Positions 1 through 59,156 of a stretch of 59,156 bases of DNA are shown here, piece by piece. The stretch comes from Sphingobium boeckii. Lineage in GTDB: Bacteria; Pseudomonadota; Alphaproteobacteria; Sphingomonadales; Sphingomonadaceae. The position numbers and the translations under genes are program-made. The notes under the pieces are model-generated. The model was not told the DNA's origin. It worked only from the letters and a program-made list of their open reading frames with translations, and did no database searches. Location of the stretch: positions 1 through 59,156 of the forward strand of contig NZ_JACIJC010000007.1 of the NCBI RefSeq assembly GCF_014199215.1. Direction: 5' to 3'. Every line of letters begins with the position of its first letter. Within the stretch, counting starts at the first letter, position 1.

Positions 1-1
1 G

Positions 2-82
2 ACCGACACGCTCACCAAGCTCGCCAATGGTTATCCCGCGAACAGTGTCGGTGACCTCATGCCCTGGACCAACGTGGGCTGA
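2..82 (+). pseudogene. tnpC: C-terminal end of IS66 transposase TnpC (partial)
   Basis: The frame from base 2 reads TDTLTKLANGYPANSVGDLM followed by PWTNVG and a stop. This matches the conserved C-terminal tail of IS66 TnpC transposases (a DTLT...NG...DLMPW pattern). Only 26 codons are in the window, so whether the gene is intact upstream cannot be seen. It is followed after about 30 bases by a tnpA reading frame, an order not expected within a single IS66 copy. Confidence 0.65.
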
Positions 83-114
83 GAACATCGCTTACGGACC
101 GACGGCGCTGGACG

Positions 115-444
115 GTGGAGCAGAAGCTGGCGGTGCTGCGGGATGCCTTTGGTCCGCAAGGCTGTGTGCGCACCGCGATCGAACGGCATGATGTTGGCAG
201 CGGTTCGATCTACACCTGGCGGCGTCAGGCAATGTCGGGTGAACTTGGCGGTGCTCGCCTGCCGATCGGGCCAGCATTTGCCGAGGTCCAGATCAGCGAA
301 CCGCCAGCGTTATCCGCTCCGCCGGTCGCCGCTGCCTTCGGCGGCCTGATTGGGATCGATCTGCCGTCAGGTATCCGGGTGTTGGTGGACGCCAAGGTCG
401 ATGCTGATGCTTTGGCACGGGTGATCGGTGTCCTGACGCGATGA
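115..444 (+). CDS. tnpA: IS66 TnpA-like helix-turn-helix protein
   Basis: This 109-residue protein resembles the small accessory TnpA (OrfA) of IS66 elements. It has a helix-turn-helix near the start (EQKLAVLRDAF...CVRTAIERHDVGSGSIYTWRR), a variable middle, and a short hydrophobic C-terminal module of the kind TnpA proteins carry (IDLPSGIRVLVDAKVDADAL). The GTG at 115 is the first start codon. The frame stays open upstream (TDRRRWT before VEQKL), so the original start may have been lost in a rearrangement. Its stop overlaps the tnpB ATG (ATGA), as normal in IS66. TnpA needs TnpB and TnpC to transpose, and neither is intact here. Confidence 0.75.
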   Translation: MEQKLAVLRDAFGPQGCVRTAIERHDVGSGSIYTWRRQAMSGELGGARLPIGPAFAEVQISEPPALSAPPVAAAFGGLIGIDLPSGIRVLVDAKVDADALARVIGVLTR

Positions 445-467
445 TCCCATTGTCTCCCCCGACGTAA
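441..467 (+). pseudogene. tnpB: TnpB start, truncated after eight codons
   Basis: The ATGA overlap at the tnpA stop opens the frame MIPLSPPT then TAA. MIPL(S/P) is the usual beginning of IS66 TnpB. The frame diverges inside a run of C and stops, so only the translational-coupling point of tnpB survives. Confidence 0.5.
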
Positions 468-934
468 TCATCCAGCGATGCCGGCAGCAAAAAGTCCTGC
501 CTACGGTCTTGCTCTTCAACAAAACGGCCCATGTCAAAGCTTCCCGAAATCCGGGATAACTCTACCATGAAATGGTGTTTTTACACAGCCTCGGTCGAAA
601 GTCGCCGTAAAAGCGGACGGTCTGCACATGGGGAGCGACAATTGGTTCTGAGCGTCTGGGAATGGTCGGATCTTAACTGTCTGCTCTTTACACAAACGCT
701 CCTGTCGGTTTGACATCGATAATTACGGGTCGGCGATGCACCAATGGATTGCATCGCTGACAAAAGGGGATGCTGCATGATATTTTTCAAGAACAAGTCA
801 GTGGACGGGTCATAGCCGAATTCAGCCAAAGTGGGTCCATTCGCCTCCAGTCACATCCGTCTCTGTATTATGGACAAAAAATGGACATGTTGCGGTATCG
901 TAACGAATATCCAACGCTAAGCCATTGATATTGC
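468..934. other. Intergenic stretch, no gene seen
   Basis: No reading frame here has convincing protein character. The stretch separates the IS66 remnants from tRNA-Glu and may contain unrecognised IS debris. I see no clear terminal repeat or promoter. Confidence 0.4.
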
Positions 935-1009
935 TGGTGACCCCTACGAGAATCGAACTCGTGTTTTCGCCGTGAGAGGGCGACGTCCTAACCGCTAGAC
1001 GAAGGGGCC
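935..1009 (-). tRNA. tRNA-Glu (anticodon CTC)
   Basis: Read on the minus strand the gene starts GGCCCCTTCGTCTAGCGG and folds as a tRNA. The acceptor arm is GGCCCCT/AGGGGTC, the anticodon arm is CGCC-CTCTCAC-GGCG giving anticodon CTC (glutamate, codon GAG), and the T-arm carries GTTCGATTC. The discriminator is A and the CCA end is encoded (TGG at 935-937 on the plus strand). Length is 75 nt. IS66 debris lies on its 3' side, but no direct repeat of the tRNA end was noticed there. Confidence 0.97.
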
Positions 1010-1406
1010 AGTCTGGACCAAGTGGCGGCCAATATGGCGCGGGCACGTCGCAGTCAAGCGATCTTGATTTGGGATCGCATCGCTTGGCTCATCCCCGCGA
1101 CCGCCATTTTGTGGTTGGCCTGAGACTTCTGGATTGCGCGGCTCAGGACCGATTGCTGCTTACGGGAATAGCGATGGCTTGATGCAATGGCGTTGAAAGG
1201 AGACGACCATAAGCGCTAACCGGCGGCAAAAAGGGAGCGTGTGAACGGAATTGGGCACCAGCACAATTGGCTAAAAGCCTATGTTTGACGTATTAGATGC
1301 TGCGAACCACAGTCCCACGAGGTCAGTGACACGTCGATCAATGGTCAAATAACTCTGTCCGCCGATTGACACGTCACTTGCCCGACGCCGCGATTGGCGA
1401 AAGGCG
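1010..1406. other. Intergenic stretch, no gene seen
   Basis: About 400 bases upstream of tRNA-Glu. Reading frames here are short and without recognisable features. The part next to 1010 must hold the tRNA promoter, but I cannot assign its boxes. Confidence 0.4.
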
Positions 1407-1673
1407 TCAGCCGTGCAGATCGATCTCGAGCCGTTCTCGCACTTTGGGGCTGAATAACGTCTCCACGTCGCCGACGAATTTCTGCGCGATGCTGCCGACA
1501 CCAAAGGAAATGCTGTAGCCCCGGAGCAGGCGACTGTTCGTAATGCCCTTGAGTTCCACGGTTTTGCTCGAGAGCAGCAACCCACGCAGCATGTTGCAGA
1601 TCTGTTCGGCGTCTTCCTTGCCCACCAAGCGAATTGTGACGTGCGTCAATTGCTCTGGATTTTTGTCGGCCAA
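1407..1673 (-). CDS. Hypothetical protein, 88 aa
   Basis: Family not recognised. The frame gives a soluble, mixed alpha/beta-looking sequence (LTHVTIRLVGKEDAEQICNM ... GYSISFGVGSIAQKFVGDVE ... RERLEIDLHG). Its composition is more protein-like than the upstream extension of the same open frame. I chose a TTG start at 1673 because AAGGA sits about eight bases before it. The open frame runs on to 2009, but that part is low quality and would overlap the next gene. It is divergent from the TonB receptor and could share its promoter region. It may be spurious. Confidence 0.4.
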   Translation of the reverse strand: MADKNPEQLTHVTIRLVGKEDAEQICNMLRGLLLSSKTVELKGITNSRLLRGYSISFGVGSIAQKFVGDVETLFSPKVRERLEIDLHG

Positions 1674-1983
1674 CTGATCAATCCTTAAAATAGAAAGCCG
1701 CGCTCTTTCCGCGGCCCAGATCCCCGCATCGCACTGATGTGTTCGTTGGAGGCCCGATACACAAGCTTGGGCTCCGCTGAAAGACCGCGGTTTATCATCC
1801 GACAGGGCGGCGGTTGATCTAGGCACAATCGCTTGTTCATAACGATAGTGAAATGTGGCCTGCAGGCAACACGCAGTTCGGAAAAAGCGTAGTCTTTTGT
1901 TCTTGTACGATTGTAAGCGTTGACCGTGAGGCATTTTGAGGAAAGGTTTGAGTTGGGAGGGCGTGTAACAGGGAGTTTTTACC
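1674..1983. promoter_or_regulatory. Divergent intergenic region before the TonB receptor
   Basis: About 310 bases between the small minus-strand frame and the receptor. Its distal part includes AGGGAG about eight bases before the TTG at 1984, a plausible ribosome binding site. No clear operator or Fur-like box was identified. Confidence 0.35.
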
Positions 1984-4974
1984 TTGAGCCATCCAACGTC
2001 AAAAGCCATGTTCTGTTCAGGCGTCTCGCTCGTCGCTGCTCTGGCCTTGGCTTCTCCGTCTTTCGCCCAAAATTCTTCTCAAGCCGAAGATGAGGCCATA
2101 GCCTCATCTCCCGATGAGATCGTCGTCACCGGGTCCCGCATCGCGCGCCCGGAACTCGACGTGGCAAACCCCATCGTTACCGTAACGGCTCAGGCGATCG
2201 AGAATACCGGCCAGATCAACATTACCGACGTGCTTACTCGCAATCCAGCGCTGACGGCGTCGGTTGGTGGCTCGTTATCCGGTGGTGCCGATGCCGGATT
2301 TGGCGAGACGGGTGCCAATTTGCTGGATCTGCGTAATCTGGGCACAAACCGCACTTTGGTCTTGGTAAACGGTCGGCGTCATGTCGCGGGCGTTCCCGAC
2401 AGCGCGGCGGTCGATATCAACTCGATCCCGCAAGACCTGATCGAGCGGGTAGATGTGCTGACGGGCGGTGCGTCGGCCGTATATGGCGCTGACGGCGTTT
2501 CGGGCGTGGTAAACTTCGTTTTGAAGCAGAAGTTCGAAGGTTTGATCGCGCGCGGGCAAGCCGGGATTTCTAGCCGTGGGGATGCGGGGCAACGCTTCGG
2601 TTCGATTGTAGCGGGGACAAACTTCGCCGATGATCGTGGCAATGTCACCCTGGCATATGAATATAGCAAAAACGATCGGCTCAGCAGCTTCGACCGTTCA
2701 TTCTCCGGAGACCCCGCAAAGAATTTCGCGCTCTATCGCGACCTCGATGATTTTCCGGATGATCCCGCCGTGATCGACCGCATCCTGTATAATAATCTGA
2801 CATGGGCCGATAGCGCGCCAGATGGCGCGGTCGATCTGGATCTCGATGGCATTCCCGATTTTACGGGAAGCGGGCTAGCTTACGACAGGGGCTTATCGAT
2901 TCCGTCATCCGGCGGGCGGGCAGTCGGAGGCTCCAATACCCCGACTGCGGGTTATTTTGGCGATCTTTTACCAAGCAACGAACGCCATGCCGGCAACCTT
3001 CTGGCCAGTTTCGAAGTCTCGCCCGCTCTAAGGCTGTTTGGCGAAGCGAAGTTTGTTCGCACCGATGCGTTCTCAGTCGGCCAGCCGAGCTTTGATTTTT
3101 TCACATTTCTCGCTCCGGACAATGCTTATCTCAATGACAGATTTGGTATCGGGGCCGCTCCCGATGGCGCATTAATTTCCAGAGACAATTTCGATTTCGG
3201 CATTCGCGGCGAAACCATTCGGCGCGAAACGGCCCGGTTCGTCGTTGGCGCTGATGGCGATATATCGGACAATGCTCGCTACGAACTTTCCTATGTCTAT
3301 GGTCAGACAAAGTCCCGGAGCACGCAAACTTCCAACTTAATTGCCGATCGCTATTTCGCCGCACTCGATGCGGTGGTCGATCCCGGCACCGGCAACATCG
3401 TGTGCCGGTCCACCCTGGATCCGGCGTCGAATATCGATCCCAATAATTTCGATGCGCCGGCAACGACCTTCACGCCCGGTACGGGCAGTATCTGTCGACC
3501 GCTGAATGTCCTGGGAAGCGGCGTCGCGTCTCCTGAGGCCTTGGCGTTCGTACTGGCGGACAATATGACGCGCTCGATCATCAAGCAGCACGTCGTTTCC
3601 GGTTCGGTGACTGGCGATTTCGATGCTTTGTTCAAACTACCCGGCGGGTCGCTTGGATTTGCCGTAGGCGCTGAATACCGTAAGGAATCAAGTCTTCAGA
3701 CGCCCGACATAGCGATCCAGAACGGCGAATTTCGCGACTTTGCGGCTATTCCGATCAGCGGTGGCAAGTTCGATGTCAAGGAAGCATTCGCCGAGTTGAA
3801 CGCGCCCATCCTGGCGGATATGCCGTTTGCGCATCTGCTCTCGGTTTCTGCGGCCATTCGGTTTTCGGATTATTCCACGGTTGGTAATACAACGACGTGG
3901 AAGTTCGACGGCATATATGCTCCGGTACCTGACGTCCGCTTCCGGGGCTCTTATTCCCAGGCGGTACGCGCGCCTAATATCGGAGAGCTGTTTTTGCCCG
4001 CGACTGGTACTTTCGGTTTCGTAACCGATCCATGCGACGTTCAGCGCCTTGGCGAGGGCACACAATATCGTGCAGCAAATTGTGCTGCGATATTGTCAGG
4101 ATTGGGACTGACACCTGCGCAGATCGCCGGGTTCAGCCCCTCGACTGATTCGGAGGCGACGACGTCGCGCCGTGGCACTGTCGGCGGCAATTCCGGCCTG
4201 CGGGAGGAAACCGCAAAAACCTGGACGGCGGGCGTCGTGATCCAGCCAAGCTTCATTCCGCGCTTGTCGATCACGTTCGACTGGTATGATATCAGGATCA
4301 AGGGTGCGGTGAATACGCCGACGCCAACGGAGTTGGCCGATCTATGCGTCGATCAGCCGAGCGTGGACAATATCTATTGCGCAAACGTCTTTCGCGAAGC
4401 CGGCACCGGTTTCGTTCTGGGTGATGGCAGCGATCCACAACGTCGCATCGGTTTCAACGTGCGTCCGGAGAACGTGGCGGCATTCAAGACAGCCGGGGCG
4501 GATTTCTCTATTCGATATCGTTTGCCGGAATTCGGATACGGTAATTTCCAGCTCAATTTGGTTGGAGGCTATCTCGACAAGATTGAATTTGTCCCGACGC
4601 TGGGAGCGGATACGGACAACGACATCCTGGAGGCCTACAACCCCAGATGGCGCCTCAATGGCAGCGTGGACTGGCAGCTCAACGACGTATCAATCTCGTA
4701 TAACATGGCGTATTTCAGCAAAACTCGCCGTTTTACGACCGAGCAATTGGCGGCAAATCCCGACATCTCGGATCCCAAATATTTCTTCTACAAAGAGCGT
4801 TGGGAGCATGATCTGCGCTTGAGCGTGGATGTGGGCGATCGGTTTACGCTTTATGGCGGGGTCAATAACATATTTGATTCAAAGCCGTCATTTGATCAAT
4901 TGAGTTATCCGGTCTCCGGCATTGGCCGGTTCTTATATGCTGGAGCCAAGGTAAAATTGGGCAAGCTGTTTTGA
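1984..4974 (+). CDS. TonB-dependent receptor
   Basis: Outer-membrane active transporter of 996 residues, powered by TonB/ExbBD. A signal peptide is visible (SLVAALALASPSFAQ, cleavage near residue 29), followed by a TonB box (DEIVVTGSRIAR). The plug domain comes next (NITDVLTRNPALT ... LRNLGTNRTLVLVNGRRHV ... RVDVLTGGASAVYGADGVSG), then a 22-strand-type barrel ending in an aromatic strand with a terminal Phe (GAKVKLGKLF). The type with a long barrel and VLVNGRRHV plug is abundant in sphingomonads and usually of unknown substrate. The TTG at 1984 has AGGGAG in front; an in-frame ATG at 2008 is the alternative. No transport partner gene lies next to it. A strong hairpin follows the stop. Confidence 0.93.
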   Translation: MSHPTSKAMFCSGVSLVAALALASPSFAQNSSQAEDEAIASSPDEIVVTGSRIARPELDVANPIVTVTAQAIENTGQINITDVLTRNPALTASVGGSLSGGADAGFGETGANLLDLRNLGTNRTLVLVNGRRHVAGVPDSAAVDINSIPQDLIERVDVLTGGASAVYGADGVSGVVNFVLKQKFEGLIARGQAGISSRGDAGQRFGSIVAGTNFADDRGNVTLAYEYSKNDRLSSFDRSFSGDPAKNFALYRDLDDFPDDPAVIDRILYNNLTWADSAPDGAVDLDLDGIPDFTGSGLAYDRGLSIPSSGGRAVGGSNTPTAGYFGDLLPSNERHAGNLLASFEVSPALRLFGEAKFVRTDAFSVGQPSFDFFTFLAPDNAYLNDRFGIGAAPDGALISRDNFDFGIRGETIRRETARFVVGADGDISDNARYELSYVYGQTKSRSTQTSNLIADRYFAALDAVVDPGTGNIVCRSTLDPASNIDPNNFDAPATTFTPGTGSICRPLNVLGSGVASPEALAFVLADNMTRSIIKQHVVSGSVTGDFDALFKLPGGSLGFAVGAEYRKESSLQTPDIAIQNGEFRDFAAIPISGGKFDVKEAFAELNAPILADMPFAHLLSVSAAIRFSDYSTVGNTTTWKFDGIYAPVPDVRFRGSYSQAVRAPNIGELFLPATGTFGFVTDPCDVQRLGEGTQYRAANCAAILSGLGLTPAQIAGFSPSTDSEATTSRRGTVGGNSGLREETAKTWTAGVVIQPSFIPRLSITFDWYDIRIKGAVNTPTPTELADLCVDQPSVDNIYCANVFREAGTGFVLGDGSDPQRRIGFNVRPENVAAFKTAGADFSIRYRLPEFGYGNFQLNLVGGYLDKIEFVPTLGADTDNDILEAYNPRWRLNGSVDWQLNDVSISYNMAYFSKTRRFTTEQLAANPDISDPKYFFYKERWEHDLRLSVDVGDRFTLYGGVNNIFDSKPSFDQLSYPVSGIGRFLYAGAKVKLGKLF

Positions 4975-4979
4975 AAATA

Positions 4980-5005
4980 GGTCAGGGGGCTCCGGCCCCC
5001 TGACC
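4980..5005. terminator. Perfect 11-bp hairpin after the TonB receptor
   Basis: GGTCAGGGGGC, loop TCCG, GCCCCCTGACC: a perfect 11-bp GC-rich stem starting six bases after the receptor stop. It is not followed by a clear T run in either direction, so it may act as a transcript-stabilising or partly Rho-dependent end rather than a classical intrinsic terminator. Confidence 0.7.
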
Positions 5006-5129
5006 ATTTCATCGACAGGCTCTACTCCTGTGAGAATTGCCTCAAGCTGGAGACTTGCGTGCCACCAGCTTGCCGACCGTGGTTTTGCCAGCATGAAATC
5101 ACAAGGCGGCAGAAAACGATGCTCGACCT

Positions 5130-5819
5130 TTAACGGGATTCGGATGGGTGAGTTTCTTGGCGGATTGCGGCATGTGCTTCGGCGCGGGAAAACAGCAAAG
5201 CGAGATCTTCTCGGCTGACGTCAAAGGTCTCACCCAGATCCTCAAGCGCCCGATCGATATCTCCGATCATGAATCCCGAATCCGGCGCTGGCGCGACAGT
5301 CCGCCAAACCATCGGAACAGCGCGATGCGGATAGGAATGCCCGGAATACCGGTGGAGCAACCAGCCGATGAAAACGAGCAGCGCCGAATTCAACACATCG
5401 GGTGTGATCAACATTTCAGGATGACCGCCGAAAACATGACCCCCCAGCACAGCGCTCAGTGCGACCGCCCCGCCCGGCGGATGGAGGCAGCGTGACAGCG
5501 ACATGACGAGAATAGCCGCCGATACGGCAACCGCTGCGGCCACGATAGGCGGATGGATCATACCGTTGATCGCGATCCCCGTAAGCGCAGAACTGACGTT
5601 TCCTCCGACGATCGACCACGGCTGCGCGAGTGGGCTGGAAGGCACCGCGAACAGAAGAACGGCCGACGCTCCGATCGGAGCGACCAGCCAGGGAAGCGAC
5701 TCTGGACTCAACTGAACCGATGTCATCCCTACAAAGATGATGCCGATCATGGTGCCCAGGCACGCTATCAGCCGGTCACGCAGACTGCCGCCTGCTAGGA
5801 GCGGCGCAAACAAGCGCAT
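5130..5819 (-). CDS. HPP-family integral membrane protein
   Basis: About 229 residues with at least four hydrophobic segments. It has the family signature HPPGGAVAL (residues about 132-140 from the chosen start) and the conserved PIGASAVLLFAVPSSPLAQP motif region. HPP proteins are inner-membrane proteins, some implicated in nitrite transport. Others carry C-terminal CBS domains, which are absent here: the tail after the last helix is a short soluble segment. The ATG at 5819 begins the usual MRxFxPxLAGxxxRDRL opening, but has no obvious Shine-Dalgarno. An ATG at 5906 preceded by GGGA is the alternative. The gene faces the TonB receptor and is divergent from the adhesin operon. Confidence 0.8.
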   Translation of the reverse strand: MRLFAPLLAGGSLRDRLIACLGTMIGIIFVGMTSVQLSPESLPWLVAPIGASAVLLFAVPSSPLAQPWSIVGGNVSSALTGIAINGMIHPPIVAAAVAVSAAILVMSLSRCLHPPGGAVALSAVLGGHVFGGHPEMLITPDVLNSALLVFIGWLLHRYSGHSYPHRAVPMVWRTVAPAPDSGFMIGDIDRALEDLGETFDVSREDLALLFSRAEAHAAIRQETHPSESR

Positions 5820-6295
5820 GTATAGCGTAGGCGACGGAATGACGATGGTCCCGGATAGCTGAGGCGGTTGCACTGCCAATTTGTCCCGCGGCGCGCCAGA
5901 AAGCATTTGCTCGGTTCCCAGAAACTCTGCTTGGATCCTGATCGCACGGTCGCGGTCGGTAGAAACGGCGAGCCCTGATGGTTTCGCGGGCCAAGTTTCG
6001 ATCGCAACGCATGAAGAACAGGGGCGGCGGTATCGGGTTTGAATCTGACAACGGACCAACGTGGTTGCGCGATTGCAGGAAATTGGCGCAGATATTTATT
6101 GCCTATAAAGAAAATTATCAAATGCATCATGGTTTAGAGTAAACAATAACCAAAATCGCGCGATAGTATTAGCGATCGTAGTATTAATATATTAATTTAG
6201 CGCATTCTGTTGTTATTAATTGAAAATCCGGAAGTTAGTTTTACGAATACTGAATTGAGTCGGATAAAATTCCGACGTGTTCAGGAGGGCGTATC
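5820..6295. promoter_or_regulatory. AT-rich promoter region of the adhesin operon
   Basis: The stretch around 6090-6250 is markedly AT-rich compared with the rest of the window (runs such as TATTAATATATTAATTT). This suggests a strongly regulated or silenced promoter for the adhesin operon. A short hairpin GTCGGA-TAAAAT-TCCGAC (6259-6276) sits in the leader just before a perfect AGGAGG (6283-6288) and the ATG at 6296, where it could modulate translation. No further gene is seen, although the HPP frame may extend into the left part. Confidence 0.5.
6259..6276 (+). promoter_or_regulatory. Leader hairpin before adhesin RBS
   Basis: Six-base perfect stem GTCGGA / TCCGAC with loop TAAAAT, seven bases before the AGGAGG of the adhesin gene. 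It is small, and a role is only an inference from its position. Confidence 0.3.
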
Positions 6296-9200
6296 ATGGC
6301 TATTCAGGTAAAAGTCGCATCGGCTGATGAAAATGTCGCGAATTCTGTTGAGAAGACCGTAAACGGAGACCTCTCCCTCGCTCCTGGAAGCAAAGTGGCG
6401 TTGAACGTGTCCCAGGACATGATCGCAGGTTACGGCCGCGAAGGTGCTGATCTTATCGTGCAGTTGAAATCGGGTGAATCCATCCGGATCGCCAATTTTT
6501 ACGCACCCTCGCCAACGCCGAGCCAGCTTTATCTGGTCGATGGAGATCAGGAACTTGTCCAGGCAGAATTATCGCCCGCGGCATCAAGCGGCGCGGTAAT
6601 GGCGAGCTACACTTTCACGGGGATGCCCGCAGGGTTTGCTGCCTTCGCGACTGATACGGCCTCCAATGAGGACAGCGGCGGTGGATTCGGGATCGGCGCG
6701 ATCCTGGGCGGGGTCGGACTCGCCGGCGGCGCACTGGCCCTTGCCGCGGGCGGCGGCGGCGGTGACGATCCACTTCCGCCGGCCTCCGCCCCACCTGCGG
6801 ACACCACGGCGCCGGCTGCGGCCACCGGGCTGGTGATCAACGCTGCCGGGACGCAATTGACCGGAAACGCAGAGGCCGGCGCAACCGTGCGCGTGGACAT
6901 CAATGGTGACGGCGTACCGGACGCCACGGCCAGCGTCGGAAGCAATGGGCAGTTCACGGTCGCGCTCAGCCCGCCGCTGACGAATGGTGAAACGGTCAGC
7001 GTCACGGTGCGCGATGCGGCCGGGAATGCGAGTCCTGCGGCGACCGTCACCGCATCCGATACCACTGCGCCGGCGCCCGCGAGCAATATCGATATATCGG
7101 ACGATGGCGCGACGATTACAGGCAATGCCGAGCCCGGGGCCACAGTAAGCATCGATACGGATGGCGATGGCGATGCTGATGGCACTGCGACGGCCGGCAC
7201 TGACGGCACCTTCGAAATTCCGCTTGTTCCGCCGCTGACCGATGGCGAGACGGTGACGGTCATCGTCACCGATCCCCGGGGGAATGACAGTGCGCCCGTC
7301 GATGTGACCGCGCCCGATCTGGTTCCGACCCCGCTCGCGCCGGCGATCGATCCCAGCAATGGCACGATCATCACCGGCACGGCCGAGGCGGGCAGCATTA
7401 TCACGCTGACCGATGCCGGCGGTGCCGTGATCGGCACGGGCACGGCGAATGGCAATGGCGACTGGAGCATAACGCCCACGCCGCCCCTGGCAGACGGGAC
7501 CGTGGTCACCGGCGTGGCGACCAACAGCGAGGGTGACAGCGGTCCGCCAGCGACGATCACGATCGATGCGATCGCGCCGGCCGCGCCCACGATCGATCCC
7601 AGCAACGGAACGCAGGTCACAGGCGGTGCTGAGGCCGGCGTGGCGATCACGCTGACCGACGCTGGCGGCGCCGCTATCGGCACGGTCACCGCGGACGCCA
7701 ATGGCAATTGGACATTCGCGCCCGCGACGCCGCTTTCGGACGGCACGGTGATCAATGCAGTCGCGCGCGACGCGGCGGGCAATGTCAGCCTTCCCGCGAT
7801 GACCGTTGTGGATGGGATCGCGCCGGGCGCGCCCGTGATCGAACCGAGCAATGGCACGATGATCAGCGGCGCGGCGGAAGCCGGCACAACCATTACGCTG
7901 ACGGATGGCAATGGCGCGACCATCGGCACCACTGTTACGGGCAGCGGCGGACTCTGGTCGTTCACGCCCTCCACGGCGCTGGGCAACAGCACTGAGATCA
8001 ACGCCACCGCCACTGATGAGGCGGGCAATGTCAGCCCGTCTGCATCGACCATCGTCGATAGCATCGCCCCGGCGGCCCCGACGATCGATCTGAGCGATGG
8101 CACGATATTGGTCGGCACAGCCGAAGCCGGCAGCACGATCATGCTCAGTGAAGCCGGTTCGACGATCGGCACGGCGATCGCAGATGGGAATGGTGATTGG
8201 ACGTTCACGCCAGGATCGCCGCTGTTGGACGGCACGATCGTCAACGCGGCGGCCAGCGACGCTGCGGGCAACATTGGTCCCCAAGCGACTGTCACGATCG
8301 ATGCCACTGCGCCGCTGCCGCCGGTGATCGACGCCAGCAATGGCGCGGTCTTGACCGGAACGGCAGAGGCCGGGAGCATCATCACACTGACGGATGGCAC
8401 CAATGCACCGATCGGAACGACCAGCGCCAATGGCTCCGGCAACTGGACATTCACGCCGGGCGCGACGTTGCCGGATGCGACCACCGTGCGGGCGACGGCC
8501 ACGGACGCCACCGGGAATGTCAGCCTGCCCGTCAGCGCGATCGTCGATAGCGGGGCTCCGGTGGCACCGACGATCGATCCCAGCAATGGCGTGCTGATCA
8601 GCGGCACAGCGGAAGCCGGTGCGCTGATCACGCTGAGCGATGGCGCGACCCAGATCGCCCAGGTCATCGCGGACGCCAACGGGGATTGGAGCGCGATACC
8701 ATCGACGCCCGTAGCGCATGGCATCGTCGTCACCGCAGTCGCCCGCGACGCTGCCGGAAACGCGAGCCCCCCGGCAACGGTCACGATCGACAGCGTCGCG
8801 CCCGCGGCACCGGTGATCGATGCCAGCAATGGTGCAACCGTGAGCGGTATGGCCGAGGCGAACAGCCTCGTCACGCTTACCGATGGCAATGGCACGCCGC
8901 TTGGCGCGATCAGTGCGGATGGAGCCGGTAACTGGACCGCGACGCTCACGCCCGCGCTGGCGGATGGCGCGATCATACAAGCAACGGCAACCGATGCGGC
9001 AGGCAACGTCAGTTCGCCCGCCGCCGTGACCGTGGACGCAGTGCTGCCCGCAGCGCCCGTCATCGATCCGAGCGATGGCGATCTGTTTACGGGCACCGCC
9101 GAGGCCGGCAGCCTTGTGACCCTGACCGGGACCGGCATCAATGCGGCGGTCACGGCCGATGCGAATGGCGACTGGAGCTACACGGCATCGCCCCAGCTTG

Positions 9201-11977
9201 CCGACGGCGTTGTCGTGACGGCAACGGCGACGGACGCGGCGGGCAACGTCAGCCCTGCCGCCACCATCACCGTTGACGATGTGGCGCCAGCGGCACCCGA
9301 CATCGGCGACAGCAATGGCGTCAATCTGGTCGGCACCGCCGAGGCGAATAGCGTGATCACCTTGACGGTGGGCGCTACCACGCTGGGGACGACCAATGCC
9401 GACGCTGCCGGCAATTGGTCTTTCCAGCCCAATCCCGCGCTCACCAACGGCGTGATTGTGAACGCCACGGCAACGGACGCCGCAGGCAATGAGAGCCTGC
9501 CGGGCAGCGCGATCATCGATACCAGCTTGCCATCCATTCCGGTGATCGATCCGAGCAATGGCACGGTGATCACGGGCACCGCGGATGCGGGTGACACCGT
9601 GACCCTGACAGACGGCAACGGCGATCCGATCGGGTCCGATGTGGTGGATGGTTCAGGCAATTGGAGCGTCACGCCGATAGTGCCGCTGCCCGATGGCAGT
9701 TTGATCGTTGCCGTGGCCGAGAATGGCGTCGGTACAGATAGCGCGCCGGCGACCAGCGTCGTGGATGCTGTGGCACCCGCTGCGCCCATTATCGACCCCA
9801 GCAACGGCGTAGAGATCGGCGGTGTCGCAGAGGCGGGCGCCCAGATATCGCTGACCGACGGTCTCGCTAACCCTATCGGCTCGACCGTGGCAGATGCGAA
9901 TGGGAATTGGAGCTTCACACCCATCGTGCCGTTGCTCAATGGCGTGATCATCAGTGCTACCGCGACGGATGCCGCGGGCAATATCAGCCCGCCGGATACC
10001 GAGACGGTGGATGCCATCGCGCCGGGGGTTCCGGTGATCAATCCCAGCAATGGCGTGATCCTGACGGGCACGGCAGAAGCGGGGAGCACGGTGACCCTGA
10101 CCGGGACGGGCATCAACGCCGCCATCACCGCGGATGGCGCGGGCAATTGGACCTTCACGCCATCCCCCGCATTGGCGAACGGCGTGATCGTAAGCGCAAC
10201 GGCGACAGACGCGGCGGGCAATATTGGCCCTGCCGGCACCGGCACGATCGACGCGCTGGCCCCGGCCGCGCCCGCCAACCTCGTGGTATCGGCCGATGGC
10301 ACGACGCTGACCGGCAACGCCGAGGCCAACAGCCAGATACGGGTGATTGTCAATGGCGATACCGCCAATCCCGTGCTCGCAACGACCTCCGCGGGAGGAG
10401 TTTTCTCGGCCACCTTCACGCCGCCCTTGATCGCTGGGCAGGAATTGAGCGTCACCGCGACCGACGCCGCGCGCAATGTCAGCCCGTCTGCTTCTGCGGA
10501 GGCACCCGATCTTGCATTGCTCACGATCACCGTAGCGGAAGCGGCCGACGGCTATATCAACGCCGCCGAGATCGGAAACGGCATACAGGTCAATGTCGGC
10601 CTGACCGGTGGGACCGACGCGGGCGATATCGTCACGGTGCGCTTCACCGGGCAGAATGGCTATGTGGCGGACCAGCTTCATACGGTTACCGCAGCAGAAC
10701 GCACCGCGGGGAATTTCAATCTCACGCTCACGCCGCCCGTTAACATGGCCGCCTATCCTGAAGGCGCGTCTTCGATCTCCGCCAGCGTCAGCGGCGGGCC
10801 GGCCTCGGCGGCGGTCGCCTTCACCGTGGATACGATCCGGCCGGCGACCCCGGTGCTGTCTCTGGTCGCCAATGTCCTGACGGTTTCAGCCGAACCCGGC
10901 ACGGAATTGACGGTCAGCGTCAATATCGGCGGCGTGGTGGCCGATGTGCAGGTCACGGTGGACAATAGCGGGCTTGCCTCGCTCGATTTGTTGACCGATC
11001 TCGATATCGATCTCACCTGGGATCAATTGCTGAACACGTCGGTCAGCGTGCGCGGCGAGGATCCGGCAGGCAACCCCAGCAATGTAGCCACCATCGGCAT
11101 CGGCAACGTCCTGGATGGCCAACTTGTCACGCTTGGCAATTTCGGACTCTATTCGAACCTGAATATCTTCCAGGGACCGCTGGCGCTCGGCGTCAATGGT
11201 ACGACTGAGCCGGGCGGGAGTGTCAGAGTGGAGGCAACGCTTGCGGGCGCGGTCGTCACGCTCAATCCCACCGTGCAGCCCGATGGGAATTTCCAGATCA
11301 ATCTGCTTGGCGGACTGGGTCTCAATCTGACCCAATTGCTCAACTTGAGCACGGGCGGCGGTCTGTTGAGCCTGAACCTGATCGCGACGGACGGTTTCGG
11401 CAATGACAGCGCCGCTTATGGATTGACGATCGGTGGACCGAACGGCCTGCTCAATCTGGGCGCGATCACGATCACCGGGACCGGAGGAAACGATGTTCTA
11501 TCCGGCACCGATGGCTCTTCGGAGGCAATCAATGCGGGTGCCGGATCGGATGCGATCTTGCATGTTGGCAGTGGTGACAGCGTGGTGGCCGGCGATGGCA
11601 ATGACACGATCGAAATCGTCGCTGCCAATTTCACAACGATCAATGGCGGCGCGGGCTTCGACACCATCCTGTTCGATAATGGGATCGACCTGGATTATAA
11701 CGCGCCCGGCATCGGCAGTTTCTCCAATATCGAGCGTATCGATCTGGGAAGCGGGGATAGCGGGAGCGCATTGACGCTGACCGCCACCGAAGTGGACGCC
11801 ATCACCGATGCGGGCAATGTCCTCCAGATTACCGGAGAATCCAATGACACGCTGAACGTGATCGGCGCCGTGGATACGGGCGCGACCCAGACCTTGGGCG
11901 GCCTCGTTTATGATGTCTACACCTTCGGTGCCACGACCCTGCTGGTGGAGGATAACACCGTGATGGTGGTGCATTGA
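6296..11977 (+). CDS. BapA-like giant adhesin with Ig-like repeats, type I secreted
   Basis: Predicted surface adhesin of 1,893 residues. Residues 1-125 resemble the BapA/LapA prefix region (VNGDLSLAPGSKVALNVSQD). A glycine-rich linker (about 125-155) follows, then about 15 tandem Ig-like domains of about 80 residues (about 169-1405). Their pattern is IDPSNGT..TGTAEAGS.ITLTD...G....A.GNW.FTP..PL.DG..V.ATATDAAGN.S. Two or three divergent modules follow. The last 170 residues contain RTX-like calcium-binding repeats (GTGGNDVLSGTDG, GDGNDTIEI, NGGAGFDTI) typical of a C-terminal type I secretion signal. There is no Sec signal peptide. The TolC, ABC and HlyD genes follow directly with overlapping ends, so this is the exported substrate of that system and probably drives attachment or biofilm formation. 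The start is supported by AGGAGG eight bases upstream. Confidence 0.93.
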   Translation: MAIQVKVASADENVANSVEKTVNGDLSLAPGSKVALNVSQDMIAGYGREGADLIVQLKSGESIRIANFYAPSPTPSQLYLVDGDQELVQAELSPAASSGAVMASYTFTGMPAGFAAFATDTASNEDSGGGFGIGAILGGVGLAGGALALAAGGGGGDDPLPPASAPPADTTAPAAATGLVINAAGTQLTGNAEAGATVRVDINGDGVPDATASVGSNGQFTVALSPPLTNGETVSVTVRDAAGNASPAATVTASDTTAPAPASNIDISDDGATITGNAEPGATVSIDTDGDGDADGTATAGTDGTFEIPLVPPLTDGETVTVIVTDPRGNDSAPVDVTAPDLVPTPLAPAIDPSNGTIITGTAEAGSIITLTDAGGAVIGTGTANGNGDWSITPTPPLADGTVVTGVATNSEGDSGPPATITIDAIAPAAPTIDPSNGTQVTGGAEAGVAITLTDAGGAAIGTVTADANGNWTFAPATPLSDGTVINAVARDAAGNVSLPAMTVVDGIAPGAPVIEPSNGTMISGAAEAGTTITLTDGNGATIGTTVTGSGGLWSFTPSTALGNSTEINATATDEAGNVSPSASTIVDSIAPAAPTIDLSDGTILVGTAEAGSTIMLSEAGSTIGTAIADGNGDWTFTPGSPLLDGTIVNAAASDAAGNIGPQATVTIDATAPLPPVIDASNGAVLTGTAEAGSIITLTDGTNAPIGTTSANGSGNWTFTPGATLPDATTVRATATDATGNVSLPVSAIVDSGAPVAPTIDPSNGVLISGTAEAGALITLSDGATQIAQVIADANGDWSAIPSTPVAHGIVVTAVARDAAGNASPPATVTIDSVAPAAPVIDASNGATVSGMAEANSLVTLTDGNGTPLGAISADGAGNWTATLTPALADGAIIQATATDAAGNVSSPAAVTVDAVLPAAPVIDPSDGDLFTGTAEAGSLVTLTGTGINAAVTADANGDWSYTASPQLADGVVVTATATDAAGNVSPAATITVDDVAPAAPDIGDSNGVNLVGTAEANSVITLTVGATTLGTTNADAAGNWSFQPNPALTNGVIVNATATDAAGNESLPGSAIIDTSLPSIPVIDPSNGTVITGTADAGDTVTLTDGNGDPIGSDVVDGSGNWSVTPIVPLPDGSLIVAVAENGVGTDSAPATSVVDAVAPAAPIIDPSNGVEIGGVAEAGAQISLTDGLANPIGSTVADANGNWSFTPIVPLLNGVIISATATDAAGNISPPDTETVDAIAPGVPVINPSNGVILTGTAEAGSTVTLTGTGINAAITADGAGNWTFTPSPALANGVIVSATATDAAGNIGPAGTGTIDALAPAAPANLVVSADGTTLTGNAEANSQIRVIVNGDTANPVLATTSAGGVFSATFTPPLIAGQELSVTATDAARNVSPSASAEAPDLALLTITVAEAADGYINAAEIGNGIQVNVGLTGGTDAGDIVTVRFTGQNGYVADQLHTVTAAERTAGNFNLTLTPPVNMAAYPEGASSISASVSGGPASAAVAFTVDTIRPATPVLSLVANVLTVSAEPGTELTVSVNIGGVVADVQVTVDNSGLASLDLLTDLDIDLTWDQLLNTSVSVRGEDPAGNPSNVATIGIGNVLDGQLVTLGNFGLYSNLNIFQGPLALGVNGTTEPGGSVRVEATLAGAVVTLNPTVQPDGNFQINLLGGLGLNLTQLLNLSTGGGLLSLNLIATDGFGNDSAAYGLTIGGPNGLLNLGAITITGTGGNDVLSGTDGSSEAINAGAGSDAILHVGSGDSVVAGDGNDTIEIVAANFTTINGGAGFDTILFDNGIDLDYNAPGIGSFSNIERIDLGSGDSGSALTLTATEVDAITDAGNVLQITGESNDTLNVIGAVDTGATQTLGGLVYDVYTFGATTLLVEDNTVMVVH
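6800..10515 (+). repeat. Tandem Ig-like repeat array in adhesin gene
   Basis: About 15 imperfect copies of a roughly 240-bp unit encoding one Ig-like domain each. The central copies (about 7330-10260) are most alike, with recurring ATCGATCCCAGCAATGGC-type segments. Copies 1, 2 and 15 are more divergent, as expected when expansion happens in the middle. Such arrays change length by recombination and are often collapsed in assemblies. Confidence 0.85.
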
Positions 11978-13242
11978 ACGTCCGAAAGGGGGGCGAAGCA
12001 TGGGCGTTCAGGCTTGTGAGACCGGTGGCCGCATTGCTGGTGGCCTGTTTCCCCGCCGCGGCATGGGGCGCACCGATCGAAGAGGCGGTCCGCAAGGGGT
12101 TGGCAATCAACCCCGAAGTGCGCGCGGCCCAGTCCGATGCGAAGGCCGCCGATACGGATGTGGAAATCGCCAAGGGCGGTTATTACCCTTCCGTGTCCGT
12201 ATCGGGCGGGCCGCGTTCGATCGATCTGGATGGCGTGGCCTATGACGTGACCGCGGCGCAGATGCTGTATGATTGGGGGCGCGTCGGCAGCACGGTGGAC
12301 AGCGCCAGGGCGGCGCGGCGCAAGCTGGATCAGCAAGCGCTGGTCAAGATCGACGAGGCCGCGCTGGATATCGTGGAGACCTATCTCGATATCCTGGTCA
12401 CGGAGCGGCAGATCGACGCGCTCAATGCGCACATCCGACGGCTCGACGAGATCAAGGATATGACCGAGGCGCGCAGCGAAGGCGGCTATGCCGATCGCAG
12501 CGAAGCCGAACGCGCCGATCTGGAAATGGCGCGCGCATGGGAACAGCTTGCCGTGGAACAGGGCGCGCTCCGCGATGCGCGCAGCCAATATCGCCTGTTG
12601 GTGGGTGACGAGGCCGACGGGCTGGAAGAGCCGTCGCCGGCATCCGTGCCCGGCTATGTCGCCAGAAGCGATCTGACGGCGATCATTCTGGATTCTCCGG
12701 TATATCGTCGCGCGCTGGAGGATACGAAGTCGGCGCAGGCCAGTCTGAAAGAGGCCAGATCATCACTGCTGCCGCAACTCAACCTCGAAGCGTCCACGGT
12801 GCGGCGCGATATCGGGGGGCGAGCGGAAAATGACTCGGTGATCGCTTTGCGGTTCCGGATGAACAATCTCCAGGGATTCTCGAATTTCCTTCGTCCCAAA
12901 GGTGCCCGTCAGCGCGTGGAATCGGCGCAGTGGAACGAGGCCGCCGTTCAGCGAGAGACAAGGCGGCAGGTGCAGAATCTGTTCGACAGCGCGGATATGA
13001 TGCGTTGGCGCGAAGAGGCGTTGCGTCGTCAGATCAAGACGTCGGATGAGGTGGGCGGCACCTATCTGGAGCAGTTCAAGGTCGGGCGGCGCGATGTGAT
13101 CGATCTGCTGAGCGTGCAGCGCGAACGCTTCGATGCGGATCGTCAGTTGATCAGCCTGCATATCGATGAACTGCGGGTCCAGTACCGTGCCGCCGCCAAG
13201 CTGGGGCTGATCGGCCCGCTTCTCGAAAATGGATTGCGCTGA
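11974..13242 (+). CDS. TolC-family outer-membrane channel of the type I exporter
   Basis: Predicted 422-residue outer-membrane efflux protein (LapE/TolC type). It has an N-terminal signal sequence (VRPVAALLVACFPAAAWGA) and the two long coiled helical repeats of the OEP family (ALAINPEVRAAQSDAKAADTDVEIAKGGYYPSV, then LEDTKSAQASLKEARSSLLPQLNLEAS). The C-terminal QFKVGRRDVIDLLSVQRERF region is characteristic of type I secretion channels. The TTG at 11974 overlaps the adhesin stop (CATTGA); a GTG at 12016 at the signal sequence is possible. It is translated as part of the adhesin operon. Confidence 0.9.
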   Translation: MNVRKGGEAWAFRLVRPVAALLVACFPAAAWGAPIEEAVRKGLAINPEVRAAQSDAKAADTDVEIAKGGYYPSVSVSGGPRSIDLDGVAYDVTAAQMLYDWGRVGSTVDSARAARRKLDQQALVKIDEAALDIVETYLDILVTERQIDALNAHIRRLDEIKDMTEARSEGGYADRSEAERADLEMARAWEQLAVEQGALRDARSQYRLLVGDEADGLEEPSPASVPGYVARSDLTAIILDSPVYRRALEDTKSAQASLKEARSSLLPQLNLEASTVRRDIGGRAENDSVIALRFRMNNLQGFSNFLRPKGARQRVESAQWNEAAVQRETRRQVQNLFDSADMMRWREEALRRQIKTSDEVGGTYLEQFKVGRRDVIDLLSVQRERFDADRQLISLHIDELRVQYRAAAKLGLIGPLLENGLR

Positions 13243-15362
13243 TGCCAAACACTGATCCTCTGCGCGATGGCCTCGTGCTGCTGTGCGCGCTGCTGGGCCG
13301 GCAGACCAATGCCGCCGAACTGGGCGATGGCCTGCCGCTGGAGCAGGGAAGGCTGCCGCTGAACATGGTGGCGCGCGCGCTCCGCCGGATCGATATCGCA
13401 GCGCGCGTGGCACTGCATGATCTGCGCGATATCGAAACATATCTCATGCCCGCGCTGCTGATCCTGAACGATGGACGCGGCCTCATCCTCACGCGCCTGT
13501 CCGATGATGCGGCCGATGTCCTCGTTCCCGACAGCGGCGGCGGTCAGCAACGCATGACGCTGGCGGCACTGGACGCGCTTTACAGCGGCACGACCGTGTT
13601 CGCAAAGGCCCGATATCGCGACGATGGCCGCACGGGCGGCTTTGCCGCGACCACGGGCGAGCATTGGTTCTTCGGCACACTCAAGCGCTATCGGCGCGAT
13701 TATGCGGAAGTGGCGCTCGCCGCGATGATGGCCAATCTGCTCGCGATCGGCTCGGCGCTGTTTGCGATGCAAGTCTACGATCGGGTGGTGCCCAATGCGG
13801 CGTTCGATACGCTGTGGATCCTCGCCAGCGGCGTCGCGCTCGCCATCCTGCTTGAAGCGGTGTTGCGTATGATGCGGGCATCCTTGCTGGATAACATGGG
13901 CAAGAGGCTCGATCTCAAGCTCTCCTCCCAATTGTTCGAACGCGTGCTGAATACGCGGTTGTCCGCCAAGCCGCCCTCCCTGGGTGCCTTCAGCACGCAG
14001 ATTCGGGAGTTCGAATCCGTGCGGGAGTTTTTCACCTCGTCAAGCGCGGCGGTGATCAGCGATTTGCCCTTCGTTCTGGTGTTTCTGATCATCATCGCCC
14101 TGATCGGTGGACCGATCGTGTGGGTGCCAGTGGGGGCCATTGCCCTGATCCTCATTCCCGGCCTGATCAGCCAGCGCAAGCTGGGGGCGCTGTCCCGCCG
14201 CAATCTGCGCGAAGGCGCGGTGAAAAATTCGATCCTGCTCGAATCGATCGAGAATCTGGAGACGGTGAAAGCCGCGCGGGCCGAGGGGCGCTGCCTCCGT
14301 CTCTGGGAAGACCTCACCGCCGAACTGGCGAGCACCGCCACGCGCACCAGCGCGCTGGCCACCGCGCTCAGCTACAGCGCCTCGATGGTCGCCCAGCTCT
14401 GCTATGTCGGTGTGGTGGTCTATGGGGTGTACCGGATCAGCGATGGCGCGATGACGGTGGGGGCGCTGATCGCCTGCTCCATCCTCGCCTCGCGCGGAAT
14501 CGCCCCGATGTCGCAAGCGGCGAGCATCCTTGGTCGTTGGCAGCATATCAGGGTCGCGCTCGAAGGGCTTGATCAGTTGATGAACGCGCCCACGGAGCGG
14601 CCGCAGGGCATCGTCTTCATTCGGAAGGAGCGGCTGGCGGGTGCCTATTTTCTCGAAGAATTGAAGCTGCAATATGGTGACAGTCCGCCGGTGGTGAACG
14701 TGGCGAAGCTCGTGATCCACGCGGGCGAGCGCGTAGCGCTGCTGGGCGGAAATGGTGCCGGAAAATCGACCCTGCTCCGGCTTCTGTCTGGTCTGGCCGA
14801 TCCCGCATCGGGGCGGCTGATGCTGGATGATGCGCGTATGAGCGCTATCGATCCGGCGGACCGGCGTCGTGCCATCGGCTATCTTCCGCAGGATGTGGCG
14901 TTGCTGCACGGCAGTCTGCGCGAAAACCTCAATCTGGAGGGCGCGGCGCTCAGCGATGATGATCTGTTCGAGGCACTGGATGGCGTGGGCCTCGGCGCAT
15001 TCGTCCGCGCCAATCCGTTGGGCCTGGACATGCCTATTCTGGGGAGCGGGAGCTTTTCGGGTGGACAGCGTCAGGCCGTGGGACTCGCGCGTGTGCTGCT
15101 GCAGGATCCCCGGATCGTGCTGTTGGATGAACCCACCGCCTTTTTCGATCAGGGCAGCGAGAAGCATGTGATCGATTACCTGCAGAATTGGCTGGGTGAC
15201 CGCACGCTGATCGCCACCACACACAAGAAGAGTCTGCTCGTTCTGGTGGATCGCGCCATTGTGCTGCGGCAGGGGCGGGTAATTATGGACGGGCCGCTGG
15301 ATTCGATCGTGACGGGTCATCGGGTGCAAGTGACAGCGGAGGAGAGCGTCAATGCGCGTTAG
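13242..15362 (+). CDS. Type I secretion ABC transporter (LapB-like permease/ATPase)
   Basis: 706-residue inner-membrane exporter. Residues 1-130 form a C39-peptidase-like domain of the degenerate kind found in LapB/HlyB-class exporters; it binds substrate without cutting it. About 150-430 holds the six-helix membrane domain. About 460-690 is the ATPase, with Walker A GGNGAGKST, signature FSGGQRQ and Walker B IVLLDEPTA. It exports the adjacent RTX-type adhesin with the TolC and HlyD partners. The ATG overlaps the previous stop by one base (CTGATG), and the end overlaps the HlyD gene by 11 bases. Confidence 0.93.
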   Translation: MPNTDPLRDGLVLLCALLGRQTNAAELGDGLPLEQGRLPLNMVARALRRIDIAARVALHDLRDIETYLMPALLILNDGRGLILTRLSDDAADVLVPDSGGGQQRMTLAALDALYSGTTVFAKARYRDDGRTGGFAATTGEHWFFGTLKRYRRDYAEVALAAMMANLLAIGSALFAMQVYDRVVPNAAFDTLWILASGVALAILLEAVLRMMRASLLDNMGKRLDLKLSSQLFERVLNTRLSAKPPSLGAFSTQIREFESVREFFTSSSAAVISDLPFVLVFLIIIALIGGPIVWVPVGAIALILIPGLISQRKLGALSRRNLREGAVKNSILLESIENLETVKAARAEGRCLRLWEDLTAELASTATRTSALATALSYSASMVAQLCYVGVVVYGVYRISDGAMTVGALIACSILASRGIAPMSQAASILGRWQHIRVALEGLDQLMNAPTERPQGIVFIRKERLAGAYFLEELKLQYGDSPPVVNVAKLVIHAGERVALLGGNGAGKSTLLRLLSGLADPASGRLMLDDARMSAIDPADRRRAIGYLPQDVALLHGSLRENLNLEGAALSDDDLFEALDGVGLGAFVRANPLGLDMPILGSGSFSGGQRQAVGLARVLLQDPRIVLLDEPTAFFDQGSEKHVIDYLQNWLGDRTLIATTHKKSLLVLVDRAIVLRQGRVIMDGPLDSIVTGHRVQVTAEESVNAR

Positions 15363-16542
15363 GCCGTCCCCATCCGATCACCTCCGGCGCGAGCTGGCGG
15401 ACCCGTTCCTCACGGACGCCCATCCCCGCTCAAGACTTCTCTTGTGGACGATCTTCGGCTGCCTCGTCCTGTTCATCGGCTGGGCCGCATGGGCGCAACT
15501 GGATCAGGTGACGCGCGGCGAAGGGCGGATCGTGCCCTATAGCCGGCTTCAGAAAATCCAGAGCCTGGAAGGCGGCATATTGGAGGCGCTTCTGGTGAAG
15601 GAGGGGGATCTGGTTCAGGTCGGGCAACCGCTCGCCCGGCTCGATCCCACCCGTTTTCGCACATCCTTCATGGAATCTTCCAACCAGTCGGTGGTGTTGA
15701 AAGCGGCGATCGCGCGTCTGGAAGCGGAAGTGCTGGGGAGAGGAGCGATCGCCTTTCCAGGCGATGTCCCGGCGAATGGACCGCTGGCGCGATCGGAGCT
15801 GGAGCTGTTCCGGTCCCGGCAAGACAAGTTGCGCGAGGGGGCCGGGTCCATCACGCAGCAGATCCACATCGCGGAGAGCCAGCTTAACATTGTCCGCCCC
15901 CTCGCGGCGCGCAAGGTGGTGAGCGAGATGGAGGCGCTGAAACTCAGCCAGGATATCGCCACACTCAACGGCAAGCTGGCGGAATTGAAGAACAGCTATG
16001 CCCAGGAAGCCTATACCGAGCTTTCCACCAAAAAAGCCGAATTGAGCGCGCTCGATCCGATCGTCCAGCAACGTCAGGATCAGCTTCGCCGGACCGAAAT
16101 CCTCTCGCCCGTGCGCGGCCGCGTGAACAAGATCGTGATCAATACGCGCGGGGGCGTGATCCAGCCCGGCGAGCCGATCATGGAAGTGACCCCGGTGGAA
16201 GAACGCCTGCTGGTGGAAGCGAAGATCAAGCCGCGCGATGTGGCGTTTCTCGTGCCGGGCATGGCCGCCAAGGTGAAGATCACCGCTTATGATTACACCG
16301 TCTACGGCGATTTGCACGGAACGCTGGAGCAAATTAGCCCCGACACGATCGAGGAGGATACCCCGCGGGGCAAGGAATCCTATTATCAGGTGGTCATCAA
16401 AACGGATGGCACGCAATTGGTGCGTGGACGGGAAGTGCTGCCGATCATTCCGGGCATGGTGGCGGAGGTGGATATCTTGAGCGGCAAACGCAGTGTGCTC
16501 AACTATCTGCTTCGGCCGCTGCTCAAAGCGCGGCTGGAATAG
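15352..16542 (+). CDS. HlyD-family membrane fusion protein (LapC-like)
   Basis: 396-residue periplasmic adaptor joining the ABC exporter to the TolC channel. It has one N-terminal membrane helix (LLLWTIFGCLVLFIGWAAWA, residues about 29-48) and a lipoyl half-motif (GRIVPYSRLQKIQSLEGGIL). A long coiled coil covers about 100-230. The beta-barrel part contains the HlyD signature region (RTEILSPVRGRVNKIVINTR; VTPVEERLLVEAKIKPRDVA). It is the last gene of the adhesin operon. Its 3' end overlaps the oppositely oriented response-regulator gene by 20 bases. Confidence 0.93.
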   Translation: MRVRPSPSDHLRRELADPFLTDAHPRSRLLLWTIFGCLVLFIGWAAWAQLDQVTRGEGRIVPYSRLQKIQSLEGGILEALLVKEGDLVQVGQPLARLDPTRFRTSFMESSNQSVVLKAAIARLEAEVLGRGAIAFPGDVPANGPLARSELELFRSRQDKLREGAGSITQQIHIAESQLNIVRPLAARKVVSEMEALKLSQDIATLNGKLAELKNSYAQEAYTELSTKKAELSALDPIVQQRQDQLRRTEILSPVRGRVNKIVINTRGGVIQPGEPIMEVTPVEERLLVEAKIKPRDVAFLVPGMAAKVKITAYDYTVYGDLHGTLEQISPDTIEEDTPRGKESYYQVVIKTDGTQLVRGREVLPIIPGMVAEVDILSGKRSVLNYLLRPLLKARLE

Positions 16543-17242
16543 CTTCCTGCCGCGCAATCAGCCTGGCTGTACCAACGAAGATATAGCCGATGCCTCTGGC
16601 CGACCGCAGCGGAAACGGCTCGGCGATTTCTAGCTCAACCTTGCTGCGCAATTTGGAGATGACCACATCCAGGCTGCGGCTGCTGGTGGGCGTCCAGTTT
16701 CGCCGAAAGCCATGAAGATCTTCACGTTTCATAGGGGTGTGCGTCTGACGGAAGAGCGGCTCCAACACCGCCAGTTCCGCAGAAGACAGCGGGACGACTT
16801 GGCCGGCCGGTGCCACGAGACTTTGGCTTTCGAGATCCAGCACCCAGGCCTTGCCCCGATCAGCCTCTCGTGGCTGCATCGCGGTGTTTGAGAGGTAGCT
16901 GATGTTGGCCAATGCCGCGTTCAATTCCTCCACATGGACAGGCTTTTCGAGCAGGTTGCAGGCACCGGCCTTTCGGGCGGCAATGCGCTCCTCGCGGCTG
17001 AAATATTCGGTGAACAGGATGATCCCGATCAGCGAGCGCCTGCGAATTTCCGAGACGATGTTCAATTCCTGTTGCCGGGACGTGCACAAATCGAGGATGA
17101 CCAGATCGAAATGGGACAATCCGATATTGGCGGGCACACATTCGCTCGTCCGCAAGTGATTCACCAATGATGTTCTGCCAGCCGTTACCTGTTCGACCAG
17201 TCTGGCCAGATGGGGGTTGTCGCTGATCAGCGCGATACGCAT
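16523..17242 (-). CDS. OmpR-type response regulator
   Basis: 239-residue two-component regulator. The receiver domain (about 1-115) keeps the phospho-acceptor Asp (FDLVILDLC), the switch Thr (ILFTEYF) and the conserved Lys (LLEKPVHVEE). The N-terminal acidic pair is reduced to one Asp (ALISDNP), which may weaken Mg binding. The C-terminal winged helix is of the OmpR/PhoB kind (LSSAELAVLEPLFRQTHTPM ... DVVISKLRSKVE ... SARGIGYIFV). The ATG at 17242 begins the receiver and is preceded by GGAGAG. No histidine kinase is nearby. The tail-to-tail overlap with the adhesin exporter suggests, but does not prove, a link to adhesin control. Confidence 0.87.
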   Translation of the reverse strand: MRIALISDNPHLARLVEQVTAGRTSLVNHLRTSECVPANIGLSHFDLVILDLCTSRQQELNIVSEIRRRSLIGIILFTEYFSREERIAARKAGACNLLEKPVHVEELNAALANISYLSNTAMQPREADRGKAWVLDLESQSLVAPAGQVVPLSSAELAVLEPLFRQTHTPMKREDLHGFRRNWTPTSSRSLDVVISKLRSKVELEIAEPFPLRSARGIGYIFVGTARLIARQEAIPAAL

Positions 17243-17739
17243 TCTCTCTCCATGATTCCAGGCCATCGATGCACCAAGCCGGGCTTCCATTTTCAAAGCG
17301 CGGTTCAATTGAACTAACAAAAAAGCGAGGATGATGCGGGATGATTGCGCCCATTCCGGTCGCTTGGAGAGCGAGCTTCAGAGGTGGCCGGGCCGGCAGT
17401 CGCATGACGCCATGGATTGCACGCCGAGTGCCTGCCGAGCAGCGGCGCGTTTCCGGCAAGTTCGGATTACGATCGAGGGCATCACACAGGCAATATTACA
17501 TACGAAATGGTCGCAATTTTCAGATCCAACGCTCCAACGCCTTCATCACAATGAACGCGCACTTCGGCGAGTCGCCGGGCAATGTTTGAACTGTCGGGTT
17601 TGTAGAGCGTGATGACATTACCTGGCTCCGTCATTGCGAGGAGCGCAGCGACGCGGCAATCCAAGGTGGGCATAAATCGATCTGGATTGCTTCGCTACGC
17701 TCGCAATGACGGGTTGGATCGACCTAAAGTCGTCGCGCT
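17243..17739. other. Gene-free stretch with a dispersed repeat
   Basis: About 500 bases between the response regulator and the next membrane gene. Apart from the inverted repeat at 17629-17713 nothing recognisable is present; short frames here are repeat-derived. Confidence 0.5.
17629..17713. repeat. Dispersed inverted repeat (TCATTGCGAG family)
   Basis: The left arm begins CCGTCATTGCGAGGAGCGCA and ends GGCAATCCA (17629-17663). The right arm is its imperfect inverse, from TGGATTGCTTCG to CGCAATGACGGG (17683-17713). The two arms can form a long hairpin around a roughly 20-base centre. From general knowledge this sequence type is a common dispersed intergenic repeat in several alphaproteobacteria. 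Copy number cannot be judged from one window. Confidence 0.8.
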
Positions 17740-18555
17740 CTAGGTTTGCGCCGATCGAGCGTTTTTGTGCCTCACTGGAAATGACCAGCCGGCTATCACC
17801 GTAATGGGGCCCGCCGCGAAGCCGAACGCCAACAACGCTCCCAGGGGTTGCGTCCCCAATGCGGTCGACACCGCACGCCAGACGTCGCTTGTGCCAGATA
17901 GCTGAAAACCGACGATCTGGATCATGATCACGCCCAGCGCCACCGCCCAGGGGCGGCCGGCCCGAGGATCGCGACGCCATAGCCAGAGGGCGATTAATCC
18001 GGCAATGAGATTGGCCATCTGGACGCCCCAACCGAAAATCGGAAAATCCTGCGGCCCCCGAATGATGAGACCGGGGACGGTTTTGTTGATCACCCGGCCG
18101 AGCACGGGGCTGAGCAGCATCAGCGCGGTCGACAGCATGTAGGACGAGTGCAGCCGCACCGCGCGACGATGTCGAAGCGCCATGCCCACCGAATAGAGCA
18201 CGGCACCGAACGCCAGCCAGTCGATGAAGGCGAGCGGCGCCCCCCACAGAGCATAGAATGGATCGCCGCCAACTGTCCCGATCGCCATCGAATGGATCAC
18301 GCCCATCGATCCTGCGCCGAACAAGGGGACCGCCACGAAAGTCGCCTGTCCCAACCTGCGATGGAAAGCAATTTGGCCGCGATGAGGCGTCATGCTCTGC
18401 GCGAGAAGCAGCAGCATCCACAACGAAGCCGTGACTCCATGGATATGAAATCCCAGGGGTGCCGTGGACAATATGCTGAAGTAACTACGCCAAAAGGCAA
18501 ATATGGTTGCTGCGAGAAGTGCGACAATGAAAAGCCAAGCGTGACGATACGGCAT
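17740..18555 (-). CDS. Seven-helix membrane protein, function unknown
   Basis: 271 residues with about seven hydrophobic segments (AWLFIVALLAATIFAFW, TASLWMLLLLAQSM, ATFVAVPLFGAGSM, and others). It also has conserved-looking His/Arg positions (PLGFHIHG, IAFHRRLGQ, RLHSSYMLSTALM). The HxRxG and RRxxRLHxxYM pattern resembles small DUF2306-like or cytochrome-b-like membrane families, but I cannot assign a family firmly. The ATG at 18555 begins MPYRHAWLF directly before the first helix. It stands alone on the minus strand. Confidence 0.65.
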   Translation of the reverse strand: MPYRHAWLFIVALLAATIFAFWRSYFSILSTAPLGFHIHGVTASLWMLLLLAQSMTPHRGQIAFHRRLGQATFVAVPLFGAGSMGVIHSMAIGTVGGDPFYALWGAPLAFIDWLAFGAVLYSVGMALRHRRAVRLHSSYMLSTALMLLSPVLGRVINKTVPGLIIRGPQDFPIFGWGVQMANLIAGLIALWLWRRDPRAGRPWAVALGVIMIQIVGFQLSGTSDVWRAVSTALGTQPLGALLAFGFAAGPITVIAGWSFPVRHKNARSAQT

Positions 18556-18632
18556 TTTGGCCCCCCAACGTATCGCGGCCGTTCCAGGCCGACCGGACGG
18601 TGGATACAATAGGTCACGAACGAAGTCCTGAA

Positions 18633-18851
18633 CTATCGGTAGCCGATCCTGGGAACGCCCGTTTTCAGCCCAAGCCAGTCAAGCACACCCGGGGCTTCGG
18701 CAATGCCGGCATCTGACCCGCCATCGAAATCGGCAGCCAAGTCAAAATGGCTGATGCCCAAGCCTACCGCTTCGATGAGGCCGATGCCGATCATTATCAA
18801 AAATGAAGCGCTGAAAATGGCATATTCTGGTGTCAAGAATAGGGTAAGCAT
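18633..18851 (-). pseudogene. N-terminal fragment of a YqiJ-like membrane protein
   Basis: The 72-residue frame starts MLTLFLTPEYAIFSASFLIM and continues GIGLIEAVGLG...VLDWLGL. This strongly resembles the first transmembrane helix and loop of YqiJ/DUF1449 (OB-fold inner-membrane) proteins, which are about 200 residues long. After DWLGLKTGVP the similarity ends and a stop follows. I infer a truncated gene; the break point lies near 18665. Confidence 0.55.
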
Positions 18852-19146
18852 GTTCGCGGCATATCATCTGGTGATGAATGAATATAGCACGCAATCAACG
18901 TGAATTTCTGACTGCGCGGATCTCTTGCAGAAACGTACAGCTCTTCGCAGAAGACGATGCTGCGATATGCCATATGATGTGCGCGATGCCCAGACCGAGC
19001 AGTAGCTGACTGTAACGGGCTTGTGACTGCTCAGCAGGGCTGTGTAGCGACGCGATCGCTTTTTGTTCAATCCTCCAACAGAACGTCCAAGGTTATCGTC
19101 GGCAGGATTGATGACCGACACTCTCCCGATTGTCGTGAAACGAGGA

Positions 19147-21249
19147 TCAGAAGCGCACGCCCACGGTGGCCATGATATTGCGCGGCGCACCCACAAAACA
19201 ATCGCCGCGCGCCAAGCAGGACGCGAAAAAGCGGTTGTTGAGCAGGTTGGTCGCGTTGAGCGCGAAGCGCCAGCGCTTCCAGTTGATTTCGGCGAGCGCA
19301 TCGACCGTAGTGCGCGACGGCGTGACGAGCGTGTAGAGCGCACCCGCGGGAATCGCAGGATTGAGCCCATAGGGGTCGAGCGGGCCGGTTGATTTGCTCT
19401 TGCCGCTATAGACGACGCCCGCGCCCAGGCGCAGTTGCGCTTCGTGTACGAGGCCGAAAGTCTTTGCCGACCAGATGGAGGCAATGTGGCGCGGCATATA
19501 ATCGAGGCTTGTATTCACCTCGGAGCGAAGCTGGTTATAGCCGTAATTGACCAGCAACTCGAAATTGTCGGGAAGCGTATGGCTGGCCTCAAGCTCGAGG
19601 CCCTTGGTCGTCAGTTCGCCGGATTGGGTGGTGGCATTGTTCGCCAGATAGAGGACGCGGTTGCGCTCCTTGATATGAAATCCCGTGACAGTGATCAGCG
19701 TGTTAGGCTCCGGCTGCCATTTGACGCCCGCTTCGAACTGGGTGCCGGTTTGCGGTTTGTAGGGATCGCCAATGCTGCCATCGCTGTTCATAATGGAACC
19801 GGCAACCGGCAGGAAGCTCTCGGTATAGCTGAAAAAGGGCGAGACGCCTGCGCCCAATTCTCCGATGATGCCGGCGCGGAAGGTGGTGGCCTTGTCTTCC
19901 TGTCCGGCAGAACCGGTCACGCGGTCGCGCCGCGCGCCCAGGACGACGGAGACGCGGTCGAAGAACCGAATCTGATCCTGAACATAGACGCCAAGCTGCT
20001 TCTGCGATTCATAGGTAAAGGGGCCGCTGGGATCATAGGTCAACAACGCGTCGTAATCGATATCATAGAGATCGACCGTTTCGAATCCGCCCGCATAGCG
20101 CTTGCCGACCTTGTTCCAGCTATAGTCCACGCCGGCGAGCAACACATGCTCGATATTGGCACCCGTGTTGAACTTGAACTGCAGGTTGTTGTCGGTCGAG
20201 AAGACATTCATCCGCGCATCGCTGGCGTCGGCATAGAGGCCGATGGTCCGACCGTCGGTGCCATAGACCGAAAAGGGATCGGTCGGATACGTGTAACTGT
20301 CGGCATAATGCGTGAAATATTCAAGATCGCTGTCGATGTAGCGGGCCTTCACGCTCAGGCGAATATTGTCCGAGAAGCTGTGGGTGATGGAGCCACCACC
20401 CTGCAATGAGCGGCCATTGTAACGGTCCCAGCCAGCCTTGCCGACGAAGGTGAAGCGATCGAGCCGGCCGCCCGGGTTGGCGGGGTTCGGCCTGAAGGTG
20501 CCCACGATTGGCAGGAATTGGGAGGTGGAGCCAGTGTCATCCTCCTGATAGAGACCGGTCAGCACGATGTCTGTATCGGGGGTTGGCTGCCAGCGGATCG
20601 ATGGTGCGAACATCACGCGATCGTCGGGAACATGATCGACATAAGTGTCAGCGTTACGAACGCGGCCGACGGCGCGGATCGCCAAAGTGTCCGACAGAGC
20701 AAAATTCACGTCGCCCAGCAATTCCTTGCGATCATAGCTGCCATAGACCGCGCTGATTTCGCCGCGCGTTTCGAACTCAGGAGTCTTGGTGACCAAATTG
20801 ACGAGGCCGCCGATCGAGCCTTGGCCAAACAGCACCGACGCGGGTCCACGCACGATCTCTACCCGGGAGAAATTGTACGGGTCCGACGTGATGCTGGCGT
20901 AATAAGAGAAGATATCGCGCATCCCGTCGCGGAACTGGAGCGCGTCGATACCGCGGATGTTGAACCCGTCCACCCGGGTGTCGCGGCCATAGGGATTGGC
21001 AAGAACCCCTGCGGCATATTTCACGGTGTCGCTTATGCTGATCGCGCCTTGGGAGAGATATTGTTGTGACGTGATGACCGTGATGGGCTGGGGCAATTCG
21101 ATCAGCGGCGTTTCCGTCTTCGTGCCCGCACTGGCGGCGGTGACGACAATCGTGTTGCTGTCCTCGTCCGTCAGCGCGCCCTCATTGGCCCAAGCCGGCT
21201 GAATGGCAAAAGCACCGACCAACCCTGCCATCATGAACATTTTTGCCAT
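19147..21249 (-). CDS. TonB-dependent siderophore receptor
   Basis: 700-residue ferric-siderophore receptor of the FhuA/FpvA class. It has a signal peptide (MMAGLVGAFAIQPAWA) and a TonB box (NTIVVTAA). The plug carries siderophore-receptor motifs (SISDTVKYAAGV, DGFNIRGIDALQFRDGMRD, RVEIVRGPASVLFGQGSIGG), and the barrel ends with the terminal Phe (IMATVGVRF). The ATG at 21249 (MAKMFMM) is preceded by GAGAG; earlier in-frame ATGs lack a ribosome site. It is divergent from a PepSY operon, a frequent partner of siderophore receptors. Iron/Fur regulation is likely from family knowledge, but I could not identify a convincing Fur box. Confidence 0.93.
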   Translation of the reverse strand: MAKMFMMAGLVGAFAIQPAWANEGALTDEDSNTIVVTAASAGTKTETPLIELPQPITVITSQQYLSQGAISISDTVKYAAGVLANPYGRDTRVDGFNIRGIDALQFRDGMRDIFSYYASITSDPYNFSRVEIVRGPASVLFGQGSIGGLVNLVTKTPEFETRGEISAVYGSYDRKELLGDVNFALSDTLAIRAVGRVRNADTYVDHVPDDRVMFAPSIRWQPTPDTDIVLTGLYQEDDTGSTSQFLPIVGTFRPNPANPGGRLDRFTFVGKAGWDRYNGRSLQGGGSITHSFSDNIRLSVKARYIDSDLEYFTHYADSYTYPTDPFSVYGTDGRTIGLYADASDARMNVFSTDNNLQFKFNTGANIEHVLLAGVDYSWNKVGKRYAGGFETVDLYDIDYDALLTYDPSGPFTYESQKQLGVYVQDQIRFFDRVSVVLGARRDRVTGSAGQEDKATTFRAGIIGELGAGVSPFFSYTESFLPVAGSIMNSDGSIGDPYKPQTGTQFEAGVKWQPEPNTLITVTGFHIKERNRVLYLANNATTQSGELTTKGLELEASHTLPDNFELLVNYGYNQLRSEVNTSLDYMPRHIASIWSAKTFGLVHEAQLRLGAGVVYSGKSKSTGPLDPYGLNPAIPAGALYTLVTPSRTTVDALAEINWKRWRFALNATNLLNNRFFASCLARGDCFVGAPRNIMATVGVRF

Positions 21250-21362
21250 TGTGCGCTCTCTATTCCGCTGCATCATTATGTGCACGCCGCCTAATCTTAT
21301 TGCGATCAAGTATCAATAGCATTTTTCTTGCCATGTGCGCGCAGCCTGCTTATCGAAATCGA
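21250..21362. promoter_or_regulatory. Divergent promoter region of the iron-uptake locus
   Basis: 113 bases between the siderophore receptor and the PepSY operon. It contains TATTG-N11-CAATA at 21298-21318, a small inverted repeat that could be an operator. Both operons start here, so a shared iron-responsive control is a reasonable inference. Confidence 0.35.
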
Positions 21363-21689
21363 ATGTTGGCACCGACGGAAAAACCGCGCGCTTCCCGCCG
21401 CCGCCTGTGGATGCGCTTCGTCCTGGCCGGACCAGTTGCGATCATTGTCGCTTTGACGCTGCTGGCCGGGATGCCCTTATGGTTGCCCGGCGGCGCCGCC
21501 GGCATCGACAATCTTGCCGTGCCACTCGCGCTCGCGCCGCTGATCTGGGCCGGCTTGTTCTTCCATGCGTGCCTTGATCGGAGTCTTGCGCGCATCGCCC
21601 TGGTCGCGGCTGCGCTCTTCCTGGTGCACGGGGGACTCGTCGCCTCGCGCATGATTGCAACGGTCCCGACGGCGGAGAAAGCCAAATGA
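21363..21689 (+). CDS. Small membrane protein of the PepSY iron operon
   Basis: 108 residues with three hydrophobic segments (FVLAGPVAIIVALTLLAGMP, LAVPLALAPLIWAGLFFHAC, IALVAAALFLVHGGLVAS). No family is firmly recognised; similar small proteins accompany PepSY genes and siderophore receptors in sphingomonads. The ATG at 21363 (MLAPTEK) is my choice, and an ATG at 21333 is possible. Its stop overlaps the PepSY ATG (ATGA), implying coupled translation. Confidence 0.65.
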   Translation: MLAPTEKPRASRRRLWMRFVLAGPVAIIVALTLLAGMPLWLPGGAAGIDNLAVPLALAPLIWAGLFFHACLDRSLARIALVAAALFLVHGGLVASRMIATVPTAEKAK

Positions 21690-23278
21690 TCCATTTGAAG
21701 AAGGACGAGACCAAGGCGATGGTGGCGGTCCACGGCTGGTCCGGCATCCTGCTGGGTATGTTGCTTTATGCCGTGGTGCTGACGGGCACCGCCGCGGTGT
21801 TTGCTGCAGAGATCGGGGCTTGGTCGGCGGGCCACGTTACGACGCAGTCCGTTTTCGAAAAGCCGATCGACGCCACAGTGCGTCGCCTGGCGGCGTTGAC
21901 GCCGGCCAAATATCATGAGGGCGTCAACCTGTTCGAGGTCGGCGATCACGGCCTTGGTGCCTTCTTTCACCGGCACGAGACGGACGCTGAGGGAATGCCG
22001 ATCGAACGCGGCATCTATTACCAGCTCAAAGGCGATGGCCGGATCGACCGCACCACTTTCGGTGCCGGCGATGAGGTGTTCGGCCCGCGCAATGATGACG
22101 CACTCAGCAGCTTTCTGGTCGATACCCATGTCCGGCTGCATGTGCCCAATCCCTGGGGGCTGCTGCTGACCGGCATATTGGGTCTTGCCATGCTGGTGGC
22201 GGCGATTTCGGGATTGCTGATCCACCGGCATCTTTTCAAGGACATCTTCACCCTGCGCACCCGCGCCAATCCGGCGCTGGCTGACCGCGATCGTCACAGC
22301 GTCGCGGGCACCTGGAGTTTGCCCTTTGCCTTCGTGCTGGCTTTCACCGGTAGTTTCTTCTCTTTCTTCGGCACCATCGGCGTACCCATCGTGGCCATGG
22401 CTGCGTTCAACGGCGATGTTCAGGCAATGAGCGATGCGGTGTTCGGCAATCCGGGGGAGCCCGATCCGCGCCCGGCCGCCATCGGCAATCTCGACCGCAT
22501 AACAGCGGATTCCATCCGCCGCACCGGTAGCGCGCCAACCTTCGTCGCGATCGAGAATTTCGGCCGGGCGGACGCGAAGATCACCAGCTATCACAACCCC
22601 AAGGCCAGCGACATCGAGCCGGTCTCCCTGCTATATGACGGCGCAACGGGGTCTTTCGCTTATGCCAAGCCTGCCGTCGGCACGCGCCCGTCGGTTGGCG
22701 GAACGCTAACGGGAATCATGGGGCCGCTGCATTTCGGCAATTTTGCCGGCATGTTATCGAAGGCGATATGGTTCGGGCTGGGTTTCGCCATGTGCTACGT
22801 CACCTTCACCGGAATGCGATTATGGATCGTTCGGCGGAGCGAAGACACGCGTTCATTGGCCTGGTTGGAGCGGACGCTGACCGTCGTCGGCTTCGGCCTG
22901 CCTTTGGGGCTGATCGTATCCGCTGCCGCTTTTTTGATCGCTATGCCACTCGGATTGGCGGTTTACTGGACGACCTCGGCATTTCTCATCGCATCAGCTT
23001 TGGTCATCCTGATGGGGATTTTCGCGCCCTCCAATGATGTGCTCGCCATCATGATAAAGGGCACCATGGGGCTCACCATGCTTGCTTTGCCGCTGTTGCG
23101 CTTGTTCGCCGCTCATGGTCCCGGATGGGGTGAAGCGATCTCCGTTGGCCAATCGATCATCGCGGCGCTCGACATCGCCTTTTTGCTGACCGGCATCTGG
23201 CTGGTTCGCGGCTGCCGGGCGGCGGTTCGCGTGCAGCGAGAGGCCAAGCCCGGCCTGGGACGTGCGGCGCAAGCATGA
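21686..23278 (+). CDS. PepSY-associated transmembrane protein
   Basis: 530-residue inner-membrane protein of the PepSY_TM family. The first helix lies at about 8-35 (VHGWSGILLGMLLYAVVLTG), then comes a large periplasmic region, a helix at about 155-175, and another at about 210-240. Several C-terminal helices follow (about 360-520). The VHGWSGILLG opening and the PLHFGNFAGMLSKAIWFGLG motif are family hallmarks. Family members are associated with ferric-siderophore reduction or release, and the divergent siderophore receptor supports that. It overlaps its neighbours by four bases on both sides. Confidence 0.88.
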   Translation: MIHLKKDETKAMVAVHGWSGILLGMLLYAVVLTGTAAVFAAEIGAWSAGHVTTQSVFEKPIDATVRRLAALTPAKYHEGVNLFEVGDHGLGAFFHRHETDAEGMPIERGIYYQLKGDGRIDRTTFGAGDEVFGPRNDDALSSFLVDTHVRLHVPNPWGLLLTGILGLAMLVAAISGLLIHRHLFKDIFTLRTRANPALADRDRHSVAGTWSLPFAFVLAFTGSFFSFFGTIGVPIVAMAAFNGDVQAMSDAVFGNPGEPDPRPAAIGNLDRITADSIRRTGSAPTFVAIENFGRADAKITSYHNPKASDIEPVSLLYDGATGSFAYAKPAVGTRPSVGGTLTGIMGPLHFGNFAGMLSKAIWFGLGFAMCYVTFTGMRLWIVRRSEDTRSLAWLERTLTVVGFGLPLGLIVSAAAFLIAMPLGLAVYWTTSAFLIASALVILMGIFAPSNDVLAIMIKGTMGLTMLALPLLRLFAAHGPGWGEAISVGQSIIAALDIAFLLTGIWLVRGCRAAVRVQREAKPGLGRAAQA

Positions 23279-23556
23279 TGATGCTTACGACCCTGACCGC
23301 GCTCCTTCTTTCGGCAGGTCCGATTCTTTTTCTCTGCATCGGCGATCCCAAGCGGCGGCGATCGATGGAAAAGAAAAGCAACGGGATGGCTGCCAATAAG
23401 CGTCGGATACTGGTGGCCACAGCCTGTCTGCCGGGACTTGGCTGTGCACTGGTCGGTGATACCGCCGCCTTCCTGATGTGGCTCGGCGGATGCGCCTTGG
23501 CTGGATGGGCGGCAGCCTTTTGCTTTCGCGCAGTGGTTCGCGCTGACGTCAGTTAG
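23275..23556 (+). CDS. Small two- or three-helix membrane protein
   Basis: 93 residues: an N-terminal helix (LTALLLSAGPILFLCI), a basic loop (DPKRRRSMEKKSNG) and two further hydrophobic segments. It is the third gene of the PepSY operon, starting four bases before the PepSY stop. Family not recognised, although a DUF3325-type role is imaginable from its place in the operon. Confidence 0.55.
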   Translation: MMMLTTLTALLLSAGPILFLCIGDPKRRRSMEKKSNGMAANKRRILVATACLPGLGCALVGDTAAFLMWLGGCALAGWAAAFCFRAVVRADVS

Positions 23557-23966
23557 GCCGGGGATACGACCTTATCCTGTGGGATGACCGCGATATCGTG
23601 AGAGGGACGGCTCAGGCCGCTGGAACGATCACATGCTCTGGCCTTGGCAGCGCGTGCAGCAGCAACCAGACCGTCCAGCCACTCCTGATGGCCGTTGATC
23701 ATCGGGTTCGGCATCGCCTTAGCGGGTTCCTTCGCAGGTGCGCCGTTCTGCGTCTCCTGGGTCAAGATACGGACGCGACCACCTGAAAGGCCTTCGATCA
23801 ACCAGGCATGGTGCACGTCCAGGCGGCTGTCGCCTTCGCCCGACCAGCCATGCCAGGCCAAGCGCGCCGGCTGTCCCGCCACAGGCGGCACATGCTCGAC
23901 CACTTGGGAATCAACCGGAAAGCCGAAGGTCTTAAAGAAGAAGCGAATGCCGGGCTCAAGTTCATG
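23553..23966 (-). pseudogene. C-terminal part of an SRPBCC-domain protein
   Basis: The frame reads ELEPGIRFFFKTFGFPVDSQ, then VVEHVPP...RLAWHGWSGEG and GHQEWLDGLVAAARAAK. This matches the central and C-terminal portion of SRPBCC (polyketide cyclase/START-like) proteins, with about the first 45 residues missing. Upstream the frame hits a TAG at 23967-23969. The homology is lost within a few bases of the tRNA-derived repeat at 23976, so the gene was probably cut by island insertion. A GTG at 23903 could still express a shorter product. It converges on the PepSY operon, overlapping by four bases. Confidence 0.6.
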
Positions 23967-23975
23967 CTACAATGA

Positions 23976-23990
23976 GTGAAGGGAATCGAA
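23976..23990. repeat. Putative left attachment site (tRNA-Gly fragment)
   Basis: GTGAAGGGAATCGAA, identical to bases 29330-29344 within tRNA-Gly and in the same orientation. It marks the boundary between the truncated SRPBCC gene and the island cargo. Confidence 0.55.
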
Positions 23991-24165
23991 TTATTCGGTA
24001 TGAATGCTAGAAATCAGCTGATTTCCAACTGCCAAATAATATAAGGCCACCGATTAAGCCCCCAAATTATTTTGCTGCCGGTCTAATTGAGTAGCGATCA
24101 TCACCCAGGATGAAGCGTGTTAAGTCTATACAGCATTCGTGAACGGCATCAAACCAGTTCAGCCC

Positions 24166-24675
24166 TCACTCCAGCCTGGCGACCGCTCTGCGGCACCGGG
24201 CCAGGGAGCGCTTCATGTGATACTGAACGGCCTTGTGGGTGATGCCCAGTTGCTCCGCGATTTCTCTATAGGTCCTGCGTTGTAAACGGTGCATCAGGAA
24301 GATGCGCCGGGTTCTGGATGGCAAAGCGAGCAGCGCCCGACGAGAGACCCGCCGCAAATCCATTTCTTCGATCCGCCCCGTCTGTTCTGGGCGCACTGGG
24401 GCATCTCGTCCCTCGTCCAGCGAAAAGAAAATGGCCTGATCCCGGACATATCGCCGCGCGCGCTCTATCAGCAGATTGCGCGCGATCGTTGCCAGATAGG
24501 CTGGGGGATTCTCGATCCTTTCCAACGTCCCACTGCGAAGCAACCGCGTGAATGCGTCCTGCACCAGATCGGGCGCGGCGTCAGGGCCAACCCTTCGTCG
24601 AAAATAGTGAAGCAGTTGCCGGTGTTCAGACCGATAGACGGCCTCGAACGCGGCATTCGAGCCGGGCGCATTCAT
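24166..24675 (-). CDS. ECF sigma factor (FecI-like)
   Basis: 169-residue extracytoplasmic-function sigma factor. Region 2 covers about 8-75 (YRSEHRQLLHYFRRRVG, APDLVQDAFTRLLRS, AYLATIARNLLIERARR). Region 4 covers about 105-165 (LLALPSRTRRIFLMHRLQRR TYREIAEQLGITHKAVQYHM, a clear helix-turn-helix). Its FecI-like character normally goes with a FecR anti-sigma gene and a TonB receptor downstream; neither is present, and the island boundary lies 175 bases downstream. The ATG at 24675 overlaps the stop of the upstream nucleotidyltransferase-like gene (ATGA), so the two are translationally coupled. This is an unusual pairing. Confidence 0.87.
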   Translation of the reverse strand: MNAPGSNAAFEAVYRSEHRQLLHYFRRRVGPDAAPDLVQDAFTRLLRSGTLERIENPPAYLATIARNLLIERARRYVRDQAIFFSLDEGRDAPVRPEQTGRIEEMDLRRVSRRALLALPSRTRRIFLMHRLQRRTYREIAEQLGITHKAVQYHMKRSLARCRRAVARLE

Positions 24676-25166
24676 GACAATACCCCCTGACGTTCGCACG
24701 CACTCAGCGGTGCGTCGCGCGATGCGCGGAAGAGGGTGATGCCCGCTTCTATCCGGTCGAGGATGAAGGTGTCGCGCTCGGCCCGCGCGATACGGATATC
24801 GGCCTTTGAGTAGATTTCGACATTGACCGCGCAACGGTCGCCAAGCTCGCTACCGATGACCTCGCGGGCGCGCTGCCAGCAACAATCATCGGCGAACAGC
24901 GGATGATTGACGATGATCCACAGTTCGTAATCGGAAAAGTCGATCGACCGCTTGTCTTCGTACCAGGATCGCCGCGCATAGGGACCGATCAGGATGATCT
25001 GCCTGATCTTCCCCGGCTTAGGCGCTTGCACCTGAGCCGGATCGAAACAGCTTCGCAGAATGCGCGTGATCCGGTCGATCTCGCGCTGCTTGCGCCGGAT
25101 TAGGTGGCCAACGCGCGCCATCACGACTTCGTGCGCGTAAACGTCGTTTGTTTTTGGGTTAGTCAT
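24672..25166 (-). CDS. Degenerate nucleotidyltransferase-fold protein
   Basis: 164 residues resembling the minimal nucleotidyltransferase (MNT) domain of the gene at 26617-27543. The alignable core is RQIILIGPYARRSWYEDKRS, then SDYELWIIVNHP and VNVEIYSKADIR. In active enzymes the motif is GS(Y/H)ARG...SDYDILIIV. Here GS is GP, G after AR is R, and the second catalytic Asp is Glu (DYE). Catalysis is therefore doubtful, and the domain may be a binding or antitoxin-like relic. The ATG at 25166 (MTNPKTNDVY) is a reasonable start. No HEPN domain follows; instead an ECF sigma gene overlaps by four bases. Confidence 0.65.
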   Translation of the reverse strand: MTNPKTNDVYAHEVVMARVGHLIRRKQREIDRITRILRSCFDPAQVQAPKPGKIRQIILIGPYARRSWYEDKRSIDFSDYELWIIVNHPLFADDCCWQRAREVIGSELGDRCAVNVEIYSKADIRIARAERDTFILDRIEAGITLFRASRDAPLSACERQGVLS

Positions 25167-25187
25167 TTGCAGCTCGCACAGCGGCGG

Positions 25188-25207
25188 TCCGCGCATTGAT
25201 GCGCGGA
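25188..25207. promoter_or_regulatory. Perfect hairpin upstream of the nucleotidyltransferase-like gene
   Basis: TCCGCGCA, loop TTGA, TGCGCGGA: an 8-bp perfect stem about 20 bases upstream of the ATG at 25166 on the minus strand. It could be a leader hairpin or operator; position is the only evidence. Confidence 0.3.
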
Positions 25208-25437
25208 TGTGCAAGCGGTGTCCGCTATGGGCCGCCGCAGCGGCTTTCAGCAACCGTCCGACGCTCGGCCGGACCTACATGATGCCTGGCAGGAAAATCC
25301 TCGGGATGACCGCCAGTCATTCCATCCCGTAACGGCCATTGTGCCAGAATCGGAGAGTTTGGGCAAGCTGGGCAGTCAGCACGGATTTGGCTCAAAGCAG
25401 CCCTTCTCGAAGCGACCACTTGCGGACATGGCTTCAT

Positions 25438-25469
25438 CGTCATCCCGGACTTGATCCGGGATCCCGCTC
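25438..25469. repeat. Left inverted repeat flanking GIY-YIG gene
   Basis: CGTCATCCCGGACTTGATCC followed by GGGATCCCGCT. It is itself palindromic (CCCGGACTTGATCCGGG) and is the inverse of the element at 25794-25824 (about 27 of 31 positions equal). Confidence 0.8.
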
Positions 25470-25473
25470 TTTT

Positions 25474-25775
25474 TCAGGCAAGCGTTTCGAACATATCGTG
25501 CCATTGGGCATTGCTCTGCTCGATCAGGGCAAACTTCCATTCCCGTCGCCAGCGCTTGATGCGCTTTTCATGGGGGCGATGCACTGAAGGATATCATCGC
25601 CGCGCTCCGCCCACACAAGTCGGGTTAGCCTATATCGCGTGCAGAAATCCGATCCCTCATTACGCCGATGCTGATAAACGCGGGCTGCAAGATGCGTCGT
25701 GACACCGACATACATCGTGCCGCGATAACGATCGGCCATAATGTAGACCCAACCGCCTTTCCTTTCACTTCCCAT
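25474..25775 (-). pseudogene. GIY-YIG endonuclease, frameshifted
   Basis: The first frame carries a GIY-YIG domain (GGWVYIMADRYRGTMYVGVT, THLAARVYQHRRNEGSDFCT, RYRLTRLVWAERGDDILQCI). At a run of five C the normal continuation moves to another frame: HEKRIKRWRREWKFALIEQS, then NAQWHDMFETLA and the stop at 25474-25476. One base gained or two lost would restore it. Intact relatives are about 95-100 residues and probably nick or cut DNA. The gene lies exactly between two inverted copies of a palindromic repeat, as a mobile unit would. A sequencing error in the homopolymer is possible. Confidence 0.75.
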
Positions 25776-25793
25776 ACGCAAAACTTGAAGAAA

Positions 25794-25824
25794 AGCGGGA
25801 CCCCGGGTCAAGCCCGGGGTGACG
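25794..25824. repeat. Right inverted repeat flanking GIY-YIG gene
   Basis: AGCGGGACCCCGGGTCAAGC followed by CCGGGGTGACG, internally palindromic (CCCCGGGTCAAGCCCGGGG). It is the inverse partner of 25438-25469. The open frame of the nuclease extends through it (VTPGLTRGP), which is a frequent artefact of this repeat. Confidence 0.8.
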
Positions 25825-26007
25825 AGGAAGGTGAGCGTGATACCAAAACCCGACAGTCCGCTTCCCACCAAAGCTCGACGGCCAGCCAACGCCTATGCGA
25901 TAAAGCTATCTCAAAGCGGACGGGCGGGTTTGGAGCGAAAAAGCAGACCATCACAAATCGACCCTTTGTTGCCGCTCGGGGCAGATTAGACGTTTCCCGA
26001 TAGCGAA

Positions 26008-26493
26008 CTATTGGCGACAAGCATCAGCATCGCTTTTGCGAGAATACACTACCCCGCCCCCATCAGCGGCAATTTGGATGCGTCCGGCATATTCTTCTGG
26101 ATGCCTCATTCGATCTCTGTTCTTACCGGGCGCGGGCAGCAACGGCCAGAAGAAGCCGATGCCTCGCGTAGAAAGGAATTGGTAGTGTCCAGTCGGCATA
26201 CGCTTCAGCAGCAATGCAGGCCGCACATTTAGCTGATAGCTCGTCTTGGAAGGCTCAGCGATATAGCTAAACTTGCGACGGGCAGGCTCGATGATATAAA
26301 TCGCATCCTCGCGGATATCGAGGGGCGGGGCATTGGCAGCGACATAACATCCCCACACCAATCGCTGATTAATGGGTTCAGGGCGCAGGAATATTGCTGC
26401 GAGGAGCAGCAGTACGACAAGGGGTATAAAGATGATCCCCCAACCAACGACCTTGGCCTTCAGTGGAACGTCTTGGAAAAGCGATGCTGCCAT
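26008..26493 (-). CDS. Hypothetical single-pass membrane protein
   Basis: 161 residues with one strong N-terminal helix (VVGWGIIFIPLVVLLLLAAIF, about 15-36) followed by a soluble domain (WGCYVAANAPPLDIREDAIY, then YQLNVRPALLLKRMPTGHYQ). Family not recognised. The ATG at 26493 is preceded by further in-frame start codons. The gene is isolated between the GIY-YIG unit and the MNT-HEPN gene within the island and has fairly low GC, consistent with acquired DNA. Confidence 0.6.
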   Translation of the reverse strand: MAASLFQDVPLKAKVVGWGIIFIPLVVLLLLAAIFLRPEPINQRLVWGCYVAANAPPLDIREDAIYIIEPARRKFSYIAEPSKTSYQLNVRPALLLKRMPTGHYQFLSTRGIGFFWPLLPAPGKNRDRMRHPEEYAGRIQIAADGGGVVYSRKSDADACRQ

Positions 26494-26616
26494 AACCACA
26501 GTATGCCAAGGCTGACATCAATCGTCACGACCCAACGTCAGCTATCGTCGCTTTGTTACTCAAAAGCCGACGGCCCGCAATCCACCAAAGTTTGCCGTTC
26601 CGCGCGGCCTGCCCGG

Positions 26617-27543
26617 CTATCGACGGACGGCTTCTTCCAGTTCCGCGATCTTGTCGGTGCAGACTTGGTGGACGATGCGGCCCAATTCTTCGACGCGTCC
26701 GCCGAGCCAGGCCAGCTCCTCTTCGCTGATCTTGTAGTGTTTGGAGTAGCGCGCCTTAGTGTAGGCTTCCTTCAATTTTTGAAACATCGCGCGTTCGCTG
26801 CGATTGCTCTCGGGCCAGACGCCATGAAGGCGGCGGTCAAGTCCTTCGGCAAGCGAGCGCAGGAAGGCGATGTTGTGATTGTACGGGGTATAGTTCGTCA
26901 GAGTAAGCAAAACACAGGAATAAAGGCGCTCAGTTGCCTGATGCAGTTCAAAGGCCGCAATTTTTCCGCGCCCTTTTTCAATCGCATGTTTTGCCTGATC
27001 GTAGAAATCTGACGAACTGGTAAGCCATTCTTCGAAATATTCTTTCGCGGCGACGAGTGCCTGCTCCGGTGTCTTCGGCTTGGGCGTGGTCAGTTGGCGA
27101 TCGTCGGCCTCGTAAAGCGCAACACCATCCTTTGCGACCTCCATGAAGAACACGCGACCATGCGCGAGCCCGTCATTCACCTCATGCAGGCTGTGCACGA
27201 TGAAGTTGACCGGGGTGCGCAGGGTCTTCTCGATCGTATAGGCGCGGATCAGCCGTTCCTCAGCCTTCGCCCAATAGGCCGCGCGGTCGGTCAGTTCCTG
27301 CTGGCTGACGATGATGAGGATGTCATAGTCGGATTTATACTGGTTCGCCGACAATGGCGCATCGACCCAGTCGCCGCGCGCGTGGCTGCCAAACAGGATG
27401 ATTTTCAAAATGCGCCCGCCCTTGCGGCGTCCGGTCGCATTCTCGTTTGCCTGGCCGAACTCGTCGAAAATGATCTCGACAATGCGCTCAAGCTCGCGCT
27501 GCTTGGCCGCAGGAAGATGGTCGAGGTCGGTTCGCATGGTCAT
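26617..27543 (-). CDS. Nucleotidyltransferase-HEPN fusion protein
   Basis: 308 residues. The N-terminal MNT domain (about 1-135) has an intact active site: GSHARGDW and SDYDILIIV. The C-terminal HEPN domain (about 165-300) is a helical bundle containing HQATERLYSCVLLTLTNYTP and ARYSKHYKIS, the latter resembling the HEPN R-X(n)-H-x-Y signature with only three residues between R and H. In separate HEPN/MNT toxin-antitoxin pairs the MNT protein AMPylates the HEPN toxin. In this fusion both activities would be in one chain, implying self-modification or another target. Start: ATG at 27543 or 27537. It is divergent from a Fic gene. Confidence 0.85.
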   Translation of the reverse strand: MTMRTDLDHLPAAKQRELERIVEIIFDEFGQANENATGRRKGGRILKIILFGSHARGDWVDAPLSANQYKSDYDILIIVSQQELTDRAAYWAKAEERLIRAYTIEKTLRTPVNFIVHSLHEVNDGLAHGRVFFMEVAKDGVALYEADDRQLTTPKPKTPEQALVAAKEYFEEWLTSSSDFYDQAKHAIEKGRGKIAAFELHQATERLYSCVLLTLTNYTPYNHNIAFLRSLAEGLDRRLHGVWPESNRSERAMFQKLKEAYTKARYSKHYKISEEELAWLGGRVEELGRIVHQVCTDKIAELEEAVRR

Positions 27544-27846
27544 GAATCTTCGGGAATTCGTTGCGCTTTGGCAAGGGCAATCGGAAGTTTTGGCACGGTC
27601 CAGGGACTCAACTACAAACTCCGATATGAAGCTGAGCACTTTGATCAGTCCATTCTTAAAACCCACAATGTCGCAAATACCTTCCCTTAACTCACAAATT
27701 GTAGCGCAATGTTCGAAAGAGCGCGGCTTATACCCAAAGACCGGCTCGATAAGCTACCAACGGCGAACCCTTCTTTTCATTCTATCAAAAGAAGGAATAT
27801 TCCATTATACCTTCTTTTCGAGCTTCGCTAGGAAAGGTTGTCTGTT
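27544..27846. promoter_or_regulatory. Divergent control region between MNT-HEPN and Fic genes
   Basis: 303 bases of comparatively AT-rich sequence with no gene. The Fic-proximal part carries three copies of a 9-base sequence in alternating orientation (27769-27818), and AGGAAAGG lies seven bases before the Fic TTG. Autoregulation by the Fic protein's C-terminal winged helix is a reasonable inference. Confidence 0.5.
27769..27818. promoter_or_regulatory. Three alternating inverted 9-mers (putative operator)
   Basis: CCTTCTTTT at 27769-27777, AAAAGAAGG at 27787-27795 and CCTTCTTTT at 27810-27818. Copies 1 and 2 form a hairpin with a 9-base loop, and copies 2 and 3 form an alternative one with a 14-base loop (AATATTCCATTATA, which itself contains AATATT). 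This could be a tandem operator or a switchable RNA leader directly upstream of fic. Confidence 0.55.
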
Positions 27847-29028
27847 TTGACGAAGGGTGTGGATTGGAGCACGAGACTTTGCCGCGTCGTTGAAACAACC
27901 GCAGGAGGTGAGCGCGTCCGCGCGCTCGTTCCGCCTCCATTACCACCCAGGCCGCCAATCGCACTCGCCAAGCTATCGCGCCTGCATGATGAGGCCAATC
28001 GCGCGCTCGGTCGGCTGGACGGCGTGACGACCATTTTGCCTGATGCCGACCTGTTCCTTTATGCGTATGTTCGCAAAGAGGCAGTGCTTTCCTCACAGAT
28101 TGAAGGCACCCAGTCTTCGCTTTCAGACCTGTTGCTCTTCGAGAATGAGGCCTCGCCGGGTGTGCCGCTCGACGATGTGCAGGAAGTGTCGAATTATGTC
28201 GCGGCCATGCGTCACGGCCTTGCTCGGCTACGCGAAGGCTTCCCGTTGTCGTTGCGATTGATTCGCGAAATGCACACGGAATTGCTCTCCAGAGGGCGCG
28301 GCTCCACCAAACAACCTGGTGAGTTTCGCACCACGCAAAACTGGATTGGCGGCACGCGCCCCGGCACGGCGACGTTCGTGCCACCACCGGTTAACGAATT
28401 GGGTGCCTGCCTCGATGCGTTCGAAAAATATCTCCATGCCGAAGAACAGGATTTGCCGCTTCTCATTCGGATCGGCATGGCTCATGTCCAGTTCGAGACG
28501 ATACATCCCTTTCTGGATGGCAACGGGCGGATTGGGCGGCTCCTCATCGCATTGTGGCTCTGCGAAGCCAAAGTGATCCACGAACCGATTCTATATCTCA
28601 GCCTCTATTTCAAGACGCACCGGCAAACCTATTATGAACTCTTGCAACGGGTTCGTGATCGGGGGGATTGGGAGGCTTGGCTGGTCTTCTTCCTCGAAGG
28701 CGTTGTCGAAACTGCCGATCAGGCAGTGGATGCAGCACGACGCCTTCGCGGCCTCTTTGCCGATGATCGCATAAAGATCGAAGGGCTGGGCCGCGCGACG
28801 GGCTCAGCGCTGCGGGTTCATCAAATGATGCAATCGCGCCCCATATTATCGGTGCCTATGGCGGCGCAGCAATTGAGCCTATCACTTCCGACTGTCAGGG
28901 ACTCAGTGCGGCATCTTGTCGATCTCGGTATCTTGAAGGAAATCACTGGCCGCAAGCGTGATCGCCAGTTCGCCTATCAAACTTATCTCGATGTCCTATC
29001 CGAAGGCACGGAACCTCGCGCGGGCTAG
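27847..29028 (+). CDS. Fic-domain AMP-transferase with C-terminal winged helix
   Basis: 393 residues, like Shewanella SoFic. An N-terminal inhibitory helix carries S-x-x-E-G (LSSQIEGTQSSLSDLL, about 80-95), so this is a class II self-inhibited Fic. The Fic core has the complete active motif HPFLDGNGRIGR (about 225-236). The tail (about 315-370) is a winged helix (VPMAAQQLSLSLPTVRDSVR HLVDLGILKEITGRKRDRQF) that may bind its own promoter. The enzyme would transfer AMP from ATP to a protein hydroxyl. The TTG at 27847 has AGGAAAGG at the right distance; a TTG at 27838 has none. There is no separate antitoxin gene, as usual for this class. Confidence 0.9.
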   Translation: MTKGVDWSTRLCRVVETTAGGERVRALVPPPLPPRPPIALAKLSRLHDEANRALGRLDGVTTILPDADLFLYAYVRKEAVLSSQIEGTQSSLSDLLLFENEASPGVPLDDVQEVSNYVAAMRHGLARLREGFPLSLRLIREMHTELLSRGRGSTKQPGEFRTTQNWIGGTRPGTATFVPPPVNELGACLDAFEKYLHAEEQDLPLLIRIGMAHVQFETIHPFLDGNGRIGRLLIALWLCEAKVIHEPILYLSLYFKTHRQTYYELLQRVRDRGDWEAWLVFFLEGVVETADQAVDAARRLRGLFADDRIKIEGLGRATGSALRVHQMMQSRPILSVPMAAQQLSLSLPTVRDSVRHLVDLGILKEITGRKRDRQFAYQTYLDVLSEGTEPRAG

Positions 29029-29070
29029 TTGGAAAATTCCCGCTCATTTGATCTGCGCTCCTGATCATTA

Positions 29071-29157
29071 TCAACAAGTAGGGCCTTGCGCATTAGCCAC
29101 TTTGTACGGCTTTTCCTTGGGCTTAGCGCTCCGGATTCCGGTGTCTGTCAGCGCCAT
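29071..29157 (-). pseudogene. Tyrosine-integrase N-terminal remnant
   Basis: The 28-codon frame MALTDTGIRSAKPKEKPYKV followed by ANAQGPTC matches the start of P4-type island integrases (MALTDxxIRxAKPKEKPYKLxDxxGL). The frame ends in TGA, and no further integrase sequence follows before the Fic gene. Its place beside tRNA-Gly, pointing into the island, is the standard position for an island integrase. Very little remains of an about 400-residue gene. Confidence 0.75.
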
Positions 29158-29173
29158 TGAGGCCCTCGCTGCG

Positions 29174-29212
29174 GATGGGGGCTTCGCGAGGCCCCCAAAT
29201 TAGGCCCCCATC
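29174..29212. repeat. Nested palindrome between integrase remnant and tRNA-Gly
   Basis: GATGGGGGC (29174-29182) pairs with GCCCCCATC (29204-29212). An inner GCCCCC at 29191-29196 competes for the same GGGGGC, so two hairpins exclude each other. It may be a leader of the lost integrase gene or part of its recombination site. The core GCCCCCAAATTA also occurs near the other island end. Confidence 0.55.
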
Positions 29213-29321
29213 GGCCGCAATTGCAGGCAGACGACGGCATTCGCCGACAATCGGAGAATGCTTTAAAGTACAGGAAAATAGGGGATTTTTCAGCTGTTGG
29301 CGGTCATCGTCAAACAGGATT

Positions 29322-29395
29322 TGGAGCGGGTGAAGGGAATCGAACCCTCGTCGTAAGCATGGGAAGCTTCTGCTCTGCCATTGAGCTACACCCGC
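29322..29395 (-). tRNA. tRNA-Gly (anticodon CCC)
   Basis: On the minus strand the gene starts GCGGGTGTAGCTCAATGGCA. The acceptor arm is GCGGGTG/CACCCGC, the D-arm is GCTC/GAGC, the anticodon loop TTCCCAT gives CCC, the T-arm has GGTTCGATTCCC, and CCA is encoded at the 3' end (29322-29324). Length is 74 nt. The first anticodon-stem pair (G27-A43) is a mismatch and the T-stem has one G-U pair; both are tolerable. It is the probable insertion site of the island on its low-coordinate side. Confidence 0.95.
29330..29344. repeat. Putative right attachment site within tRNA-Gly
   Basis: GTGAAGGGAATCGAA in the 3' half of tRNA-Gly, identical to 23976-23990 in the same orientation. Integration through this core would leave the tRNA intact, as seen. 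Confidence 0.55.
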
Positions 29396-29400
29396 AAAGC

Positions 29401-29425
29401 CATGATATCGCAACCCGATATCATG
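29401..29425. promoter_or_regulatory. Perfect 10-bp inverted repeat upstream of tRNA-Gly
   Basis: CATGATATCG, loop CAACC, CGATATCATG: a perfect palindrome starting six bases before the 5' end of the tRNA gene. It could be a protein-binding site in the tRNA promoter. No T run follows, so a terminator is less likely. Confidence 0.45.
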
Positions 29426-29587
29426 ACGGCGCCCTGAAAGTCGCTGACCGACTTTACCGGAGGCGGGGACGCTATCGCCGCGGTGGCGGGGGATGTCAAC
29501 GGCGCTGGGATCGATAGTTGGGCGTGACGGCGCGTGCGGACGGCGATAGTCCTTCCGGACCAATTCTTGAATGACGGGCAAAATAGA

Positions 29588-30517
29588 ATGATCGACGGCG
29601 CGCACGCACCTCTGTTTGGCGCCATCGAGGCTGGCGGCACGAAATTCGTCTGCGGCGTGGGCAGCGCGGCGCTGGGGTCGCTGGAGAGCGCGACCATCCC
29701 GACGCGCGATCCCGACGCCACTTTTGCCGATGTGCGCGCCTTTTTTGATAGGGCGGCGCGGCATGGGCCGGTCGGCGCGATCGGGATCGGCAGCTTCGGC
29801 CCGCTGCAGCTTGATCCCGCAGCGGCAGACTTCGGGCAGATTCTGCGCACGCCCAAGCCCGGATGGACCGGTGTCGATCTGCCGGGCCGCGTGCGCGCGT
29901 TCAGCGGCGTGCAGGTCGCGCTCGATACCGATGTCAACGCCGCCGCGCTGGCTGAGGCGGCGGCTGCAGGGCCGAATATCGGCACGCTTGCTTATGTCAC
30001 GGTGGGAACGGGCATCGGGGTCGGGATCGTGATCGATGGCAGGCCGGTGCATGGGCTGGGCCATCCCGAGGCGGGGCATATGCTGCTGCGCCGCCACGAA
30101 GCCCATGCCGGCTTTGCGGGCATCTGCCCGTTTCACGGCGATTGTCTGGAAGGGCTGGCGAGCGGCCCCGCAGTGGCAGCGCATTGGGGGGCGTCACCCT
30201 CATCTTTTCCGGACGCTCATCCATTCTGGGATATGGAGGCCTATTATCTCGCCCAATTGTGCGCCACGCTGTTTCTGACGGTCGCGCCGATGCGGATCGT
30301 CCTAGGCGGCGGGGTGATGAAGCAGCAGGCTTTTTTCGCACGAATCCGCGCCAGGACGCTTCACCTGCTTGGGGGCTATGTCGGCGCGCTTGACGACATG
30401 GCGGCGATGGACAAGCGGATCGTCCCGCCGCTATGCGCTGAGCCTCCGGGCCTGATCGGGACCTATATTCTGGCGGAACGGATCGCCGCCGGAGGGTTAC
30501 CCCGTCCCGCTGAATGA
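29588..30517 (+). CDS. ROK-family sugar kinase (fructokinase-like)
   Basis: 309 residues. It has an N-terminal ATP-binding motif (GAIEAGGTKFVCGVG), a glycine-rich ROK core (ALDTDVNAAALAEA; YVTVGTGIGVGIVIDG) and the zinc-binding block of fructokinases (GHMLLRRHEAHAGFAGICPF, HGDCLEGLASGPA). The C-terminal LGGGVM motif is also present. It should phosphorylate fructose or a related hexose in the cytosol using ATP. The ATG at 29588 begins directly before the ATP motif; the frame is open further upstream without a better site. It stands alone between tRNA-Gly and the STN fragment. Confidence 0.88.
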   Translation: MIDGAHAPLFGAIEAGGTKFVCGVGSAALGSLESATIPTRDPDATFADVRAFFDRAARHGPVGAIGIGSFGPLQLDPAAADFGQILRTPKPGWTGVDLPGRVRAFSGVQVALDTDVNAAALAEAAAAGPNIGTLAYVTVGTGIGVGIVIDGRPVHGLGHPEAGHMLLRRHEAHAGFAGICPFHGDCLEGLASGPAVAAHWGASPSSFPDAHPFWDMEAYYLAQLCATLFLTVAPMRIVLGGGVMKQQAFFARIRARTLHLLGGYVGALDDMAAMDKRIVPPLCAEPPGLIGTYILAERIAAGGLPRPAE

Positions 30518-30588
30518 TCGCCGTGAGTCACATGTTTGACATGAGGTGATGCCAAAGACGCTCATCTTTTAATCGGCGATCCAATCAG

Positions 30589-30999
30589 ATGGTGGCTTGG
30601 GAACGGACCAATATTGGGATCGTAAGAGCCCTGCTCGTCATTTTGGCGATTCTGGGATTGGGCGGTGGTGCCCCGGCCTTTGCCGAGAAAGGGCCGGCCG
30701 CCGTCGATTATGCGCAACCCGCCATGCCGCTGGCAGACGCGCTCAGGCGATTCGCCAGAGTGACCGGCTATGATGTGGTCTTCCAGGAAAGCTTGCACGA
30801 TCACGTTCGAGCGGGAAACGCTCTAAGAGTAGCGCGGCCCGGCCGGATACGTCGATCGATCGTGTCCGGCCATGGTTTCAAAATATTGGAGATGTGCCGC
30901 TGGCATCTCGATGACGGCCGGGGGGGGGCAATTACCCGCCGGGCACCACGATCTGCCGGATGGCCTGACCATCGGCGAGACTGTCGAGCAGATCATTGA
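30589..30999 (+). pseudogene. STN-domain protein fragment
   Basis: The frame has a signal peptide (VRALLVILAILGLGGGAPAF) and an STN (secretin/TonB N-terminus) domain start (VDYAQPAMPLADALRRFARV TGYDVVFQESL). STN domains sit at the front of ferric-siderophore receptors or of small signalling proteins. After about residue 85 the sequence becomes low-complexity and basic, runs through nine consecutive G (30920-30928) and reads antisense across the end of the next gene. I infer that the receptor part has been lost. The remaining secreted STN module could still be expressed. Confidence 0.5.
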
Positions 31000-32065
31000 T
31001 TTCCGACAGCGGACTGATCGATGTCAGGAGTTTCTCCACCGGCAATCGTCCGGACTGCCACATGGCGATATAGCGGGGAATGTCGCGGGCCGGTATGGCC
31101 GATCCCATGTAGGAGCCGATCAGGGTCTTGCCTTCTGCGACCAGCGAGACCGCCGGTATGTCGAATGTCTCGGCCGGATTGGGGAGGCCCACGGTTACGA
31201 TGCGCCCGCCGCGCCGCGCCGCCGCATAGGCTGCCTTCAGCACCACAGCCTTGCCGACCGTCTCGATCACGACATCGGCACCGCCTTCGGGAAAGGCGTT
31301 CCTGATGTCATCGTCTTGCTCCGGCGCGAACGCCATCGCGCCAAGCTCCGTTGCAATGGCCCGCTTTTCAGCCGATGGATCGATCGCCACCAGGATGCCG
31401 GCACCGGCGGCCCGCGCTGCGAGGAGCGCGGAAAGCCCCACGCCGCCCAGGCCATAGATGAGTATATTCTCGCCGGGACGAAGCGCTGCCGAATTGATCA
31501 CCGCGCCCGCGCCGGTCAGCACCGCACAGCCGAACAGCGCTGCGATATGCGCCGGAATATCCCGGCTGATTTTCACGGCCGAACGGCGATCCACGACCAC
31601 ATGCGTGGCGAAAGCCGATACCCCCAGGTGATGATGAACATCATGGCCGCACTTGTCATGCAGACGATGACCGCCGTTCAGCAATCGCCCGGCACCATTC
31701 GCCGCCGCGCCCTCCGGGCACATATAGGGTTCGCCGGCCTTGCACCGGATACACTCGCCACAAGAGGGAAGAAATGTGAGGATGACCCGGTCGCCCAGGG
31801 AAAAACCCTTGTCGTCCTTTGTGCCCAGGGCTTCGACGATCCCAGTGGCTTCATGGCCAAGCGCCATGGGCATCGGCCTGGGGCGATCGCCGTTGACGAC
31901 CGATAAATCAGAATGACACAGGCCGGCCGCGTCTATGCGAACCAGAAGTTCGCCCGGAGCGGGTGGATCCAATACCAGCGTTTCCAGGCTGAGCGGCTGA
32001 TTCTGCGCATAGGGGCGCGTATTGTCGCCCGTCTGCTTCAATACGGCGGCGGTGATTTCCATCAT
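30932..32065 (-). CDS. Zinc-dependent alcohol dehydrogenase (MDR family)
   Basis: 377-residue NAD(P)-dependent dehydrogenase. Catalytic zinc ligands: GLCHSDLSV (Cys, about residue 49), GHEATG (His-Glu) and FGCAVLTGAG (third ligand region). The structural zinc loop is CGECIRCKAGEPYMC (four Cys). The Rossmann motif is IYGLGGVGLSALLAARAAGA. This arrangement is like class III and aryl-alcohol dehydrogenases. It is the last gene of the leuCD-like operon, and its ATG overlaps the lyase stop (ATGA). It probably oxidises an alcohol or reduces an aldehyde made by, or feeding, the upstream enzymes; the substrate is unknown. Confidence 0.9.
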   Translation of the reverse strand: MMEITAAVLKQTGDNTRPYAQNQPLSLETLVLDPPAPGELLVRIDAAGLCHSDLSVVNGDRPRPMPMALGHEATGIVEALGTKDDKGFSLGDRVILTFLPSCGECIRCKAGEPYMCPEGAAANGAGRLLNGGHRLHDKCGHDVHHHLGVSAFATHVVVDRRSAVKISRDIPAHIAALFGCAVLTGAGAVINSAALRPGENILIYGLGGVGLSALLAARAAGAGILVAIDPSAEKRAIATELGAMAFAPEQDDDIRNAFPEGGADVVIETVGKAVVLKAAYAAARRGGRIVTVGLPNPAETFDIPAVSLVAEGKTLIGSYMGSAIPARDIPRYIAMWQSGRLPVEKLLTSISPLSEINDLLDSLADGQAIRQIVVPGG

Positions 32066-32916
32066 CTTGCCCACTTCTTTTCGAAATCCCAGACTTCCTG
32101 GAAGCCGATCATGCCGCAAAATTCCTTGAAGTTGAATATCGGCATATCGGCAGGTTCGCCGTCTCCCTGATCCCGCAGCTTGATGAACGCGGACTCGATG
32201 GCGGCGGCGGCGATCAGGCTGGAAAGCGCGGGGTAGATGGCAAAGGCATAGCCGATGTCCTTCAGCACATCGCCCGTCAGGATCGGGGTCGAGCCGCCAT
32301 TGGCCATGTTTGCCATGACGGGCTTTTCGAAGGTGGAGCAGGCCAGACGCATTTCCGCCTCGCTCTCCATCGCTTCGGGAAAGAGAATGTCGGCACCCGC
32401 TTTCGAATAGGCTTCGAGACGGCGCAAGACGCTGTCCATGCCTTCCGATTGGCGCGCATCGGTGCGGGCGATGATGAGCATGTCTTCGCGCGTGTCAGCG
32501 GCGACCTTGATCTTGTCGACCATGTCCTCGATCGGGATCACGCGGCGATTGGGCGTGTGGCCGCATTTCTTTGGAAATTCCTGATCCTCGATCTGGATCG
32601 CCGAAACGCCCGCCGCCTCATAGCCCTTTACGGTGTGCTGCACGTTCAGCAGCCCGCCAAAGCCGGTGTCGGCGTCGGCGATGAGCGCTGCCTTGCTGGT
32701 TTTTTTCAGTGTGGCTTGGCGGTCGAGCATCTGGGTGTAGGATACCAGGCCGGCATCCGGCAGGCCATAGGCCGACGCCGTCAGCCAGTAGCCACTGCCA
32801 TAGACGATATCGAAGCCCACGCGATCGGCGATCACGGCGGTGATCATGTCGTGAATGCCCGGCACCACGAAGAATTCCTTCAGCGCCAATTTGTCACGCA
32901 GGCGGGTATCGGCCAT
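32062..32916 (-). CDS. Isocitrate lyase / PEP mutase family carbon-carbon lyase
   Basis: 284 residues. The family signature KKCGH (about 115-119) carries the catalytic Cys, and the Mg site is seen in ALIADADTGFGG. Further family motifs are IIARTDARQS, GADILFPEA and ANMANGGSTPI. Members cleave 2-hydroxy (2-methyl)dicarboxylates such as methylisocitrate or 2,3-dimethylmalate by retro-aldol reaction, or decarboxylate oxaloacetate. Directly upstream is a leuC/leuD-type hydro-lyase pair, a combination known from the 2-methylcitrate and 2,3-dimethylmalate routes, so a methylated malate/citrate analogue is the likely substrate. ATG at 32916 preferred: AAGGA lies seven bases upstream; ATG at 32922 overlaps the leuD stop. 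Confidence 0.87.
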   Translation of the reverse strand: MADTRLRDKLALKEFFVVPGIHDMITAVIADRVGFDIVYGSGYWLTASAYGLPDAGLVSYTQMLDRQATLKKTSKAALIADADTGFGGLLNVQHTVKGYEAAGVSAIQIEDQEFPKKCGHTPNRRVIPIEDMVDKIKVAADTREDMLIIARTDARQSEGMDSVLRRLEAYSKAGADILFPEAMESEAEMRLACSTFEKPVMANMANGGSTPILTGDVLKDIGYAFAIYPALSSLIAAAAIESAFIKLRDQGDGEPADMPIFNFKEFCGMIGFQEVWDFEKKWAR

Positions 32917-32918
32917 TT

Positions 32919-33512
32919 TCATTTCCTTGCTGTCCAGAGCCATGGGGCTGCGCGCTGTTGCGCCGCCTCGAATGCGGTGATGTCCCCGCCGTGCAGTGCG
33001 AGGATACGGGTGGTATCGTTCCAGCCCTTGAGCAGAGCCTCGCGGCGGTCATTGGCCACATCGAAAGCGATGTCGGGCAGGCCTTGGGCTTTCACCAAGC
33101 GCGCTTCCAGATCGACTGTGATCGTCCCGCCCGCTTCTGCGTGGCTGCGCAACGCGCCAACCCGTGACGCGTCGAGCCGGATGGGCAACATATTGTTACG
33201 AAAGCAATTGGCGTAGAAAATTTCGCCAAAGCTCTCGGCGATGATGATGCGAATGCCCAGGTCGAAGATCGCCCAAGGCGCCTGTTCGCGGCTTGATCCA
33301 CACCCGAAATTCGGTCCTGCGATCAGGATCGGGCGGCTGTCGCCCGCGCGGATCGGAAAATCCGGCTCATCGCGGCGATCGGCAAAGGCATAGGCACCCA
33401 GCCCCTTTTTCTCGGTGATGAGGAGGAAACGGGCAGGGTAGATGATATCCGTATCCATATCCGCATCGGGCAGGGAAATAGCCGGGCCGGTGACGGTGAC
33501 CAATTTGCTCAT
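32919..33512 (-). CDS. LeuD-like small subunit of an aconitase-type hydro-lyase
   Basis: 197 residues. It carries the swivelling domain of aconitase-superfamily enzymes: [35 protein letters not shown], and [20 protein letters not shown]. With the large subunit it would form a 4Fe-4S isomerase or dehydratase of the 3-isopropylmalate, citraconate or 2,3-dimethylmalate dehydratase type. The ATG overlaps the large-subunit stop (ATGA). The next gene is a lyase rather than leuB, arguing against leucine biosynthesis and for a catabolic role. Confidence 0.9.
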
Positions 33513-34882
33513 GCCAGCATCTCCCGCACGTCGACGATACGCCCGCTGATGGCAGCAGCAGCGACCATCACGGGGCTCATCAGATGCGTGCGCGCACCCG
33601 CCCCCTGCCGGCCTTCGAAATTGCGATTGGAGGTGGAGGCGCAGCGGGCACCCGCAGGCAGGCGATCCGTGTTCATCGCAACGCAGAGCGAGCAGCCGGG
33701 TTCGCGCCATTCGAAGCCGGCGTCCAGGAAGAGCTTGTCCAACCCCTCCGATTCCGCCTGCGCCTTGACGCGCATGGAGCCGGGCACGACGAGCGCGCGG
33801 ACGCCGGGCGCGACATGCCCGCCGCGAATGATCGACGCGGCGGAGCGCAGATCCTCGATGCGGCCGTTGGTGCAACTGCCGATGAAGGCGTGATCGATGG
33901 TAAGCCCGTTCATGGCCTCACCGGCATGGACGCCCATGTAACGCATCGGCTTGGCGAAACGGTCGTCATCGGGCAGCAGGGAGCGCACAGATACCACTTG
34001 ATCCGGGCTGGTGCCGAAGGTGACTTGAGGCGCGATCGTTTCGGATTCGATCGTGATTTCGGAGTCGAACAGGGCATCGGCATCGCTGGTGAGCGTGCGC
34101 CAGTAAGCGATGGCTGCATCCCAGTCCGCGCCATGCGGGGCGCGCGGACGGCCCTTCACATAAGCGAAGGTCTTGACGTCCGGCGCGACGAGGCCCGTGC
34201 GTGATCCGGCTTCGATCGCCATGTTGCACAGCGTCATGCGCCCTTCCATCGACAGCGCCTGGACCGCTTCACCCGCAAATTCCGTCGCATAGCCGGAACC
34301 GCCGGATGCGCCGACCGTGCCGATGAACGCCAGCGCCATGTCCTTGGCGGAGACGCCGGCTTGCAGCTTGCCCGTGAACGTGACGCGCATCGTCTTGGCC
34401 TTGGCCTGCCACAGCGCCTGCGTGGCCATGACCGTGCCGCATTCCGATGCGCCGACCCCGAAGGCCAGGGCGCCAAAGGCCCCATGAGTGGAGGTATGGC
34501 TGTCACCGCATACCAGCGTCATGCCCGGGAGAGTGAAGCCCTGTTCCGGTCCGATGACATGCACGATGCCCTGATCCTCGCCGTCGAGCCGCAGATATTC
34601 GATACCGAACTCAGCGCAATTGCTTTCGAGGAGTGCGACCTGTGCGGCCGCCTGGGAATCCTTGATCCCCTCCGCACGATCATGCGTCGGGACGGAGTGA
34701 TCGGCGACGGCAAGCTGCGTTTCCGGGCGACGCACCGTCAACCCATCCTCGCGCAACGCCTCGAAGCTTTGTGGCGTACTCACCTCGTGGAGCAGGTGGC
34801 GATCGATATAGAGAAGCGCCCTGTCGTCGCTCTCGACGACGACATGCGCGTCCCAGAGCTTTTGGTATAAAGTCCGCTGCAT
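33509..34882 (-). CDS. LeuC-like large subunit of an aconitase-type hydro-lyase
   Basis: 457 residues. All three iron-sulphur cysteines are present (GSCTNGR and GCSLC), with aconitase motifs [35 protein letters not shown] and [10 protein letters not shown]. It partners the LeuD-like subunit to dehydrate or isomerise a hydroxy-dicarboxylate. The ATG at 34882 ([13 protein letters not shown]) is the canonical LeuC start; upstream in-frame codons lack family similarity. It is first in a four-gene operon (leuC-leuD-lyase-dehydrogenase). The divergent intergenic region carries two copies of the 20-bp box seen throughout this cluster. Confidence 0.92.
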
Positions 34883-34984
34883 CAGCTTATTCCCGTGGCG
34901 TGGCAGGGGCTGCTTAGCAGCCCGTCTCGCGGCCCGACTTCCCTGATCAAAATGGCCATGCACTGACATTCCTGTTGATCTCAA

Positions 34985-35004
34985 TTGTATTGGGTATATA
35001 TCAA
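34985..35004. promoter_or_regulatory. 20-bp regulon box (copy e)
   Basis: TTGTATTGGGTATATATCAA. It agrees with the cluster consensus at the end triplets TTG/CAA. It lies about 100 bases upstream of the leuC-like ATG on the minus strand. Confidence 0.6.
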
Positions 35005-35185
35005 TTAAAATCGGGATGTCGAGGTGACGGGCGCGCTCTTTTGCGGGGTCGCCGGGAAAAATTTCTCAGGACCATCGGCGCTGGATTTCAGTCCTTTGGT
35101 CGGCGGCTTGATCGACGGGCGCATCTTAGGGCCGATGGGCTAACGTTGAAAAAGTGATCGTCTGGCGCAGAAAGACGCTTGCCAA

Positions 35186-35205
35186 TTGTATCATATATAT
35201 ATCAA
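35186..35205. promoter_or_regulatory. 20-bp regulon box (copy f)
   Basis: TTGTATCATATATATATCAA, 57 bases before the VOC ATG. It is one of the best copies of the pseudopalindrome. Confidence 0.65.
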
Positions 35206-35262
35206 ATGGCGACATTGGCGATGCGCTATTTGGCGATCTCGCACAGATAGGAAGGACGAGGC

Positions 35263-36168
35263 ATGACGCTTCTGAAATGCGCGACGCATATTGTCGGGGA
35301 CGTGGACGCGGCCGTGGCGCGCTATTCGCAATGGCTGGATTACACCGTGGTCGAGGACGGGGTGATCCCTGCGGATCTTGCCGCAGCATGGAATGCGCCT
35401 GCCAGTGCAGGGCGCCGCTATGTCCTGATGCAGCCTTCATCGGGCAGTCCTGTCTTCCTTCGCTTTATCGAGGGCGACGACGTGCCCGACTATCGCCCCA
35501 TCCGCACCTATGGCTGGGCGGCGATCGAAATCTGCGTGTCCGATGTCGAGATCGTCAACGAGCGGATGATCGCTTCCAAGGTGTTCGATGTCATCGGCGC
35601 GCCCAAGCCGCTTGATGGCTTTCCCAATGTGAAACCGATGCAGGTGCGCGGACCGGATCAGGAAACCGTCTATCTCACCGAAATTCGCGTCGATGATCCA
35701 TCAAGCGGGCTGCCTCAGGTCAAATCGCTCGTCGATCGGCCGTTCATCCTCGTCCTGGCCTGTCCCGACCTGCGCGCGACCGCCAAATGGATGGCGGATG
35801 TGCTTGGTCTCGAGGTGATCGATCCCGTGGCCATCCGCTATTCCATGATCTCGCTCGCATTCGATCTGCCGGCGGAAAGCAAGCACGAACTGGTGACGGC
35901 GAAGTGGCAGGGTCAGGTGTTTCTGGAGGCGGATCAATATCCCGAGGGGACCACCGTCCGCCCCGCGCATCCCGGCGCTTTGCCACCCGGCGTTTCGATT
36001 GTTTCGATGGTGCACCCCGATCTGGCGCGGCTGGAGGGGCATTGGGCTTCGCCGCCAGTGTCGCGCGATGGCGCGCTTTATGCCGGTGCGCGCGTCGGCC
36101 TGCTCAAGACGCCCGAGGGCGCGCTTCTCGAAGTGATTGAAGGCGATCCGATCGCCTGGGGCAACTGA
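35263..36168 (+). CDS. VOC (glyoxalase/dioxygenase-fold) protein
   Basis: 301 residues forming two tandem VOC modules (about 1-130 and 140-290). They are recognisable from HIVGDVDAAVARYSQWLDYT, AAIEICVSDVEIVNERMIAS and FILVLACPDLRATAKWMADV LGLEV. Metal ligands cannot be fixed with confidence (candidates: His near the N-terminus and Glu in LLEVIEGDP at the end). The VOC fold covers ring-cleaving dioxygenases, lyases and isomerases, so only the fold is claimed. AGGACGAGG precedes the ATG. It leads a five-gene operon (VOC, alpha/beta-hydrolase-fold, membrane protein, two paralogous unknown proteins) preceded by a regulon box. Confidence 0.75.
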   Translation: MTLLKCATHIVGDVDAAVARYSQWLDYTVVEDGVIPADLAAAWNAPASAGRRYVLMQPSSGSPVFLRFIEGDDVPDYRPIRTYGWAAIEICVSDVEIVNERMIASKVFDVIGAPKPLDGFPNVKPMQVRGPDQETVYLTEIRVDDPSSGLPQVKSLVDRPFILVLACPDLRATAKWMADVLGLEVIDPVAIRYSMISLAFDLPAESKHELVTAKWQGQVFLEADQYPEGTTVRPAHPGALPPGVSIVSMVHPDLARLEGHWASPPVSRDGALYAGARVGLLKTPEGALLEVIEGDPIAWGN

Positions 36169-36201
36169 GGCCGCCCTGCGCGGCTCCATCAAGGATCAAG
36201 C

Positions 36202-37062
36202 ATGACTGAAACAGTTGAAATCAAACGGGGCTTTGTCGATCTGGCGCATGGCCAGATCCATTATCGCCATGCGGGATCGGGTGAGCCGATTTTGACGCTG
36301 CACGCATCGCCGGGCAGCTCGCGCCAGCTTCTGAGCGTGATCGGCGGCCTGGCGGCCGGGGGCAAGGTCTATGCGCCCGATACGCCGGGCAATGGCGACA
36401 GCGTGCCGCTCTTCGATCGTGAACCCATTCTGCCCGAACTGGCCGAAGCGGCGCTCCGCTTCATGGATGCGATGGGGTTGGAGACGGTGAAGCTCTATGG
36501 GTCTCACACCGGCGCGGCCATCGCGGCAGAGCTTGCGATCCTCGCGCCCGAGCGCATCAGCCATATCGTATTGGATGGCGTAAGCTGGCTGACGCCGGAG
36601 GAGCTGGAAGACATATTGGCCAATTATGCCTTTCCCTTTGTGCCCGATCAGGACGGCGCGCATCTGACCCGCCTGTTCCAGTTCTGCCGGGATCAATATA
36701 TGTTTTTCCCCTGGTATAAGCGTACCCGGGAAGGCCGTCGCGACAATGGTCTAGGCAGCGCCGCCGATCTCCACGCCTGGGCGTTGGAAGTGATGAAGGC
36801 GAGCGAGACCTACCACCTCAATTATCGCGCGGCGTTCAAATGGAATGCGCGCGATCGCCTGCCGCTTGTCACGGTGCCGGCGCTATTCATGGCGGGCGAG
36901 AATGATCCCTTGTTCGATATCACGAGCGAATTGTCATCGACCATTGCCGGTGGGCGCTTCGTTGCCCTGCCGCGCTTCGATGCCCCTAACTTTGTGGATC
37001 AGCGCCACGCCGCGATCACGACGTTCTTTGCCGAACGCTCTTCCACCCCGACGGAGGCTTGA
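36202..37062 (+). CDS. Alpha/beta-hydrolase-fold protein with His at the nucleophile position
   Basis: 286 residues with the full alpha/beta-hydrolase layout: oxyanion-loop region LTLHASPGSSRQ, strand-5 elbow LYGSHTGAAIAAEL, acid-loop ALFMAGENDPLFD and a C-terminal RHAAITTFF. The elbow should read G-x-Ser-x-G, but here it is G-S-H-T-G, so the nucleophile position is His. The product is therefore probably not a conventional esterase; it may be a lyase or a cofactor-free enzyme, or use another residue. The fused gene at 43057-44754 shows the same HT pattern, so they form a subfamily. Second gene of the VOC operon; AAGGA precedes the ATG. Confidence 0.85.
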   Translation: MTETVEIKRGFVDLAHGQIHYRHAGSGEPILTLHASPGSSRQLLSVIGGLAAGGKVYAPDTPGNGDSVPLFDREPILPELAEAALRFMDAMGLETVKLYGSHTGAAIAAELAILAPERISHIVLDGVSWLTPEELEDILANYAFPFVPDQDGAHLTRLFQFCRDQYMFFPWYKRTREGRRDNGLGSAADLHAWALEVMKASETYHLNYRAAFKWNARDRLPLVTVPALFMAGENDPLFDITSELSSTIAGGRFVALPRFDAPNFVDQRHAAITTFFAERSSTPTEA

Positions 37063-37064
37063 TC

Positions 37065-37724
37065 ATGGATTTCGGCGGATCACTGCTCACATTTCTCCAT
37101 ATCTTGATTCCCATCTACTGGCTGGGCGGAGACCTGGGAGCCTTTTATGGATCGACCTTCATGACCGATCCAAAGCGGTCGGTCGCTGAGCGTTTGATGG
37201 CGCTCAAGATCCTCAACAATATCGATATGGCTCCTCGCACGGCGCTGATCCTGTCTTTCCCTACGGGCTTTGCCTTGGCCTGGGCCAAAGGCTGGATCGA
37301 TGTATCGGGTGTCGCGGTAGCGGTCGTGGTCGTAGCTTTCCTGATCTGGCTCGCTTTGGCCTGGGCCGTGCACCTCCAGCACGGTGGCGGCAGCGGCATC
37401 AAGAAACTCGATATCGCCATCCGCTACGTCGTTCTGGCAGGGCTGGCCTATGGCGGCACGATGGGCCTCACCGGCGGTCTGCCCATCCCCTTCTTTATGG
37501 CGATCAAGCTCTGCATTCTGGCGGTTTGCGTTGCTTTGGGGCTGCTCGTGCGCCGGCAATTGGTGCCCTTGTTCGGCGCGATCCGCACGATGATCGCGAC
37601 CGGGCCGACGCCCGAAAGCGACGCGGTCATTGCCGCCGTCAATGCCAAGGCACGCATCTCGGTGCTGACCATCTGGGGGCTGGTCCTGCTGGCCAGCTTT
37701 CTCGGTATCGCGCGCCCGGCCTAA
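37065..37724 (+). CDS. Multi-helix membrane protein, function unknown
   Basis: 219 residues with about six hydrophobic segments (SLLTFLHILIPIYWLGGDLG, ALILSFPTGFALAW, VAVAVVVVAFLIWLALAWAV, and others). It has conserved-looking charged and His positions (LHIL near the start, VHLQHGGGSG in the middle). Similar small proteins appear beside catabolic and copper/cytochrome genes, but I cannot name the family. GGAGG seven bases before the ATG at 37065 fixes the start; the hydrolase stop lies just upstream. Third gene of the VOC operon. Confidence 0.65.
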   Translation: MDFGGSLLTFLHILIPIYWLGGDLGAFYGSTFMTDPKRSVAERLMALKILNNIDMAPRTALILSFPTGFALAWAKGWIDVSGVAVAVVVVAFLIWLALAWAVHLQHGGGSGIKKLDIAIRYVVLAGLAYGGTMGLTGGLPIPFFMAIKLCILAVCVALGLLVRRQLVPLFGAIRTMIATGPTPESDAVIAAVNAKARISVLTIWGLVLLASFLGIARPA

Positions 37725-37763
37725 GCGCTTTTCCACCTGCTCATATAAATGGAGAGACACGTC

Positions 37764-38489
37764 ATGAAACATGAAACGATCAGCGGTAAGATCCTCTACA
37801 CGTCCAGAAAGCCGGGTCGCGAAGGTGAGGAGCGGGGCCGCGAATATTTCACCTTCACCAAGCATAGCGATGGCAGCCGCACGTTGCGGGCGCTGTGTGA
37901 GATCGAAGAACCCAGCCCCACGGTGATGCGCGACATCACCTACAGCCTCGATGCAAACGATATGCCGACCGATTGCTTCGTGCGCCTGATGATCGGTGAC
38001 ACGTTCATGGGGGCCGGCCTGTTCCGGATCACGGAGGATTTCGTGGAATGCGAAAGTTTCGGCCCGTCGATCGGCCGCCTTTCGCAAAAAGTCCCCATCG
38101 TCGGGACGTTTGACGGCTTTGGCACGCACCCGATTCAGGGCGACGCCTATATCACCAAGAAGATGGACAAATCCAAGGGGCCGCACGCCCGCGCGCTGCG
38201 CACCTTCCTGCCATCGCCTGACCATCGCGGGGCCACGCCGCCGATGATCTCTGAAGTGAACATCCAGCTTGCCTATCTGGGCGACGAGACGGTGACTGTA
38301 GAGGCTGGCACCTTCGCCGCTTCTCATTATCGCTTCAGCGATCCCGACGCCGGCATGGCGACGGCGGACGGCGCACACCCGGATTATGACGTGTGGGTCA
38401 CGGCAGACGACGACGCCATTTTCCTCAAGGGCGGCGTCGGCGGCTATATGCAGACCTGGTACGAACTCGCCGAACTGACGCGCCGCTGA
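37764..38489 (+). CDS. Unrecognised protein, tandem paralogue 1
   Basis: 241 residues, soluble, no signal peptide. Family not recognised. The middle and end (DETVTVEAGTFAASHYRFSD, then HPDYDVWVTADDDAIFLKGG VGGYMQTWYEL) recall the beta-rich barrel of DUF3108/DUF6134-type proteins (V.VPAG.F...HYR...DVWV), a weak inference. The charged start GKILYTSRKPGREGEERGRE is shared with the next gene. The two proteins are about 70% identical by eye and arose by tandem duplication. GGAGAG lies seven bases before the ATG at 37764. Fourth gene of the VOC operon. Confidence 0.8.
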   Translation: MKHETISGKILYTSRKPGREGEERGREYFTFTKHSDGSRTLRALCEIEEPSPTVMRDITYSLDANDMPTDCFVRLMIGDTFMGAGLFRITEDFVECESFGPSIGRLSQKVPIVGTFDGFGTHPIQGDAYITKKMDKSKGPHARALRTFLPSPDHRGATPPMISEVNIQLAYLGDETVTVEAGTFAASHYRFSDPDAGMATADGAHPDYDVWVTADDDAIFLKGGVGGYMQTWYELAELTRR

Positions 38490-38550
38490 TCGACAGGCCT
38501 GCGCCGCCGCTGGATTGAAATGGCGGCGCAGCGCCTGCTGGAGATCTGAC

Positions 38551-39258
38551 ATGCAGCATCGATCGCTCGTCGGAAAGATCCTCTACACCTCCATGAAGCC
38601 GGGCCGGGAGGGGCAGGAAAGGGGGCGGGAGGATTTCACCTTCACCGTCCATCCGGATGGTAGCCGAACGGTGCGCGCGCTCTGCGAGATCGAGGAGCCG
38701 GCTCCTACGGTGTTGCGTGATATCACCTGCAGTTTCGATGCGAACGATCGACCCACGGACTGCTTCGTTCGGCTGATGATCGATGATCGGTTTCTGGGTG
38801 CGGGTCTGTTCCGCTTCACCCAAGATGCGGTGGAATGCGAGAGCTTTGGGCCTTCCATCGGCCGCGTATCGCAGACCATGCCGCTCGGTGGATCCTATGA
38901 CGGCGTCGGGATGCACCCGATCTCAGGGGACGCCTATATCGTCAAGATGATGGACAAGGCCCGCGGGCCGCACAGTCGCGTGGTGCGCAGTTTTATTCCC
39001 TCGCCCGACCATCGCGGCGTCGGCGCGCCCTTGATCGGGGAGGGGCGGATGCAATGCACCTATTTGGGCGATGAGAACGTCACCGTGAAGGCGGGCCGTT
39101 TCGAGGCATCGCACTTTCGCTTCACCGATCCCGAAACACAGAGCCATCCCGATTACGACATCTGGGTCACGGCCGATGACGACGCCATTTTTCTGAAAGG
39201 CGGGGTCGGGGGCTATATGCAGACCTGGTATGAGCTCGTGGCGTTACACCAGCGGTAA
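38551..39258 (+). CDS. Unrecognised protein, tandem paralogue 2
   Basis: 235 residues, closely related to the preceding gene along the whole length. Shared segments include ESFGPSIGR, FIPSPDHRG/FLPSPDHRG and DDDAIFLKGGVGGYMQTWYE. Differences are spread evenly, and a short DAGMATADG insertion of paralogue 1 is missing here. GGAG seven bases before the ATG supports the start. Retaining both copies suggests a hetero-oligomer or two related substrates. Last gene of the VOC operon; it converges on the cupin gene. Confidence 0.8.
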   Translation: MQHRSLVGKILYTSMKPGREGQERGREDFTFTVHPDGSRTVRALCEIEEPAPTVLRDITCSFDANDRPTDCFVRLMIDDRFLGAGLFRFTQDAVECESFGPSIGRVSQTMPLGGSYDGVGMHPISGDAYIVKMMDKARGPHSRVVRSFIPSPDHRGVGAPLIGEGRMQCTYLGDENVTVKAGRFEASHFRFTDPETQSHPDYDIWVTADDDAIFLKGGVGGYMQTWYELVALHQR

Positions 39259-39300
39259 CGCCATTTCCGAAACGCCATGGCGCGCGGCAGCAGCCCGCGG

Positions 39301-40116
39301 TCAGAACGCCTCCGGTCCGTCCCAGGGGCGGGTCCAGCTTTCGGGCGTGCCTTCGGGGATTGCGGGAGCGTAGGGTGCGCCGATCGGCAGCGGCTTGGGC
39401 GCCGACCATTCGGTGCGGACCTTGTTCGCGCCCGCCCGCATGATCTGGAAGAAGCCGGCTTGCGACACATGGGGGCCGTGCACGATGCCGGGCGGACGAT
39501 AGAAATAAGCGCCCGGCCGGATCAATCCCTCGGGCGTCCACATCTCGCCCTGAAGCATCAGCATCTCTTCAAAATGATCATGAGTCTCCGCTGGCATGGC
39601 GTCGGCCGGAGGCACGCCATGGGGCAGGCCCAGCAGCAGGAAGGTCCGCGAACTGTCATTGGGGCCAAGACGCATCACTTTGCGGGCAAGGCGCAGATGC
39701 GCAATCTGGGGATCACTTGCAGACATGTCCCACGGCACCGACAGAGGGTCGACTGTGATCGCCTCCGACACGCCTGAAATGCTGTTGGGATCGTCGCGGC
39801 CATAGCGGAAGATGAGCAGGGTGGCGCCCTGTTCGCTCGCCCTGATGCCGGCGCTCTCCCCGCGCGGGATGAAACCATAGGCATGATAGGCGCGCGCCTT
39901 TTCATCGATCACGATGGTGCCATCGAGCACGAAATATTCCTCGGCGCGGTCTTCCGGTCCCATATCCTCACGGATGAACCCTGCTGGATAGCGCACGATG
40001 CAGGTCTCCGCGCCGTCCGCCGGATCGAAATTCAATCGTTTCACCCGCGTGCCATCGGCCTGCACCTGCCAGTCGATATTCTGGCATTGGACGAATTCGA
40101 TATAGGGGCGGGCCAT
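39301..40116 (-). CDS. Bicupin protein
   Basis: 271 residues with two cupin-like halves. The first (about 50-110) lacks most metal ligands (DRAEEYFVLDGTIVIDE). The second (about 175-235) has a candidate site, THDHFEEMLMLQGEM ... PPGIVHGPH, with two His, a Glu and a later His, suggesting Fe or Mn binding. It could be a dioxygenase, an isomerase or a sensor. It is the last gene of the operon hydrolase-MFS-FAD oxidase-cupin; its ATG lies three bases after the FAD-oxidase stop. Confidence 0.8.
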   Translation of the reverse strand: MARPYIEFVQCQNIDWQVQADGTRVKRLNFDPADGAETCIVRYPAGFIREDMGPEDRAEEYFVLDGTIVIDEKARAYHAYGFIPRGESAGIRASEQGATLLIFRYGRDDPNSISGVSEAITVDPLSVPWDMSASDPQIAHLRLARKVMRLGPNDSSRTFLLLGLPHGVPPADAMPAETHDHFEEMLMLQGEMWTPEGLIRPGAYFYRPPGIVHGPHVSQAGFFQIMRAGANKVRTEWSAPKPLPIGAPYAPAIPEGTPESWTRPWDGPEAF

Positions 40117-40118
40117 GG

Positions 40119-41717
40119 TCAGGCGGCCAGGCCGAGGGCACCCGGATTGATCCGGCCCTCCGGATCCAGAAGGTGCTTGACGCCTTCGATCAGCAAGCGC
40201 GATTCAGGACGCATGATATCGGCATAGTGATAGGTGCGGCCGATCTGATTGGACTGCGCGCCGAACGCGGCGAACAGTTCCACGATCTCTCCGCGCACTT
40301 TCATGACAAGCGCGCGCGCCTGTGGATTGGGAACGGGCTCTGCGGTCTTCGCCTTGGTCTCCGCGCTCACCATGGCATGGTGCATCGGCAACCAACTGTC
40401 ATGCCAATTGAACACCGGCTCATAGCTGAAAACGTGACTGCCGATCACGGTGAGAAGGCGCGATACGATCACGCCCGCCGCATCCAGATCGCTTTGGTGG
40501 CGCGCGATGAGCGCTTCGACCGCATCGACGAGCTTGTGTGCATCACTATGGGCGACCTTGGCATTGAGCGCGATCCATCGATCGCCCGTCGCCCCCAGCA
40601 CGGCGTCGAGCTGCGAGAAAGGATCGGCGCGGCCGGCGCGGGGGATGGAATTGGGCAGTTCCTTTCCACCGAGCTTCGCCACGATCGCGCGGGCCAGAGC
40701 CATGTCTCCGTCTACGGCTTCGCGGCTGCGACCGGCCAGGACGATGTGAAGCGAATAACAACCGTCGTCGATGAAATCGCGGCCAGCCATGGCAAGCTGC
40801 GCACCAGCTTTGAGCCCGCGCAGCAGTCCGCGCTCTTGCGTGACCACCTTCATCAGCGTCTTGGCATCCTTGACCAGGTCGCTCGGCGTGGCAAGCGCCT
40901 GCCGGGTCTTGTCCGGATCCATCATAAAGGCATCTTCTGCGAGTTCGCAGCGGCCGATCTCGCAAATCGCCTCGACGCCGGCATCCCGATCCTGAAAGCC
41001 GAAGGACAGATAGTCGGTGTGCGCCGGGGTGCGCATCATGCGAAAGGTGAGTTGACCCTTGATGCCCATCGCGCCGGCATCGTGCACGAAAAGCCCGGTG
41101 GTATCGGGGCCGAAGGTGCGGGAAAACGGACGCGTCGCCGTGGAGATCGCCGTCTGCCCGGTGTGGAGGATGGATCCGTCGGCCAGCACGACCTGCAGGC
41201 CCAGCACGATCTCCGCAGAAGTGCCGTAGCGGGCAGTGCCTAGAAACAGCGCCCCGTTGGACAGGCCACCGCCCACGGTCGCGCCCCGACCGGAAAAGGT
41301 GCCGAAAAACGGCAAGCGCAGGCCCAGAGGTTTCAGGGCTTCGTGGATGGCCATCCATGTCACGCCCGCCTCGACGGTGATGAGCATGTCCTGCGCATTG
41401 ATTTCGATAATTTTGTTCATACGCCGCAGATCGACCGCGACCGCGCCTTCGGTTGGCGAGACATAGCCCTGCACATAGGTCAGCCCGCCACCGCGGGGGA
41501 GGAGCGCGAGCCCGGCCTTGGCGATTTCCTTTGCGGCGGCACTCAGTTGTTCGATCGAATCCGGACGGATGACGGCGGCGACCAATCCGGACGCGCTGTA
41601 GAGATCGGCGGAATGAAGGCGGCGGCTCTCCATGTCGATCAGCAAACCCTCGGCGCCGAGAATGGCATCGAGACTTTCGATCAGGCTGTCGCGGGTGATG
41701 GCGGCGGTCGTGGTCAA
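40119..41717 (-). CDS. FAD-linked oxidase of the VAO/GlcD type
   Basis: 532 residues. An N-terminal FAD-binding (PCMH) domain (about 20-230) shows LLPRGGGLTYVQGYVSPTEG, EAGVTWMAIHEAL and FSGRGATVGGGLSNGALFLG. The C-terminal FAD-oxidase domain ends in the typical LLDPEGRINPGALGL. Family members oxidise phenolic side chains, 2-hydroxyacids or similar substrates with flavin. It is paralogous to 56355-57974. The TTG at 41717 overlaps the MFS stop and follows AAGGGAAG. Confidence 0.9.
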   Translation of the reverse strand: MTTTAAITRDSLIESLDAILGAEGLLIDMESRRLHSADLYSASGLVAAVIRPDSIEQLSAAAKEIAKAGLALLPRGGGLTYVQGYVSPTEGAVAVDLRRMNKIIEINAQDMLITVEAGVTWMAIHEALKPLGLRLPFFGTFSGRGATVGGGLSNGALFLGTARYGTSAEIVLGLQVVLADGSILHTGQTAISTATRPFSRTFGPDTTGLFVHDAGAMGIKGQLTFRMMRTPAHTDYLSFGFQDRDAGVEAICEIGRCELAEDAFMMDPDKTRQALATPSDLVKDAKTLMKVVTQERGLLRGLKAGAQLAMAGRDFIDDGCYSLHIVLAGRSREAVDGDMALARAIVAKLGGKELPNSIPRAGRADPFSQLDAVLGATGDRWIALNAKVAHSDAHKLVDAVEALIARHQSDLDAAGVIVSRLLTVIGSHVFSYEPVFNWHDSWLPMHHAMVSAETKAKTAEPVPNPQARALVMKVRGEIVELFAAFGAQSNQIGRTYHYADIMRPESRLLIEGVKHLLDPEGRINPGALGLAA

Positions 41718-43060
41718 GCGGCTTCCCTTTCCTTGTGATCCAGCGCGGCAGCACGGAAAGCGGCGCGCCCGGTGTAGAGCACCAGCGTCGCAGCCAGGCC
41801 GCATCCGAAGAAGACGACGCCAAGCGACCAGGCAATGCCGCCCGGGCTGGTGAAAATGGTGTCGGACAGAAAACCGACGATGAAATTGCCGGTCGTGAGC
41901 GCGATGAGCCCCGAGCAGATATTGTGCAGCGCCATGACCTGCCCGCGCATCTCATTGGGCACGATCATCGAGATGCCCGAATAGACCCCGGAGATATTCC
42001 AATTGAGGAACAAGGCGTTGAGCGCGTAACCCAGCAATGCGAGCGAGCCGGATGGCACCAGACAGGCGAATGTGCCAAACACCACCATGGACAGGCCACA
42101 GGCGATCGCGGCGAGCATCGGCGCATCCGAATGGCCGCGCTTCGTGAGCCAGGAGATCACCCAGCCGCTGTTGATGGCCGCGAAAATGCTGATCGGCATT
42201 CCGACGGCACCGAGCAGCCAGCCTGTTTCCGCAGCGCCCCAGCCATGGACCCGTATGAACAGCGCAGGAAACCAGCCGATGATCGCATAGACGCAGACAA
42301 GATTGAGCACCGTGCCCAGCATCAGCGATCCGAATGCCCGCGGATGTCTCTTGAAAAGCTGGATGATGGGCCGAAGGCTGATCGGCGGGGTCACGCCGGA
42401 AACGCCGTGACGCTTCGGCTCGCGGACCGTCAGCATGATGACGAGGGCGAGGAGAATGCCCGGTGCGCCGCACAGGATGAACACGATCTGCCAGGGGGCC
42501 ATGTTCTCGAACATGGCGTAATCGACGATAAGATGATCCGCCGTGACGAGAAACAGTCCCGAAAGGCCCATCGCCGCCGCGGTGCCGAGAGAACTGCCCG
42601 TGACGAATGTGCCATAGGCCTTGGGTCTTACGTCGGGCTCGAAATAATCTGCGATCAGCGAGGCGGCGCAGGGCACCAGAGCAGCTTCGCCGACTCCCAC
42701 GAGCATTCGCGCAAAGAACAATCCGCCGAAGCTGCTGGCAAAGGCGCATCCGATGGTGGCGGCGCTCCATAGCAGGAGGCCGATGACCAGCAGGGGCACC
42801 CGTCGTGATCGATCGCACCATATGCCCAGGGGGAGGCCCAACATGCTGTAAAACAGGCTGAAGGCCATGCCCTGCAACAGCCCGAATTGCGTATCGTTGA
42901 TATGGAGCGTCGCCTGCAACGGCACGATGAGCAGGCCGATCGACACCCGGTCCAGAATCGCCAGGGCATAGGCCAGCGTCAGCAGCGAGACGACATACCA
43001 GGCATATTTCCGCGGCGGCCAGTTATGGTCTTTTGCGGATGGCATGGCGAGCGCGATCAC
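41714..43060 (-). CDS. MFS transporter (spinster-like)
   Basis: 448 residues with about 12 membrane helices. The typical MFS start is YAWYVVSLLTLAYALAILDRVSIG, and loop 2-3 carries the motif GLPLGIWCDRSRRVPLLVIG. The DRxSIGLL opening matches the spinster-related MFS group that often carries aromatic or organic acids in sphingomonads. GTG at 43060 has GGAGGG five bases before it; ATG at 43045 is possible. It lies between the fused hydrolase and the FAD oxidase in one operon, so uptake of the cluster substrate is likely. Confidence 0.88.
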   Translation of the reverse strand: MIALAMPSAKDHNWPPRKYAWYVVSLLTLAYALAILDRVSIGLLIVPLQATLHINDTQFGLLQGMAFSLFYSMLGLPLGIWCDRSRRVPLLVIGLLLWSAATIGCAFASSFGGLFFARMLVGVGEAALVPCAASLIADYFEPDVRPKAYGTFVTGSSLGTAAAMGLSGLFLVTADHLIVDYAMFENMAPWQIVFILCGAPGILLALVIMLTVREPKRHGVSGVTPPISLRPIIQLFKRHPRAFGSLMLGTVLNLVCVYAIIGWFPALFIRVHGWGAAETGWLLGAVGMPISIFAAINSGWVISWLTKRGHSDAPMLAAIACGLSMVVFGTFACLVPSGSLALLGYALNALFLNWNISGVYSGISMIVPNEMRGQVMALHNICSGLIALTTGNFIVGFLSDTIFTSPGGIAWSLGVVFFGCGLAATLVLYTGRAAFRAAALDHKEREAA

Positions 43061-44754
43061 AGCGCGCCCTCCAGAGCGAATGCGGTGAGGAAGGTTTCGA
43101 CCGCCGCGGCGGCATCTTCGATGGTATCAGGCCGTGGCAGCGCGCGGGCGCTGGGCAGACTGCCAGCCACATTGGTCACCGCTCCATAGCCCGGGTCGTC
43201 GGGTCGCGAGAAGAGCAATGCGGGCTGACTGAAAGCCGAATAGGATTCCGCATTGTCGATCTGGGCCAGCGCGCCGACGGCATCGCCATAATGTTCCGGT
43301 TGCTTCAATATGCCGAGCAGCGCGTCGTGCAGGCCGAACGCGTCGAACTGGGGAGCGATTGTGCGAAGCGCCGTGGCTTCGGTGGCATACCATGGCCAAT
43401 TCGCCTCGCCGTCACGCAGCATGTGCCAATAACGGTGAATGTGCCCACCCCCCGTATCGAATGGAAATTCGGGGCATATGGAATCGCTGTTGATCGCCAT
43501 TGTGCTGAAGCATCCGTCGAGAATGATATGGCCGAATTTGGCGGGATGACGCGCTGCGAGCAGCGTGCCCAGGGGGGTGGCAAATCCCGTGGCCAGAATA
43601 TCGGCCTTTCCGATTCCGAACTGGTCAAGCATGGCTTCGAGCGCGTCCGCCATGGATATCAGCGACGGCGACGGGAGCGCGGCGGATTCCCCGAAGCCCG
43701 GCAGATCGGGCACAATCGTGGCGCGGGTGGACAATGCCTGCTGCCAGCGCAGCGCGTGCAGGGTGGTGGGCGCGGACAAAATCAGCAGCGGCGTTCCGCT
43801 TTGCGGCCCCGCGCGATTGACCAACATCGGACCATGCGGAAGGTCGGCATAAATCCGGCGTTGAACAGGTTGCTGTGGCGGGGCCGCATGGACAGCCTTG
43901 TCTTGCGATGCTTCCCTGAAAGACCTTTCCAGCCATGCCAACCATTTCGATCGATCGGACCCCAGTCGCTCGACGGTCAATGCAGCGTTATCCTGTGTCG
44001 GAACGCGCGCGAGATGCGCGTAAAGCACATCGCTCTCTTTGGCAGCGATCAGCGTTTCGGACTTAACCTTGAGCAGAGCGGGCTTTGGATCATAGCGCAT
44101 GGCAGCCGCATAGGCCGCCGCATAATTCGGCCCGGCTGCGAAAAAATCGATGATATAGTCCGCGATCCAGCCATCCGTCGGCGTTGCGATCGCCATGCGC
44201 GTTTGCGGTCGCTGATCGAACCAAGGGAACCAGCGCACCATATCGCGCATCCGCGTCCATTCTGCCGCCAGATAAGCGCCCGATCCGTCGATCGTGAACG
44301 GGCGCATATATTGGTCGATAAAAGCCACATCCGCAGCTTGCTCCGGGATCGAAAGGCCATCCAGGATCAGTCGGCAGGGCTGCCCGGTCCGCGCCGCATG
44401 TTCGAGCGCGATTTTCGCACTGGTGTGGGTTGCGTACAGGGGGGCGTGACTGAGCCCGAGCGCCGCGAGAGCCGCGCCCAGCGCATCGGCGAAATCCGCG
44501 ATCGTGGGTGAAGCCTGATCGAGTGGTTCGGAGTTGCCATAGCCGGGGGTGTCGAGCGCATAAACGCAAAATTCCTGCGACAGATACTGCATCGTCTCGA
44601 TGTGCAGGCGTGACGATCGGGGGGAGTCGTGAAGCATGACAACGGCTGGGCCTTGGCCGGCAACACGGTAGTGCAAGGCGCGTCCTGCTACGTCTGCGAA
44701 ACGCCGCTGCACGACGGCAGCCCCTTCAAAAAAGGCTGATTTGCCCACATCCAT
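43057..44754 (-). CDS. Fused double alpha/beta-hydrolase-fold protein lacking Ser nucleophiles
   Basis: 565 residues built of two alpha/beta-hydrolase folds (about 15-275 and 300-555). The first has VVMLHDSPRSSRLHIETM and the elbow LYATHTSAKIAL, with His at the nucleophile position as in the 36202 protein. The second has the elbow ILATGFATPLGTLL, where the position is Ala. Neither half has G-x-Ser-x-G. Half one may be catalytic in a non-standard way, half two structural or substrate-binding. The ATG at 44754 has GGAG eight bases upstream. First gene of a four-gene operon whose promoter region contains box d, shared with the divergent MFS gene. Confidence 0.85.
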   Translation of the reverse strand: MDVGKSAFFEGAAVVQRRFADVAGRALHYRVAGQGPAVVMLHDSPRSSRLHIETMQYLSQEFCVYALDTPGYGNSEPLDQASPTIADFADALGAALAALGLSHAPLYATHTSAKIALEHAARTGQPCRLILDGLSIPEQAADVAFIDQYMRPFTIDGSGAYLAAEWTRMRDMVRWFPWFDQRPQTRMAIATPTDGWIADYIIDFFAAGPNYAAAYAAAMRYDPKPALLKVKSETLIAAKESDVLYAHLARVPTQDNAALTVERLGSDRSKWLAWLERSFREASQDKAVHAAPPQQPVQRRIYADLPHGPMLVNRAGPQSGTPLLILSAPTTLHALRWQQALSTRATIVPDLPGFGESAALPSPSLISMADALEAMLDQFGIGKADILATGFATPLGTLLAARHPAKFGHIILDGCFSTMAINSDSICPEFPFDTGGGHIHRYWHMLRDGEANWPWYATEATALRTIAPQFDAFGLHDALLGILKQPEHYGDAVGALAQIDNAESYSAFSQPALLFSRPDDPGYGAVTNVAGSLPSARALPRPDTIEDAAAAVETFLTAFALEGAL

Positions 44755-44812
44755 GACCACTGCTCCATCAGGCCGACATGGCGCGTCCGACATAAGGCTT
44801 GCGCAAAGTCAT

Positions 44813-44832
44813 TTGATATATTCTTATAACGT
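44813..44832. promoter_or_regulatory. 20-bp regulon box (copy d, inverse orientation)
   Basis: Plus strand TTGATATATTCTTATAACGT. Read inversely it is ACGTTATAAGAATATATCAA, aligning with the other copies at the invariant G3, T4, C18 and A19. It is the only box between the fused-hydrolase operon and the divergent MFS gene, so it may serve both. Confidence 0.5.
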
Positions 44833-44879
44833 ATGGTGCGGCATGGTCGACCGCTTGTCCAGTCCTGGAGTGAAGATTG

Positions 44880-46142
44880 ATGAACGTCCAAGCTTGGCAG
44901 GGGACGCCTGCGGGATCCCGCGAGACGCGGCAGGGCTGGCTAGTCGTTGCCTCGGCGATGATCGGCGTCGCGCTCGGTCTCAGCCCCATTCCCTTTTACA
45001 CCATCGGCATGTTCGCGCCGGAATTGTCGCGTGAATTCGGCTGGAGCTTCGCGTCCATGATGGGAAGCATCGGCGTCCAATCCGCCGTGGTCATGGTGGC
45101 CAGTCCGCTCGCCGGTTTCGCGATCGATCGTTATGGTGCACGTCCCGTCGCACTCATCTCTTTGGGCCTGTTCGGCCTGTGCTTCATGAGCCTGTCTCTG
45201 AGCACCGGATCATTGACATTATTCTATGGGCAGTGGGTGATCATGTCGGTGCTGGGCGCGGGCACGCTTTCGGCGACCTGGACCCGCGTCGTGAACGGAT
45301 GGTTCGACAAGAACCGCGGTCTTGCGCTGGGCATTGCAAGTTCGGGCACCGGCATCACCGGGTTTTTGATCAAGCCGTTTGCCGCTTGGATCATTGCCGA
45401 TTTCGGCTGGCGCACGGCCTTCGTCGCCATCGGCGCACTGCCGATCCTGATCGGCATTCCGATGGTGCTCTGGCTGTTTCGGGAAAACCGGAAGGCCAAT
45501 CTGGCCGTTGCGACTCCGGGTGCCGAGGAGCCGGTCGAGGAATATGGCATGACGCTGGGCCAGGCGCTTCGCAGCGTGAAATTCTGGATCCTGGCGGTCT
45601 CGTTCTTCCTCATATCCTTCGCATTGACGGCACCCACGCCAAATCTTGAAAACATCCTCAGGTCGTTCAAGTTCGAGCTGGCGGAGATCGGGGCGATCAC
45701 GGCCAGTTTCGGCCTTGCCGTCATTGCCGGGCGGATCATCGGCGGCTGGCTCTTGGATCGCTTCTGGGCGCCTGCGTGCGCTTTCATGATCCTGCTTATC
45801 CCAGCCATTGGAAGCTGGCTGCTTTCAGGCGACGCGCTTGGAAGCGAGGGTGCCTTTGCCGCCGTGCTATTTATCGGCTTTGGCGCAGGTTTCGAATTCG
45901 ACCTCCTGGCCTTTCTCATCAGCCGCTATTTCGGCCAGCGCAATTATGGCGTGATCTATGGCTGCTTCTACACGGTTATCGCTTTTGGCGGCGGGCTTGG
46001 GCCGGTGGTCTATGGATACGCGTTCGACATGACGGGTTCGTATGGCACCGCGCTTCGCCTTGGCATCGGCTTTGTGATTACCGGCGGTGCGCTGCTTCTG
46101 CTGCTGGGGCGCTATCCAAAATGGGAGAAAGAGGCCGGATAA
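44880..46142 (+). CDS. MFS transporter (oxalate:formate/monocarboxylate-like)
   Basis: 420 residues with 12 helices: SAMIGVALGLSPIPFYTIGM, SPLAGFAIDRYGARPVALIS, NGWFDKNRGLALGIASSGTG and RIIGGWLLDRFWAPACAFM. The WF.KNRGLA.GI and the first-loop D-R-x-G motifs fit the OFA/MCT-like group that carries mono- and dicarboxylates. The ATG at 44880 has GGAG nine bases upstream. Transcribed alone from the box d region toward the TonB receptor, it likely moves the cluster substrate or a product acid. Confidence 0.88.
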   Translation: MNVQAWQGTPAGSRETRQGWLVVASAMIGVALGLSPIPFYTIGMFAPELSREFGWSFASMMGSIGVQSAVVMVASPLAGFAIDRYGARPVALISLGLFGLCFMSLSLSTGSLTLFYGQWVIMSVLGAGTLSATWTRVVNGWFDKNRGLALGIASSGTGITGFLIKPFAAWIIADFGWRTAFVAIGALPILIGIPMVLWLFRENRKANLAVATPGAEEPVEEYGMTLGQALRSVKFWILAVSFFLISFALTAPTPNLENILRSFKFELAEIGAITASFGLAVIAGRIIGGWLLDRFWAPACAFMILLIPAIGSWLLSGDALGSEGAFAAVLFIGFGAGFEFDLLAFLISRYFGQRNYGVIYGCFYTVIAFGGGLGPVVYGYAFDMTGSYGTALRLGIGFVITGGALLLLLGRYPKWEKEAG

Positions 46143-46216
46143 AAGCATCTTATATCAATCGGTTATCGCTGCAGGCCTTTTACTTCTTGACTCATGGGCA
46201 GGAATCATTTGTCTTA

Positions 46217-46236
46217 ATGGTATAAGAATAATACAA
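46217..46236. promoter_or_regulatory. 20-bp regulon box (copy c)
   Basis: Plus strand ATGGTATAAGAATAATACAA; inverse TTGTATTATTCTTATACCAT. It lies 58 bases before the TonB receptor ATG. Confidence 0.6.
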
Positions 46237-46294
46237 ACATGTGACGAAGCGCGATTTCGCAACGGGACGGCTTCAGCGAGAGAAGGGGTATAAA

Positions 46295-48553
46295 ATGACT
46301 TTTAGACTTTCCATTCGGGCTTCGTATCTTGCACTGGCAGCCAGCGCGCTGGCTGCGACGGGCACCACCGCCATGGCGCAGACGCCCGACCAGGCGGCTG
46401 AAACCGTCGAGGAAGAAAGCGGCGGTTTCGCTGGTCAGGATATCGTCGTCACGGCGCAGCGTCGTCCCGAGCGTCTGCAGGACATCCCTCTGACGGTGAC
46501 CGCGTTCAACGCAGAGACCATCAAGAGCCTCAATCTCAACGACGCGATCTCGGTTTCGAAATACGTCCCGTCGATGATTTCGCAGCATAATGCGGGTCTG
46601 GCCACCGCCAACTCCTATTTCTTGCGCGGCCTTGGCAATACGCAGTCAGCGGCAACCTTCGATCCGCCGGTCGGCACGTATGTCGATGACATTTATGTCG
46701 CGCGCCAGAACGCCAACAATTACGCATTTTTCGATACGGAGCGCGTCGAAGTGCTGCGCGGCCCGCAGGGCACGTTGTTCGGCCGCAACACGACGGGTGG
46801 TGCGGTTGCGATCATCATGCGCAAGCCCAAGGATGAGGTTGGTGCGAAATTCGAAATGTCCGCCGGCTCGTTCGATCGCGTCACGGCCAAGACCAGCATC
46901 GACCTGCCGATTTCCTCGACGATCCTGACGAAATGGTCCGCCTTCTATGTCAAGGACGATGGCTATCTCAAGAATATCACGACGGGCGAGACCCTGAACG
47001 GCGAACGCAGCTATGGCTTCCGCGGCGATCTGCGTCTGTTGCCGACCGATGATCTGACCATCGATCTGTCGGGCGAATATACCAGCAACACCGGCACCTA
47101 TTTCGGTGTGCGCACGCTGCCCACGCCGTCGTCGCGTTTCGGCACGACCACCACGCCGGTGTTTTACGAAGCGGCCACCAACATGCGGCAGACGAGCTGC
47201 AAGGGCGATCCCGTCACCACCTTGCTCACGACCGGCGACGGCCTTTGCCTGAATTCGGAGAACTATGCGGCATCGGCCAACATCACCTATTCGCCGGACG
47301 CCGGCACGCTTCAGGCGATCGTTGGATATCGCAAGCAGGATCAGGGCTATATCAACAATTACAGCTCAGGTACGGTCAACAAATTTGCCGGCTTCATCCT
47401 GGCGGACAAGATCGACAACTCCCAGCATTCGGGCGAATTGAAATGGAATAGCGAGCTTTTCGACGGCAAGCTCAAATATGTCGCTGGCATATTCTATCTC
47501 AAGGAGATCAACGATCTTTCGACGGCGACCTTCTCGGGCGGCACGACCGCTTATAATCTGACCGCGGATGTCCGCTTCCATCAGGAAGTCGAAACGGCGG
47601 CGGCTTATGCGCAAGGTGATTATGAGATCGTTCCCGATCTGATCGCGACGCTTGGCGCCCGCTACACCTGGGAAGTCAAAAATCTCGATTTCTTCCGGTC
47701 CGATCGCTTCCCGGGCTTTGGCTATGACAGCGCAGCCGTGATCGCCACGGGGGTTCCGTTGCGCCAGACCCAGAGCCGGGTCACCCCGCGCATCGCGCTG
47801 TCCTACAAGTTCGATCCCAACGTGCTGGTGTTCGCTTCGGCCACGAACGGCTTCAAGTCGGGCGGCTGGAACGGGACCAACAGCAACCCCGCACTGGTCC
47901 TGCCGTTCCGCCCCGAAGTCACATGGTCCTATGAGACCGGCTTCAAATCGGAACTGTTCGATCGCAAGCTACGCTTGAACGGCAACGTCTATCTGGCGAT
48001 CACCAAGGATCTTCAGGTTACATCCGGCATCATCATCCCGCCATTGACCACGGTTTCGCAACTTGCGCGCAATGCGGGCAAGCTTCAGACCTATGGTTTC
48101 GAATGGGAAGCAGCGTTCTCGCCCAACCGGTATTTCAACATCTTCGTGAACGGCTCCATCAATCGCGGCAAATATCTGTCGACCGTTCAGACACCGGGCG
48201 TGCCAGCCAATCTGCAGATCCAGACATCCACCGTTCCGGTGCGTGTGCCTGATTTCCAGATCGCTACCGGTGCCACCTTCAAGGTGCCAGTCGATGCACT
48301 GGGTGGCGATCTCGGCATCACCGGTGCATTCCGCCATAACTCGCCCTATTTTGTTGCGGCACTCAATACGGCGGCAGCGCCCACCGAGAATTTTGTCGAT
48401 CTGACGGCGACCTATGACAATGAAGACGGTAAATGGGGGGCATCCTTCGGGGTGACCAACCTGACCAAGCAGGAAACCATCACGGCGAACTTCATCTCGC
48501 TCTTTCCTGGCGATCCGCGCCGCTTCACCGGGCGTTTCTGGTTCAACTTCTGA
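46295..48553 (+). CDS. TonB-dependent receptor of the catabolic cluster
   Basis: 752 residues. A signal peptide is visible (ASYLALAASALAATGTTAMA), then a TonB box (GQDIVVTAQRRPERLQDIPL). The plug follows (DAISVSKYVPSMI, SYFLRGLGNTQSA, VEVLRGPQGTLFGRNTTGGA), with a barrel ending in FTGRFWFNF with terminal Phe. The QRRxExLQDxPL plug class is frequent in sphingomonads for plant- or xenobiotic-derived organics. Flanked by an MFS gene and the GntR gene and preceded by box c, it probably brings the cluster substrate across the outer membrane. The ATG at 46295 follows AGAAGGGG. A classical terminator follows. Confidence 0.93.
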   Translation: MTFRLSIRASYLALAASALAATGTTAMAQTPDQAAETVEEESGGFAGQDIVVTAQRRPERLQDIPLTVTAFNAETIKSLNLNDAISVSKYVPSMISQHNAGLATANSYFLRGLGNTQSAATFDPPVGTYVDDIYVARQNANNYAFFDTERVEVLRGPQGTLFGRNTTGGAVAIIMRKPKDEVGAKFEMSAGSFDRVTAKTSIDLPISSTILTKWSAFYVKDDGYLKNITTGETLNGERSYGFRGDLRLLPTDDLTIDLSGEYTSNTGTYFGVRTLPTPSSRFGTTTTPVFYEAATNMRQTSCKGDPVTTLLTTGDGLCLNSENYAASANITYSPDAGTLQAIVGYRKQDQGYINNYSSGTVNKFAGFILADKIDNSQHSGELKWNSELFDGKLKYVAGIFYLKEINDLSTATFSGGTTAYNLTADVRFHQEVETAAAYAQGDYEIVPDLIATLGARYTWEVKNLDFFRSDRFPGFGYDSAAVIATGVPLRQTQSRVTPRIALSYKFDPNVLVFASATNGFKSGGWNGTNSNPALVLPFRPEVTWSYETGFKSELFDRKLRLNGNVYLAITKDLQVTSGIIIPPLTTVSQLARNAGKLQTYGFEWEAAFSPNRYFNIFVNGSINRGKYLSTVQTPGVPANLQIQTSTVPVRVPDFQIATGATFKVPVDALGGDLGITGAFRHNSPYFVAALNTAAAPTENFVDLTATYDNEDGKWGASFGVTNLTKQETITANFISLFPGDPRRFTGRFWFNF

Positions 48554-48576
48554 TCCCGATCCGCTGGATTTCAAGA

Positions 48577-48607
48577 GGGGGCTGCCAAATGGCGGCCCCC
48601 TTTTTTT
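48577..48607 (+). terminator. Intrinsic terminator after TonB receptor
   Basis: GGGGGCTGCC, loop AAAT, GGCGGCCCCC (10-bp stem with one G-U) followed by seven T. It separates the receptor transcript from the GntR gene. Confidence 0.92.
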
Positions 48608-48722
48608 CGTTTACGTCTCAGCGCGAAGCAATTCTTTCCTCGCTATCCGATCAGTTTGACTCTTTTTTCCATCGATTTCTTGACGCCGGCCTGAAAAAAC
48701 GAAACTAGGCGATGGCTATTTC

Positions 48723-49520
48723 ATGAAGCAGGACGTCAAATCAGGGGGTGGTATAGTGATTGACCGGGCTGCGGCGGTACCTTTGTATCACCAGATTTAT
48801 CTTCAACTGAGAGATGAGATTTTAAGCGGCCAGCGGCCCACCGGCAGCGCGCTGCCGACCGAGCAGGAACTGTCCGAAATTTATGCCGTGTCGCGCATCA
48901 CCGCGCGTCGGGTTCTCACCGAATTGGCGCAGCAGCATTTCGTGGAGCGCAAGCGCCGACTGGGCACGCGCGTCATCTTTCAGTCGCCCGCCACGCCGAT
49001 GGAAGCCAATATCGATCAGGCTGTCGATTCACTGCTGGCGTTCGGCCGCCGCACCCCTGTCACCGTGATCGAGGTCGCAACCGAAAACCCTTCGGCCATT
49101 GTCGCCAGCGCCTTGAAAATAGACCCCACCGATCAGGTCATTCGTGCTGTGCGCGTCCGTTCCATGGATGGCGAGCCACTCGGTTATATCGTCAGCTATG
49201 TGCCCGCAGCACTTGGTGACGTGATCACGACCGCCAATCTGGCCAAGGCGCCGATCCTCAAGATACTTGAAGAAGCGGGTCACCGGGCGGTGCAGGCGGA
49301 GCAGACGATCAGTGCGATGCAGGCTGATGCCGTCATTTCTCAGGCGCTCAACATCGAATCGCGTTCCGCGCTGTTGCGGATCGCGCGCACCACCTATGAC
49401 AAGGATCATAAACCCTTCCTCCTGACTTTCGCGCACTACCGCGCCGACAAATTCACGATCCGGCTTGATCTCCAGCATCCGGGCGGTGCCACCTTGACGC
49501 CGACCATCACGCAAGGCTGA
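48723..49520 (+). CDS. GntR-family regulator with UTRA domain
   Basis: 265 residues. The N-terminal winged helix (about 18-80) reads PLYHQIYLQLRDEILSGQRP, then LPTEQELSEIYAVSRITARR VL. The C-terminal UTRA effector domain (about 100-255) shows VIRAVRVRSMDGEPLGYIVS YVP and RIARTTYDKDHKPFLLTFAH YRADKF. HutC-type regulators are usually repressors released by a substrate or intermediate and bind T/A-rich palindromes. It sits in the middle of the cluster and is the natural candidate for the 20-bp boxes. ATG at 48723 is shown; GTG at 48756, with AGGGGG seven bases upstream, may be the true start. No box lies before its own gene. Confidence 0.9.
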   Translation: MKQDVKSGGGIVIDRAAAVPLYHQIYLQLRDEILSGQRPTGSALPTEQELSEIYAVSRITARRVLTELAQQHFVERKRRLGTRVIFQSPATPMEANIDQAVDSLLAFGRRTPVTVIEVATENPSAIVASALKIDPTDQVIRAVRVRSMDGEPLGYIVSYVPAALGDVITTANLAKAPILKILEEAGHRAVQAEQTISAMQADAVISQALNIESRSALLRIARTTYDKDHKPFLLTFAHYRADKFTIRLDLQHPGGATLTPTITQG

Positions 49521-49546
49521 CCATCTGGGCGTGGACAACGCCATAA

Positions 49547-49566
49547 TTGTTATATAAGCCATACAA
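49547..49566. promoter_or_regulatory. 20-bp regulon box (copy b)
   Basis: TTGTTATATAAGCCATACAA, 26 bases after the GntR stop and 95 bases before the next start codon. Confidence 0.6.
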
Positions 49567-49661
49567 ATGAGCATTGATGTGAACTTGCCGAGGGTGAGCG
49601 CATCGATGATCTGGGGCCGTGTGCATTTCGCGCGCCGGACTCATCAGATCAGGAGTATCAG

Positions 49662-50678
49662 GTGAAAGCATTTCAGATCGGCGAACAAAGCGGAATCCAG
49701 AGCCTGACGGCGACGACGCGGCCAGATCCCGTCGCAGCGGCGGGCCAGGTGGTGGTCGCGCCGCGCCTCATCAGCCTCAACAATCGCGACATTCAGATCC
49801 TGCGCGGATCCTATGGTGCCAAAAAGCCGCAGGAGCGGGTTCCCGTGTCCGAAGGCGTGGGCATCATCACGTCGGTCGGTGACGGCGTCACTGCGTTCGC
49901 CGTGGGTGATCGCGTGATCAGCAGTCACTTCGTCAACTGGTCGGGCGGCGATTTTGGATATCATGCCTTCGGCTTCGATCTGGGTGTGACGCATGATGGC
50001 TGGCTGGCCGAGCGCGTCGCCATCCCCGCTCATGCTCTCATTCGCGTGCCTGAAGCGTTGTCGGACGCGCAGGCCGCGGCACTGCCTTCGGCAGGGTTGA
50101 CCGCCTGGAATGCCCTGGTGGAAGTCGGCAAGGTCAAGGCCGGCGATCTCGTTCTTTGCCTTGGCACGGGCGGCGTGGCGACATTTGCGCTTCAGATCGC
50201 CAAGGCCAATGGCGCGCGCGTGGCCATCACCTCGTCCAGCGACGAGAAGCTTGCCCTTGCCCGAACGCTGGGTGCCGATATCACGATCAACTATCGCACG
50301 AGCGCCGATTGGGCCGCCGAACTGATGGCGCAGACCGGCAATACGGGGGCCGACATCGTGGTCGAAACCGGTGGCCAGGGCACGCTGGGCCAATCCATCG
50401 CCGCGGCGGCGGTCAACGGGCGCATCGTCATCATCGGTGTGACCGCGGGTCAGGGCTTGAGCGTTCCGAATTATGGAACGATCATCGGCAAGAATCTGAC
50501 GCTGAAGGGCATCGCGAACGGCAGCAATGCCATGCTCGCCAAACTGGTGCGCGCGGTTGAGGTCAACAAGATCGATCCTCTGGTTGCCAAGACGTTCAAA
50601 TTCGATGAAGCGCCCGAAGCCTATGCCTATTTTGCGGCGGCCGAACATGTGGGCAAGGTGATGATCGAATTGGCATGA
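49662..50678 (+). CDS. Zinc-free MDR oxidoreductase (quinone-reductase-like)
   Basis: 338 residues. It has a GroES-like N-domain (SLNNRDIQILRGSYG, VPVSEGVGIITSVGDGVTAF AVGDRV) and a Rossmann domain (LVLCLGTGGVATFALQIAKA). No catalytic zinc ligands are seen, so a quinone/enoyl-reductase-type activity with NADPH is more likely than alcohol dehydrogenation. GTG at 49662 follows AGGAG at seven bases. It is coupled to the MmgE/PrpD gene by ATGA and preceded by box b. Confidence 0.88.
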   Translation: MKAFQIGEQSGIQSLTATTRPDPVAAAGQVVVAPRLISLNNRDIQILRGSYGAKKPQERVPVSEGVGIITSVGDGVTAFAVGDRVISSHFVNWSGGDFGYHAFGFDLGVTHDGWLAERVAIPAHALIRVPEALSDAQAAALPSAGLTAWNALVEVGKVKAGDLVLCLGTGGVATFALQIAKANGARVAITSSSDEKLALARTLGADITINYRTSADWAAELMAQTGNTGADIVVETGGQGTLGQSIAAAAVNGRIVIIGVTAGQGLSVPNYGTIIGKNLTLKGIANGSNAMLAKLVRAVEVNKIDPLVAKTFKFDEAPEAYAYFAAAEHVGKVMIELA

Positions 50679-52036
50679 GCAATGCCGCGTCGATACTGGC
50701 TGATCATGCACTCGGCGTGGAATGGTCAGAATTGCCGGACAGCGCGCGTCGCGCGGCGCTGAACTTTCTTCATGATACGCTGGTCGTGGGCATTGCCGGT
50801 CGCAATGCCCCGCTCGCGGAATCCGCATATGCGGCGGCCAGAAAATGGAGCGGGCAGGGCGGCAACGGCCTGGTGCTGGGTCGCCCCGAGGCGGCATTGA
50901 CGACGCCGCACGCGGCGTTCGTCAATGCCTATCAGATCCACAGCCAGGAATATGACTGCGTTCATGAACCCGCTGTCGCTCATCCGATGGCGAGTGTCGG
51001 CGCGGTGCTGCTGGCCGAAGCGGGACGGTCACCGGCCAACGGCGCGGATTTTCTCTCCGGCATGATTGCCGGGGTCGATATCGTGGCGACGCTGGGTGTC
51101 GCGGCGAAATCGCCGCTCAAATTCTTCCGACCGGCTACGGCAGGGATTTTCGGATCAATCGGCGCCATCTGTCGTATGCGGCGCCTCTCACCCGAAATCA
51201 CGATCAACGCGTTCGGCTATGGCCTCGCCTTTGCCAGCGGCACCATGCAGGCGCATCTTGAAGGCAAGCCCGCACTGGCGATCCAGGTGGCAGCAGCAGC
51301 GCGCTCGGCGATCGAAGCGGTAGATCTTGCGCTGGCCGGATTTGAAGGACCGCAGGGGTCCTTCGATGGTCCTTTCGGCTATATGGCGCTGTTCGAAGAC
51401 GACGTGGATCTCGAACACGCACTCGGCCAATTGGGAACATGCCAACGTATCGAAGAACTGAGCTGGAAACCCTTCCCCACCGGGCGTGCGGCGCATGGTG
51501 CAATCATCGCGCTGCAGCGCTTGATGCAAGATCATGGGATCACGTCGGATAATCTGGAACGGTTCGTCTACCGTGCGCCGCCCCTGATCCATCGTCTGGT
51601 GGGGCGTCGGCCCTTTGCGGGCATGGGCATTGCCTATGCACGGCTCTGTTTTGCCTGGCTCGGTGCGGTCGTCCTCACGCGGGGGACGATCGACCTGACG
51701 GACTTTACGCCTGAGCGTCTCGCAGACCCGGCCATATTGGCGCTGGCAGAGCGGATCGAAGTCGAGATCGACGACAATCGCGATGCCGCCGCCTTCGTGC
51801 CGGCCATCGGCATTGCGACGATGCGCGGCGGCGCGGCATTCAGCCAAATGGTCGATCGGCAATTCGGCTCACCCGAATGGCCCTTGAGTGCGCAAGAACA
51901 TCTGGCCAAGGCCGCGCGCTGCCTGGCATTCGGGGATATGCCAGGCATCCACGATGCCCTTGCGGCCCTGATGGAGCGCTTCGATGGCGTGGGCGATGTG
52001 CACGACGCGCTCGCCGAGGTGATGGGTCGCGTTTGA
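50675..52036 (+). CDS. MmgE/PrpD family protein
   Basis: 453 residues of the 2-methylcitrate dehydratase / cis-aconitate decarboxylase superfamily. Visible features are ARRAALNFLHDTLVVGIAG, HAAFVNAYQIHSQEYDCVHE (the family's active-site-like HxxEYD region) and HPMASVGAVLLAEAG. Members dehydrate or isomerise tri- and dicarboxylates, and many are uncharacterised. Together with the leuCD/lyase operon, this suggests processing of a branched polycarboxylate. It starts in the stop of the MDR gene and ends at a bidirectional hairpin. Confidence 0.87.
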   Translation: MSNAASILADHALGVEWSELPDSARRAALNFLHDTLVVGIAGRNAPLAESAYAAARKWSGQGGNGLVLGRPEAALTTPHAAFVNAYQIHSQEYDCVHEPAVAHPMASVGAVLLAEAGRSPANGADFLSGMIAGVDIVATLGVAAKSPLKFFRPATAGIFGSIGAICRMRRLSPEITINAFGYGLAFASGTMQAHLEGKPALAIQVAAAARSAIEAVDLALAGFEGPQGSFDGPFGYMALFEDDVDLEHALGQLGTCQRIEELSWKPFPTGRAAHGAIIALQRLMQDHGITSDNLERFVYRAPPLIHRLVGRRPFAGMGIAYARLCFAWLGAVVLTRGTIDLTDFTPERLADPAILALAERIEVEIDDNRDAAAFVPAIGIATMRGGAAFSQMVDRQFGSPEWPLSAQEHLAKAARCLAFGDMPGIHDALAALMERFDGVGDVHDALAEVMGRV

Positions 52037-52065
52037 TCCCCCTCCGGTCGGAGGGAGGATCAAAC
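52031..52065. terminator. Bidirectional terminator-like hairpin
   Basis: GTTTGATCC-CCCTCCG, loop GT, CGGAGGG-A-GGATCAAAC: a 16-bp stem with one bulged A between the convergent PrpD and SDR genes. The outer AAAC/GTTT gives only short U-tracts. It starts within the last codons of PrpD. Confidence 0.75.
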
Positions 52066-52070
52066 GGGTA

Positions 52071-52904
52071 TCAATGCGGTTCCTCGCCGCCCGAGACATT
52101 CAGGGATTCGGCTGTGATATAGTCCGCCGCATCCTGGCACAGAAAGGCGACGGCGTTGGCCGTATCCTGTGGAATACCGGGGCGTCCCATCGGGATGCGC
52201 GCGGCCATATCGGCCATATATTGATCGAGTGACTTGCCCTGCCGCTCCGCGAAATAGCTGTTCTGCCATGCGCCAAGCCCGGTGGTGACATGATTGGGGC
52301 AGACGTTGTTCACCGTGATGCCATGGCTGCCCAGTTCGATCGCGGCGGAGCGCGCGAGGCCGACAAGCCCGTGCTTCGACGCCGTATAGGCTTGCGCGCA
52401 GGGAAAACCGCTTTTGGCCGCCTGGCTTGCGATGTTGATGATGCGGCCACCCTTGCCCGCCGCGATCATGCGCTCCGCGGCAGCGCGCAGGCCGAAAAAG
52501 GATCCGGTCAGATTGACGTCGATCACCGCCGTCCAATCGTGCTCGGTCACTTCGAGCAGCGGCTTCATGATATAGCCGATGCCCGCGTTATTCACCCAGA
52601 TATCCAGACTGCCATGCTCGGCCACGGCATGATCGGCCAGCGCCTGAACCTCGTCCCAGCGGCGCACGTCGCAGGCCATAGCCGAGACTGCTACACCCTT
52701 TGCCTTGATGGCTTGCGCGATCTCTTCCATCTCGGACGAGAGCCCGATCATCGAGTCAGGGGTTGCCGCATCGCGCGACGCGCCGATGTCGGACAGGACG
52801 ATATTGGCACCATCTTCGGCCAGGCGGAGGGCGATGGCCTCACCCAGACCGGCCTTGCGGCCCGAACCCGTGATAACGGCGGTCTTGCCGGCGAGGGGCT
52901 TCAT
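52071..52904 (-). CDS. Short-chain dehydrogenase/reductase
   Basis: 277-residue classical SDR. Cofactor motif TGSGRKAGLGEA, structural NNAG (DIWVNNAGIGYI), catalytic Ser (INIASQAAKSG) and YTASK. It should interconvert an alcohol and a ketone with NAD(P). The ATG at 52904 overlaps the upstream REDY-like stop (ATGA). The C-terminus NVSGGEEPH lies just before the shared hairpin. Regulated from the divergent region holding box a. Confidence 0.92.
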   Translation of the reverse strand: MKPLAGKTAVITGSGRKAGLGEAIALRLAEDGANIVLSDIGASRDAATPDSMIGLSSEMEEIAQAIKAKGVAVSAMACDVRRWDEVQALADHAVAEHGSLDIWVNNAGIGYIMKPLLEVTEHDWTAVIDVNLTGSFFGLRAAAERMIAAGKGGRIINIASQAAKSGFPCAQAYTASKHGLVGLARSAAIELGSHGITVNNVCPNHVTTGLGAWQNSYFAERQGKSLDQYMADMAARIPMGRPGIPQDTANAVAFLCQDAADYITAESLNVSGGEEPH

Positions 52905-53218
52905 GCCGCGCTCTCGATCGGGCGCGTCAGAATGAAAACGGGGTCGGCCCAATCCTGAAACTCTCCGGCGATTCGCGCCATGGCTTCGGTCGATACTTCC
53001 TGACCGAACAGATCCATGTCGGCGACATCGATGATTTCAATAAAGTCATAAGGCGGTTTGGCATCGCTGCCCAACACGCCCGTGCTTTGGAAAAGCGTAA
53101 AGGAATCGACGGATTTCAGAGCGTTGACCGTGGGAAGATCGGTTGTGACCGCCCAGCGCTCATAATCTGACGCTGTCTTTCCAGGCTTCAGGTTCACCAA
53201 TACGATTATTCGCGTCAC
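52901..53218 (-). CDS. REDY-like (HapK-type) small protein
   Basis: 105 residues. The sequence RIIVLVNLKPGKTASDYERW ... TDLPTVNALKSVDSFTLFQS ... PPYDFIEIIDVADMDLFGQE matches the REDY-like/HapK group of small ferredoxin-like (dimeric alpha-beta barrel) proteins. Relatives occur in pigment biosynthesis and many sphingomonad catabolic clusters; biochemical roles are unclear. GTG at 53218 is preceded by AGAGGA at seven bases; ATG at 53239 is the alternative. It is coupled to the SDR. Confidence 0.75.
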   Translation of the reverse strand: MTRIIVLVNLKPGKTASDYERWAVTTDLPTVNALKSVDSFTLFQSTGVLGSDAKPPYDFIEIIDVADMDLFGQEVSTEAMARIAGEFQDWADPVFILTRPIESAA

Positions 53219-53259
53219 GGGTCGTTCCTCTCTTGGCATTCGAAATTTACGGTGTCATA

Positions 53260-53279
53260 TTGTTATAAACATATACCAA
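53260..53279. promoter_or_regulatory. 20-bp regulon box (copy a)
   Basis: TTGTTATAAACATATACCAA in the 83-base divergent region between the REDY-like and methyltransferase genes. It ends 22 bases before the methyltransferase ATG. Confidence 0.65.
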
Positions 53280-53301
53280 ACCAAGGGAAGCGGGATTTGA
53301 C

Positions 53302-54519
53302 ATGACACGCCCCAACGCGCCTGAGCAAATGCCCTATGAGGGGCCACCCGATTATCGCGTCGTCGGGCGTCATGCGGTGTTTCCGCAAACCGATCATGAC
53401 GAGATCGAGCGGATCAATTTTCTCGCGCAAATGAACCGTCATCTCTCGACGCGCGTCGTTCCCGGCGTCCGCGCAGCCTATGACAATCGCATCGCGCCCG
53501 GTTTCGAAAAGGCCAACGGCCGGGCTCTCGCCGATCGGCACGAGGCTCGAAGGGCGTCTCTGCAAGATCCCGCTTTCACGCTCTGGTCAGCGTTGCGGCG
53601 CATGACGATGGAGCAGCGCCAGCAGGCTGGCCGCTGGACCGCCATCCGCCAGCGCGAAGCCCTGGCAGAGAAGGCCGCGGCGCTCACTGAGGGTGACACG
53701 CGGCTTCGGCTGGACCCAAGCCTTCCCATTCCGCGTTATGTTTCCGCGGTCGATCATCATTGTATGCCAGGCAGCTATCACAGCGAATATTTCCCGGGTG
53801 ATGTGACCAACGGAGCCAATTACGATCACGCAGGCTTCGTCACGACAGCGGGACTGCTCGGCAAATATTCGGATGGCGGCGGTCATGCCGTCGTCAAATG
53901 GGTCCAGCGCAATTTCCCCGACTTCAAGCCCCAGGCGATATTGGAAATCGGCGGGACTGTCGGTCACTCGAGCCTGCCTATCGCCATCGCCTATCCCGAA
54001 GCGCATATGACCGTGGCCGATCTGGGTGCCCCGGTGCTGCGTTATGGTCTGGCCCGCGCCAAGTCGCTTGGCGTGGACAATATTTCCTTCGTTCAGGCGA
54101 GTGGAGAGGATTTGTCGATTTTTCCGGATGCCAGCTTCGACTGGATCCAGACCACCATGTTTCTTCACGAACTCTCGAACAGCGCACTTGATAATATCAT
54201 GCGCGAGACGCGACGTTTGCTGAAGCCGGGCGGCATCGTCCTTCACGTCGAACAGCCTCAATTTACGCCTGACATGCCCTTGTTCGAGCAGGTGATGCGG
54301 GATTGGGACGCCTTCTACAATAATGAGCCATTCTGGAGCCGGATGCACGAGCTCGATCTCGATCAGCATATGGTGGACGCCGGTTTCGATCGCGAAAAGC
54401 TGATCCATGGCGGGGTCACGGGCGTGGTGGATCGGGATCTGTTTCCCGATGCGGCGGAGGACGATACCGAAGATTATGGCCGCAAGGCCGCATGGCATGT
54501 CATCGGGGCGACGGTCTGA
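53302..54519 (+). CDS. SAM-dependent methyltransferase with long N-terminal domain
   Basis: 405 residues. The class I methyltransferase core lies at about 205-330: motif I ILEIGGTVGHSSLPIAIAYP, acidic strand TVADLG, FVQASGEDLSIFPDASFDWI and LLKPGGIVLHVEQPQ. Motif I carries an unusual GGTVGH in place of GxGxG. About 200 residues upstream form an extra domain with no recognised family, followed by the odd pre-motif HHCMPGSYHSEYFPGDVTNG. In a catabolic cluster the enzyme may transfer or remove methyl groups. It leads the operon methyltransferase-coiled-coil-flavoprotein. Confidence 0.85.
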   Translation: MTRPNAPEQMPYEGPPDYRVVGRHAVFPQTDHDEIERINFLAQMNRHLSTRVVPGVRAAYDNRIAPGFEKANGRALADRHEARRASLQDPAFTLWSALRRMTMEQRQQAGRWTAIRQREALAEKAAALTEGDTRLRLDPSLPIPRYVSAVDHHCMPGSYHSEYFPGDVTNGANYDHAGFVTTAGLLGKYSDGGGHAVVKWVQRNFPDFKPQAILEIGGTVGHSSLPIAIAYPEAHMTVADLGAPVLRYGLARAKSLGVDNISFVQASGEDLSIFPDASFDWIQTTMFLHELSNSALDNIMRETRRLLKPGGIVLHVEQPQFTPDMPLFEQVMRDWDAFYNNEPFWSRMHELDLDQHMVDAGFDREKLIHGGVTGVVDRDLFPDAAEDDTEDYGRKAAWHVIGATV

Positions 54520-54878
54520 TGAGCGTGAACGATGCCATTGCGCAAGCCGGCGCCAAGGCCGCCGGCAAGAGGCCGTATTTTCTGGATGAGGAGGTGGAAA
54601 CCGTCCTCGCGATCACCATGGCCACGGTCCAGGAACTGGCCGTCTCCCGCCAGCGGATCGATACGCTGGAGCGTCTGCTTGAAGACAAGGGCGTTCTGAA
54701 GCGCCAGGAAATCGAAACCTTCACGCCCGATCCCGCCGCCGCGATCGAACGTGCGCTTTCCAATCAGGAATTGATCGCCCGCATCCTGCGGATCGTGCAG
54801 CAGCGCAACGAAGCCGCCGATCTGGCTAGCGATGTGGCCTCCGAAGAGGTGGGGAATGAAATCGGGTCCCGGCCTTGA
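54519..54878 (+). CDS. Small helical protein between methyltransferase and flavoprotein
   Basis: 119 residues, predicted almost entirely helical with coiled-coil character (VQELAVSRQRIDTLERLLED, then SNQELIARILRIVQQRNEAA). Family not recognised. Its ATG overlaps the methyltransferase stop by one base (TGATG) and its end overlaps the flavoprotein start (TTGA). All three should therefore be made together, and this one may be a subunit or assembly partner. Confidence 0.75.
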   Translation: MSVNDAIAQAGAKAAGKRPYFLDEEVETVLAITMATVQELAVSRQRIDTLERLLEDKGVLKRQEIETFTPDPAAAIERALSNQELIARILRIVQQRNEAADLASDVASEEVGNEIGSRP

Positions 54879-56251
54879 GTCGTTTCGATTTTTCGGTGCC
54901 CGTTCTGATCGCTGGTTCGGGCGCTTGCGGCGCGGTTGCGGCACTGGCGGTCGCAGATGCTGGCGTGATGCCATTGGTCGTGGAGCGGGATGACAGGCCG
55001 GGAGGCTCCACCGGCATGTCGCAAGGGCTGTTTTGCGCGGCGGGCACGCGCTCGCAGCAGGAGCACGGCATAGACGATAATGCCGACATCTTTTTCGACG
55101 ACATCATGGCCAAGACCAAGGGCCTCGCCGATCCCGTCATCGCGCGCACGCTGGCTGCAAATAGTGCGCCGGTGCTGGAATGGCTGCGCGATGTTCATGG
55201 TCTGCCATGGGAGTTGGATACGCGCTTTCGCGCTTCCTATGGCAACAGTCGCCAGCGGGTTCATGGCTGGCCCGAACATAGCGGGATGGATATGGTGCAA
55301 TGGCTCCATCGTCGCATGAACGATGCCAGCATCGATGTGCTGATGCAGACCAGATTGGTCGATATTTTCATGGACGAGGGGCGGGTGGTCGGCGCCGCGC
55401 TTGAGCGCGCGGATGGCGTGATCGAGCATGTCGGCTGCGATAGCCTGATCATCGCCTGTGGCGGCTTTGGGGCCAACAGGGCCATGACCAACCTCCACAT
55501 GCCGGAAACGGCGACGTTGCGCTTCAACGGCCATGAAGGCAGTCTGGGCGAAGCCATTGAAATTGCCGCGCGTCTCGGTGCGGCCCAGGGGGATATGGGC
55601 AGCTATCAGGGCTATGCAATGCTCACTGATCCGCAGGGGATATCGGTCCCGCCGCCGGTGCTGATCGAAGGCGGCCTGATCGTCAACAAGTCAGGCGATC
55701 GCTTCACCGATGAATCACATGACATCGCGGGCATGGTGCATCCGCTATCCGTGCAGTCCGATGGCATGGGGTGGGTCATCTATGATGCCGAAATCGAATC
55801 CCGATGCGCGCTCATCCCGGAACTGGTCCAGTTGATGGCGTTGAACGCGCAGAAGGAAGCGGACAGCATCGCTGAACTGGCGCGCCTCACGGGCACCGAT
55901 CCGGCCCGCCTGAACGCCGCCATTGGCGAGGCCCAAAAGGTGGCCGACGCACACGGCACAGATTCTTTCGGCCGCGTCTGGGCCGATGGCCGGGTGCCGC
56001 GGGCTGCCTTCCGCGCGCTCAAGGTGACCGGTGCGCTCTATCATACGCAGGGCGGCCTCCAGATCGATGAATCGGCCCGCGTGCTCCGCCCTGACGGGAC
56101 GGCCTTTCCAAATCTTTTTGCAGGGGGCGGTTCGGCACGCTCCGTCTCGGGGCCGTCATCCTGGGGCTATCTCCCCGCCATGGGGCTGACGACGGCGGTG
56201 GTGCTGGGGTGCCTTGCCGGTCGGGCCGCGGCATCCGCCAGCGCTGCCTGA
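54875..56251 (+). CDS. FAD-dependent dehydrogenase (fumarate-reductase/KstD-like)
   Basis: 458 residues. The N-terminal FAD motif is VLIAGSGACGAVAALAVADA G...VERD, with the GGSTGMSQGLF loop typical of fumarate-reductase-flavoprotein and tricarballylate- or ketosteroid-dehydrogenase relatives. The mid-region has CGGFGANRAM; the C-terminal FAD-binding part is LFAGGGSARSVSGPSSWGYL PAMGLTTAVVLGCLAG. It would introduce or reduce a C=C bond next to a carbonyl or carboxyl. Start: TTG at 54875 overlapping the previous stop. No iron-sulphur partner is present. Confidence 0.87.
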   Translation: MSRFDFSVPVLIAGSGACGAVAALAVADAGVMPLVVERDDRPGGSTGMSQGLFCAAGTRSQQEHGIDDNADIFFDDIMAKTKGLADPVIARTLAANSAPVLEWLRDVHGLPWELDTRFRASYGNSRQRVHGWPEHSGMDMVQWLHRRMNDASIDVLMQTRLVDIFMDEGRVVGAALERADGVIEHVGCDSLIIACGGFGANRAMTNLHMPETATLRFNGHEGSLGEAIEIAARLGAAQGDMGSYQGYAMLTDPQGISVPPPVLIEGGLIVNKSGDRFTDESHDIAGMVHPLSVQSDGMGWVIYDAEIESRCALIPELVQLMALNAQKEADSIAELARLTGTDPARLNAAIGEAQKVADAHGTDSFGRVWADGRVPRAAFRALKVTGALYHTQGGLQIDESARVLRPDGTAFPNLFAGGGSARSVSGPSSWGYLPAMGLTTAVVLGCLAGRAAASASAA

Positions 56252-56296
56252 TTGTCCTGCGAACATTTGTGCAGCGTCTTGCAACCTCGAATTTAT

Positions 56297-56316
56297 ATGT
56301 CATAACACTAATACAT
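56297..56316. promoter_or_regulatory. 20-bp regulon box (copy g)
   Basis: ATGTCATAACACTAATACAT, the weakest copy, keeping G3, T4, T7, A8, C18 and A19. It lies 38 bases before the preferred ATG of the FAD oxidase. Confidence 0.45.
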
Positions 56317-56354
56317 ATTAGATGGTCCGAGCGACTCTCAAGATGGGAATGAGT

Positions 56355-57974
56355 ATGCAGCAAGACACACAGGTTGCGCCCTCGACAGGGTTACCGGCAT
56401 TGATGGAAATGCTGTCCGGCATCGTGGGGGCTGACCGTGTCAAGGTTGACGAGGCATCGCGCCGCCTTGTGAGCGAAGATGTCTGGATGCCCGTGAATGC
56501 CGTGGCCGCGCTGATCGTCGCCCCCGGCTCGACACAGGAATTGGCTGCTGTCGTCCGTGCCGTCCATCAGGCTGGATTCTCCATTGCGCCGCGCGGTGCC
56601 GGGATGAGCTATACCGCGGGTTATGTGCCCGCAAATGATCGCACCGTCTCGATCGACCTGACCCGGCTGGATCGCATCTTGCGCGTCAGCCGCGAGGATA
56701 TGACGGTCACGGTCGAGGCAGGTGCAACGTGGAAGGCGATGAACGACGCCTTGGCCGTGCAAGGGTTGAGAACGCCTTTCTGGGGTCCGATGTCCGGCCT
56801 CTCCTCCACGATCGGCGGCGGTCTGTCGCAGCTCAACGCCATGTTCGGTGCCGGCCATTATGGCACATCGAGCGAGAGCGTCGTTGCGTTGACCGTGGTC
56901 GCGTCAGACGGTGCCATCATCCGCACAGGCGCACGCGGGCCAGATGGTGATACGCCGCATTATCGTCATTTCGGCCCTGACCTCGCCGGTCTGTTCTGCG
57001 GCGATTGCGGGACGCTGGGCATCAAGGCGGAGGTGACGCTGCGCATGATTTCCATGCCCGCCTATGAGGATCATGCGTCATTTTCCTTCCCCAGTGGCGA
57101 AGCTTTGCTGCAGGCGATGGCGGAGATTGCGCGCAAAGGGATCGCGGCTGAAACCTGCGCCTTCGATCCGGGTCTCACCATGGTGCGGATGAAGCGGGCA
57201 TCGCTGGTATCGGACGTCAAAACGCTTGGCGCAGTCGTCGCCAAGGAAAAGAATTTCGGAAAGGGCTTGCTCGCCGCCGCCAAAATCGCGCTGGGCGGGC
57301 GCAATTTCATCGCCCCGACCGATTATCCGCTGCATGTGATCTGTGAAGGCCGATCAAAGGGTGCGGTGGAGGCCGATATGGCCGAAGCGCGCCAGATTGC
57401 GGCCGTATTTGGCGGGGCTGAAATAGAAAACAGCATCGCCAAGGTGATCCGGGCCATGCCTTTCCCGCCGCTCAACTCGATGCTGGGGCCGACCGGCGAG
57501 GCGTGGGTTCCGGTGCACGGAGTCTGCTCCCTCTCGACCTCCCCCGCCATTTTTGGAGAAATCCAGCGCCTTTACGAACGCCGCGACGCAGACATGAAAG
57601 CGCAGGATATCCATGTCGGCTTTCTGTTCACGACCATGGCCAGCAATGCCATCGTTATCGAACCCGTCTTTTTCTGGCCACAAGGGTGGCGGCCGGTGCA
57701 TGAATCGGCGGTTGAACCATCCCATCTGGCCCGCCTTGATCAACGCCCGGACAATCCGGAGGGGACGGCGCTCGTCACAGCCCTGCGCAAGGAGATCGTC
57801 GATATCTTTGCGCGCTATGGGGCCGGGCATTTTCAGATCGGACGCACCTATCCCTACCGCCAAAGCCGGGACGATCTCTCGAAAAGCCTGCTCGATGCGC
57901 TCAAGGGGGTGATGGATCCCGATGGCATCTTCAACCCCGGCGTGCTCGGTTTTCCGGTGAAGGACGCCGCATGA
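56355..57974 (+). CDS. FAD-linked oxidase of the VAO/GlcD type (second copy)
   Basis: 539 residues, paralogous over its full length to 40119-41717. FAD domain: APRGAGMSYTAGYVPANDRT, EAGATWKAMNDALAVQGLRT, GPMSGLSSTIGGGLSQLNAM. C-terminus: MDPDGIFNPGVLGFP. The first copy has GGGL where this one has GAGM before TY/SY, so substrate or flavin attachment may differ. I prefer ATG at 56355 (GGGA six bases upstream); ATGs at 56322 and 56343 are in frame, but 56322 is only six bases from the regulon box. It is coupled to the MDR gene. Confidence 0.9.
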   Translation: MQQDTQVAPSTGLPALMEMLSGIVGADRVKVDEASRRLVSEDVWMPVNAVAALIVAPGSTQELAAVVRAVHQAGFSIAPRGAGMSYTAGYVPANDRTVSIDLTRLDRILRVSREDMTVTVEAGATWKAMNDALAVQGLRTPFWGPMSGLSSTIGGGLSQLNAMFGAGHYGTSSESVVALTVVASDGAIIRTGARGPDGDTPHYRHFGPDLAGLFCGDCGTLGIKAEVTLRMISMPAYEDHASFSFPSGEALLQAMAEIARKGIAAETCAFDPGLTMVRMKRASLVSDVKTLGAVVAKEKNFGKGLLAAAKIALGGRNFIAPTDYPLHVICEGRSKGAVEADMAEARQIAAVFGGAEIENSIAKVIRAMPFPPLNSMLGPTGEAWVPVHGVCSLSTSPAIFGEIQRLYERRDADMKAQDIHVGFLFTTMASNAIVIEPVFFWPQGWRPVHESAVEPSHLARLDQRPDNPEGTALVTALRKEIVDIFARYGAGHFQIGRTYPYRQSRDDLSKSLLDALKGVMDPDGIFNPGVLGFPVKDAA

Positions 57975-58978
57975 GCGAAACCTATCAGGCGATCCAGCTT
58001 CAGCAATTTGCCGAGAGCTTCCGCGCGGGCGCGCGCATTGTGGACCTTGATCTCAATAGGCCGGGTCCGGGAGAATTGCGGGTCCGCAATCATTATTGCG
58101 GCATCAACGGCATTTTCGATACCCAGATCGCGCGCAACGCGGTCGATTATGTGAAGATCAAGCTGCCGACGCTCACCGGGGTCGAGGCGGTGGGGGTCAT
58201 AGAATCGGTGGGCGAGGGCGTCGAAGGATTTGTCCCGGGCGATGCGGTGGTCACCACCCGTTTTCCGGGGGGCTATCGCACGCTCAATCTCGCGCCCGTC
58301 TCACATTTCGTGAAAGTGCCCCAGGCCACGCGCGAATGGCTGACGCTGGCATCGACCGGCGTGTCGGCGGCGATGGCGCTGGAGCATATCGGTGCGGTGC
58401 AGGATGGTGAGGTCGTCGCCGTCTCGGCCGCAGCGGGGGGGCTGGGTCATCTTATCGTTCAACTCGCGGTGTTGCGTGGTTGCCATGTCGTCGCGGTATG
58501 CGGTGGCCGAGAAAAAGGCGATTTCGTGCGCTCGCTCGGTGCGCATCGCGTGATCGACTATCGCTCGGAATCGGTCGCCGATGTGCTGGCGGCCGAATAT
58601 CCCGACAAACTGGATGTCGCGATCGATACGGTCAGCGGCACCATCTTCGATGCGTTTCTCGATAATGTCGCGCCGCATGGCCGTGTCGTCGTCGGCGGCG
58701 CAGCGGCCGATCTGGAAGGGAAGCCCGAAATCGTCACGCAGCCGCGCATCGCGCACAAGCTGTATTACAAGGGCGCGTCTGTGCGCGGTTTCATGAACGG
58801 ACTGCTTACGGATCATTGGCCCGCCGCGCGCGAGAAGGTCTTTTCGCTCTATGAGAGCGGTCGCCTGAACATCACTTTCGATGATCAGGAATTCCTGGGC
58901 CTGGACGGTGTCTTCGATGCGGTCGAGAGGCTGCTTTCAGGCCATTCCATGGGCAAGGTCGTGGCGGATCTGCGCTAG
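57971..58978 (+). CDS. Zinc-free MDR oxidoreductase (quinone-reductase-like), second
   Basis: 335 residues. GroES-like domain (LRVRNHYCGINGIFDTQIAR, LTGVEAVGVIESVGEGVEGF VPGDAV) and Rossmann domain (VVAVSAAAGGLGHLIVQLAV LRG) with the AAxGGLG motif of zeta-crystallin/prostaglandin-reductase-like enzymes. It is distinct from the 49662 gene. The ATG overlaps the FAD-oxidase stop (ATGA). It probably reduces an activated double bond using NADPH. Confidence 0.9.
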   Translation: MSETYQAIQLQQFAESFRAGARIVDLDLNRPGPGELRVRNHYCGINGIFDTQIARNAVDYVKIKLPTLTGVEAVGVIESVGEGVEGFVPGDAVVTTRFPGGYRTLNLAPVSHFVKVPQATREWLTLASTGVSAAMALEHIGAVQDGEVVAVSAAAGGLGHLIVQLAVLRGCHVVAVCGGREKGDFVRSLGAHRVIDYRSESVADVLAAEYPDKLDVAIDTVSGTIFDAFLDNVAPHGRVVVGGAAADLEGKPEIVTQPRIAHKLYYKGASVRGFMNGLLTDHWPAAREKVFSLYESGRLNITFDDQEFLGLDGVFDAVERLLSGHSMGKVVADLR

Positions 58979-59062
58979 CAGGCGCGGGGCCATCGCCATT
59001 CCAGATCATAATATGCGGCAACGCATCACATTCTCCTTTCCAGCGATTCTTAGGGTGCAAAT

Positions 59063-59156
59063 ATGACATATCGTCTTGGTGTTGATGTTGGCGGGACGTT
59101 CACGGATTTGTTGTTGTTTGAGGCGGAGTCTGGTTCGTTTTGGCGGCATAAGACGC
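59063..59156 (+). CDS. Hydantoinase/oxoprolinase-family protein, N-terminal part
   Basis: The frame begins MTYRLGVDVGGTFTDLLLFE and continues to the window end. The DVGGTFTD signature is the N-terminal ATP-binding motif of the hydantoinase A / 5-oxoprolinase / acetone carboxylase superfamily. AGGGTG lies before the ATG. The codons are unusually rich in T and G at third positions (GTT, GGT, TTG, TTT) compared with the upstream genes. It is truncated by the window, so completeness is unknown. It may be the next gene of the FAD oxidase-MDR transcription unit, 84 bases downstream. Confidence 0.85.
   Translation, partial: MTYRLGVDVGGTFTDLLLFEAESGSFWRHKT

Follow-up and report, generated by a model that had tools for sequence, protein, structure and literature searches.

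A conserved palindromic box at the promoters of a catabolic gene cluster in Sphingobium boeckii, the probable operator of a GntR/UTRA regulator

Seven palindromic boxes lie between the units of a catabolic cluster

The window analyzed here (59,156 nucleotides of contig NZ_JACIJC010000007.1 from Sphingobium boeckii) holds one large catabolic cluster, whose genes we divided into the transcription units of Table 1. The name DUF3108 was taken from the pJE1 ortholog, as the protein has no Pfam match here, and the likeness of the two DUF3108-like proteins was judged by eye. The original prediction placed a 20-bp pseudopalindrome in seven promoter regions, and all seven 20-mers were recovered at their coordinates and on their strands. 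Each is intergenic and none lies within a gene as assigned here, with several spurious open reading frames overlapping boxes. They occupy six intergenic regions rather than seven, the boxes at 34985 and 35186 sharing one; as some of these regions are divergent, about nine transcription units are served. The proposed invariance of G3, T4, C18, and A19 holds in the orientation in which the boxes were first aligned; that of G3 and C18 is independent of orientation, whereas that of T4 depends on it.

Table 1. Transcription units and boxes of the cluster, with pairwise identities of boxes and flanks where aligned
Feature	Coordinates	Strand	Position or role	Evidence
leuC, leuD, PEP-mutase/methylisocitrate-lyase family protein, Zn-alcohol dehydrogenase	30932..34882	−		
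Box 1, TTGTATTGGGTATATATCAA	34985..35004		5′ of the leuC-leuD-lyase-ADH unit (−)	Window ranking
Box 2, TTGTATCATATATATATCAA	35186..35205		5′ of the VOC unit (+)	Box 0.69, flanks 0.34
VOC-fold protein, alpha/beta hydrolase, membrane protein, DUF3108-like protein, second similar protein	35263..39258	+		
Cupin, FAD oxidase, MFS transporter, fused double alpha/beta hydrolase	39301..44793	−		
Box 3	44813..44832		Divergent promoter: fused hydrolase/MFS/FAD/cupin unit (−) and MFS (+)	Box 0.86, flanks 0.51
MFS transporter	44877..46142	+		
Weaker box	46209..46228		TonB receptor promoter; overlaps box 4, offset 8 bp (putative double operator)	Score 16.4
Box 4	46217..46236		TonB receptor promoter	Box 0.67, flanks 0.43
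TonB-dependent receptor	46241..48553	+		
GntR/UTRA regulator	48723..49520	+	Proposed box binder	Pfam GntR 3.1e-17, UTRA 7.2e-32; co-occurrence
Box 5	49547..49566		Promoter of the MDR-PrpD unit	Box 0.84, flanks 0.39
MDR-family dehydrogenase, MmgE/PrpD-family protein	49662..52036	+		
SDR and HapK (REDY-like) proteins	52071..53239	−		
Box 6	53260..53279		Divergent promoter: HapK-SDR (−) and methyltransferase-FAD (+)	Box 0.84, flanks 0.52
Methyltransferase, small conserved protein, FAD_binding_2 dehydrogenase	53302..56251	+		
Box 7	56297..56316		Promoter of the FAD oxidase-MDR-hyuA unit	Box 0.76, flanks 0.45
FAD oxidase (GlcD/VAO-like), MDR dehydrogenase, hyuA start (truncated at contig end)	56322..59155	+		

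The boxes are real and far above chance. When all 20-mers of the window were scored with a symmetric weight matrix, the seven boxes took the top seven places (scores of 19.5 to 28.5), followed by the position at 46209 (16.4), which overlaps the box at 46217, and then by scores of 14.9 and 14.5. As this matrix was trained on the same seven sites, leave-one-out scoring is the fairer test: every omitted box remained in the top 10 of the window, with 4, 4, 5, 3, 6, 0, and 9 positions ranking above it. Third-order Markov versions of the window gave a mean of 0.05 sites above a score of 19 (40 simulations). A/T positions are also conserved immediately beyond the ends of the 20-mers, and the fuller motif is 24 bp long (AWTTGWTATATnnATATAWCAAWT), with 14 bp from the conserved G to the conserved C. 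Pairs of boxes offset by 8 bp occurred in four cases among the eight sequences compared.

The motif is concentrated at the cluster and conserved across genomes

The original prediction had named a genome-wide scan as a test that could refute it, and the outcome favors a regulon, with the motif concentrated at the cluster. Seven of the 16 matches to WTGDHWTANNNNTAWDHCAW (at most one mismatch) in the S. boeckii genome lie on this 59-kb contig, which makes up 1.5% of the genome, and the reversed-pattern control gave 3 matches. Across four other sphingomonads with an ortholog of the GntR protein (68 to 80% identity), 33 of 40 genome-wide matches fell in the stretch carrying the orthologous cluster (11/11, 8/15, 6/6, and 8/8 per genome), against totals of 0, 2, 0, and 1 for the reversed pattern. 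A loose palindrome pattern matched 175 places versus 92 for its control pattern, too many to interpret; a structure-free covariance model of the boxes returned one genome-wide match (E = 3.55) and was of no use for finding sites.

Gene and box order are largely kept in S. solaris, Novosphingobium sp. Leaf2, Mn802worker, and pJE1 and, up to the end of the record, in pTomTYG65b. At least two other sphingomonads carry the cluster on a plasmid (pJE1 and pTomTYG65b). In N. piscinae, the cluster is rearranged and fewer boxes stand at the corresponding promoters. Box identity exceeded flank identity in six of six aligned promoters (Table 1), the leuC promoter lying outside the alignment. By this comparison, boxes precede nearly every transcription unit, as divided here, and the same putative operator is conserved across genomes, which is the pattern of a local catabolic regulon. 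The boxes are A/T rich in a window of 60% GC and overlap presumed −10 regions, and they might on that account be promoter parts or transcription start elements that are alike by chance. General promoter parts, however, would not cluster genome-wide as these matches do, and the higher conservation of boxes than of their flanks contradicts this explanation as well. At each of the 17 close loci that have a box, moreover, no more than 2.7% of 300 trials with composition-matched permuted matrices gave a score as high as the one observed. We consider chance resemblance extremely unlikely.

The boxes also offer a means of finding missing regulon members, and they led to an operon elsewhere in the S. 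boeckii genome. An off-contig match, C4:611787 (score of 20.3), lies between HMG-CoA-lyase-like and CaiB genes; the pJE1 orthologs of these flanking genes have a box at the same place, a near-copy of box 1. This operon block is absent from the window and present in the orthologous clusters. C5:406337 scores higher (21.3), but it and C4:92516 both lie within long open reading frames and were treated as background, as was C1:111958, which was seen as a short sequence only. For the other five off-contig matches, the comparison was limited to pJE1 proteins.

Boxes track a clade of GntR/UTRA regulators

The 265-aa protein encoded at 48723-49520 has an N-terminal GntR winged helix (PF00392; 62.4 bits against a cutoff of 27) and a C-terminal UTRA domain (PF07702; 110.6 bits against a cutoff of 23.8). 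The original prediction assigned the boxes to this protein, and the co-occurrence of box and homolog lends the assignment support. Among 50 loci with a GntR homolog, those at ∼49% identity or above had a box in 17 of 18 cases, compared with 6 of 32 for the more distant homologs. The recognition-helix signature VSRIT[AV][RK]R[AV], picked after the rows of the homolog alignment had been viewed, separated the loci similarly: boxes accompanied 22 of 28 loci with the signature and 1 of 22 without it (L100). Six signature loci (L095, L019, L020, L099, L025, and L026) lacked a box reaching a score of 16 in the stretch scanned. Two of the loci counted as boxed, L022 and L023, are A/T rich, and their scores were matched in 5.7% and 17%, respectively, of 300 trials with permuted matrices.

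A/T-rich palindromes like these fit several regulator families, and the boxes could be operators of a different regulator (of the TetR or MarR family, for example) encoded elsewhere, with the GntR gene only traveling along. The half-site spacing is odd for a GntR protein, and the six signature loci without a box also fit such a regulator. Because the orthologous loci share many genes, the close set leaves room for a conserved regulator outside the stretches read. At L086, L087, L093, and L094, however, a box lies no more than ∼170 bp from the matched GntR stretch (L086 and L093 have one on each side), and the 3.7 kb covered contain no homolog of the 28 other proteins of the window that were compared. 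Together with the way in which box presence follows the helix signature over the 50 loci, this makes a regulator encoded elsewhere quite unlikely. Sequence comparison shows boxes recurring at orthologous promoters and tracking the clade of the 48723-49520 protein, and the boxes are very likely the binding site of this GntR-type protein. Since no box above a score of 13 was found between the TonB receptor and GntR genes, direct autoregulation of the regulator is unlikely here.

A probable ligand-released repressor would cover the −10 regions

In six of the nine units, a CTTG precedes a box by 5 to 30 bp. In five of these six, at least four of the five aligned sequences keep the CTTG, and the −10 region that it implies overlaps a box, in the TonB unit by way of the second box (46209). 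The other three units have no TTG within 40 bp upstream. A TTGGCA-17-CATATT sequence overlaps the start of box 6; consensus promoters were not more common than in shuffled sequences (4 versus 3.8; in a second count, 1 versus 0.4).

The explanation that we favor, with good confidence, is that the GntR/UTRA protein uses the boxes as its operators and probably acts as a ligand-released repressor that covers the −10 region. A GntR dimer would sit on each 24-bp palindrome, covering or adjoining the −10 region, and block transcription. A pathway compound would then bind the UTRA domain and release the repressor, and this release would jointly induce the TonB receptor (for outer-membrane uptake), the two MFS transporters, and the enzymes. 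Were the GntR protein to bind the boxes and activate the units instead of repressing them, or to do both, the variable distance between CTTG and box and the three units without TTG would be accommodated, yet the overlap of box and −10 region implied by the conserved −35-like CTTG speaks against activation, as does NagR, a solved UTRA relative that is a repressor (PMC4333415); we regard either form of activation as unlikely. The seven sites hold up, as does the regulon that the original prediction drew from them, and some 28 kb of unexplained catabolic genes becomes one testable regulon with a named candidate regulator and defined putative operators.

Operator geometry differs from that of solved GntR complexes

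The half-site geometry of the boxes appears unusual for a GntR protein. The 14 bp between G3 and C18 fall outside the 5, 6, or 8 bp between half-sites in three solved complexes, a range that is usual and not family defining (PMC4333415). The original prediction's premise that UTRA-type proteins bind T/A-rich palindromes was too simple, as the half-sites here stand 8 bp farther apart than those of NagR. Because the half-sites are 14 bp apart, the DNA-binding domains would be splayed wider than in the NagR, FadR, or AraR complexes, and the predicted operator geometry of this UTRA protein would be unlike that of the solved complexes cited.

In architecture, the regulator resembles NagR/YvoA (Bacillus subtilis, GntR/HutC, dre-sites), with a winged helix joined to UTRA, palindromic putative operators, and an equivalent of Arg48. 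It differs in having Gln at the place of Arg38, TTG in place of TGG, and 14 rather than 6 bp between half-sites; the DNA contacts of Arg38 and Arg48 are from the same source (PMC4333415). The SR of VSRIT aligns with that of NagR ISRMT and is present in every homolog row, and this arginine would recognize the conserved G in each TTG. The retention of Arg48 together with the change of Arg38 to Gln fits TTG half-sites. None of the 30 rows with a box has Arg at the NagR-38 place, compared with 9 of the 27 rows that lack one (counted afterwards). The best NCBIfam match is HutC (TIGR02018, histidine utilization repressor), also a catabolic repressor family, at 107.3 bits against an equivalog cutoff of 220, and no histidine utilization gene is among the proteins annotated in the window. 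AraR of B. subtilis has an effector domain that differs from that of the GntR/UTRA protein. Like our protein, it retains one of two guanine-reading arginines, while its spacing is 6 or 8 bp (PMC4333415). Atu1419 (Agrobacterium fabrum, GntR/VanR) resembles the proposed system as a repressor of a local region for hydroxycinnamic acid catabolism, with palindromes over −10 boxes; it belongs to the VanR/FCD group rather than UTRA, and its palindrome, ATGTATACAT, is 10 bp long (PMC7797058).

Pathway and possible substrate

Searches of NCBIfam, Pfam, and PDB did not name the pathway. Among the papers listed in literature searches, titles and the beginnings of abstracts, mostly of papers outside subscription journals, described neither the cluster nor the regulator. 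Strain TomTYG65 is among isolates from tomatine-treated soil, and the term “GntR” is absent from the parts consulted of that paper (PMC10653915). HutC regulons in Proteobacteria are covered elsewhere, with nothing on this GntR regulator in the passages found (PMC5343134).

The orthologous clusters suggest a substrate with a lactam or imide. We offer, tentatively and as rather less than an even prospect, a joint reading in which the VSRIT[AV][RK]R[AV] UTRA clade reads a 24-bp operator with half-sites 14 bp apart, outside the side-by-side solved geometry. The interlocked boxes, offset by 8 bp in some TonB promoters, form a NagR-like TTG-N6-CAA core, so that a second dimer or a switch in dimer spacing could tune uptake apart from catabolism. 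The regulon might then serve to break down a natural product that contains a lactam or imide, perhaps a linear tetrapyrrole. A reporter combined with the regulator would give a handle for finding the inducing compound.

Seven boxes in the window and their recurrence elsewhere

All seven 20-mers of the original prediction sit exactly where they were placed, and they take the top ranks among all window positions under a symmetric weight matrix trained on these same seven. When each was omitted in turn, it stayed within the top 10 (4, 4, 5, 3, 6, 0, and 9 positions above it), and third-order Markov windows held a mean of 0.05 sites with scores of >19 (40 simulations). We consider the seven-box observation confirmed. 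The boxes are intergenic, as had been claimed, but the intergenic regions number six rather than seven. A second box (score, 16.4) overlaps the box at 46217, which by sequence makes the TonB receptor promoter a double site.

Features discussed and their coordinates
Feature	Sequence	Position
Seven boxes	C7 (window)	34985, 35186, 44813, 46217, 49547, 53260, 56297
Second TonB box	C7	46209
GntR/UTRA regulator gene	C7	48723..49520 (+)
Terminator-like hairpin	C7	48573-48604
HMG-lyase remnant	C7	34880-35010
HMG-lyase region compared	C4	611700-611860
Box in C4 block	C4	611787
C11 overlap	C7	59063-59155
C11 overlap	C8	1-94
C11 overlap	C4	621575-621715
Paralogous cluster (L115)	C8	1-14000
Grouped matches	G071:C1	199511-236414
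BapA-like adhesin	C7	6296-11977
ABC transporter	C7	11974-16542

The original prediction had proposed scanning the source and related genomes, and we did so with the pattern WTGDHWTANNNNTAWDHCAW, allowing one mismatch, with the reversed pattern as a control. The source genome (4.03 Mb, 14 contigs) matched at 16 places (control, 3). Seven lie on the window, which is one entire contig (C7; 59,156 bases) and 1.5% of the genome; these are six of the noted boxes plus the second TonB box, as box 49547 requires two mismatches. Four named genomes encode an orthologue of the GntR protein (68 to 80% identity) and contain 11, 15, 6, and 8 places (controls, 0, 2, 0, and 1), of which 11, 8, 6, and 8 (33/40) fall on the contig stretch carrying the orthologous cluster. 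Another 23 genomes of the same genus or family (G001 to G023) had 0 to 14 places, with 1 to 7 in 21 of them (controls, 0 to 6). Sixteen genomes of other families had 1 to 75, and since pattern and control are both common in many of these, the pattern is of little use there. In one genome, G071, 7 of 26 matches are grouped within a 37-kb stretch that also contains a GntR homologue of 37% identity, suggesting a distant version of the regulon.

Gene and box order is largely kept in Sphingomonas solaris, Novosphingobium sp. Leaf2, Sphingomonas sp. Mn802worker, and plasmids pJE1 and pTomTYG65b (the last up to the record end). The N. piscinae cluster is a rearranged version, and pSA1, compared by boxes alone, has six boxes with nearly the spacing of pJE1. 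Pairwise identities of box versus remaining sequence in six promoters (five sequences each; leuC promoter left out) were 0.84/0.39, 0.84/0.52, 0.76/0.45, 0.67/0.43, 0.86/0.51, and 0.69/0.34.

Geometry of the predicted operators and the candidate regulator

We collected 54 boxes from eight sequences (window, 7; C4, 1; six other genomes or plasmids, 46; score of at least 15.2, overlaps collapsed). G3/C18 show 99% conservation and T7/A14 96%, the boxes having been picked by a matrix that favors these positions; the two bases on either flank, outside the matrix, also prefer A/T, which extends the site to 24 bp. G3 and C18 of the predicted operators are 14 bp apart, compared with half-site separations of 5 (FadR), 6 (NagR), and 6 or 8 (AraR) in PMC4333415. 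Every overlapping pair in the eight sequences (scores of at least 12, no more than 30 bp apart) has an offset of 8 (4 cases), and three of these (Leaf2, S. solaris, and Mn802worker) have the core TTG-N6-CAA, which is the NagR spacing. Offset-8 pairs also occur at two loci of distant homologues (L021 and L029).

The proposed binder has GntR and UTRA domains. We scored 50 loci around its homologues (25 to 79% identity; own locus excluded; ∼3.7 kb per locus), the best-scoring among the matches listed from searches of 98 and 397 genomes (no more than 30 from each), and counted a box as present at a score of at least 16 within ∼3.7 kb. Among these best-scoring loci, a box accompanies 17 of 18 homologues at ∼49% identity or more (exception, L095) and 6 of 32 below; L083 and perhaps L084 seem identical with regions of the four-genome scan and would then not be independent of it. 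At each of the 17 close loci, no more than 2.7% of 300 trials with permuted matrices reached the observed score; for L022 and L023, the figures were 5.7% and 17%. The recognition-helix signature VSRIT[AV][RK]R[AV], picked after viewing the aligned helix rows, goes with a box in 22/28 of the listed loci that have it and 1/22 that lack it. At four loci (L086, L087, L093, and L094), the box lies ∼170 bp or less from the matched GntR stretch, and the surrounding ∼3.7 kb encodes no homologue of any of the 28 further window proteins that were compared.

In NagR, Arg38 and Arg48 read two guanines (PMC4333415). The aligned GntR protein keeps Arg48 and has Gln for Arg38, consistent with a half-site of TTG instead of TGG; counted afterwards, Arg at the position of NagR Arg38 occurs in 0/30 rows with a box and 9/27 without. 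The GntR protein and the boxes are a new predicted regulator-operator pair with unusual spacing, within a known kind of system, and the regulon reading is well supported by these comparisons.

A second cluster type recurs at six loci (L088 to L091, L096, and L098), where GntR adjoins a VOC homologue with boxes nearby, often with methyltransferase and SDR homologues. C8 carries a paralogous catabolic cluster (identity to pJE1 proteins: methyltransferase, 37%; FAD oxidase, 36%; lyase, 69%), perhaps under another regulator; nothing in these 14 kb scored above 12.7.

Promoter architecture

CTTG, which we infer to be a −35-like element, lies 5 to 30 bp upstream of the box in six of nine units; the other three lack TTG in the 40 bp upstream. 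Among five of these six units (HapK left out), it is kept in 5/5 aligned sequences for VOC, MFS, TonB, and FAD oxidase and in 4/5 for methyltransferase. If the spacer is taken as 17 bp, the −10 so placed overlaps the box in the same five, for TonB via the second box. A strict consensus match stands beside the box at the methyltransferase promoter only, and the frequency of such matches is not above that of shuffles. The placement of CTTG and the −10 overlap suggest that the regulator would repress by covering the promoter and that a UTRA-domain ligand would relieve repression. A terminator-like hairpin of 14 pairs stands between the TonB receptor gene and that of the GntR protein; such hairpins are no more frequent in the scanned region than in shuffles.

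A block on C4 and the candidate pathway

Between leuC and VOC, pJE1 has a block absent from the window: two genes with a polysaccharide deacetylase family annotation, genes for an isochorismatase-family protein and an HMG-CoA lyase, then a box, CaiB, leuC2, and leuD2. The whole block is present on C4 (66 to 86% identity to pJE1). Of nine off-contig matches in the source genome, one (score, 20.3) falls exactly between the HMG-lyase and CaiB orthologues there; two others (21.3 and 19.6) are within long ORFs. An HMG-lyase 5′-end remnant flanks box 34985 (107/138 positions alike to pJE1; 33/37 to C4), from which the block appears to have been relocated or copied elsewhere, its promoter remaining in the window. 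The ends of C11 (3,874 bp, hyuA-hyuB), probably a collapsed repeat, overlap three other contigs (C7 and C4 at their ends, C8 at its start), and C7 and C4 may therefore be neighbors.

The window encodes leuCD-like proteins, a methylisocitrate-lyase-family protein, oxidases, hydrolases, and MFS and TonB transport; extra pJE1 proteins resemble PuuE allantoinase, N-carbamoylsarcosine amidohydrolase, and caprolactamase subunit beta (NCBIfam matches under curated cutoffs). From these we infer a substrate bearing a lactam or imide and a route whose last steps are hydration of an alkylmaleate and cleavage by a lyase; that the substrate is a linear tetrapyrrole is a guess we hold to be improbable. Elsewhere in the window, a BapA-like giant adhesin with 15 Big_6 stretches lies near an ABC transporter, and by eye the adjoining ORFs resemble its other type I secretion parts.
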